A stretch of 33,774 nucleotides of DNA from a virus, in the IMG/VR virus record IMGVR_UViG_3300009130_002028, positions 1-33,774 of that record; one strand, given 5' to 3'. Below the pieces are notes generated by a model, which was given only the letters and a program-made list of their open reading frames with translations, did not search any database and was not told the DNA's origin. This document shows, one piece after another, positions 1 to 33,774 of the stretch (position 1 is the first letter of the stretch; every line of letters starts with the position of its first letter). Position numbers and translations under genes: made by a program.

Positions 1-3
1 ACG

Positions 4-798
4 TCACGCTCCAATGCCAAGTCCTGCGAAATTGCCATACGGATAAACCTGTTCGACGTAGACCGCGACGGGCCGCTTCACGAGAGCCATTGCCGTCGTG
101 TCCTCAACGTCCTCATATCGCACCCAGAGATACTCCCAGCCGCGTTTGGCGATGCCCGTCATGTCGCCGACCGCCAGGCCCGCGACGTTGGGACTGGCTG
201 CGAAGCGGTACGTGATCTCCCAGTCGTCGGGGCCGCGCTTGGAACCGGACGCGCCGAGGAACAGCACTTCGCCCGGAGCGAACCCGCGAAACGTTGCGTT
301 GTTGACCTGACCTGTGAGATAGAAGAGAGCCGCCTTGTAAGCCGTCGTCACCAGGCCGGTGGCGATGTAGTGCGTCTCGGTGAAGTTGTAGACCGGGACG
401 GTGATGTCCACGCCATCGACACTGTCGCGCGTGACTCCGACCGCACCGCGAAAGTCGGGCGGCGGCCCATCGACCGAGTATGCACCGACCGTCGCCAATG
501 ACTGCGTGATGTGCTGCGTGCCGCCGCCGGTGTCGAACGAGAAGGAACTGTCGCCGGTCTGCGGCGGTTCGAGTCGTCCGTAGCGGACTGAGCCATCCCA
601 TTCGTACTCGGCGATCCGCTCGGTATGGAGACTCTGGCGCACGAGCCCGCCGTACAGCACGGGCGACGCCGCGAGCAGCGCCGTGTTGGCGGCCGCGTCG
701 TCGTCCGTGCCGCGGATCACGAACCGCAGATCGACGGTCGAGTCTTCGCTGATCGTCGTTTCGCGGCTGTCCCATTTCTCGTGAACCGTGACAGGCAT
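4..798 (-). CDS. Phage tail-associated protein, unknown function
   Basis: This 264-residue reading frame is complete: the stop codon is at 4-6 and the ATG at 796-798. It lies 28 bp downstream of the tape measure gene on the same strand. That is where siphoviruses keep the distal tail and baseplate genes, so it probably encodes a tail-tip component. The protein has no signal peptide, no membrane segment and no catalytic motif I recognise. It is rich in short beta-type stretches and aromatic residues, which fits a beta-sandwich virion protein. The structural role is inferred from position only. The window stops just after it, so the rest of the tail tip is outside view. Confidence 0.75.
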   Translation of the reverse strand: MPVTVHEKWDSRETTISEDSTVDLRFVIRGTDDDAAANTALLAASPVLYGGLVRQSLHTERIAEYEWDGSVRYGRLEPPQTGDSSFSFDTGGGTQHITQSLATVGAYSVDGPPPDFRGAVGVTRDSVDGVDITVPVYNFTETHYIATGLVTTAYKAALFYLTGQVNNATFRGFAPGEVLFLGASGSKRGPDDWEITYRFAASPNVAGLAVGDMTGIAKRGWEYLWVRYEDVEDTTAMALVKRPVAVYVEQVYPYGNFAGLGIGA

Positions 799-826
799 TT
801 CGGGTGACCGGTGTCCTCATCGTTCC

Positions 827-2866
827 TCAACCAAACACGAGCCCGCTCTGCCGGGCTTCATCCAGAATGCGGCGGGTGTTCTTCGCGGTTTCCTCAGTGG
901 CTTTGGCCGTGCGTTCTTCCGGGGAGCCACCACCGAGACCACGCACGGCGGCGGCGTTGAATGTGCCGGTGACGCTGATGCGTTCCTGCGTCTCCTGCAG
1001 TTGCTCGCCGGCTCCGTTGAGCTGCTGCTGCAGTTGCTGGATCAGATCGCCGGGCGACAGAGTCCGAGCCGGACCGTCGGCTGTTTCCGATTCGGACTGG
1101 CGACGCGCTTCGGCCGCCTGCTCGATGGCCTGCTGCCATTCACGACGGGCCTGCGTGAGAGCGTCTTCCGACTGCTGCACGTCGGAGCGAAACTGCTCGG
1201 AATGTCGATCCTGTTCGGCGACGCGTTCGCGTTCGAGTTCTTCGAGCGTGCCGGAACGCTGCTGCTCGATCTCGCTCAACCGCTCTCGGCGTTGCTGCTC
1301 ACGCTGAAAGATCCGTTCGTCACGCGATCGGTCTTCCGAAGCGTTCGCCGAAGTTGTTTCTTCCGTGATGCGAGCGACCTCGGCGTCGACATCCACGTCG
1401 TCGTCGAACAGCGACTTTAGTTTGACCCACGCCGTACGGATGAAGCCGACGGCCGTGTTCCACGTCTTTGTCAGACCGGTCGTGAAGATCGCCCATGCAT
1501 CGGCAAGGAAGTCAATGGTCTCCGTCCACGCCGACTGCAGCCCGGCCCAGCCTTCGGTGGCGATCGCGGCGGTGCTGAAGACGGCTTCCGTCCACGTCGT
1601 CAGAAACGTGTTCTTGACGGTTGCCCAGATTCGGTTGAGAGCATCGACACCCTTCTGCCATTGCAGCTTGAGTGACAACCACAGAATGCGAGCGGCCAGT
1701 CCGATGTCACCGGCGGCGAGCGCGTCGCTGATGCCCTGCCACGCGGCGAGCGCTTCGTCTTTCAGGACGGCGAATTTGTCACCGAGCCACGCCAGTGCCT
1801 GACCGCCGGCATCCGTCGATGTAATGAGGTAAGCCGCGAGTGCTCCGACGCCGGCGATCACCAGTCCGATCGGCGACATCAGCGCCGCGATCGCCGAGCC
1901 CACGAGACTGAACGCGCTGCCGATTCCGGTGAGCACAGACGCGAGTACTCCCAGCGTCGCGCCGAATCCGGAAACCACAGACCCGATCAGGATGAAAGCC
2001 AGCCCCGCGGCGACGACGGCCGCGGCGACCTTTGCGAGGACGACGACAAGTCCGCGATTCTCTTTGATCCACGCGCTGACCATCTTCACGGCATCGGCGA
2101 GTGCCGTGACCAGCGGAGTCACAACCGGCAGCAGAGCGGAGCCGATCTCAACCGCCGCGTCCTCAACCTTCGCCTGCAGCGCTTTCATCTGGTTCGCGAA
2201 CGAACCGGCCGAGCGTTCGGCGTCGCCCTGCGCAGCAGTCGTGCCACGCATGATGATGGCCAGCCGAGACATCACCTTCTGCTGTTCAGTCGCGTGACGC
2301 GGATCGATGCCCTGATTCAGCATCTCCTGTTTGACTGCGGTCTCGTTGACGATCACGCCGTACTTCTTCATGACCTCGCTCGACCCCGTCAGCGCCGCGT
2401 GCAGGTCGCGCAGCACATCGGAGTCGGTCATGTTGTTGAACGAGGCGAGGTCAATCGCCAGGCCGGTCAACTGCTGGCTCATCGCCGTGGCACTGGCATC
2501 GTCGAAACCGATCGGGACCAGCAGGTCCTGCGTTCCGGCGAGGAAATCGGCCACCTGCTTCTTCGAACGTCCTATCTGTCCCGCGAACTGATCGCTCCAG
2601 TTTTTGACCGCCGGCGCGTTGTCACCGAAGACGACGTTGAACTTGTTCATCGTCTCTTCCATGTCGCTGCCGGCCTTCACGGCGAACGACAGCGGAGCGG
2701 CGACGAGTGATCCCGCAGTCAGCAGCTTCGTGCCAATGGCTCGGGCCGACGCACCGAACGCCTGCAGTCTCTTCCGCGCGGCGTTCAGACCACGGACGAG
2801 CTTCGAGTCGTCGGCGAACAATTCCACGAAGGCACGACCTGCGCGGATACCGGATGCACTGGCCAT
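827..2866 (-). CDS. Tail tape measure protein
   Basis: The 679-residue product sets tail length and is threaded through the tail tube. Residues 1-60 form the basic, helical start typical of tape measures. At about 70-230 lies the conserved tape-measure core, with the landmarks MEETMNKFNVVFGD, LTGLAIDLASFNNM and YGVIVNETAVKQ. Residues about 255-345 hold several hydrophobic alanine/glycine/valine-rich segments that could cross a membrane during DNA injection. The C-terminal third is a charged coiled coil rich in E, R and Q. The ATG at 2866 has a purine-rich GGGGGA five bases upstream. That Shine-Dalgarno sequence lies over the end of the T reading frame. The order G/T chaperone then tape measure is the classic siphovirus order. 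At 679 residues the tail would be short to medium. Confidence 0.95.
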   Translation of the reverse strand: MASASGIRAGRAFVELFADDSKLVRGLNAARKRLQAFGASARAIGTKLLTAGSLVAAPLSFAVKAGSDMEETMNKFNVVFGDNAPAVKNWSDQFAGQIGRSKKQVADFLAGTQDLLVPIGFDDASATAMSQQLTGLAIDLASFNNMTDSDVLRDLHAALTGSSEVMKKYGVIVNETAVKQEMLNQGIDPRHATEQQKVMSRLAIIMRGTTAAQGDAERSAGSFANQMKALQAKVEDAAVEIGSALLPVVTPLVTALADAVKMVSAWIKENRGLVVVLAKVAAAVVAAGLAFILIGSVVSGFGATLGVLASVLTGIGSAFSLVGSAIAALMSPIGLVIAGVGALAAYLITSTDAGGQALAWLGDKFAVLKDEALAAWQGISDALAAGDIGLAARILWLSLKLQWQKGVDALNRIWATVKNTFLTTWTEAVFSTAAIATEGWAGLQSAWTETIDFLADAWAIFTTGLTKTWNTAVGFIRTAWVKLKSLFDDDVDVDAEVARITEETTSANASEDRSRDERIFQREQQRRERLSEIEQQRSGTLEELERERVAEQDRHSEQFRSDVQQSEDALTQARREWQQAIEQAAEARRQSESETADGPARTLSPGDLIQQLQQQLNGAGEQLQETQERISVTGTFNAAAVRGLGGGSPEERTAKATEETAKNTRRILDEARQSGLVFG

Positions 2867-2867
2867 G

Positions 2868-3180
2868 TCAGTCCCCCGGAGCCGCGTCGGGGCGGCGTTG
2901 CTGGTCCACGAAGATCGTTTTCAGCAGCATGATGCTGGCCTTGGGCAGTTCACCGCGTCGGGCGGTGTCACGGGTGAGCGGATGAAAGTCGGCGGGTCGG
3001 AACGTCCGGCTCTTCTTCGGGTCGCGATGGCAGTTGGCCAGCATCGCCAGCACGGCGGACGTGTGATTCCACTCCTGCCGGATGCGGGCTTCGGCCATGC
3101 GGATCAGTTCCCGCAGCGTCAGCCGTCCGGGATCGAGGCCGAGGACTCCGGCGAGTTCGCTGATGAAGCGGTCAACGTCT
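2868..3180 (-). CDS. T extension of the tail chaperone (-1 frame of G)
   Basis: This reading frame lies -1 relative to the G gene and continues past the G stop at 3119 to a TGA at 2868-2870. From about 3180 it looks coding: FISELAGVLGLDPGRLTLREL, then MAEARIRQEWNHTSAV, an NCHRDPKK stretch and FRPADFHPL. Codon third positions are mostly G/C here, as elsewhere in the phage. The frame has no ATG, GTG or TTG between about 3300 and 3098, so the conserved first part can only be made by frameshifting from G. If translated alone, the first ATG (3098) gives 76 residues and loses the conserved LTLREL segment. The product would be a GT fusion that loads the tape measure, as in lambda. The coordinates mark the part that looks coding; the exact shift point is not proved. 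Confidence 0.72.
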
Positions 3181-3598
3181 CGACCACCGACGCGGGATCC
3201 AGTTGATGGATTGCGGATTCGGCCTTCTCCAGCAGTCTGTCCGCGACCTTGTTCGTCTTCCGGATCAGTTCCTGCATCGCCGCCCGCTGCCGGGCGTTCG
3301 GGAAAAAATCCGACAGTTCCGCCAGCAGTGCGGCCGTCGCGTGGCCGATGGCGTCGCCGGCCATCGACCGGCCAAAATCCTCGTCGGTGATCTCTTTCGC
3401 ATCGGCTTCCGGCTTGCAGACGCAGTACAGGACGTCGACCAGCAGAACCGGGTCGTCGTGCAGTTGCGCCAGCAGCTTGCAGCCGTCGTCGAGCACGTCG
3501 GGGAGATTGACGCTGATCAGCGATCGCACGCGACGAACCGCATCGACGTTGATTGTCACCGTCCACTGCCGGCCCGCGTTGTCCTGAAACGTCTTCAT
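3119..3598 (-). CDS. Tail assembly chaperone G
   Basis: This 159-residue protein sits between the tail tube and tape measure genes, the position of lambda gpG. It begins MKTFQDNAGRQWTV and is a compact alpha/beta domain followed by a helical segment (RQRAAMQELIRKTNKVADRL). It ends in a low-complexity SSANSPESSASIPDG tail. In lambda-type phages G and its frameshifted form GT coat the tape measure protein before the tube polymerises around it. A T TTT TTC heptamer in the correct phase lies at 3302-3308 (residues D97-F98-F99). However, codon use stays in the G frame down to about 3185, so the shift may happen later. See the T extension entry. Confidence 0.85.
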   Translation of the reverse strand: MKTFQDNAGRQWTVTINVDAVRRVRSLISVNLPDVLDDGCKLLAQLHDDPVLLVDVLYCVCKPEADAKEITDEDFGRSMAGDAIGHATAALLAELSDFFPNARQRAAMQELIRKTNKVADRLLEKAESAIHQLDPASVVETLTASSANSPESSASIPDG

Positions 3599-3650
3599 CC
3601 CTGAATCCCCGGAAGGTCCCTTGTCACTCAGCCCTCACCGCTCCGCTTCA

Positions 3651-4085
3651 TCACGGCACGGTCATCCATTCCGGCGCGTTGTCGGAGTAGGTCGGCTTCG
3701 CCGTGACACTGACCGTGATGGCCTGCTCAAGCGGCTCGCTGCGAGTCAGCTTGGTGATGGACATCGTGGCCCGCAGTCCCTGCGTGCCGGTCGACGTGAC
3801 GTCGCCGTCCATGACCGCGAATTCGACGGTCGTGTTGTTGAAGTACGCGTCCTGAATCGCGGTGAAGCCGGCGTCGGCCGGGTCCCACACCATCTCGAAT
3901 TCGATCGAGCCGTCTTTGAGTGCCGCGATCGTGGCCCGCCAGCCAGCGTTGCCGCGCGTGGTGACGTCGGCCTCGGCCGCTTCGAGGTTCAGCGTCAGGT
4001 CCTTGACGTTGGTCATCTCGACCCACGTCGGAGCCGCAAACGATCCGGTGTTGCGGTACAGCTTTGCTTCCATGCCGAGTTTCAT
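3651..4085 (-). CDS. Major tail tube protein
   Basis: This 144-residue protein begins MKLGMEAKLYRNTGSFAAP and is dominated by beta strands. It contains the tube-protein pattern in which an N-terminal WVEMTNVKDLTLNLE strand is followed by an acidic EADVTTRG loop. Further on come EFEMVWDPADAGFTAIQDAY and a final strand set LEQAITVSVTAKP. Length and order (directly before the tail chaperone genes) match the siphovirus tail tube subunit that polymerises around the tape measure. Assignment rests on fold-like features and gene order. A minor tube or head-tail protein is less likely because the tube gene normally occupies exactly this place. It is separated from the next gene by 52 bp with no obvious terminator. 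Confidence 0.85.
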   Translation of the reverse strand: MKLGMEAKLYRNTGSFAAPTWVEMTNVKDLTLNLEAAEADVTTRGNAGWRATIAALKDGSIEFEMVWDPADAGFTAIQDAYFNNTTVEFAVMDGDVTSTGTQGLRATMSITKLTRSEPLEQAITVSVTAKPTYSDNAPEWMTVP

Positions 4086-4101
4086 GAGGGCTCCAGTCCA
4101 G

Positions 4102-4362
4102 TCAGGAGATGCCGTTCCCGAAACCGGACTCGTTGTCCGGATCGTGTTTCTTCAGCCATGCCTTGAGGTCCTCGCGGGCCTCTTCATTGCTGTCGCGATC
4201 GAGTCGATCACGCAGTGCCTTGCCAACCTTCAGCACATGCCGGGCGATCGAGAGCTTCTTCCCGAATCCCAGCACGCCGAACTTGGCGAGCACGCCACCA
4301 AGTGACGCTCCACCCAGATGCGACAGCGCCGCCGTTGCGATGATTCCTGCGATCGTTCCCAT
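4102..4362 (-). CDS. Small membrane protein, possible lysis accessory
   Basis: I chose the ATG at 4362, which overlaps the stop of the upstream protease-thioredoxin gene as TGATG, so the two are translationally coupled. A longer frame from 4416 exists but starts inside that gene. The 86-residue product begins MGTIAGIIATAALSHLGGAS, a hydrophobic glycine/alanine-rich N-terminus that could span a membrane. A basic amphipathic region (KKLSIARHVLKVGKALRDRL) and an acidic C-terminal tail follow. I recognise no family. Its position in a cluster of membrane and hydrolase genes suggests a holin-, antiholin- or spanin-like role, but this is inference only. Confidence 0.7.
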   Translation of the reverse strand: MGTIAGIIATAALSHLGGASLGGVLAKFGVLGFGKKLSIARHVLKVGKALRDRLDRDSNEEAREDLKAWLKKHDPDNESGFGNGIS

Positions 4363-5642
4363 CAGTGAGCAAACCTCCGATGCAGGAGGCCAGTGATCGT
4401 CCCGAACAGCCCCCACAAAAACTGCAGCGGTCGTTCCCGGAAGTCGTCGCGGACCGCCTGCACGTCTTCCCGCACGGCGCTGACGGCTTCGAGCGCTTCG
4501 TCCTTGTCTTCACGCAGCCGGGCGATCGCTCTGATCTTTCCGACGACCCCGGACTCGCGGAATTCATCGAAGTCGCTGCGTGTCTCACCAACCTGATCAC
4601 GCAGCGCCGCCAGATCGCGGGCCAGTCGCAGCAGCGCGGTATCCGGTGCTGGTTCTTTTTCGGTCGGCGGCTCGGGTACTGGTGCCGGGTCGGCGGGAGC
4701 GGGAGTCGCTCCCGGTGTCGGAAACGCAGGCGGCTCTTCACGACCAATGATGGCTTCGACCAGTGATCGCACGGCGTTCGAAAGCCAGCCCAGCAGACCA
4801 CCGCGTCTGGCAGCCGAGTAGCCGACGCGATACTGATCGGTGTCCTTTACCCAGATTGTCGGGAAGGCGAGTCGCTCCTTTGGTCGGCAGGTCGAATGGA
4901 AATCGCTGAAGACTTCCGGGTCGCTCCATTCGCCGACGCGTTCGTTCCACTTTACGAATCGGAACTGGTAGTCACGGAAGTGACCGGCGGCGACGTCGGC
5001 TTCGAGTTGCCGGCATGGTTCGCATTGATCCGAAGAGAAAACGACCACGACCGGTCGTCGCGTGTAGCGTCGCGGTGTGGCGACGGTCTCGCCCTGAGCC
5101 GCCCGGATCGCTTCGGTCGTGACCCGCCACCCGGAGAAGCCGGAGCTGTGGACTCCGGGATCGGCCGCCGTGTGCAGCGCAATACCGACGACTTCACCCT
5201 TCGCGTTCAGCAAGGGGCCGCCGCTGTTGCCGGTCGCGATGTGGTGGTTCGTGTAATTGACGTCGACGCCGTTGCCGCCGACGAGTTCGCCTTCGCTCCG
5301 CGACCAGTTCCCGCCGGGATAACCCAGTGAGTAGACCGCTTCGCCGATCTCCGGTTTGCGGCTCGCGACGGGCAGACTCTCGAACGGGCCGCCTTCGAGC
5401 CGGAACACGACCGGTCCGTCTTCCCCGCGATGGACGTACGCCCGTCGGGCCGACACCGTCTTGCCCTGCACCTTGACCTGCATCCGCTCGGGATGCCGGC
5501 AGTGCTTCGCCGTCAGCAGCAGATTGCCTTCGACAATGAACCCGGTGCAGCCGCCGATGCGAACAACCGCGTCGCGCTCGTCCGCAGCGGCGGTCGAGAC
5601 GGTGAGCAGGAGCGCTGCCGTGAGAAGAATGTTGCGAGTCAC
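4362..5642 (-). CDS. Secreted trypsin-like protease fused to a thioredoxin-like domain
   Basis: The protein has 426 residues. Residues 1-20 are a typical signal peptide (MTRN, then a leucine/alanine core ending TAAADE). Residues 25-180 form a trypsin-like serine protease domain with H47 in LLTAKHC and S140 in ATGNSGGP. D75 is the likely aspartate, although the usual D-x-A-x-x-x-L strand is degenerate (EDGPVVFRLEG). Residues 195-270 form a thioredoxin-like domain with C207-E-P-C210 and a cis-proline-type AFPTIWV around P261. A proline/glutamate linker (302-333) leads to a coiled coil (335-400). A final hydrophobic patch (LQFLWGLFGTITGLL) may anchor it to a membrane. The gene overlaps its upstream neighbour's stop by 4 bp. 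An exported protease plus redox domain in a phage lysis block suggests envelope-protein digestion or disulfide reduction during release. That role is inferred. Confidence 0.85.
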   Translation of the reverse strand: MTRNILLTAALLLTVSTAAADERDAVVRIGGCTGFIVEGNLLLTAKHCRHPERMQVKVQGKTVSARRAYVHRGEDGPVVFRLEGGPFESLPVASRKPEIGEAVYSLGYPGGNWSRSEGELVGGNGVDVNYTNHHIATGNSGGPLLNAKGEVVGIALHTAADPGVHSSGFSGWRVTTEAIRAAQGETVATPRRYTRRPVVVVFSSDQCEPCRQLEADVAAGHFRDYQFRFVKWNERVGEWSDPEVFSDFHSTCRPKERLAFPTIWVKDTDQYRVGYSAARRGGLLGWLSNAVRSLVEAIIGREEPPAFPTPGATPAPADPAPVPEPPTEKEPAPDTALLRLARDLAALRDQVGETRSDFDEFRESGVVGKIRAIARLREDKDEALEAVSAVREDVQAVRDDFRERPLQFLWGLFGTITGLLHRRFAH

Positions 5643-6280
5643 TCTGCAGCCTCCTGTGCATACCGCGTCTCGAACTGCACCGTGCCCTGACGGACGAGCT
5701 TTCGGAACAGCGTGGCTGGGCTGTACTTCGTTGGGTTGTCCTGATTCAGTCGGCCCAGCCGCATCAGCACCTTCGCCGCCAGTTCCGAGCAGAACAGTTC
5801 GTTGAGGTCCGCTCCCGGCAGCAGTCGCGTGTGCCGGAACAGCCGCGTCCCGGACAGCAATGCTCCGCCGAGGTCGTATGTGACCTGCTTGCCGATGAAG
5901 TGCCGCACGAGGATGCGGGTCAGCAGTTCAGATTCGCTCTGCGACAACAGATCGACGGCCGTCAGCCGATAGACATCCACGTGTCCGCCAGCGGCGACGT
6001 AGTCATTGATCCGGTCTTCCGGCAGATGGGCCTGGCAGCCCGAAACCGGATATCCCAACACGGCGCACGCATGGCGGCACAGCGTTGTCGACTCCACCCA
6101 CAGCGGTGAGCCGTGGTACTCGCAGATGACAGCGACGTGCGACGGTCCCAGCCGCAGACGCGACGGAGCCAGCAACGATCCCGTGCCCCACGAGATCGCC
6201 TTCGACGCCGCGTCGGTGCCATAGCACGCCAGCAGGTCGAGCGGCTGAAAGTCGTCCGTGTTGATGAGTGGTGCCGTCAT
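5639..6280 (-). CDS. Permuted NlpC/P60-type (YiiX-like) peptidase
   Basis: This 213-residue protein carries the signature of circularly permuted papain-fold peptidases. H48 lies in RLGPSHVAVICEY, E63 in LWVEST follows, and the likely nucleophile C164 comes late in ELFCSELAAKVL. This H-first, C-last order is characteristic of the YiiX/YaeF group. Such enzymes cleave amide bonds in peptidoglycan stem peptides or acylated substrates. Here, next to a holin-like gene, it is the best candidate endolysin. It starts with ATG at 6280, overlapping the holin-like gene's TGA (ATGA), and its stop overlaps the downstream protease start. There is no signal peptide, so export would need a holin. A virion-associated hydrolase is an alternative. 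Confidence 0.82.
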   Translation of the reverse strand: MTAPLINTDDFQPLDLLACYGTDAASKAISWGTGSLLAPSRLRLGPSHVAVICEYHGSPLWVESTTLCRHACAVLGYPVSGCQAHLPEDRINDYVAAGGHVDVYRLTAVDLLSQSESELLTRILVRHFIGKQVTYDLGGALLSGTRLFRHTRLLPGADLNELFCSELAAKVLMRLGRLNQDNPTKYSPATLFRKLVRQGTVQFETRYAQEAAE

Positions 6281-6549
6281 GGCTTGAGCCGCTCCGCCAG
6301 TCGATCCAGCACGACATCGTGCCGGTCCAGTCGTCGTCGCACGGCATCCAGTTCTGCCGTGCGGATGTCATTGGTCGCCTTGAGTTCCGCTTTGATCGCA
6401 CTCACGTCGTTCGAGATGGACCACGCCCACAACACCGCTCCGACGAACACGACGGATGTCAGAAAACTGATGAACGACACGAACCACTTCGGCACGACGA
6501 TGAAGCCGTTGCCGTGCGGATGTCCGGTCTGTCCAGTGCTGCAGGCCAT
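6277..6549 (-). CDS. Holin-like membrane protein with coiled coil
   Basis: The 90-residue product has a single strong hydrophobic segment at about residues 20-43 (VPKWFVSFISFLTSVVFVG, then AVLWAW). A heptad-rich charged helix fills residues 46-88 (KAELKATNDIRTAELDAVRR and following). One membrane span followed by a coiled coil is seen in many class III holins and in phage membrane accessory proteins. It is directly upstream of, and overlaps by 4 bp, the peptidase gene, which supports a holin-endolysin pair. There is no sequence family I recognise with certainty. The N-terminus MACSTGQTGHPHG is hydrophilic, so it is not a signal peptide. Confidence 0.75.
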   Translation of the reverse strand: MACSTGQTGHPHGNGFIVVPKWFVSFISFLTSVVFVGAVLWAWSISNDVSAIKAELKATNDIRTAELDAVRRRLDRHDVVLDRLAERLKP

Positions 6550-6552
6550 GCG

Positions 6553-6993
6553 TTACCTCACCGAATCCCGCCACATCGCGGGCAGCTTCGGCCGCTCGCG
6601 ATCGAACGCCGGCCCCATGAAGGGACGCCGCTGATATCGTTTCCGGATGCGTCGGCCACGCCGTTTCAGCGTGACCATGCCGCCGTGTTCCAGTGTCTCC
6701 GGAGCGTCCGTGCTGCCACTGAGCCGCACCGGACCAATGACGACACTCGACTTCACCGGCTCGTAAACAAAGAAGATGTTGCGTTTCAGTCGCCCCGTGT
6801 GATCCGACGGCGGCGAGCCCGGCGGAGCCGGTCGCTTCCGCTTTCGAATACTCGACCGAGCCCCGCGCCGGACGTACGCCCCGAACCGGGACAGCACACG
6901 TCGCTGCGCCCGGTCGACGGCATTCCTCACCGCCGGCCGGTCGAAGAACAGACTCTTCGCGGGGCCGATCTGCACACCGAGCATTGCTGCCAC
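6553..6993 (-). CDS. HK97 gp10-like head-tail (neck) protein
   Basis: This 146-residue, strongly basic protein starts MAAMLGVQIGPAKSLFFDRP. It has an N-terminal helix (RPAVRNAVDRAQRRVLSRFG), a basic region RSSIRKRKRPAPPGSPPSDH, then beta strands (RNIFFVYEPVKSSVVIGPVR). The motif PAPPGSPPSDHTGRLKRNI resembles the Gx-P-Y-x-x-T-G-x-L-x-x-S element of HK97 gp10 / minor-capsid type proteins, in which the G-R-L step is conserved. Its place after the stopper and terminator genes fits a neck protein. It is separated by one base from the preceding terminator-like gene, so the two are cotranslated. Confidence 0.72.
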   Translation of the reverse strand: MAAMLGVQIGPAKSLFFDRPAVRNAVDRAQRRVLSRFGAYVRRGARSSIRKRKRPAPPGSPPSDHTGRLKRNIFFVYEPVKSSVVIGPVRLSGSTDAPETLEHGGMVTLKRRGRRIRKRYQRRPFMGPAFDRERPKLPAMWRDSVR

Positions 6994-7422
6994 TTACCTC
7001 ATGATTCGAAACGTGATCGTGATGACGCTGGTGAACTGTCGGAGCTGTTCCAGATGCTCGGGCGAGTACACCGGCACGTTTTCTGTCTTCAGCCATGCCG
7101 CGTACGGCGGCTCGGTCAGTCGCTTGAACCGGAACAGGTCGGCCAGTTCCTGGACGAGCCCCAGCAGCGTGTCGACTTCCGCATTGCTGACTGCGTCGAG
7201 CTTTTTCTGCACGGCGATGTCGATCGCGTAATCGTGCTGGTTGTGACCTCGTCCGCCCGGCAGCGTGGTGACGCCACGCGGCACGACGGTGACGTGCAGG
7301 TCCTGCATGTCTTCCAGATCGAAGACCGGGAGAAAGGTCCGCTGGGCGGTCACCGACTGACTGAGTTCCGCTTCGTTGATTCCGGCAACGACGGCGTCGG
7401 CAATGTCACTGATGATCGACAT
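6994..7422 (-). CDS. Tail-terminator-like protein
   Basis: I place the start at the ATG at 7422 (MSIISDIADAVVAGI), two bases after the TAA of the upstream gene. The longer frame starting at 7497 would run back into that gene. The 142-residue product has an amphipathic N-terminal helix followed by beta strands. One segment reads HDYAIDIAVQKKLDAVSNAE, with a helix LLGLVQELADLFRF and a C-terminal strand SVITITFRIMR. This pattern, together with position between the head-tail stopper and the neck protein, matches tail terminator (lambda gpU-like) proteins. The match is one of size, secondary-structure pattern and gene order rather than of a diagnostic motif. Confidence 0.72.
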   Translation of the reverse strand: MSIISDIADAVVAGINEAELSQSVTAQRTFLPVFDLEDMQDLHVTVVPRGVTTLPGGRGHNQHDYAIDIAVQKKLDAVSNAEVDTLLGLVQELADLFRFKRLTEPPYAAWLKTENVPVYSPEHLEQLRQFTSVITITFRIMR

Positions 7423-7424
7423 GC

Positions 7425-7808
7425 TTATGTGGTCTCCGTACCGGTCAGCTTCGTGTGAATCCTCAACGTGCGGCGATACGCGTCGCTGTACCGCCACGGT
7501 GGCTCCTTGCCCGGAGCCATGACTTCGTATGTGAACGTGACCGACCCGATCGTCTCCCGGATGCGGTCTCCCCGTTCCGGCAGAGCCTGCGTGTCGTTCA
7601 GCACCAGACTCGCTGCCGGAACGAGGAAGTCCCGAGACTCAGTCCGTTCGAGAATTCCAAGACCGTCGTCGATCTCGAACACCGTCCGTCCGATCGATGC
7701 CGGCACCTCGACGTTGCTCTCGCCGCGATGGTAGATCACTGGCCGGGACGCATGAGCGACCCGCTGGTCTTCCAGCCAGTTCGAGCCTCGTTCGAGGATG
7801 TCCACCAT
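7425..7808 (-). CDS. Head-tail stopper-like protein
   Basis: The 127-residue product (MVDILERGSNWLEDQRVAHA) is a predicted beta-barrel protein. It lies just after the capsid decoration-type gene and before the tail-terminator-like gene, the place where siphoviruses encode the stopper that closes the filled head (SPP1 gp16 / lambda FII type). Visible features are the strands PVIYHRGESNVEVPASIG, DFLVPAASLVLNDTQALPER and the C-terminal SVTFTYEVMAPGKEPPW, then YRRTLRIHTKL. The central GDRIRETIGSVTFTYEVM is reminiscent of head-tail joining proteins in which G-D precedes a long strand. Function is inferred from this pattern and from order. Confidence 0.7.
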   Translation of the reverse strand: MVDILERGSNWLEDQRVAHASRPVIYHRGESNVEVPASIGRTVFEIDDGLGILERTESRDFLVPAASLVLNDTQALPERGDRIRETIGSVTFTYEVMAPGKEPPWRYSDAYRRTLRIHTKLTGTETT

Positions 7809-7817
7809 CGACCGTCC

Positions 7818-8159
7818 TTACTGGTTAATCCGCACGCGGACCGTGGTGTCATCGTCGGTCGTGTCAGCGATCGATTTGCCGAGTGCCTTGTTAGCTCCGG
7901 CGTTGTCATCACTGGTCGCCTGCTGCGCGAGCTCATCCCAGAACAGGCTCGTTCCGGAAGTGATCGCCGTCCCGACGCCGTTGGCCTTCGGAAAGTCGAA
8001 GACGCCCACGACGGCGAGTGCTCCCAGCGTGTTGGCCGGGATCGGTGTCTTCGCGACGCCGATGAGGTCGCCCTGCACAACGACGTCGCCGGCCGCCACG
8101 TCCGCCGTCGGCGTGTGGTCGATCGCGTTGCCATCGTGCTGAAAGACTGCGGTTGCCAT
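7818..8159 (-). CDS. DUF2190 family capsid-associated protein
   Basis: This 113-residue protein begins MATAVFQHDGNAIDHTPTAD. It shows the family's landmarks: D-x-T-P near the start, AAGDVVVQGDLIGVAKTPIP, LGALAVVGVFDFPKANG and a final SLFWDE followed by a short strand. DUF2190 proteins are small beta-rich phage proteins encoded beside the major capsid gene, and probably decorate or stabilise the head. It is three bases from the stop of the capsid fusion gene's stop-side neighbour in the same operon. The ATG at 8159 is the only sensible start. The family assignment is good; the exact role in the virion is not established from sequence. Confidence 0.88.
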   Translation of the reverse strand: MATAVFQHDGNAIDHTPTADVAAGDVVVQGDLIGVAKTPIPANTLGALAVVGVFDFPKANGVGTAITSGTSLFWDELAQQATSDDNAGANKALGKSIADTTDDDTTVRVRINQ

Positions 8160-8162
8160 GCG

Positions 8163-10145
8163 TTACTCTCCTTTGCTCTTCACGCCGCCACGGTGGTCCT
8201 GCAGAGCGACGCCGAAGTCGTGATAACCCCGCATCTGCACGCCGAGCTGATTGAAGTCGGCATCGGCGGTTTCGATGGTTGGCGACTCCTGACCGTTCAG
8301 GAACGCGACCTCAATGACCGGCAGGTCGTTGGGATCGGCCAGCAGATACCACGCCTTCGCCGAGTTGCCCGTGTATTGAGCGTTCGCCAGGTAGCGGCTG
8401 ACTTCGACCCGGAACTTGCCCTGATGGGGGTTCGCGACCGGGAACTTGGCGTTGGCCGTCGTGTCGCGCAGTTCCAGCGACTTGAAGAGCTGCGAACCGA
8501 TGGCTGACAGCGCCGTGGGCACCAGTAGAAGGGCCGGCATCATTCCGACCGGCTTGCCGTCGGAATCGACCTGATCCATGAAAGTGACTTCGGCCTTGGT
8601 CAGACCGTCGATCGTCAGAGCCGTATCTGCTCCGGTCACGTAGTTGTTGTTGGCCGCCTTGAAGAACGTCGAGTTCGCCAGGAACGTCGTCCAGAACACG
8701 TCGTTGATCTTCAGGCCTGAGCCTCGGCCCAACTTGCGCGGAACGGTCGTAATCGCACCAAGGTCATCATTGATGATGTCCCGACGATCGATGCTCAACA
8801 CAAGCCCGTACGTGTCGGCCTTGTTCGAGTAGGTCTCTTCGCCGAGCGTGCCGTGCTTGAGTTCCCCGCCCGGCGCGACGAGTTCGTACTGATCCTTGCC
8901 GACCAGCCGGTAGCTGGTGACGGTCTTGAAGTCGCTGACGTTGCGGACCGCACAGATGTTGCGCCAGGTCCGTTCGACGCTGAAGAATCCGTCGAGCAGA
9001 AACTTGTTAGCGACGTTCGACAGGATGCCGCTGACGTCGACCGTCGAGTACGCCGCCTGCACATCGTGCCCGAAGGCGAATCGCAGGACGGAGCGGCTGT
9101 CGCGGAAGTTGCGACCGGTGTAGCCATTGGCCCATGCCGCTTCGAGCAGCAGTTCCTGTAGCCCGATCCCGCCTCGAAATCGTCGCGCCGCCACGTCGAG
9201 CGTCTGCGGCTGAAACTGCTTTTCCGGTTCCGACAGGCCGGCGGTCAGCAGACACGCCGCTTCGAGCACTGATCCGGTGACGGTCGAATCCGGCACATGC
9301 ACGGCTGGAGCTGACGGACGCGCGTCCCGCAGTACTTCGAGTTCCGTTCGCTGCGAGTCCCAGCCGTTCCGGATCGCCTTCGCTTCGATGTCTGGATGTC
9401 GCCCGTCACAGATGCGGCGCACGGACTCGATCCGTTCGGTTTCGGTCGCCGCCTGAGCCCGGATGTCATCCACCAGAGACGTAGCCGTGACCGTTCCATT
9501 CGCGGAAGCAGTCGGCGCTTCCGTGGTCTGTTGATTGTCGTTGTTGTCAGGCACTTCGTCGTCTCCTTCCGACGTTTCGGCACTGGCCGCGATGGCCGCA
9601 CTGGTGGCTCCATCCGCGCCGAGGTCCACAAAGCTGATCTCGCCCAGCGTCGAACGACGCACCACGTTCAACGGCCCGCTGTGCTGACGACCGTTGACCG
9701 TCACCTTCTGGCCGTCGCGAATGAACTCGAACTCATCAACGCTCGCGCCGACGGATGCCTGCCACGGGAATCCGTTCTTCGAACTCGTGACGACTTCGCG
9801 AGCCGCCGACGTGTCACGCGACACCAGCCCGGCCGCGACAAGCTGACCTTCCTCGACACGGATACTGTCCGTGTGCCCGACACCGGCGAGCGGGTCGTGT
9901 CCGAATCGAATCGGGCGAGACTGCGACGGAATCGCCAGTCCGGCGAGGTCGAGAATCACCGGATGCCGCCAGCCGGAGATCCGCATCGGAGCACCCGTGT
10001 AGGCAACCATCCGGAACCGTGGCAGCGCGGGCGCTTCACCGTCGCCGGCCGCTTCGACATCGATGCGGGTCTGCGCTGTGAAGCTCAGCGTGGTCGGTTG
10101 CGACGCGTCAGGCGGCGCAGGCCGGGACTTCATCGTCGTCGGCAT
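8163..10145 (-). CDS. Prohead protease-major capsid protein fusion
   Basis: I chose the ATG at 10145 (MPTTMKSRPAPPDASQ) because GGAGG lies six bases upstream; the longer frame from 10202 has no better site. The product is about 660 residues. The N-terminal part is a Mu/HK97-type prohead protease: H in RPIRFGHDPLAGVGHT, S in NGFPWQASVGASVDEFEF, and a trailing RSTLGEISFVDLGADG. A low-complexity acidic/threonine linker (around EGDDEVPDNNDNQQTTEAPT) acts as scaffold or delta domain. The C-terminal 370 residues are the HK97-fold capsid subunit, with VDVSGILSNVANKFLLDGFF, DRRDIINDDLGAI and the loop GTLGEETYSNKADTYGLVLS. Protease, scaffold and capsid are thus one polypeptide that must be self-cleaved. 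The start overlaps the end of the portal gene by about 38 bp. Confidence 0.93.
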   Translation of the reverse strand: MPTTMKSRPAPPDASQPTTLSFTAQTRIDVEAAGDGEAPALPRFRMVAYTGAPMRISGWRHPVILDLAGLAIPSQSRPIRFGHDPLAGVGHTDSIRVEEGQLVAAGLVSRDTSAAREVVTSSKNGFPWQASVGASVDEFEFIRDGQKVTVNGRQHSGPLNVVRRSTLGEISFVDLGADGATSAAIAASAETSEGDDEVPDNNDNQQTTEAPTASANGTVTATSLVDDIRAQAATETERIESVRRICDGRHPDIEAKAIRNGWDSQRTELEVLRDARPSAPAVHVPDSTVTGSVLEAACLLTAGLSEPEKQFQPQTLDVAARRFRGGIGLQELLLEAAWANGYTGRNFRDSRSVLRFAFGHDVQAAYSTVDVSGILSNVANKFLLDGFFSVERTWRNICAVRNVSDFKTVTSYRLVGKDQYELVAPGGELKHGTLGEETYSNKADTYGLVLSIDRRDIINDDLGAITTVPRKLGRGSGLKINDVFWTTFLANSTFFKAANNNYVTGADTALTIDGLTKAEVTFMDQVDSDGKPVGMMPALLLVPTALSAIGSQLFKSLELRDTTANAKFPVANPHQGKFRVEVSRYLANAQYTGNSAKAWYLLADPNDLPVIEVAFLNGQESPTIETADADFNQLGVQMRGYHDFGVALQDHRGGVKSKGE

Positions 10146-11568
10146 TCTCATCCTCCGTGATCGAGACAGACGGGCCTTCCTCAACGGCCAGCCCCAGTTC
10201 ACGCATCAGCGTCAGTTCCTTCGCCCGCTGGCGAAGCTGCGTTTCCCAGTCGAGTCCGCGGCGTGCGAACTCGTCGGCCAGCGTGGTCGTATGCGACTTC
10301 AGCCGCGTGGCCTGAGCATTGGCTTCCTTGGCGGGATCGACATGCTCGTGACCATCCCAGAACCATTGATGCGGCCATTCGGCGATCGGTCCGAGTCCGG
10401 CGGGCAACAGCCCGGGGATAAGCACGGCTTCGTCGAACCATGCGGCCAGCAGCGGATCGAGCACGACCGATTCGAGGCGGCTCTGATCAACACGGATCGA
10501 CTTGAAATACGTCTGATGGTCGAGTCGTCCGGACGCGTAGTTGTAGCCCGACGAATTGGCCGCAGCGATGTTGTACGGCATGTTCAGACAGCGGCTGATT
10601 TCATTGAGCAGTTCGCGTTTGAACTCGCCGTATGTGCCCGACGGCTGCTCGGCTTCGAGCTGGCTCATCTTCCACCCGCCCGGCATCGTCAGCAGCAGAT
10701 TGCGATCGAGTTCAATCGTGTCAAGCGGTTCGACAGCTTCTGCTTCCCCATTCGCCGGAGCATCCGTGTAAAGAATGCCCGCGAAGTAAGCGGCGGCCTT
10801 GGCGGCATCCAGCGTCGCCAGCGAGTAGTCCCGCAGCATCGCAAACAGCGGTAGTGCCGGCGTGATCTCCGGAACACCGCGACGCTGACCGGGCCGATCC
10901 GGACGAAACAAATGCAGAACCGCCTCCGCCGGAACGCGATCATAATCGCGTGACGCGAGTCCGCGCGGCTCGCCGGGATGCGTCCGCAGGATGTGGTACT
11001 CAACCGGATTGCCGGACCGGTCGAACACGATCCCGTCAGCACTGTTGTCGCTGTCCAGCGACAGGTCGGGTGTTGCCACCTGCTCGGCCTCGATCAGCCG
11101 CAGGTCGAGCTTGATGTCCGTCGGCAGCCGGTCGTTGCTGATGAAGACTGCGAAGGCCTCGCCGTCCGTGGCGAGAGCCATCCGCAGCGTACGAAGCCGC
11201 CCCGGCAGGTCCACTGCCTTCGACCATCGCATGAACTCTCGTTCGATGCGGCGGTTGGCTTCGCTGTCCTCAGTGAGCAGTTGCAGCCGTGGACCGGTGC
11301 CGATCACGTCATTCGCCAGCGTCAGCACAATGCCCTTGGCATAACTGTTGTTGGCGACCTCATAGCGGGAACGGTTTCGCAGCACGTGACGGACTTCCGG
11401 GCTGTTCGCCGCATTGGCCGACAGTCCATCCGCGTTGGCCCAGTGACGACGGTTGTCATGCGTCGTCACTGCCGCGTCGTAGCGGCCGCGAACGAAGCGA
11501 CCGAAACGCCCCGAACGGGACGCCTTCGTCAGTCGCGATCGCGAAATGTTTCTGAGCCACGCAAACAC
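10108..11568 (-). CDS. Portal protein (lambda gpB type)
   Basis: I chose the GTG at 11566-11568, which shares a base with the TAG stop of the upstream gpW-like gene (TAGTG). The longer frame from 11643 lies inside that gene. The product has 486 residues. Portal landmarks include NRRHWANADGLSANAANSPE, RSRYEVANNSYAKGIVLTLA, DVIGTGPRLQLL and TDGEAFAVFISN. Later come EAEQVATPD, HLFRPDRPGQRRGVPEITPA, LDAAKAAAYFAGILYT and NMPYNIAAANSSGYNYASGR, with a C-terminal WPHQWFWDGHEHVDPAKEAN. These are all hallmarks of lambda-type portals. Twelve copies form the DNA gate at one capsid vertex. The C-terminus is acidic (DENADDDEVPACAA) and overlaps the capsid fusion start. Confidence 0.95.
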   Translation of the reverse strand: MFAWLRNISRSRLTKASRSGRFGRFVRGRYDAAVTTHDNRRHWANADGLSANAANSPEVRHVLRNRSRYEVANNSYAKGIVLTLANDVIGTGPRLQLLTEDSEANRRIEREFMRWSKAVDLPGRLRTLRMALATDGEAFAVFISNDRLPTDIKLDLRLIEAEQVATPDLSLDSDNSADGIVFDRSGNPVEYHILRTHPGEPRGLASRDYDRVPAEAVLHLFRPDRPGQRRGVPEITPALPLFAMLRDYSLATLDAAKAAAYFAGILYTDAPANGEAEAVEPLDTIELDRNLLLTMPGGWKMSQLEAEQPSGTYGEFKRELLNEISRCLNMPYNIAAANSSGYNYASGRLDHQTYFKSIRVDQSRLESVVLDPLLAAWFDEAVLIPGLLPAGLGPIAEWPHQWFWDGHEHVDPAKEANAQATRLKSHTTTLADEFARRGLDWETQLRQRAKELTLMRELGLAVEEGPSVSITEDENADDDEVPACAA

Positions 11569-11765
11569 TACGTCGACCCTGGAGGCACCAGCTTGTTGAA
11601 CCGCAGGCCGCGAGTCTTCGACTTCGCGGCGTCCTTCGAGCACAGGTGGCGGTCGGCGGCGATCTGGTCGGTCAGCTTGTGCTGTTCCATGCTGCCCGAA
11701 TCACCCGACGCCTTCGCCGGGCCGGCAGCGTTCTCGCGAATGGTCTCGTCGAGTGATTCCGCCAC
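11568..11765 (-). CDS. gpW-like head-tail joining protein
   Basis: The preferred start is the GTG at 11763-11765, preceded by AGGAG at an eight-base spacing. An ATG at 11793-11795 has no such site. The 65-residue product (MAESLDETIRENAAGP after start reading) has an amphipathic N-terminal helix, a turn around SGDSGSMEQ and a helix HKLTDQIAADRHLCSKDAAK. That helix-strand-helix arrangement matches lambda gpW, a 68-residue protein that stabilises the filled head. The end, GLRFNKLVPPGST, overlaps the portal start. It is the first gene of the late structural operon, 45 bp downstream of copy 1 of the conserved promoter-like element. Confidence 0.72.
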   Translation of the reverse strand: MAESLDETIRENAAGPAKASGDSGSMEQHKLTDQIAADRHLCSKDAAKSKTRGLRFNKLVPPGST

Positions 11766-11810
11766 GTCCCGGTCTCCTGCGCTGACGACAAACAACTCAT
11801 GTCGTCTACT

Positions 11811-11844
11811 TGTAGACCTACCCGGTTGCGGTTCGAGCTGACGA
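11811..11844 (-). promoter_or_regulatory. Conserved promoter-like element, copy 1 (late operon)
   Basis: On the minus strand the site reads TCGTCA, twelve variable bases, then ACCGGGTAGGTCTACA. The same 34-bp architecture occurs at 23829-23862 and 27595-27628 and nowhere else that I can find. It lies in the 129-bp gap between the zinc-ribbon gene and the gpW-like gene, 45 bp before the GTG start, in the sense orientation. TCGTCA could serve as a -35 element and TAGGTC (18 bp away) as a -10. The core also contains interleaved inverted half-sites (GTCTAC-TT-GTAGAC and GTAG-AC-CTAC), so it may instead be an operator. Confidence 0.7.
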
Positions 11845-11894
11845 CGGAAACTGCTTCGAAACGTGAATCCATTCCGTATGCAGAACTCCGTGCG

Positions 11895-12077
11895 TCATTC
11901 GATGCTGAGTTTCTCGTGCGTTGTCACGCGGTGACCGCAGTGTCGACACTCACGTCGCCGTCGCAGGCGACCAGCGGATACGGCGCGGGTGTAGAGCACG
12001 CGGAAATGTCGGCAGCCGCAGCGAGGGCATTCGATGCCGCGTTGCGTACTCTTCGAGTCCGAGGGCGTTTCGCTCAT
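11895..12077 (-). CDS. NrdR-like zinc-ribbon protein
   Basis: The ATG at 12077 overlaps the terminase TGA (ATGA), so this 60-residue protein is cotranslated with the terminase. A longer frame running to 12632 is only the shadow of the terminase gene. The product has a four-cysteine zinc ribbon: C17-P-R-C20 and C44-R-H-C47. Between them lies RVLYTR, then basic RLRRRRE, and after them GHRVTTHEKL. This closely resembles the N-terminal zinc ribbon of NrdR (CPxC, then RRRRxC and R-F-T-T-x-E), but the ATP-cone domain is absent. It is likely a small DNA-binding regulator. Its target is unknown; the late promoter element lies immediately downstream of it. Confidence 0.82.
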   Translation of the reverse strand: MSETPSDSKSTQRGIECPRCGCRHFRVLYTRAVSAGRLRRRRECRHCGHRVTTHEKLSIE

Positions 12078-14341
12078 ATCCGTCGGCTCCGTTGCAGTTC
12101 GGACAGGCGGATGCGGCGGCGCTGCGGGACAGGTGCCGTGTCGGTGCCGAACAGGACAACTCCCTGAATTGAGGCGGCGACGGCGCTGCCAACCAGACAG
12201 TCCAGCCAGTGATTGTCGGACTGTTCGGGGCGGAGCTTCCACTCGTCGACCGTGCGACCACGGCCAGAGGTCTTCACGAAGTACTCGGCGGTGATCTGCT
12301 CGGCGAACAGCCGGTGTGTTTCGGGCTTCGAACCGAACAGCGACAGGCAGCCCCGGTCGCCCATCGACACTGCCAGCCGGGCGTGGACGAAGGACTTCCA
12401 CCAGTTGGTGTCGTAGACCACATGCCGCACAGCACGCTTGCCACGGACGTTGGGGATCCGCCAGTTGAGGCCGACGCGGTCGCCCTGTTTTCGCTTGTAC
12501 TCGGAGAAGGGAATGCTCGACGCACCGACGAAACGGCCGTGCGAGGGCATCAGAATCGTCGAGTGGCTGCTCTGCCGGCAGAATTGGTAGACGACGTCGG
12601 TCGAGTGGCCCCAGTTGGCATCGATCAGACACCGGTCGATCTTCAACGCCGCTCCGTCGTCACGTTTCCACTCCCGGCTAAGATACTGCTGCGTCAATGA
12701 TTCGAGGCCCGCATAGATTGAGCCTTCCAGCCCGCTTCCCGGTGCCGCCGTCGCGAGTGTGTGACGGGCGTCACGCAGCGTGAAGTACGTCCGCTTTTGA
12801 TCGGGGTACGAACCGTAGTCGACGATGTAGCCGGTGAAGTCGTCTTCCCACGCGCACACGCAGTAGAAGAGCAGCTTCTGCTGCACGTCGATGAACATCG
12901 TAAGGTGATTGCACGCGATCGGGATCTCTGCTCGCTGACGGTTGTTGATCTTCGCGGCGATCTCGTCGGCCGTCAGGAGATCGTCGTCGACGGTCTCTTC
13001 GGGCAGCGGTTCGTTCTGGTACTCCGCAAAAAAGGCTGCCTCGTCCTGCAGCTTGAGATTCATCGCGTGCTGGATCGCGGACAGTTCGTCGTGATTGTGC
13101 CGCTCGGGCCACGCGACCTTCGCTCCAGCATCCATTGCAGCCCGATGCTGAGCGTAGAACTCGGTCGCCGCCTTGCCGCTGTCACCATTGCGCAGGCCTT
13201 CGGCGCGGAGTTCCGCGTAACGGGTCCACAGCTTCTCGTCGGCGGGGAACGAGTAGACCATGCGGGTCCGCTCGCCGTTCCATTCAGGATGCCGATCGCG
13301 ATCGAGAATGCTGTCGGCCATGTCGCCCGGTCTGATGACCGTGCACGGCATGATGCCACTGATCTTCTTCCCCGGTCCGGCGAGACCGAGGACCGCTCCG
13401 GCCAGAATGCTCTCACGGTTCGCACATTGAGACAGCGACCGCGCGGACTCATCAGTTTGCGGGTCGTCGAGCACGACCAGTGACGGACGCACGGTCTGAC
13501 CATCCGGCCGCTTGAACTTCATCCCGCGAATGCGACCGGTGATGCCGGCGACTTTGATGATCGCTCCGCTGGCGAGCGAACCGGGCATCGTCGGCAGGAC
13601 CACTTCACGAGCCGTCCAGCCGATGTGAGTTCGTTCGCCCTGATGAAGCTGTCCGCTGCATCGGTTGGCGATGCCGTCCAGGCATTGAATCGGGAAGACC
13701 ACCTCGGGGAAGTCGGCCAGCAGCAGTTCGTTGCCATCGAGTTCTGTCTTGATGGAATCCAGCATGTCCATCGCGTGGCCTTCGTCAGACCCGATCAGGC
13801 AGACGAATTCGCGGTGACCGTTGAGCACGGCCCAGATGCAGGCGCACTCGCAGATCGTTGTCTTGCCGCTGCCGCGCGGCATCGCCATCGCGAACAGGCC
13901 GCCTTCGAGCACTGCCTCTTCGATCTTCGAAATCACTTTGAGATGGTCCGGAGACCACGCGAGGTGAAACGTTAGCGGGAAATAGGCCTCGCAGAAGAAG
14001 CAGAAGTCTCGCTCGGCCTGATGGCGTCGATCGGGATCAGCGATCGCCGGCAGTTCGCCGATGTCCCTGCCCGACTGCGCGATCGCCGCGTTGCGGGCAC
14101 GCGATCGTTCTTTGAGCGTCGCGTAGGGATCGGCATCTGATTCCGGCTTCGGCTCGTGAAAGACATCGACCAGCCAGGCGACGTAGCGCAGCAGATCGAC
14201 GTGACGTCCGTCTCCAACGCGAAAGCCTGCGCGCATGCGGTGGCGGTACAGCTGTCGCTCGCTGATGACCTCGCCCAGAGGCGTCGAGTTCAGCAGCCGG
14301 CACAGTTCGCCCGGTCGGAGTTTGCGCGGGTCAATCGCCAC
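12074..14341 (-). CDS. Terminase large subunit with N-terminal small-protein domain
   Basis: The 755-residue protein packages DNA into the prohead. Residues 1-60 form a separate domain (LLNSTPLGEVISERQLY, then DGRHVDLLRYVAWLV) related to the neighbouring small gene. The ATPase domain has a Walker A at 154-162 (MPRGSGKTT) and a Walker B at 287-295 (SLVVLDDPQ). The C-terminal nuclease domain shows acidic positions in TMFIDVQQKLLFY, RCLIDANWGHSTDVVYQF and SDNHWLDCLVGSAVAAS. Length and motifs fit the gpA/GpA-like large terminases. It starts 11 bp inside the end of the small gene and ends in an ATGA overlap with the zinc-ribbon gene. Its shadows on the opposite strand are not genes. Confidence 0.95.
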   Translation of the reverse strand: MAIDPRKLRPGELCRLLNSTPLGEVISERQLYRHRMRAGFRVGDGRHVDLLRYVAWLVDVFHEPKPESDADPYATLKERSRARNAAIAQSGRDIGELPAIADPDRRHQAERDFCFFCEAYFPLTFHLAWSPDHLKVISKIEEAVLEGGLFAMAMPRGSGKTTICECACIWAVLNGHREFVCLIGSDEGHAMDMLDSIKTELDGNELLLADFPEVVFPIQCLDGIANRCSGQLHQGERTHIGWTAREVVLPTMPGSLASGAIIKVAGITGRIRGMKFKRPDGQTVRPSLVVLDDPQTDESARSLSQCANRESILAGAVLGLAGPGKKISGIMPCTVIRPGDMADSILDRDRHPEWNGERTRMVYSFPADEKLWTRYAELRAEGLRNGDSGKAATEFYAQHRAAMDAGAKVAWPERHNHDELSAIQHAMNLKLQDEAAFFAEYQNEPLPEETVDDDLLTADEIAAKINNRQRAEIPIACNHLTMFIDVQQKLLFYCVCAWEDDFTGYIVDYGSYPDQKRTYFTLRDARHTLATAAPGSGLEGSIYAGLESLTQQYLSREWKRDDGAALKIDRCLIDANWGHSTDVVYQFCRQSSHSTILMPSHGRFVGASSIPFSEYKRKQGDRVGLNWRIPNVRGKRAVRHVVYDTNWWKSFVHARLAVSMGDRGCLSLFGSKPETHRLFAEQITAEYFVKTSGRGRTVDEWKLRPEQSDNHWLDCLVGSAVAASIQGVVLFGTDTAPVPQRRRIRLSELQRSRRI

Positions 14342-14543
14342 GTCCGAGCCCCTTCACCAGCCACGCGGCATACATCACGAGATTGATTGTCCCATCCGTG
14401 TTCGTCGGAGCGCCGGCCTCAATGTCCGCTCGCAGCATGTCCTCGCGCACGGGCTTGCCGCCGACCTTCGACAGCAGCGTCGCTGCGGCCGGGATCGCCA
14501 GGGCGGTCGGATTCAGGCTGCGGTCGTGGTCATCCGACGACAT
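14331..14543 (-). CDS. Small terminase-associated protein (candidate small subunit)
   Basis: The start is the ATG at 14543, with GAGG seven bases upstream; the codon before it is a TTG. The product is 70 residues. Residues 10-65 (LNPTALAIPAAATLLSKVGG and following, then DGTINLVMYAAWLV) align with residues 4-60 of the terminase that follows. Shared positions include P, LL, G-x-V, an AG step, DG, L, Y and AWLV. It overlaps the terminase start by 11 bp. Its place directly before the large subunit, and its small helical nature, suggest that it supplies small-terminase or DNA-recognition function. A direct assay is lacking, and no standard small-terminase motif is visible. Confidence 0.78.
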   Translation of the reverse strand: MSSDDHDRSLNPTALAIPAAATLLSKVGGKPVREDMLRADIEAGAPTNTDGTINLVMYAAWLVKGLGRGD

Positions 14544-14659
14544 CAAAGAACCTCGGAAAAGATGCAGGAATCGCTCGCGAACTCGCTGGAGTTCGTCCGC
14601 GTCTCATGGCTCCATGTGTCCCGTTGTTGAACGGACCACGAACCACGGAGACGCGAACG
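14544..14659. promoter_or_regulatory. Divergent promoter region between packaging genes and accessory cassette
   Basis: This 116-bp gap separates the leftward packaging operon from the rightward accessory genes, so it must hold promoters in both directions. I see no convincing sigma70 hexamer pair and no copy of the three-copy phage element. There is an imperfect hairpin at 14618-14636 (GT-CCGTT-GTTG-AACGG-AC with one bulged C) that could be an operator. Shine-Dalgarno sequences are present at both edges: GAGG before 14543 and GGAG before 14660. Confidence 0.45.
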
Positions 14660-14959
14660 ATGAACGCCACGCACGACATGCCCGAGATCCTCGCCACGCG
14701 GAACGAAGCGTGGGGTTTCTTCGGGACGACGCTTTCGAACACCGGCTGCAGCGACGCCGACGCTCGCGAGATCTGGGACGACGTGAGCTGCGAACTGATT
14801 CACGAATTCGGGCTGACCAGCGAGCAGGCCCGCGATTTCCTCGATAGCCGGGACGGACGCCACCTGGCCGACGCGATGACGCACGACGAATGGATCAGCG
14901 GCCCGTTGCCCGCCTGGACGCGACGCTCGATCACCCGCTTCCTCAACGCCCGCGACTAA
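14660..14959 (+). CDS. Small acidic protein, unknown function
   Basis: The ATG at 14660 follows GGAG at about eleven bases. The 99-residue protein (MNATHDMPEILATRNEAWGF) is acidic and helical, with no membrane segment. Features include FFGTTLSNTGCSDADAREIW, a DDVSCELIHEFGLTSEQARD segment and a C-terminal DEWISGPLPAWTRRSITRFL. A longer frame running back to 14387 lies antisense to the terminase and is not likely. It is the first gene of a rightward cassette. I do not recognise its family; the composition would suit a protein that binds another protein, such as an anti-host factor, but that is speculation. Confidence 0.75.
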   Translation: MNATHDMPEILATRNEAWGFFGTTLSNTGCSDADAREIWDDVSCELIHEFGLTSEQARDFLDSRDGRHLADAMTHDEWISGPLPAWTRRSITRFLNARD

Positions 14960-14971
14960 AAGGGAATCGTC

Positions 14972-15232
14972 ATGAAGAACGCGAACACAACCACCTGGCT
15001 GGTCGCGACCGTCACGCGGTACGTGCTGGTCGACGCCGAGACCGAAACGCTGGCACGTGATCGGGCCATCCCGCTGCTCGAGGACCTCTACACCGACTTC
15101 CGCGAGAAGTACGGCAACCATCCGATCGTGATTCACACGGTGCGACCCGCGACCGAGGACGAGGTCGAACTCTGGAACTGGCATCACGAGATGCTCGCCC
15201 GGGAACACCGGGCAAATACGACGGACTCCTGA
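14972..15232 (+). CDS. Small protein, unknown function
   Basis: The 86-residue product starts MKNANTTTWLVATVTRYVLV after an AAGGGA ribosome binding site, 12 bp after the previous stop. It shows an N-terminal strand pair (TTWLVATVTRYVLVDAETET), a helix LARDRAIPLLEDLYTDFREK and a strand IVIHTVRPATEDEVELWNW, which suggests a small alpha/beta fold. No catalytic motif is visible and I know no function. Its stop codon lies at the foot of the terminator hairpin at 15231, so the first two cassette genes form one unit. Confidence 0.78.
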   Translation: MKNANTTTWLVATVTRYVLVDAETETLARDRAIPLLEDLYTDFREKYGNHPIVIHTVRPATEDEVELWNWHHEMLAREHRANTTDS

Positions 15233-15264
15233 GCCGGCCATGTTGGCCGGCTCTTTCTGTTTCT
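15231..15264 (+). terminator. Intrinsic terminator after the first accessory unit
   Basis: A perfect 10-bp stem (GAGCCGGCCA with TGGCCGGCTC) and a three-base loop TGT are followed directly by TTTCTGTTTCT. The gene before it ends inside the foot of the stem. The next gene has its own ribosome binding site 30 bp later, so it either has its own promoter or depends on leaky termination. Confidence 0.88.
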
Positions 15265-15292
15265 GGACCCGCTTTACGAAGGGGATTGAAGA

Positions 15293-15661
15293 ATGGCTGC
15301 AAAGAAGACCACGACGAAGAAGGCGACCACCCGGAAGGCCACGACTCGCAAGAGCGCGACGACGAAGCCGGAGGCCTCGAAGCCGGCTGCGAAGAAGCAG
15401 CCGGTGAAAAAGGCTGACACGGCAAAGAAGAAGCTCAGCGCCCTGGACGCGGCGGCAAAGGTGCTCGGCGAGGCGACCGAACCGATGGCCTCGAAAGAGA
15501 TGATCGAGGCGATGACGACCAAAGGGTACTGGACGAGCCCCGGCGGCAAGACGCCTCACGCCACGCTCTACGCCGCGATCATTCGCGAAATCAACACGAA
15601 GGGAGCCGACGCCCGGTTCGTGAAAACCGATCGCGGCCGCTTCACCCTGAAGACCGCCTGA
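15293..15661 (+). CDS. HARE-HTH winged-helix protein with lysine-rich tail
   Basis: This 122-residue protein joins two parts. Residues 1-47 are a disordered lysine/threonine/alanine tail with repeated KKATTRKATTRK and KPAAKKQPVKK units, resembling histone H1 or bacterial histone-like tails. Residues 48-122 form a HARE-HTH (HB1/ASXL-type) winged helix: SALDAAAKVLGEATEPMASK, EMIEAMTTKGYWTSPGGKTP, HATLYAAIIREINTKG, then FVKTDRGRFTLK. HARE-HTH domains bind DNA and often accompany chromatin or restriction proteins. The combination suggests a small DNA-coating or transcription-modulating protein. GGGG-ATTGAAGA precedes the ATG. Its stop overlaps the next start as TGATG. Confidence 0.88.
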   Translation: MAAKKTTTKKATTRKATTRKSATTKPEASKPAAKKQPVKKADTAKKKLSALDAAAKVLGEATEPMASKEMIEAMTTKGYWTSPGGKTPHATLYAAIIREINTKGADARFVKTDRGRFTLKTA

Positions 15662-15858
15662 TGGAGCCATCAACCATGATCGCCGAACGACGATCCAGCG
15701 ATGTCCCGCCCGGCTGCGAATGTCCGTGCTGCGGAGAACGCGACGCGGACCGGCTGGTCTGGCAGGACGACTTTGAAACCGTCCGCTGCGTGAACTGCGG
15801 GCATCTTTACGAACCCGATGCGGAGTACGAATACGATGACGACGACAACGCAGATTGA
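15661..15858 (+). CDS. Small zinc-ribbon protein
   Basis: The ATG at 15661 overlaps the stop of the HARE-HTH gene; a second ATG at 15676 is possible. The 65-residue product has two cysteine pairs, C-E-C-P-C-C around residues 19-24 and C-V-N-C around 43-46, followed by GHLYEPDAEYEYDDDDNAD. That makes a compact zinc ribbon with a strongly acidic tail. Acidic-tailed zinc ribbons often bind nucleic-acid enzymes or RNA polymerase. Coupling to the lysine-rich HARE-HTH gene hints at a basic/acidic partner pair, which is an inference. Confidence 0.78.
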   Translation: MEPSTMIAERRSSDVPPGCECPCCGERDADRLVWQDDFETVRCVNCGHLYEPDAEYEYDDDDNAD

Positions 15859-16021
15859 AATGGCGGACGCCATTCGCGACGTGACCACCGCCATGCAGAC
15901 GGCGCTGGACGAGGGCCGGCGATCCACTCGCATCGACGCCTGGGATCTGGTCGAGGCCCTCCTGGCAATCGCCGACCGCCTCGACCCACCCGTTCCCGCC
16001 AGCGACGAGCCCGGCAACTGA
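15836..16021 (+). CDS. Small helical protein, unknown function
   Basis: I chose the ATG at 15836, which has GGAG about ten bases upstream and overlaps the acidic end of the zinc-ribbon gene. Alternatives are an ATG at 15818 and one at 15860, neither with a better site. The product has 61 residues (MTTTTQIEMADAIRDVTTAM), mostly one or two helices (IEMADAIRDVTTAMQTALDE and DAWDLVEALLAIADRL) and a disordered proline-rich end. I recognise no family. It is the last gene before two stacked hairpins, the second of which is an intrinsic terminator. Confidence 0.65.
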   Translation: MTTTTQIEMADAIRDVTTAMQTALDEGRRSTRIDAWDLVEALLAIADRLDPPVPASDEPGN

Positions 16022-16028
16022 CCGCCCG

Positions 16029-16078
16029 ACGCGCTCCGTAGCGCGTGACGCCCCACGTTCGCGACGTCGGGGCGTTTT
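16029..16078 (+). terminator. Tandem hairpins with intrinsic terminator
   Basis: The first hairpin (16029-16046) is a perfect 7-bp stem, ACGCGCT and AGCGCGT with loop CCGT. The second (16048-16075) pairs ACGCCCC-ACGT with ACGT-C-GGGGCGT around a short TCGCG loop, with a single bulged C, and runs into TTTT. It ends the rightward cassette 21 bp before the convergent stop of the DUF1937 gene. It lacks a T-run on the other strand, so it acts mainly rightward. Confidence 0.85.
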
Positions 16079-16098
16079 CTCGTTGGTCCGTAGATTGG

Positions 16099-16479
16099 TC
16101 AGAACCCGCCCTCCGTGGCCACAGGCGCCAACACGGGCGAACCGTCCGCAACGTCGTCGACCGGAACCAGATACCGCACCGGCTTGCCATGTTCCTCTGC
16201 GATCCGGATTTCTGCCTGCACGCCGGCGCTGCTTTCCCAGCCATTGAGTGTCAGCACAACAACTTCGTCACAGCGCGACAGATGCTCGCGGTCGAATCGC
16301 TCCCACCACGGCCACTCGATCGGTAGTCCTTCCGCCACCAACGGGTGACCGTAAACGATCGGCGCGAAGACGACGTGCCCTTGCCGCATGAGCGAGGCTG
16401 TCGCGCGACAGGCCGCACGGAATCGTTTCGTCCGAACACCGGCGTCGGCATGTGTGTAGGGGCTGGCCAAGTAGATCAT
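16099..16479 (-). CDS. DUF1937 / nucleoside deoxyribosyltransferase-like protein
   Basis: The ATG at 16479 overlaps the stop of the methyltransferase fusion (ATGA). The 126-residue product begins MIYLASPYTHADAGVRTKRF and contains GHVVFAPIVYGHPLV, WWERFDREHLSRCDEVVVLT, LNGWESSAGVQAEIRIAEEH and GKPVRYLVP. These are the landmarks of DUF1937, related to nucleoside 2-deoxyribosyltransferases: the ASPYTH start and the S-x-G-x-x-x-E-x-x-x-A end are conserved. Members may hydrolyse or modify nucleotides. It is the last gene of the replication operon and pairs with a DNA-modifying enzyme, which suggests nucleotide metabolism. The longer frame to 16764 is a shadow. Confidence 0.85.
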   Translation of the reverse strand: MIYLASPYTHADAGVRTKRFRAACRATASLMRQGHVVFAPIVYGHPLVAEGLPIEWPWWERFDREHLSRCDEVVVLTLNGWESSAGVQAEIRIAEEHGKPVRYLVPVDDVADGSPVLAPVATEGGF

Positions 16480-17798
16480 GCTGGCACATCCTGTGCTGGA
16501 ACTGCCGCGATCCGCTCGGCTTTCCGCCCCGTGAAGTCTTCCCAGCGTTTCACGATCACGTCGGCATACAGGCAATCGAGTTCCATCAGGAACGCTTTGC
16601 GTCCGGTTTGCTCTGCGGCCATGAGAGTGCTGCCAGAGCCACCGAACAGGTCGAGCACGTTCTCGCCGGTTCGCGATGAGTACTGCATGGCCCGCACGGC
16701 GAGTTCGACCGGCTTCTCGGTCAGGTGAATCATCGACTGCGGATTGACCTTCTTGACCGCCCACAGGTCAGTGGCGTTGTTCGGACCGAAGAACTGATGT
16801 GCTGCACCTTCCCGCCATCCATAGAAGCACCACTCGTGCGCGCCCATGTAATCTTTGCGGGTCAGTACGGGATGCTGCTTGTCCCAGATGATCGCCTGTG
16901 AGAAGTACAGACCATGCTTCTTCAGGAACGGCGGGTAGTTGGCACAGTTCGCATAGCCGCCCCAGATATAGAACGCCCGACCAGGCTCAAGCACTCGCGC
17001 CGCGTTTCCGAACCACGCGTCGAGCAGCCGGTCGAACTCTTCGTCGGACACGAAGTCGTTTGCCAGCGGACGATCTTTGGCACGCAACTTCTTCTGCGTC
17101 GGCTTGGCTTTCCCCGGATGCCGTTCAACATCCAGCTTCTGGTGATGCTTCGCGCCCTCGAACGAGGACAGGCCGGCCGCGATCGCGTTGTTCGATCGTG
17201 GCTCTACCTTCACGTTGTACGGCGGATCGGTATTCACCAAGTGAATCGGCTGACCGTCGAGCAGCCGATCCACGTCGGCTGGCTTCGAGCTGTCCGCACA
17301 CAGCAATCGATGATCACCGAGGATCCAAAGATCGCCGGGTTGTGTGATGGCTTCATCCGGTGGTTCCGGAACAGCGTCCGGATCGGTGAGCCCTTCCTTC
17401 ACACCTGGGTCGAGCAGCTTCGCGAGGTCATCTTCCGCAAAGCCAAGCATGCCGAGGTCGAAGTCCATTTCGCCGAGCTGAGACAGTTCGATGGGCAGCA
17501 GGTCGAAATCCCACTCGGCAATCTCGCCCGTGCGGTTATCGGCCAGGCGGTAAGCCTTCACCTGCGTCGGTGACAGCTCCTTCGCCACATGGACCGGCAC
17601 CTTCTCCAGCCCCAGCTTCTGAGCCGCCTTGAACCTCGTGTGGCCGACGATAATCACGCCGTCCTCATCCACGACAATCGGTTGCCGGAAGCCGAACTCC
17701 TGAATGCTCCGCACGACGGCTTCAACCGCCCCATCATTGATCCGCGGGTTCTGCTCGTACGGTTTGACGTCTGCCAGTTTCCGCTGCTCGATTCTCAT
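16476..17798 (-). CDS. ParB-N domain-DNA methyltransferase fusion
   Basis: I chose the ATG at 17798 (MRIEQRKLADVKPYEQNPRI) with GGAG seven bases upstream, giving 440 residues. Residues 1-90 are a ParB/Srx-type N-terminal domain, with G52-H-T-R55 in VIIVGHTRFKAA. Residues about 155-430 are an amino-methyltransferase of the beta type: DPPY at 191-194 (catalytic, before the SAM site) and FGGSGS at 385-390 (SAM binding). It should methylate adenine N6 or cytosine N4 in phage DNA. The target-recognition part (about 200-265) is long and basic. Phage genomes often carry such fusions to evade restriction. The gene starts after the 284-bp repeat region, which may control it. Confidence 0.92.
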   Translation of the reverse strand: MRIEQRKLADVKPYEQNPRINDGAVEAVVRSIQEFGFRQPIVVDEDGVIIVGHTRFKAAQKLGLEKVPVHVAKELSPTQVKAYRLADNRTGEIAEWDFDLLPIELSQLGEMDFDLGMLGFAEDDLAKLLDPGVKEGLTDPDAVPEPPDEAITQPGDLWILGDHRLLCADSSKPADVDRLLDGQPIHLVNTDPPYNVKVEPRSNNAIAAGLSSFEGAKHHQKLDVERHPGKAKPTQKKLRAKDRPLANDFVSDEEFDRLLDAWFGNAARVLEPGRAFYIWGGYANCANYPPFLKKHGLYFSQAIIWDKQHPVLTRKDYMGAHEWCFYGWREGAAHQFFGPNNATDLWAVKKVNPQSMIHLTEKPVELAVRAMQYSSRTGENVLDLFGGSGSTLMAAEQTGRKAFLMELDCLYADVIVKRWEDFTGRKAERIAAVPAQDVPA

Positions 17799-18081
17799 GA
17801 TCTGACTCCGTTCAGACTTCGGACACACAAAACAAACTGTCCTCAATAGCGCCGCTGTTCCCGCGGGGATCACCTGATGAGGATCCGGAGGAAGTACCTA
17901 TACATACATAGAGAAGAGAGACTTCTTCGTAGTTATTAGTAGCCACCCTGTTCTTCTCCTCCCGTGTGTGTGAGACACACACAGGGCGCGCATAACGTCG
18001 AAGAAGTGTTTGTCGAAGACATAGGCGGTTGCGAAAAACGACGAAGAAGTCCTGTGTCACTGGAAGGGTGGATGCGAATAA
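17799..18081. promoter_or_regulatory. Non-coding region: candidate origin or operator between primase and methyltransferase
   Basis: No open reading frame here looks real. The region contains the repeat array described separately, a strong hairpin at 17961-17986 (CCC-GTGTGTGT-GAG-ACACACAC-A-GGG) and an AT-rich stretch around 17895-17912 (ATACATACATAG) that stands out against the GC-rich surroundings. It separates two leftward genes, so it must at least hold the leader of the methyltransferase gene. Iterated boxes plus an AT-rich stretch is how many phage and plasmid replication origins look, and the adjacent gene encodes a primase. Confidence 0.6.
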
Positions 18082-18094
18082 CTACGAAGAAGCC
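17920..18094. repeat. Four iteron-like boxes, three with an exact 43-bp period
   Basis: On the plus strand the box reads CGMAWAA-N3-CGAAGAA, two 7-bp half-sites spaced by ten bases, that is, one DNA turn. Copies are at 17989-18005, 18032-18048 and 18075-18091, each exactly 43 bp from the next. A fourth copy is in inverse orientation at 17923-17939. A GG-N2 stretch also tends to precede each box. The first and last copies form a perfect 16-bp inverted repeat (17922-17937 and 18077-18092), extended to 29 bp with five mismatches. The spacer sequences differ, so this is not a simple tandem duplication. The rightmost copy overlaps the primase stop codon. Confidence 0.85.
17961..17986. repeat. Hairpin (GTGTGTGT/ACACACAC)
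   Basis: An 8-bp perfect stem with loop GAG is extended by CCC and GGG with one unpaired A. It lies between the inverted box and the three direct boxes of the array. There is no T-run on either side, so it is not an intrinsic terminator. Confidence 0.75.
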
Positions 18095-20211
18095 TCCCCG
18101 GCGTGGATGGACGCGACGTACCGCGAACGCGGAGCGCCGCCGGTCTGTTCTTTCTGTTCAACGACATCGCCGCAGAGCAGCAGCGTTTCGAGAACTTCCG
18201 ATCGCTCGCGGGTCGTGAAGGCTCGCGTGCGGCTGTAAAGCTCGGAGCGAGTCACGCCGACTTCACCCGCGTCGCTTATCAGACGCAGCACCCGTTTGCG
18301 TTTGGCATCGAAAGGGTTCTCCGCGACCCACTGACTGGCGAGGTAGACGAGTCGCTCGGTGAGGTAACGGCTGAGATCGCATGCCCACACGGCATCGGCT
18401 TCGTCGATCTCAGGAGATTCGCGAGCCCGACTGCAGCACCGGATCAGAGCCAGCTTGCGGGCCTTCTCGGTCGCTCGTGTCCACAGCGTGCCAAGCGGAT
18501 CGCCTAGTTCGAGTTGCGTCTGCTCGGCAACATCGTCCAGCGCATCGAACGCGGCAGAGGCGGCTGGACTGGCTGCGATTGTTCTCGGCGACGGATTTTC
18601 GGCGGCGAGGTTTCCACCCGGCTGGTACTCAATCCACCAGTGGGCAAAGTCGACGAGGTCGTCCGGCACGAATTGAATCACTGGTCGCTGTCTCGGTGCG
18701 CGATCACTCGACGACTCGAAGATCATGACGCGGGACAGGAAACCATCGGTGACGTTCTCAGCGGTCAGACCTTCGTACAGAGACTGCGGCACGGTGGTTC
18801 CGTAGACGCAGGCGTGCGGCTGATGAATGACCTTGTTGCGACGAGCATCGGCGTAGGCGTCACCCACATAGACCGTCGCCGAACTGGTGAAGAGCTTCAT
18901 CAGGTTCGTCGCGATGTGATACAGGTGTGGCGATCGCCCAGGCTCGACGAGCGTGCGCAGCAGGCGTCCGATCTCATCGAGCTGAAAGAGGATCGCCGGC
19001 TGCTGCTCGACGGCCGTGATGAGACCGGCATGGCTCGCCAACCCTTCCGGCCCGGCCATCTCCGGCGCACCGGCGAGGAACAGGATCTCCTTGTTGACCT
19101 GCCGGGCGCGTTCCTTGCCACCACCGGACGGGCAGACGCCGAGGCAGTACACGTTGGTCCGCGTGTTGGTGTCGTCGCACACCTTGCGACCGGTCAATGT
19201 TCCCATGAGTGCGATCGCCGCTCCGAGTGCCAGCACGGGTTGCGGCCGGAATGCCGTGGCAACCATGAACGCTGCCAGGTCGCCGACGAAGCCCGGCACG
19301 CTGAGCAGTCGATTGGGAAACGGTCCGGGATCGGGTGGTCCGTCGGCACGCGGCGGCGCGTACATCTGGGCCCAGTGGTTCTCGATCCGTGCGACCGTGA
19401 TCTGGTCGGGCTGGTAGCGACCGACACTGTCGGCGATGCGCTCGACTTCGGGGGAGTCCAGTGGTGGTGAACACCGCTCGGCATTTGCCCGCTCCAGCGC
19501 GGCAAGGATTTCACTACGGGACATTCCCGCGCGGCGCATCGTGCCCGCCAGTTTCGCCAGAGTGGCGTTTCGCTGACCGGCCGGAATCGCGTTGGCACCT
19601 GGCGAACCGGACGCGACACGAGCGGCCGTGGGCGACGACGTTCGCGGACTGGTGGCACGGGCCGGCTTCGCTTTTGATCGTGGCGTCGCCAGTTCGTCGA
19701 GCTGCTCGATCAGCCACTGCGGTGACTCAGACAGTTCCGCGGGCGGGACATCGAGTTCCAGTCCATCGGCCCAGCGATACGCCTTGCCGCCTGAGAGCAT
19801 CGACGGCGGCACAACGATGTAACCGCCGTCGGCCCGCGTATCGACTTTGTCGGCCAGCCGGCCAGCCGTGTTTCTCCACAGCCGTTCGTGGGGCTGCCGG
19901 AAGATGTGCTGTCGGCCTCCATTGGCCGTATGAGAAAGCGGCGCAGCATCCAGATCGGCAAAGCGGTCTGGCTCGTCGACAAGCCAGGTGCTTCCGGCAT
20001 CGACGTCGATCACCACAAGCCCGTGGGTCGCGATGCCGATGTTCGCGTTCGGACGCTGCTGCCACCACTGCTCGATCTGAGCCGCATCGGTCGTGGCATC
20101 GCGGTTGCCGCGTTTCGTCAGCGGTGTCTTGCGTCCCGGCGCGCACGGAAACACCGGGTAGCCGAGTTCGGCATACCTCAGCGCCGCCATGCAGAGTGCA
20201 GTCCGTTGCAC
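18082..20211 (-). CDS. Prim-pol/DUF3987-like replication protein
   Basis: The 709-residue protein starts at a GTG (20211); an ATG at 20190 is an alternative. Residues 1-170 are a bifunctional primase-polymerase domain with YPVFPCAPGRKTPL, the metal-binding pair in GLVVIDVDAG (D69, D71) and GGRQHIF (H102). Residues 285-600 are a DUF3987-like helicase/ATPase. Its P-loop is GVCPSGGGKERAR, with a glutamate where serine or threonine is normal. The acidic B motif is FQLDEIGRLL, and later parts include GTTVPQSLYEGLTAENVTDG and FLSRVMIFES. It probably primes and unwinds DNA at the phage origin. A C-terminal winged helix (VTRSELYSRTRAF and following) may bind DNA; the coding end falls inside the repeat array. 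Confidence 0.9.
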   Translation of the reverse strand: MQRTALCMAALRYAELGYPVFPCAPGRKTPLTKRGNRDATTDAAQIEQWWQQRPNANIGIATHGLVVIDVDAGSTWLVDEPDRFADLDAAPLSHTANGGRQHIFRQPHERLWRNTAGRLADKVDTRADGGYIVVPPSMLSGGKAYRWADGLELDVPPAELSESPQWLIEQLDELATPRSKAKPARATSPRTSSPTAARVASGSPGANAIPAGQRNATLAKLAGTMRRAGMSRSEILAALERANAERCSPPLDSPEVERIADSVGRYQPDQITVARIENHWAQMYAPPRADGPPDPGPFPNRLLSVPGFVGDLAAFMVATAFRPQPVLALGAAIALMGTLTGRKVCDDTNTRTNVYCLGVCPSGGGKERARQVNKEILFLAGAPEMAGPEGLASHAGLITAVEQQPAILFQLDEIGRLLRTLVEPGRSPHLYHIATNLMKLFTSSATVYVGDAYADARRNKVIHQPHACVYGTTVPQSLYEGLTAENVTDGFLSRVMIFESSSDRAPRQRPVIQFVPDDLVDFAHWWIEYQPGGNLAAENPSPRTIAASPAASAAFDALDDVAEQTQLELGDPLGTLWTRATEKARKLALIRCCSRARESPEIDEADAVWACDLSRYLTERLVYLASQWVAENPFDAKRKRVLRLISDAGEVGVTRSELYSRTRAFTTRERSEVLETLLLCGDVVEQKEQTGGAPRSRYVASIHAGEASS

Positions 20212-20213
20212 GT

Positions 20214-21896
20214 TCAGAAAGGCACCTCGTCGTCATCAAAGCTCGGAACACAGAAGACGGCTTCGGGCACCTCGCCGAGTTCGTAGCCGATGATCCGGTC
20301 GTACTTCTCACCAGCGACGTTCCGGACGGTGATCGCTTCAGTCGGGGCAACTCCGCCAGCATTGGCAATGTCGACGGCTTCCTGTGCCGTGGACGGCATG
20401 GCATCAGGCGAACGGCGTTTCCACCACTGCTCGGCCTTCCATCGCGCGTAGCCGGTGTGTTCGAAGCAGATCCATTCCGACTGCCAGTGATCGAGCCCCA
20501 GTCGGTACTCCACCCGCATGGTTCGTGGAGCGCCCTCGTCGGCATCACGTTTGAAATGGACGCTGTAACGGATGTCCTGCACGTCGTAGCGGACGTCGGT
20601 TGTTTCTCCGGACAGCACGCCCGCCGAACTGGCTTTCGCTTCGTGCTTCTTCCGGTCGGCTGGAGGAAACTCGTATTCGCAGTCCGGGCAGATGCTGTAT
20701 CCCGCTGCCACCAGGGATCGGCACTCCGGGCACATCTTCACTGGCGCGGAACCGTCGCTGTCCGTCGGTCGGGCTTCCACGACGATCTGGTCGATCGGCC
20801 CATGACGTTCGATGTTCCCGCCGAAGTCGAGAATCAGGCAGTCCTGCTTTCCGGGATACAATCGGAACCCGCGACCGCACATCTGGACGAGCAGACCGGG
20901 CGACATGGTCGGTCGAAGCAGTACGACGCAGTCGATGCAGGGTGAATCGAAACCGATCGTCAGCAGATCGGAGTTCGCCAGGAACTTCAGCGGCCTGCGA
21001 TCGAAGAGATCCCCCGATTCGTCACGGCGAAACCGGGCCAGTGTCTCGTCGCGCTCGCGAGCTGGCGTTTTGCCACAGACGAACCCGCATTCGACACCCC
21101 GACTTTCCAGCACACTCTGTACGTGCTTCCCGTGATGAACGCCCGCCGTGAAGATCAGCACGGACTGGCGATCGGCCGTCAGTTGCAGGATCTCATCGCA
21201 GGCTGCATCGACGAGTCCGTCATCATCCATCAGCCGTTCGACTTCCTCGGCGACGAACTCGCCGGCGCGTATGTGGAGTCCGGTCGTGTCGACCTGCGCC
21301 GTACCGGCTTTCGAGATCAGCGGACTGAGATACTCATCACGGATCAGTTCCCGGATGCCGACTTCGTAGCAGACGGCGTTCAGGAAATGCTCGGTAGAGC
21401 AGATCGGGCCGGAGTCCAGCCGGTACGGCGTCGCCGTCAGGCCGATCGTGCGCAGATGCGGATTGACGATGGATGCCTCGGTCAGGAACTGGCGATACAT
21501 GCCTTCGCCGTCTCTCGGAATCAGATGGCACTCATCGACGAGCACAAGGTCGAACGGATCGAACTCGCACGCCCGCTTGCAGACGCTCTGAATCCCGGCC
21601 ACGAGCACTGGTGTGTTGGTATCGCGGCGTTTCAGTCCCGCCGAGTACAGCCCCACCTGCAGATCAGGACACAGCCGGCGAATCTTGTCGGCGTTCTGCT
21701 CGAGCAGTTCGCGGCGATGGGCGAGGATCAGAACGCGACCGGCCCACTGTTGAACAGCGTCCGTCGCGATCTGCGCGATGCACCAGCTCTTGCCCGAACC
21801 GGTCGGCAGGACGACGACCGGGTTGTCATCGCGCGTCCGCAGGTGCTGGTACACCGCATCGACGGCTTCGCGCTGGTAGGGACGCAGAGCGGACAT
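20214..21896 (-). CDS. SF2 DEAD/DEAH-box helicase with zinc finger
   Basis: The 560-residue protein has LRPYQREAV (Q-motif) at the start, Walker A LPTGSGKS at 30-37, DECH at 121-124 and TATP at 154-157. Further motifs are VLIFTAGV (motif IV region), LLTIGFDSPCID (motif V) and LVQMCGRGFRLYPGK (motif VI). A four-cysteine zinc ribbon (C-P-E-C and C-P-D-C, about 388-406) follows, then a distinct C-terminal domain. This architecture is known from phage recombination/replication helicases in the UvsW/RecG-like area. The gene sits between RusA and the primase and shares their operon. The start ATG at 21896 is one base from the RusA stop. Confidence 0.92.
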   Translation of the reverse strand: MSALRPYQREAVDAVYQHLRTRDDNPVVVLPTGSGKSWCIAQIATDAVQQWAGRVLILAHRRELLEQNADKIRRLCPDLQVGLYSAGLKRRDTNTPVLVAGIQSVCKRACEFDPFDLVLVDECHLIPRDGEGMYRQFLTEASIVNPHLRTIGLTATPYRLDSGPICSTEHFLNAVCYEVGIRELIRDEYLSPLISKAGTAQVDTTGLHIRAGEFVAEEVERLMDDDGLVDAACDEILQLTADRQSVLIFTAGVHHGKHVQSVLESRGVECGFVCGKTPARERDETLARFRRDESGDLFDRRPLKFLANSDLLTIGFDSPCIDCVVLLRPTMSPGLLVQMCGRGFRLYPGKQDCLILDFGGNIERHGPIDQIVVEARPTDSDGSAPVKMCPECRSLVAAGYSICPDCEYEFPPADRKKHEAKASSAGVLSGETTDVRYDVQDIRYSVHFKRDADEGAPRTMRVEYRLGLDHWQSEWICFEHTGYARWKAEQWWKRRSPDAMPSTAQEAVDIANAGGVAPTEAITVRNVAGEKYDRIIGYELGEVPEAVFCVPSFDDDEVPF

Positions 21897-22241
21897 TCAC
21901 ACCTCAATGATCTGCACGAGCGTTTGACCGCCCTGAACGGGGTCGGCCTTCTTGATTCGCAGGTCGACGATCTGGCTGTCGTCGATGTAGACGCCACCGT
22001 GCTGAAGAGCATCGAGCAGGGCCTTGGCGATGTTGTCGATATCGCGTCGCCGACGGTCAGGTGGCGACGCTACGATCAGCACTTCGAGTTCTTCGGTCAG
22101 AGTCAGAATGGGCATGTCCGCGAGGATCGCCAGCACGGTTTCCCGAAACCGACGACCCTCGCGACTGATCAACGTGCGTGGTCCGACCCGTCGCCAGTAG
22201 TGATTGATCGACGGCGGCCACGGCAGTTCGAGTTCGATCAT
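21897..22241 (-). CDS. rusA: RusA-type Holliday junction resolvase
   Basis: The ATG at 22241 overlaps the stop of the DUF669 gene (ATGA) and gives 114 residues; the frame from 22256 is longer but starts inside that gene. The RusA fold is visible: MIELELPWPPSINHYWRR at the start, then R-R-D67-I-D69-N (metal site), and GGVYIDDSQIVDLRIKK with D88. These correspond to D70, D72 and D91 of E. coli RusA, so the catalytic triad is intact. It resolves Holliday junctions during phage recombination, in a block with a Sak4-type ATPase and an SF2 helicase. Confidence 0.93.
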   Translation of the reverse strand: MIELELPWPPSINHYWRRVGPRTLISREGRRFRETVLAILADMPILTLTEELEVLIVASPPDRRRRDIDNIAKALLDALQHGGVYIDDSQIVDLRIKKADPVQGGQTLVQIIEV

Positions 22242-22702
22242 GAGGCACGGCTCCACGGAGGCGAATTCGTGGACGTCGCGGCCTCAGCGGCAGCGACCGG
22301 AGCCGACTCTTTCTTTGAGTAGCCTTTGATCTCGTTCGTGATCTCACCTGTGTCATCGCGCCGCTTGCAACGCACATGGATCACCAGCGGCAAATTGTGC
22401 AGCTCCATCGAGTCCTTCGGAGCCATGACGCCGACCGCACGACAGATCGCCGACAGTTCCGCTTTCGCAATCGCAACAGCGGTCGCGTTCGGGTTGTCGA
22501 GATTCAGCCGCGCCCACAGGAAGCGGTTGGCGTGCGGACCGTCAATGACATGAAACGTGAGCTGCAGATACTGCCCGGTGCCGGACTTCGTCTCCTTGAA
22601 CTCCGACTCGGTGATCACGGCCGCATACTTGCCGGCGGGGATCGGTTCGAAATCGGTCGTTGGTTCCACTTCGTTCGCGTCGAATCCTGTGAGGTTAGCC
22701 AT
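22238..22702 (-). CDS. DUF669 family protein (candidate ssDNA-binding)
   Basis: The 154-residue product starts MANLTGFDANEVEPTTDFEP at the ATG at 22702, which follows AGGAG and overlaps the end of the ATPase gene by 8 bp. Landmarks of DUF669 are PIPAGKYAAVITESEFKETK, GTGQYLQLTFHVIDGPHANR, FLWARLNLDNPNATAVAIAK and AELSAICRAVGV. The final segment (GYSKKESAPVAAAEAATSTN) is a disordered tail. DUF669 genes sit beside phage recombinases and are thought to act as an SSB-like partner. The longer frame running to 22963 is an overlap artefact. Confidence 0.9.
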   Translation of the reverse strand: MANLTGFDANEVEPTTDFEPIPAGKYAAVITESEFKETKSGTGQYLQLTFHVIDGPHANRFLWARLNLDNPNATAVAIAKAELSAICRAVGVMAPKDSMELHNLPLVIHVRCKRRDDTGEITNEIKGYSKKESAPVAAAEAATSTNSPPWSRAS

Positions 22703-23480
22703 TGGTTTCTCCTGTCGGCTGGTTGGTTGTCGAAAGTGCGTTGATGAATGCGGTCCACGAGAGATCGATTTCCTCGTCAATGCCGTAACGGTTCTTCGCG
22801 ATGCATGACGGACCGCCGACGCAGCGAAGAATGCGTTCGCCACCGGCGCTGCCGATCTCTTTGGCGATCGATCGTTTGCGGCCGAAGCCGGCGTCTTCGG
22901 TCTGCGTGCGGAACTTCCGCGTCGCGAACAGCACGGCGTCCGACCACTCATTGACGAGAGCACCGGCGTGCTTGTGAAGCCGTGGTGAGTAGCGGTCGTA
23001 CGCGGCGGTTTCCGGGTCTTCGAACTTCTCGACCTTCGCGTGAGCGATGCAGATCACGACCATGCCACGATCGGTCCGCAGCCCGTTCAGAGCGTCGAGC
23101 ACTTTTCGCCAGAGCGACACGGCATGCGTGTAGCCTTTGGCATAGCCGCCATCGACTTTCTCGATCGACGCGACGTTGTACTGCCGGCACAACTCATCCC
23201 AGATCAGTCGCTCCAGCCAATCCAATGAATCAATCACAACCGACTGATAGTCGTGCTGCTCCATCGCGAGGTCAGCCAGTGCTGACTCGACGTCTTCGAA
23301 GGTCGTGGCGAGCGGAAAGCGATCGCAGTCGATCTCCGCAAGGCCATCTTCAGTCTGAATGAAGACGGGTTTCGGAGCCTGTGCCGCAAACGTGCTCTTC
23401 CCGATGCCCTCCGTGCCGTACACCACCAGTCGTGGCGGCATGGGCTGACGGCCCTTCTGAATCTGCTTCATGAGTGACAT
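22695..23480 (-). CDS. Sak4-type RecA-like ATPase
   Basis: The 261-residue protein has Walker A GTEGIGKST (22-30) and Walker B SVVIDSLDW (80-88). A GMVVICIAHAKVEKFEDPET segment and a later ALVNEWSDAVLFATRKF are also typical. Sak4-family proteins are single-domain RecA relatives that promote single-strand annealing recombination with a phage SSB partner. Here the likely partner is the adjacent DUF669 product. It overlaps the preceding small gene by 13 bp. The order small protein, Sak4, DUF669, RusA, helicase and primase forms one recombination/replication operon downstream of copy 2 of the promoter-like element. Confidence 0.92.
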   Translation of the reverse strand: MSLMKQIQKGRQPMPPRLVVYGTEGIGKSTFAAQAPKPVFIQTEDGLAEIDCDRFPLATTFEDVESALADLAMEQHDYQSVVIDSLDWLERLIWDELCRQYNVASIEKVDGGYAKGYTHAVSLWRKVLDALNGLRTDRGMVVICIAHAKVEKFEDPETAAYDRYSPRLHKHAGALVNEWSDAVLFATRKFRTQTEDAGFGRKRSIAKEIGSAGGERILRCVGGPSCIAKNRYGIDEEIDLSWTAFINALSTTNQPTGETNG

Positions 23481-23791
23481 GCAGTTGCAGTCCTTTCGTT
23501 GAGTGGATGACGTGGGTTGGGTTGGTTGTTGCGTTCAATTCGAAAGGCGTCTTCGCCGAACTCACGACGAAGAAAGCCGAGGAACACCTTGCACAGGTCG
23601 CGACCGGCATCGGTGTCGGCCGCGACGACGACGGTGCGAGCGTCCGTGTCGAGAAAATGCCCCGCGTCCATGCGGACGCGTTCACTGCCATGCAGGCTTT
23701 CCGTAGCCCAGATCGCGAGCAGCAGGCTCGCTTCCACATCCTCGAAGGGGACTTCGTCTGCGAAGACGAAGCGTCGGGCAGTGCTGTGCAT
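23468..23791 (-). CDS. Small protein, first gene of the recombination operon
   Basis: I chose the ATG at 23791 (MHSTARRFVFADEVPFEDVE), giving 107 residues. A longer frame to 23932 would run through the promoter-like element and into the sigma gene. The protein has an N-terminal strand-helix region (PFEDVEASLLLAIWATESLH) and a central strand ARTVVVAADTDAGRDLCKVF that leads into a helix, with a disordered C-terminus. I know no family. Position ahead of the Sak4 gene in an early operon suggests a DNA-metabolism accessory or anti-host role, which is inference. Confidence 0.75.
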   Translation of the reverse strand: MHSTARRFVFADEVPFEDVEASLLLAIWATESLHGSERVRMDAGHFLDTDARTVVVAADTDAGRDLCKVFLGFLRREFGEDAFRIERNNQPNPRHPLNERTATACHS

Positions 23792-23828
23792 CCAGGTGTT
23801 CCTCGGCGGGATTTGTTTCGTCTCTACC

Positions 23829-23862
23829 TGTAGACCTACCCGGTTCGGACGCGAGGTGACGA
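23829..23862 (-). promoter_or_regulatory. Conserved promoter-like element, copy 2 (recombination operon)
   Basis: On the minus strand this reads TCGTCA, twelve bases, then ACCGGGTAGGTCTACA. It lies in the 79-bp gap between the sigma gene's stop and the first gene of the recombination operon, 37 bp before that start. It carries the same overlapping inverted half-sites (CTAC-CT-GTAG) as copy 1. Being placed between the sigma gene and its neighbour, it separates sigma transcription from the operon behind it. Confidence 0.7.
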
Positions 23863-23870
23863 AGTGATTT

Positions 23871-24479
23871 TCAAAGCCAGTCCCGGAGCGCTGCGTCCTC
23901 GAAGCGCTGGCGCAATCGTCGAACAGCGTCATTGAGCGTTGTTCGTGGGACTCCCAGTTCGCGTGCCGCCTGGGAGATCGACGTTTCGCTCAATCGCCTC
24001 GCCAGGTCCCGATCGTCGCCGTTGAGCGTTTCGAGCAGTGACGTGACATCAACGGCCAGCGATTCCTGTTCGAGTTGATCACGCGGTGCCTGTCCGCGGT
24101 GGCGGTTCTTTTCCGTCGTGTCGAGACAATCGCCGAGTTCAACAGGTGCCTCGCCCGGTACTGGCACTTTGCAATGCAGCGAATCCAGTCGATCACTGTC
24201 GCGTTTGAGAGCGCGCTGGTCGCGCAGCAGGTTGGCTGCGCAGCGATTGACGACCGTCGTCACGAAGACATGCCAGTGGGCACGCTTCGGATCGAAGGAC
24301 TCCGCATGGCGAAGCAGCTTGAGCCAGAGTTCCTGTTCGATGTCGTCCCGGTCGTGCGACTGGAACCCGGCTCGCCCGACCATGCGCCGGGCGGCGCGAC
24401 GAACGACCGATTTTGAGAAGTTGTCGGGGATGCGTGGCTGGCTGATTGCGTCGGTGTTTTTTTCAGTGGTCTGCAACAT
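23871..24479 (-). CDS. Phage-encoded RNA polymerase sigma factor
   Basis: The 202-residue protein has sigma70-family regions 2 and 4 only, in the ECF/sigma70-like style. Region 2 (about 25-95) contains DRDDIEQELWLKLLRHAESF, DPKRAHWHVFVTTVVNRCAA and NLLRDQRA, matching the helices that contact the -10 element. Region 4 (about 145-198) has a helix-turn-helix in ISQAARELGVPRTTLNDAVR. GGAG lies seven bases before the ATG at 24479. A sigma factor in a prophage probably redirects polymerase to phage promoters; the three-copy element is the obvious candidate target. Upstream there is an 8-bp perfect hairpin (24508-24528), possibly an operator. A non-sigma DNA-binding role is less likely because both regions are present. 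Confidence 0.88.
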   Translation of the reverse strand: MLQTTEKNTDAISQPRIPDNFSKSVVRRAARRMVGRAGFQSHDRDDIEQELWLKLLRHAESFDPKRAHWHVFVTTVVNRCAANLLRDQRALKRDSDRLDSLHCKVPVPGEAPVELGDCLDTTEKNRHRGQAPRDQLEQESLAVDVTSLLETLNGDDRDLARRLSETSISQAARELGVPRTTLNDAVRRLRQRFEDAALRDWL

Positions 24480-24566
24480 TTCGTGACTCCGTCGGGGTGG
24501 AACTCCCGTCGTGCCCGATGCACGACGACAGCCCCCGGCGGGCTGGCACGAAACGCGGAAAGAAAA
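24480..24566 (-). promoter_or_regulatory. Sigma gene leader with operator-like dyad
   Basis: The 87-bp leader lies between the upstream terminator and the sigma gene. It contains a perfect inverted repeat at 24508-24528, CGTCGTGC-CCGAT-GCACGACG, and a smaller one near 24529 (AGCCC-CCGGC-GGGCT). I find no clear -35/-10 pair, and no copy of the three-copy element. The dyad could bind a regulator that controls sigma production. Confidence 0.55.
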
Positions 24567-24599
24567 TCAGCCGGGTGACGCAACGCGTGACCCGGCTGA
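24561..24599 (-). terminator. Intrinsic terminator of the lexA operon
   Basis: On the minus strand a 10-bp stem TCAGCCGGGT/ACCCGGCTGA encloses a second 4-bp stem (ACGC/GCGT) with loop GTT, and is followed by TTTTCTTTCC. It lies 66 bp after the last gene of the lexA operon and before the sigma gene leader, so it isolates sigma expression from LexA-controlled transcription. Confidence 0.88.
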
Positions 24600-24664
24600 G
24601 ACTTTCGTCTTGAGATTTCACGTCTTGCAGTTGCGCGAAAACGCGGCCACTGCAAGTGCAACGC

Positions 24665-25612
24665 TCAGTCCTCCACTTCCACCGGCGGTCGAATGGACCC
24701 GCTCCACGACACGAGGGCATTGAGATCGGCAGCCGTTTCCCAGAGCACGCGAAGAACGTCCGCGCTGTCGTCCTTCAGGCAACGGCTGACATCGGATTCG
24801 CTGAGTCCGGTCATGCGGGCCAGCTCGGCCTGCGTCGGTCGCGGAAGCAGACGCGGCGAACCAGTTCGTTCCCGCGTATCGGCTGCGTGATTCCGCGCGG
24901 CATTGAGATGCCGCTGCATTTCGTGAATCAGCTTTTCGATCTTCGCGGCTCGGCCACCGCGTTTCTTCGGAGCAGTCCGACGAGATCGCTGGTCTGCAGA
25001 CGCGTCATCAAACCGAGCAGCGACCTGATCAGTATCGAACACCAGGCCATCGCCGGTTTCGAGAATGATGCTTTCCAGCGCGAGGACGACTTTCGATCCA
25101 GCAAATGGCCAGCGGCGAACCGATGCTTCGGTCGGAACGACGACCATCGCTGCCGGGCGGCGATCCATCTCATTGAAAATGTTGGCCTCGTGTCCCCGCC
25201 AGTTGCGAGCGAACACGGTCTCTCGCGACCTGCCATTCCACGTGGCTGTTCCCCATCGCCAGAGTCGGCCGGTGACAAGTTCAGTCGCTGGACCGCGAAG
25301 TTTCATTGAGCTGCTGAGAAGTGCGAGCAGTACGGGAACGTCGATGTCCCATCGCTGGAGACTCGATCCGTCGATTCTCGTTGGCCCACACTCGGGACAC
25401 ACCAGCATCAGTGACTTCGCGAGCGGCGCAACGCGTCCGACTCCGGCACATTGCGGACACGGCAGTGATCGCGCCGGCTGCGCTGGAGTGAGAACTCGCG
25501 TTCCGTTCATCCATGCTGGTGACGGAGACAGCCAGCGTTCGACGTCAGACGACGAGAGCCGGGCTGGTTCCATCTCCAGCGTCTGCAGCACTCTCGACAG
25601 ACTGCTCGTCAC
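24665..25612 (-). CDS. Zinc-ribbon/HTH protein of the lexA operon
   Basis: The 315-residue product starts at a GTG (25612) preceded by GGGGGA six bases upstream, overlapping the upstream gene by 68 bp. An ATG at 25573 would also be possible. Residues about 52-76 form a zinc ribbon (C-P-Q-C and C-P-E-C, in LPCPQCAGVGR and LVCPECGPTR). Residues about 255-290 form a helix-turn-helix (PTQAELARMTGLSESDVSRC). A basic stretch (RRTAPKKRGGRAAKIEKLIH) sits between. The overall design is of a DNA-binding regulator or replication accessory. No enzyme motif is visible. Its cotranscription with LexA suggests induction by DNA damage. Confidence 0.78.
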   Translation of the reverse strand: MTSSLSRVLQTLEMEPARLSSSDVERWLSPSPAWMNGTRVLTPAQPARSLPCPQCAGVGRVAPLAKSLMLVCPECGPTRIDGSSLQRWDIDVPVLLALLSSSMKLRGPATELVTGRLWRWGTATWNGRSRETVFARNWRGHEANIFNEMDRRPAAMVVVPTEASVRRWPFAGSKVVLALESIILETGDGLVFDTDQVAARFDDASADQRSRRTAPKKRGGRAAKIEKLIHEMQRHLNAARNHAADTRERTGSPRLLPRPTQAELARMTGLSESDVSRCLKDDSADVLRVLWETAADLNALVSWSGSIRPPVEVED

Positions 25613-26768
25613 GCTCGATCCCCCATCGCTTGAGGTACTTGTGCACGATCTCCACTCGTTCCGGCCGTTCGCTGCGGACGGTGCATGAGTTCGGCCAGGT
25701 CACGTTGAAGGTCACCGTGCCGCCGCGCGTCCGTCCGCGAGGGGCAAACTGAAAACAGAATGTGACCTGCGTCACATGCACGGCATGCATCGGACATCCC
25801 GTATCGTCCAGACACTCGTTGATCATGTGGTAAACGTCGTCAGGCGACCGGTCGGGATCGGCTTCCAGCGTGATCCGGCGATGGCTGTTTCGGAACGACA
25901 GCCGCATGGCCCGGATCCGGACTTCGACCGCATCTTCGGGATCGGTGGCCAGCGAGAAGTGCGGGTCCTTGAGCACATCGAGGTCATACACGGTCTCGGG
26001 CTTCCACGGAGCGAGTTCCACACCAAGCACCGTGCGCCCGAAAACGGCCTCAATGCGGTCGCGAACTTTCGGTGGCACGCGAGCCAGCAGCTCAAGAGTG
26101 CCATCGACCGGCGAGAAGGCAAAGATGATCTGAAACGTCTTCCGCATCATGCGTGGTCGCAACCGCCCGGCTGAATCGTGAATGGTGACGTTCTGCACGA
26201 AATCATCCGGCCACGCGAAGAAGTACTCGACGCCCTTTCGACTGAGCGTCTCGACCGTGCAGTGCCGTCCCCGTCCCTGTTCCCACACCAGCAGGTCAGA
26301 CAGCTCTCGCGAGAGACGCTCGATGGCTTCCGGAGTCGTGTCAGGATTCCTGCAGGGCAGGTCTGTCCGTTTTCGCCAGCGACTCAGCGATTGGACTTCG
26401 TGAATCACCAGTGCCGACTGCACAAGTTCCGGCTCATTCAACCACGCCCACATCGCCTTGTGATACCAGCCGCCGTTGTCCGGGAGACGGCTTGCGAAAT
26501 CGAAATCACCAGCGTCCGCTGCCGCTTCGACCAGAGCATTGAATCCGGTCTCGCGTGACAGCTCGCAGACATCATGCAGGTTCGATTCGACCCGGTCGAA
26601 GTCATCATCAGAGAGATCATCGAGAGCCTGCTGAATGGGACCGATCTCCCGCTTCTGCAGGCCATCCCAGTCGATGGGCAGTGAGTCCAGATTCATCCGG
26701 ACGAAGAATTCCCGCAGCAGCGGGTTGGGAACCATGCGCAGCACGGTTGGCAGTGAAAATCGAGTCAT
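25545..26768 (-). CDS. Hypothetical protein of the lexA operon (407 residues)
   Basis: The ATG at 26768 overlaps the lexA stop (ATGA), so this gene is coupled to lexA. The protein begins MTRFSLPTVLRMVPNPLLRE and is mixed alpha/beta. Visible segments are an acidic helical N-half (QALDDLSDDDFDRVESNLHD and SRETGFNALVEAAADAGDFD), WYHKAMWAWLNEPELV, and a C-terminal half with VTFCFQFAPRGRTRGG and a final KYLKRWGIERDEQSVESAAD. It contains no P-loop, no zinc cluster and no transmembrane segment. I do not recognise a family. Because it is a large protein controlled by an SOS-type repressor, it is a good candidate for a novel damage-inducible or anti-host factor. Confidence 0.8.
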   Translation of the reverse strand: MTRFSLPTVLRMVPNPLLREFFVRMNLDSLPIDWDGLQKREIGPIQQALDDLSDDDFDRVESNLHDVCELSRETGFNALVEAAADAGDFDFASRLPDNGGWYHKAMWAWLNEPELVQSALVIHEVQSLSRWRKRTDLPCRNPDTTPEAIERLSRELSDLLVWEQGRGRHCTVETLSRKGVEYFFAWPDDFVQNVTIHDSAGRLRPRMMRKTFQIIFAFSPVDGTLELLARVPPKVRDRIEAVFGRTVLGVELAPWKPETVYDLDVLKDPHFSLATDPEDAVEVRIRAMRLSFRNSHRRITLEADPDRSPDDVYHMINECLDDTGCPMHAVHVTQVTFCFQFAPRGRTRGGTVTFNVTWPNSCTVRSERPERVEIVHKYLKRWGIERDEQSVESAADAGDGTSPALVV

Positions 26769-27427
26769 TCGTTCTGTTCCTGCTGAATTCGGCGGACCGC
26801 CACGACTTTGCCCAGCACGCGAAGGTCTGCGTCTGGAGCCACCGGTATCGGTCGATACCGGGAGTTCTCGGGACGCAGTTCAATCTCGTGCCCCTGTATG
26901 GACAGTCGTTTGACGGTCGCTTCGCCATCCAGCAGTGCGACCACGATGTCACCGTTCTCGGCCACCGGCTGTTGACGGACGACGACCAGGTCTCCGGTCT
27001 GCATGCCGGCATCCTGCATGCTGTCACCAGAAACCCTCAGAGCGAAGTGCCGGCCCGAACGCACCTGAGCCGCGTCGACCAGCACTTCCCCTTCGACGTT
27101 TTCTTCCGCCAGCAGCGGCGTGCCCGCAACGACCGTGCCCACGATCGGCACCGAAACGAGTCCGGCCGGATCGGGAGGCACCTGCCTGACCACAGTCAGG
27201 CTGCGGGCCTTGCGCGGTTCCCGATGCAGATAACCTTTGCGCACGAGCTGCGTGATCTGCTCATGCACACTGGCGGGAGCGATTCCCAGCGCGTCCGCCA
27301 GTTCCTGCATCGTCGGCGGAACATGATTACGTGCGAGCCATTCCTGCACCGCCGCCAGCGTCTTCTGCTGGGGTTCGGTCAATCCGGAAATGGGGCGTCG
27401 ACCACGACGCACACGCTGTCCCGCCAC
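26765..27427 (-). CDS. lexA: LexA-like repressor (S24 peptidase)
   Basis: The 220-residue protein starts at a GTG (27427), with AGGA seven bases upstream. Residues 1-75 form the winged-helix DNA-binding domain (LTEPQQKTLAAVQEWLARNH, MQELADALGIAPASVHEQIT and RKGYLHRE). Residues 90-220 form the S24 autoprotease. The cleavage site is A101-G102 (VGTVVAGTPL), the nucleophile S136 lies in SGDSM and K173 in ATVKRL. It self-cleaves on a RecA filament and should act as the prophage's SOS-responsive repressor. It lies just before two regulated proteins and is the most likely lysogeny switch. Whether it is host or prophage in origin is not certain, but it is embedded in the phage block. Confidence 0.95.
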   Translation of the reverse strand: MAGQRVRRGRRPISGLTEPQQKTLAAVQEWLARNHVPPTMQELADALGIAPASVHEQITQLVRKGYLHREPRKARSLTVVRQVPPDPAGLVSVPIVGTVVAGTPLLAEENVEGEVLVDAAQVRSGRHFALRVSGDSMQDAGMQTGDLVVVRQQPVAENGDIVVALLDGEATVKRLSIQGHEIELRPENSRYRPIPVAPDADLRVLGKVVAVRRIQQEQNE

Positions 27428-27474
27428 GGAACTGTCCTTTCATCGCCTTTTTCTGCTGTCCAATGATCTGCGGC

Positions 27475-27502
27475 ATTTTAGCCCGAATATCTGTCAGGTC
27501 AA
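27475..27502 (-). promoter_or_regulatory. Sigma70-type promoter of lexA
   Basis: On the minus strand TTGACC (27497-27502) and TAAAAT (27475-27480) are separated by 16 bp, a near-consensus sigma70 pair. Transcription would start near 27467, about 40 bp upstream of the GTG start. A TCAATTGA palindrome overlaps the -35 element at 27499-27506 and may be part of an operator. Confidence 0.75.
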
Positions 27503-27594
27503 TTGAACGAGCATTTTCCGACGCCGCATCGTCGGGCGCTGGAGAGAACAACCACCGGCGATTGAACGAACCGGTCGCTTTCGCGAGATCGATT

Positions 27595-27628
27595 TCGTCA
27601 GTTCGAACTCCGACCGGGTAGGTCTACA
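27595..27628 (+). promoter_or_regulatory. Conserved promoter-like element, copy 3 (recombinase cassette)
   Basis: On the plus strand it reads TCGTCA, twelve bases (containing the palindrome GTTCGAAC), then ACCGGGTAGGTCTACA. It is divergent from the lexA promoter and 95 bp before the first rightward start. The second half-site after the core is less conserved here (GACAG instead of GTAGA) than in copies 1 and 2. Confidence 0.7.
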
Positions 27629-27723
27629 GACAGGGCGAACGAATAACCGCTAAGACCGCATTGGCCGCCGCATCGCTGAACTGCGATCGCCCTGCGCGCT
27701 GCCTGACTCATGGCAGGATGCTC

Positions 27724-27906
27724 ATGACAGATGATCCCGTAGTGATGACGTCGAATGAACGTCGAACCGAGCTGGCCGCGATCTTCGCTGCTGTCATTCT
27801 GCGCCAGCGTTACCGGCTGATCGCCGAACAACAGGAGTTGTCCGCGACCGACACGACATGCCTTGAGCTTCCGTCCGAAACCGTGCTCAGTGACCACGAC
27901 GGTTAA
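27724..27906 (+). CDS. Small protein preceding the recombinase cassette
   Basis: I chose the ATG at 27724 (MTDDPVVMTSNERRTELAAI), preceded by AGGA; an ATG at 27718 is in frame two codons earlier. The 60-residue product has a central hydrophobic helix (TELAAIFAAVILRQRYRLIA) and an end reading CLELPSETVLSDHDG. It resembles short proteins that accompany serine recombinase/DUF2924 cassettes in Planctomycetes. The function is unknown. It follows copy 3 of the promoter-like element. Confidence 0.72.
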   Translation: MTDDPVVMTSNERRTELAAIFAAVILRQRYRLIAEQQELSATDTTCLELPSETVLSDHDG

Positions 27907-27955
27907 CGGTTTCGAGATCGCGTGATGCGATCGGTTTCTCAAACGGAGGCATGTG

Positions 27956-28453
27956 ATGTCATTGAATGTGGGCAAAGAGATCTCAGCTCTGCAGCGGATG
28001 ACAGTCCGGGAGCTGCGACGAAAGTACGAAGACGTCTTCGATGATGAGACGAAGACGGGCAACCGGGCCTGGCTCATCAAGCGGATCGTCTGGCGAATTC
28101 AGGAACTCGCCGAGGGTGGTCTGTCCGAACGGGCTCGCAAGCGGGCGGAGGAACTCGCGAACGATGCCGATCTGCGGCTTTCGCCACCGCGTCCCAAACC
28201 TGTCACAACAAACCCGGAAGCGCAGACGGTCACAACTCACGTGCAGTTCGATCACGACGATCGATTACCGCTGCCAGGGACAGTGCTGTCCCGCGAGTAC
28301 AAGGGCCGTACGGTTCAGGTCCGCGTGCTGACAAGCGGGTTCGAATACGAAGGCGAGGTCTACCGTTCGCTCAGCGCCGCCGCGAAGACGATTACCGGCA
28401 CGCACATCAACGGTTTTCAGTTCTTCCGCCTTCGTCGGGAGGATCGGAGATGA
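27956..28453 (+). CDS. DUF2924 family protein
   Basis: I chose the ATG at 27956 with GGAGG six bases upstream; the GTG at 27953 is the alternative. The product has 165 residues. The N-terminal half is a basic helical module (MTVRELRRKYEDVFDDETKT, NRAWLIKRIVWRIQELAEGG, LSERARKRAEELANDADLRL). The C-terminal half is a small beta domain: LPLPGTVLSREYKGRTVQVR, FEYEGEVYRSLSAAAKTITG and THINGFQFFRL. This is the DUF2924 pattern, which nearly always precedes a resolvase-type recombinase. It probably helps the recombinase find or pair DNA sites. It overlaps the recombinase start as ATGA. Confidence 0.92.
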   Translation: MSLNVGKEISALQRMTVRELRRKYEDVFDDETKTGNRAWLIKRIVWRIQELAEGGLSERARKRAEELANDADLRLSPPRPKPVTTNPEAQTVTTHVQFDHDDRLPLPGTVLSREYKGRTVQVRVLTSGFEYEGEVYRSLSAAAKTITGTHINGFQFFRLRREDRR

Positions 28454-30042
28454 GCCAGTTCTCTCAACGTCGTAACGGCCGGGACAAGCCGCCAGCGGCA
28501 ATTCGATGTGCCATCTACACGCGGAAGTCGACGGACGAAGGCCTCGACCAGGAATTCAACTCGCTCGACGCACAACGTGAATCCGGCGAGGCGTACATTC
28601 TCAGCCAGGCACAGGAAGGCTGGGAGCTTGTCGCCGACCATTATGACGACGGTGGTTTCACCGGCGGCAACATGGATCGCCCGGCGCTGAAGCGAATGAT
28701 GGTCGACATTGAAGCCGGCCGGATCGACTGCGTGGTCGTCTACAAGGTCGATCGCCTCAGTCGGTCGCTGATGGATTTCTCCCGCATGCTGGAGAAGTTT
28801 GACCGGCACAGCGTGTCATTCGTCGCGGTCACGCAGAATTTCAACACGACCAGTTCGATGGGGAGATTGACACTCAACATCCTGCTGTCGTTTGCCCAGT
28901 TCGAACGCGAGATCATCTCGGAACGGACGAGGGATAAGATCGCCGCAGCGCGCCGCAAGGGAAAATGGTCGGGCGGCATGCCGCTGCTCGGCTATGACGT
29001 CGACCCGCGTGGCTCGAAGCTGATCGTCAACGAGGACGAGGCCGTTCGCGTTCGAACGATCTACGAGCTGTATCTCGAGCATCGCTCTCTGCTTGCCGTC
29101 ATCCAGGAACTCGAGAATCGCGGCTGGCTCAACAAACGCTGGGTCACCCGCAAAGGCACTGAACGCGGCGGGAAGACGTTTACGAAATCGAGCCTGCACA
29201 AGCTGCTCACCAATGTGACCTACATCGGCAAGCTGCGGTACAAGGACGAAGTCCACGAAGGGGAGCATGCCGGTATCGTCGATCCGGAAACCTGGCAGCG
29301 CGTGCAGTCGTTGCTTCAGCGGAATGGGCGCACTGGTGGCGCGCTCGTGCGGAACCGCTTCGGGGCTCTGCTGAAGGGCCTTCTTCGCTGCGTTCCCTGC
29401 GATGCGGCAATGGTGCCGACACACACGAAGAAGCCGGACGGGAAACGCTACCGCTACTACGTCTGCTCGGCGGCGCAGAAACGGGGATGGCACACCTGCC
29501 CGTCACGGTCGATCCCCGCGACGGAGATTGAACGATTCGTCGTCGATCAGATCCGCTGTGTCGGTCGGGACGAAGAGTTAATTCGCGACACCGTCACACA
29601 GGCCCGCCAGCAGGCCGATGAACTGGTGCAAGGCTTGGAAGCCGAACGCCACGGTCTCGAACAGGAACTTGTCCGCTGGAATGACGAAGTAAGACGACTG
29701 ATCGACCAGTTGAATCCGAGCGAGCAGGCATCGCCGGCGGTCGATCGTCTGGCCGACCTGCAGGAACGCATCCGCGACGGCGAAAGACGCATGACCGAAC
29801 TTCGCGAAAAGGCACTCACACTCAGTCACAAGGTGGTGGACCAGAAAGAAGTCGCACAGGCGATGTCCCTGTTTGACCCGCTGTGGGAGTCCATGTCACC
29901 CCGCGAACAGGTTCGTGTCATCAGCCTGCTGGTCTCCCGGGTCGACTACGACGGTGCCCGCAACAAGGTCGCCGTCACGTTTCACCCTAACGGAATCCAG
30001 ACACTCACCGAGGAATTCACCGACGAGGACAACGCATCATGA
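28450..30042 (+). CDS. Large serine recombinase (resolvase/invertase family)
   Basis: The 530-residue protein has an N-terminal catalytic domain with S27 in AIYTRKSTDEG, then EFNSLDAQRESGEAYI, DRPALKRMMVDIEAGRIDCV, VYKVDRLSRSLMDF and LSFAQFEREIISERTRDKIA. The recombinase domain (GKWSGGMPLLGYDVD through WLNKRWVTRKG) and a zinc-ribbon domain (LLRCVPCDAAMVP and YYVCSAAQ) follow, and a coiled coil (about 395-470) closes it. This is the usual large serine integrase/transposase build. It can integrate or excise the element at attP/attB, and is the likely prophage integrase. The neighbours DUF2924 and HTH are characteristic of this family. Attachment sites are not identified. Confidence 0.93.
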   Translation: MSQFSQRRNGRDKPPAAIRCAIYTRKSTDEGLDQEFNSLDAQRESGEAYILSQAQEGWELVADHYDDGGFTGGNMDRPALKRMMVDIEAGRIDCVVVYKVDRLSRSLMDFSRMLEKFDRHSVSFVAVTQNFNTTSSMGRLTLNILLSFAQFEREIISERTRDKIAAARRKGKWSGGMPLLGYDVDPRGSKLIVNEDEAVRVRTIYELYLEHRSLLAVIQELENRGWLNKRWVTRKGTERGGKTFTKSSLHKLLTNVTYIGKLRYKDEVHEGEHAGIVDPETWQRVQSLLQRNGRTGGALVRNRFGALLKGLLRCVPCDAAMVPTHTKKPDGKRYRYYVCSAAQKRGWHTCPSRSIPATEIERFVVDQIRCVGRDEELIRDTVTQARQQADELVQGLEAERHGLEQELVRWNDEVRRLIDQLNPSEQASPAVDRLADLQERIRDGERRMTELREKALTLSHKVVDQKEVAQAMSLFDPLWESMSPREQVRVISLLVSRVDYDGARNKVAVTFHPNGIQTLTEEFTDEDNAS

Positions 30043-30440
30043 AACCGATTCGAGTCGAAGCCGAAATCCACTTCCAGCGACAGGAACGCGGCCATCGCGT
30101 TCTGGTTGAAGGCCCGCCGGAAGATCTACCGCGCCCGTCCGGACGCATCCCGCGAGTCACTCGCCTGATGGCTCTGGCGATCCGCTTCGACCAACTGATC
30201 AAGGCTGGCAAGATCGACAACCAGGCCGAACTCGCTCAGCTCGGCAACGTCAGTCGAGCCCGGGTCACGCAGATCATGAATCTGCTAATGCTGGCTCCCG
30301 ACATCCAGGAAGACCTGCTCTTCCTGCCCCGGGTCGAATCCGGCCGCGACCCGCTCCACCTCCGCCAACTCCAACCAATCGCCGCTATCCCCGATTGGCG
30401 GAAGCAACGAAGAGTGTGGGATGAGACGACAGCAGACTGA
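30039..30440 (+). CDS. Recombinase-associated HTH protein
   Basis: This 133-residue protein overlaps the recombinase stop as ATGA. Residues 1-30 are a strand region (MKPIRVEAEIHFQRQERGHR). Residues about 40-100 contain a ParB/KorB-type helix-turn-helix (MALAIRFDQLIKAGKIDNQA, ELAQLGNVSRARVTQIMNLL, MLAPDIQEDLLFLPRVESGR). The trio DUF2924-recombinase-HTH is common in this type of cassette. It likely binds DNA near the recombinase site or represses the cassette. The C-terminus (RQLQPIAAIPDWRKQRRVW) is characteristic of this small group. Confidence 0.88.
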   Translation: MKPIRVEAEIHFQRQERGHRVLVEGPPEDLPRPSGRIPRVTRLMALAIRFDQLIKAGKIDNQAELAQLGNVSRARVTQIMNLLMLAPDIQEDLLFLPRVESGRDPLHLRQLQPIAAIPDWRKQRRVWDETTAD

Positions 30441-30550
30441 TTCAATCGCTTGCGTGACCTTGCGTAGCGAAGTGCCGTGAGGATGACCGCTCTGTACAAT
30501 CCGTCCAGCAATCAAGAGATCTACAATAATGCTTCAGGACCGGATGCTGT
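30441..30550. other. Gap between recombinase cassette and mcrB
   Basis: This 110-bp gap is noticeably richer in A/T than the phage block. It has two TACAAT hexamers (30495-30500 and 30522-30527) that could serve as -10 elements, but no convincing -35 partner at the correct distance. No hairpin terminator is seen, so mcrB may also receive readthrough from the recombinase cassette. No obvious attachment-site repeat is visible within the window. Confidence 0.4.
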
Positions 30551-32662
30551 ATGGAAAGTACATTTACCTGGATTCCACTCTATACCGAACTGGGCCGTCT
30601 GCTTCTTGACTGGGAAGACCGACAGCCGGAACTCATCGCGTGCCTTGATCAGTTGCGGACAGAGGGCATTAAGGTCACACCGCTGAATGACAAAGGCAAG
30701 GACGGTGAGCGGTTTCTGATCCAGGAGTTAGACCCCTTCACATTTCTCGGCTCCTTCAATCGCCAGATTCGAACCGAGGAACGTCTCGCGATTCTTACCG
30801 AGGTTAAAAAACTCCTCGGAGCAGAGAATCCCCTGCCCGATGATTTCAACGGCATTCCGGTCGTGAACAACCAGAATTCCTGGTTCATCTCCTACCAGGA
30901 CAAGCGTGGTCGCGACGACGTCTCAACCCTTTGGCGTGTGTTTCGACTGGCGCTGGGTGACGACCCGATCGATAGTCCGGAATTCGCAGAGGCATTTGAT
31001 GCGGCATTGAATGTCAGAGGTGTTGCTACGAATCTCACGATGGGACTGTTCTGGATTCGCCCTGACACGTTCTTGAATCTGGACAACATCAACCGGGACT
31101 ATCTCAAGATCGACCTGCCTTCCGATGGCCTTTCAGCCAGCTTCTACATTGATGCGATCAGAAGTGTTGCAGAGAAAGGGAAACCTCTGCCTGAGGTTTC
31201 CCGTGAAGCATGGCTTTCCGCTAACACCGGGGATGGCAAACCCGACAAGGAGTTGCCGGCCGGGAATAATTACTGGCTCGTCGGTGCTTACTGGAACGAC
31301 TCCGACCCTCCCGACCAGACAGAGCGATTCCTCGACGAGGGTGTCTGGCAGAACGGTTACACAGACAAATACCTCGAAGAAGTGCGCTCAATCAAAGTCG
31401 GGGATCAAATTGCTATTAAGTCATCCTCGACACAGAAAAAGAATCTGCCGTTTGACGCACGTGGCAACACTGTTTCGCGAATGTCAATCAAGGCGATTGG
31501 CACTGTTGTCGCCAATCGCGGCGATGGCAGAACGCTGGAGGTGGAATGGGACTCCGGATTCGAGCCAAAGGAGTGGTATTTCTATACAGACCGCCGAACC
31601 ATCTGGCGGCTGCGAACTGATCCCGATTACCGGCATACCGATCTTTCGAGCCAGTTGATCGACTTCATCTGGAACGGGGCGAGCCAGGACTATGACTGGT
31701 TCTGCCAGCGATGGTGGAGTTCAGACGACGTTCCCGATCCGGACGGCGATGACGATGACGGCAGGTCGGGAGAGCCGTACAGCGTCGAGGACATCATCGC
31801 ATCGGGCGTCTTTCTGTCCGAGCCTGAGATCGCCCAGGCGATTGAACGCCTCCGTGCGAAGAAGAATCTGATTCTTCAGGGCGCTCCAGGTGTCGGCAAG
31901 ACGTTCATCGCGCGAAAACTGGCATACGCCCTGATGGAGGAGAAGGCAGATGACCGTGTGGAACTGGTCCAGTTTCACCAGACGTTTTCGTACGAGGATT
32001 TCGTGCGGGGATATCGTCCGCTGCCAGACCAGGCAGGAACGTTCGGGCTGCAGGACGCCGTCTTCTACAAGTTCTGCAAGCGGGCGCAGAGCGATCCCGA
32101 CCGCGATTTCGTATTCATCATTGACGAGATCAATCGCGGAAACCTGAGTCAGATATTCGGCGAGTTATTGATGCTCATCGAAGCAGACAAGCGGGGACCT
32201 GAATTCGCCGTGCCGCTCGTTTACCAGAATGACGGTGAGCCGCGGTTCTACGTGCCTGCCAACGTGCATCTGATTGGATTGATGAATCTTGCCGATCGAT
32301 CGCTGGCTATCGTTGATTATGCGTTGCGCCGCAGATTCGCATTTATGACGCTCACTCCGCAGTACTCGAGTCAAGTTTTTCGCCAGTGGCTGACCGATCG
32401 AAAAATGCAGCTGGAGCTCGCGGAGCTGGTTGCGACGCGCATGATCGCCTTGAACCAGGAGATTGCTGACGATCCGTTGCTGGGCGAGAACTACCAGGTC
32501 GGACACAGCTTCTTCTGTCCGCGCGGCGACGATTTCTCTGGATTGGACCGATCATGGTTCGAGGGGGTCGTTCGCAGTGAGATCGTTCCGCTGCTCAAGG
32601 AGTACTGGTTCGACAACGCGAGACGGGTCGAACAGGCCCAGGAAGGGCTGCTTGCGAAATGA
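30551..32662 (+). CDS. mcrB: McrB-like GTPase with EVE/PUA-like N-terminal domain
   Basis: The 703-residue protein is the motor and sensor subunit of a type IV restriction system. Residues about 1-230 are a domain I cannot place. Residues about 239-360 look like an EVE/PUA-type modified-base reader (NYWLVGAYWNDSD, YLEEVRSIKVGDQIAIKSSS, IKAIGTVVANRGDGRTLEVE). An acidic linker (DDVPDPDGDDDDGRSG) follows. The AAA+ domain has Walker A GAPGVGKT (444-451), Walker B FIIDEINRGN (522-531) and the McrB hallmark MNLADRSL (578-585), then RRRFAF. Such proteins translocate on DNA with modified bases and activate McrC. It overlaps mcrC by 4 bp. The EVE-like call is by pattern only. Confidence 0.9.
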   Translation: MESTFTWIPLYTELGRLLLDWEDRQPELIACLDQLRTEGIKVTPLNDKGKDGERFLIQELDPFTFLGSFNRQIRTEERLAILTEVKKLLGAENPLPDDFNGIPVVNNQNSWFISYQDKRGRDDVSTLWRVFRLALGDDPIDSPEFAEAFDAALNVRGVATNLTMGLFWIRPDTFLNLDNINRDYLKIDLPSDGLSASFYIDAIRSVAEKGKPLPEVSREAWLSANTGDGKPDKELPAGNNYWLVGAYWNDSDPPDQTERFLDEGVWQNGYTDKYLEEVRSIKVGDQIAIKSSSTQKKNLPFDARGNTVSRMSIKAIGTVVANRGDGRTLEVEWDSGFEPKEWYFYTDRRTIWRLRTDPDYRHTDLSSQLIDFIWNGASQDYDWFCQRWWSSDDVPDPDGDDDDGRSGEPYSVEDIIASGVFLSEPEIAQAIERLRAKKNLILQGAPGVGKTFIARKLAYALMEEKADDRVELVQFHQTFSYEDFVRGYRPLPDQAGTFGLQDAVFYKFCKRAQSDPDRDFVFIIDEINRGNLSQIFGELLMLIEADKRGPEFAVPLVYQNDGEPRFYVPANVHLIGLMNLADRSLAIVDYALRRRFAFMTLTPQYSSQVFRQWLTDRKMQLELAELVATRMIALNQEIADDPLLGENYQVGHSFFCPRGDDFSGLDRSWFEGVVRSEIVPLLKEYWFDNARRVEQAQEGLLAK

Positions 32663-33774
32663 TCGACACGGAGCGTTCAGCACGGGAAGACCATCTGACG
32701 AAGACCGGAATTCCCGTTCGAAATCTCTGGCACATGCTGCTGTATGTGTGGGACGTCGTGCATTTGAAGTCCCACTGGAAAGCCGAAGTCGACAATGCGC
32801 CGACGCTCGACGCTCTGCTGTCGACGATCCTCGCAAATCTGATCCAGCAACGAATCCGCATTGGTCTTGGGCGCGACTACCGGCCACACGCAGCCGAGAT
32901 TGCGGGCGTTCGCGGCCGAGTTGACTTCAACGAAAGCCTGAAGCGACTGGCGTTTCAACATGGGCGAGCGTACTGCCAGTTTCAGGTCTTCAGCGCCAAT
33001 GTCCCCAAGAACCAGATCGTGCGAAGCACATTGGCTCGGATGGTTCAGGTCGGCAAGTTCGGTACCGACTCGCGGGCAGCAGATGGATTACGGGCGCGGC
33101 TTCGCCGGATCGTTCGTGAGATGGAAGCAGTTGACCTGATCGAACTTAAGGTGTCCGACATCCGGCGGGAACAATTACAGCGGCACGATGTCGACTATCG
33201 GCTGATGCTCGCAATCTGTTTCCTCCTGAGTCAGAGGCAGATGCCGACTGAGGACTCGGGCTTCACGGGATTGCCGCAGCTCGATCGGGACGCGTTCACT
33301 CTATACGACACCTACGAGCGTTTCGTCGCCCGGTTTTACAGCTACCACCTCCGTGACTGGGCGGTCACTTCGCAACCGCCATTCGCGTGGCCGGCAGAAG
33401 GGATGACCGAGTTTCTTCCGGCGATGAGACCAGACCTGACCCTGCAGCACCGACCGTCCGGTCACCTGGTCGTGCTCGACACGAAATTCACAGCCAGGAT
33501 TCTGGTCACCGGTCGCTGGGGCAATCAGACCTTCAGCCGCGACCATCTATTCCAGATTTATGCGTACCTCAAGTCGCAGGAAGATCGCTCGGAACATCAC
33601 AGGACGTCAACCGGCGTCCTTCTCTACCCGACGGTTGAGCACACCCTGTCTGAGAAAGTCGCAATTCAGGGACATTCGATACGTTGGGAAACCGTGGATC
33701 TCGCAAAGCCGTGGGAACTGATCGAAGAAGAGTTGCTGGCACTACCTGCTGACATCATCTTGAGCCAGAACTGA
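32659..33774 (+). CDS. mcrC: McrC-like nuclease subunit
   Basis: The 371-residue protein overlaps mcrB by 4 bp (ATGA) and ends with the stop at the last base of the window. It starts with the McrC-type region (IPVRNLWHMLLYVWDVV), then GVRGRVDFNESLKRLAFQHG, VPKNQIVRSTLARMVQVGKF and LYDTYERFVARFYSYHL. The PD-(D/E)xK nuclease is at P258-D259 (AMRPDLTL) and D274-T-K276 (VVLDTKFT). It completes a type IV restriction system that cuts DNA with modified cytosines. It would act against other phages. Its own prophage genes show no modifying enzyme that would produce hydroxymethylcytosine, so self-attack is not expected, apart from possible effects of the methyltransferase. Confidence 0.93.
   Translation: MIDTERSAREDHLTKTGIPVRNLWHMLLYVWDVVHLKSHWKAEVDNAPTLDALLSTILANLIQQRIRIGLGRDYRPHAAEIAGVRGRVDFNESLKRLAFQHGRAYCQFQVFSANVPKNQIVRSTLARMVQVGKFGTDSRAADGLRARLRRIVREMEAVDLIELKVSDIRREQLQRHDVDYRLMLAICFLLSQRQMPTEDSGFTGLPQLDRDAFTLYDTYERFVARFYSYHLRDWAVTSQPPFAWPAEGMTEFLPAMRPDLTLQHRPSGHLVVLDTKFTARILVTGRWGNQTFSRDHLFQIYAYLKSQEDRSEHHRTSTGVLLYPTVEHTLSEKVAIQGHSIRWETVDLAKPWELIEEELLALPADIILSQN

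Follow-up and report, generated by a model that had tools for sequence, protein, structure and literature searches.

Covariation of a phage-encoded ECF-type sigma factor with a candidate set of private promoters in viruses of planctomycete bacteria

The question raised by the locus

A virus of planctomycete bacteria (IMG/VR virus record IMGVR_UViG_3300009130_002028) carries three exact copies of a 34-bp bipartite sequence, each located in a gap ahead of a different transcription unit. This raises the question of what the sequence is and which protein, if any, reads it. The window, i.e. the whole stretch of DNA analysed, comprises the 33,774 nucleotides of this record and contains no host sequence. 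Its gene content includes a tail tape measure, decoration, capsid/protease, portal, terminase, ParB/methyltransferase, primase-polymerase, helicase, Sak4-like annealing protein, sigma factor, LexA-like S24 repressor, DUF2924, large serine recombinase and an McrBC pair. The last of these, an McrBC-type restriction pair located behind the recombinase cassette (30551-33774, +), may represent cargo or a superinfection defence. The sequence-only reading had described the three copies as a candidate phage-specific promoter or operator regulon. As detailed below, the observation is confirmed, and the promoter interpretation is much better supported than the operator one. The copies are most likely the start signals of the phage's own ECF-type sigma factor, a protein that the sequence-only reading did not name as the one that reads the element. 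The features relevant to this question are the following:

11807..11844 (-), copy 1, predicted promoter of the late structural operon: -35 TCGTCA 11844-11839, -10 TAGGTC 11820-11815, predicted start A at 11807
23825..23862 (-), copy 2, predicted promoter of the recombination/replication operon: -35 TCGTCA 23862-23857, -10 TAGGTC 23838-23833, predicted start A at 23825
27595..27632 (+), copy 3, predicted promoter of the DUF2924/serine recombinase cassette: -35 TCGTCA 27595-27600, -10 TAGGTC 27619-27624, predicted start A at 27632
23871..24479 (-), ECF-type sigma factor of 202 aa, proposed reader of the three predicted promoters
11571..11765 (-), gpW-like small gene, the first gene after copy 1
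8163..11643 (-), late structural genes behind copy 1: portal (10108-11643) and capsid/protease (8163-10202)
18082..23791 (-), genes behind copy 2: 107-aa gene (23468-23791), Sak4-like protein (22695-23480), helicase (20214-21896) and primase-polymerase (18082-20211)
27724..30042 (+), genes behind copy 3: small ORF (27724-27906), DUF2924 (27953-28453) and large serine recombinase (28450-30042)
24665..27427 (-), early module upstream of sigma, without the element: LexA-like S24 repressor (26765-27427) and two proteins of unknown function, of 407 aa (25545-26768) and 315 aa (24665-25612)

The gpW-like name of the small gene between terminase and portal is given here from its place and size. A small zinc-ribbon protein, NrdR-like by eye, lies between terminase and copy 1 (11895-12077, -) and recurs at that place in many relatives.

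Three exact copies with the geometry of a promoter

The pattern TCGTCA-N12-ACCGGGTAGGTCTACA occurs exactly three times in the window, at 11811-11844 (-), 23829-23862 (-) and 27595-27628 (+), whereas no match appears in 100 dinucleotide shuffles. The 16-mer core has no further copy even when three mismatches are allowed, so none stands before lexA, sigma or terminase, and a relaxed bipartite pattern adds only two three-mismatch places, near the chance level. Copy 2 starts 8 nt after the stop of the sigma gene. The limits proposed by the sequence-only reading are slightly too short, since conservation runs on to ...ACA-RRTAGR, about 39 bp in all.

The conserved columns read as TCGTCA (-35), an 18-nt spacer, TAGGTC (-10, preceded by GG), 7 nt and then an invariant A-G, the A being the predicted +1. 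From this position it is 42 nt to the GTG of the gpW-like gene, 34 nt to the ATG of the 107-aa gene and 92 nt to the small ORF before DUF2924. This is the layout of a sigma-70-family promoter, although the start sites are predictions.

Conservation in relatives

A pattern scan of viral contigs finds the core in seven stretches. Of these, one 71-kb contig, from a near relative, has all three copies at the same three places. The core match in L005/L008 (G and L numbers are working handles for the records compared) lacks the -35 part and is taken as a coincidence in coding sequence. Searches with the sigma and the terminase yield 12 and 80 loci, respectively. About 25 of these carry CGTCA (or CGACA)-N12-NCCGGGTAGGTCWACARRTAGR or a close form, right after the sigma stop or after the terminase, with the same N12 distance in all, while the gap sequence around it has diverged. 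Distant relatives, which are prophages of Planctomycetota, keep the layout CGTCA-N12-ACCGGGTAGGTCTACA-RRTAG. Although PF04542 alone suggested that some element-bearing records lack sigma, a profile built from these sigmas detects it in G008, G026, G032 and G038 too, and the element-bearing records still without it are fragments under 30 kb. A palindrome, GCTA-N4-TAGC, stands upstream of the pre-gpW promoter in many relatives (L132:6677, L148:3280, L251:10017, L255:13688 and others), mostly once per record, but is absent from the window.

Different elements at the same positions

Many relatives that carry a sigma gene lack the sequence found in the window. If the phage sigma reads the element, such phages are expected to carry another element at the same places, shared within each phage, and most of them do. 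For 33 phages with both sigma and gpW-like genes, the region after the sigma stop and the region before gpW were compared in all combinations, with the same maximisation in every pair. Within-phage matches average 31.3 of 44, cross matches between phages with sigmas under 60% identical average 24.0, and none of 5000 permutations reaches the observed mean. After the removal of similar sigmas, 29 phages still give 0 of 20000. Six of the 33 phages show no convincing pair, and in some the sigma stop overlaps the next gene or the element lies partly inside the sigma gene. Examples of the elements include GCGTCAATTC..CCAACTGGAAAGCTCTTCCTGTAG, CGCGGACA..ACGGCATAGGTAAC, TTTCGCCAGTTTGC..GAGTAGTTCAAG and GCGTAGTTT..CTCCGGCAAGGGTC. 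About ten classes can be counted, although the number depends on where lines are drawn.

A model made only from the first two sites of each phage, when scanned over the record of that phage, finds a further copy 249-345 nt before DUF2924 or the recombinase in seven phages (G001, G008, G016, G026, G032, G037 and the window), covering four element classes. The triad of positions noticed in the sequence-only reading is therefore conserved while the sequence is not.

Covariation with the sigma factor

Element similarity between phages was compared with protein similarity, gene by gene, in 27 phages. Sigma gives a rho of 0.60, in contrast to portal (-0.03), gpW (0.13), Sak4 (0.06), capsid (0.12), helicase (0.11) and terminase (0.26). 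Partial correlations leave sigma at about 0.5-0.6 for most genes, and the others fall to near zero given sigma. After dereplication (23 phages), sigma keeps a rho of 0.50. Two genes upstream of sigma in the same module, which encode the 315-aa and 407-aa proteins, behave alike (0.67 and 0.54; 14-15 phages), are linked to sigma (0.72 and 0.64) and diverge as fast as it does.

The 202-aa protein is an ECF-type sigma factor by profile, with sigma region 2 and region 4 and no region 3. It matches PF04542 over the cut-off (E 7e-10) and TIGR02937 with 60 bits (cut-off 42.9), and the latter model is matched by 26 of 26 members. The predicted fold (mean pLDDT 82.9) is a two-domain model with an HTH, and ECF/sigma chains are among the best PDB matches, at low TM-scores that are ascribed to the flexible linker between the two domains. 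Wolbachia phage WO encodes a distant relative of this sigma (about 25% identity), annotated as hypothetical protein (MN180251.1 26899-27288, -, and three further WO records).

Within the sigma alignment, columns were ranked by their association with the -35 class (CGTC against GACA) and the -10 class (GTC against GTAAC). For the -35, the leading residues are 182, 178, 144, 180 and 181, four of which are at the start of the region 4.2 recognition helix. For the -10 they are 71, 28, 21 and 75, of which 71 and 75 are in region 2.3-2.4, although this signal is weaker. Class labels were assigned by eye in this ranking, and shared ancestry inflates the residue statistics. G013, G038 and L192 combine a CGTC-type -35 with a GTAAC-type -10. 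Across 55 non-redundant sigmas, helices of the PR[TS] type have CGTCA behind the gene in 13 of 19 cases and SRR-type helices in 0 of 16 (p=2e-5), a figure likewise inflated by shared ancestry, while the 30 additional genome loci alone give 3 of 5 against 0 of 6 (p=0.06).

Taken together, the explanation held with high confidence is that the three copies are promoters for the phage's own sigma, whose gene is in an early module that lacks the element and sits behind a LexA-like repressor. When sigma is made, which is inferred to occur on induction, it would take host RNA polymerase to TCGTCA-N18-TAGGTC-N7-A(+1)G at three places and so turn on the late structural operon, the recombination/replication operon and the DUF2924/serine recombinase cassette together, with region 4.2 reading the -35 and region 2.3-2.4 the -10. 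In the absence of transcription or binding data, the binding, start sites, timing and induction are inferred, and the proposal of the sequence-only reading that a shared control of these blocks would be a complete switch for lytic development likewise remains an inference. In related planctomycete phages the sigma diverges fast and its presumed promoters change with it, at the same positions.

ALTERNATIVES

Other readings of the element appear unlikely, although to different degrees. The one with most support is that of an activator site bound by another protein of the early module, above all the 315-aa protein encoded just upstream of sigma, alone or together with sigma. This protein has cysteine pairs and an HTH-like C-terminus by eye, and in the phages that have it, its similarity follows element similarity (rho 0.67, n=15). 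Its partial correlation given sigma (0.41) even exceeds that of sigma given it (0.26). However, it has no detectable homologue in 11 of 27 phages with element pairs, whereas sigma is in all 27, and covariation is strong without it. Its linkage to sigma makes its correlation expected, and it does not explain the -35/-10 geometry or the region-resolved residue pattern.

An operator bound by the LexA-like S24 protein or another repressor, which would keep the lytic operons off, is very unlikely. A LexA-like gene lies in the window and copy 3 stands in the gap before it, but LexA-like homologues were found in only 6 of 33 relatives, the element is not a clean palindrome, and the fixed N12 plus 18-nt spacer and the conserved start-like A-G fit a promoter better. 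Also very unlikely is an RNA leader element, antitermination or riboswitch-like, in which TCGTC and GACGA arms would form a hairpin. Copies 1 and 2 do carry GTCGTC..GACGAC and TTCGTC..GACGAA arms, but the window copies fold no better than shuffles (z -0.07 to -0.35), no pair has changes on both sides, pair 15-53 is broken in 8 of 17 sequences, and there is no Rfam match. An attachment or crossover site of the serine recombinase, although not tested directly, is argued against by the three dispersed copies and by classes that change with sigma. None of the activator, operator and RNA leader readings explains the joint change of three dispersed sites with sigma as well as promoter recognition does.

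Relation to known phage sigma factors

Phage sigmas with private late promoters are already known. Salmonella phage 7-11 encodes SaPh711_gp47, a sigma similar to sigma-24-type factors, whose late promoters share positions but not sequences with those of phiEco32 (PMC8948821). 7-11 is a lytic phage, and its sigma and that of phiEco32 are held to be independently acquired, whereas here homologous sigmas of one family change together with the predicted promoters, and a recombinase cassette is in the set. The phiEco32 sigma, gp36, redirects host RNA polymerase to a few private, well conserved promoters, but these are single-element promoters, and gp36 lacks region 4 homology and works with gp79 (PMC8948821, PMC4331800). 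In the present case a -35 and a -10 are both conserved and region 4.2 is intact. What appears to be new is a family of temperate planctomycete phages in which a homologous ECF-type sigma and its presumed promoters turn over together through about ten classes. No description of planctomycete phage sigma regulons was found in the literature searched, from which most subscription journals were missing. The finding fits the prediction of Lavysh et al. that further phage sigma/promoter pairs would be found (PMC8948821). It also provides a testable regulatory system spread over Planctomycetota, whose phages have hardly been studied, and a natural experiment on how a transcription factor and its scattered sites change specificity together.

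Hosts and coexisting prophages

Terminase relatives in genomes come mostly from Planctomycetota, and the sigma family occurs in 30 of 294 sampled genomes of the phylum. In 15 host genomes the window-type element gives 0-3 hits each, with only the best 150 candidates per genome scored, and in Rhodopirellula rubra all three lie in one prophage. Copies in host genomes are thus few, in agreement with the sequence-only reading, which would not have accommodated numerous host copies unlinked to the phage. In R. rubra CECT 8075, four related prophages (L309-L316) each have their own sigma and their own element, with further copies in the same prophage, and the third also has a stretch like the second's class at C3:438897.

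A more tentative possibility is that the sigma/promoter pairs act as an insulation system in hosts that carry several related prophages, with sigma and all of its promoters turning over together so that each prophage fires only its own lytic operons. This would resemble heteroimmunity of lambdoid phages, in which a fast-diverging repressor and the operators of the immunity region probably change together, but with a sigma and promoters dispersed over the genome. Such a system, in which functional orthogonality is inferred, would amount to a natural set of about ten mutually orthogonal ECF sigma-promoter pairs with a readable region 4.2 code for the -35, and could supply orthogonal sigma-promoter parts.

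Possible intermediates of a promoter switch are seen in L255 (G010) and L165 (G013), where two promoter-like elements of different classes, a GGACA/CGACA..GGCATATGTAAG type and a CCGACA..CCGGGTAGGTC type, stand in tandem in the gap between terminase and gpW. In G010 the palindrome before them is doubled too.
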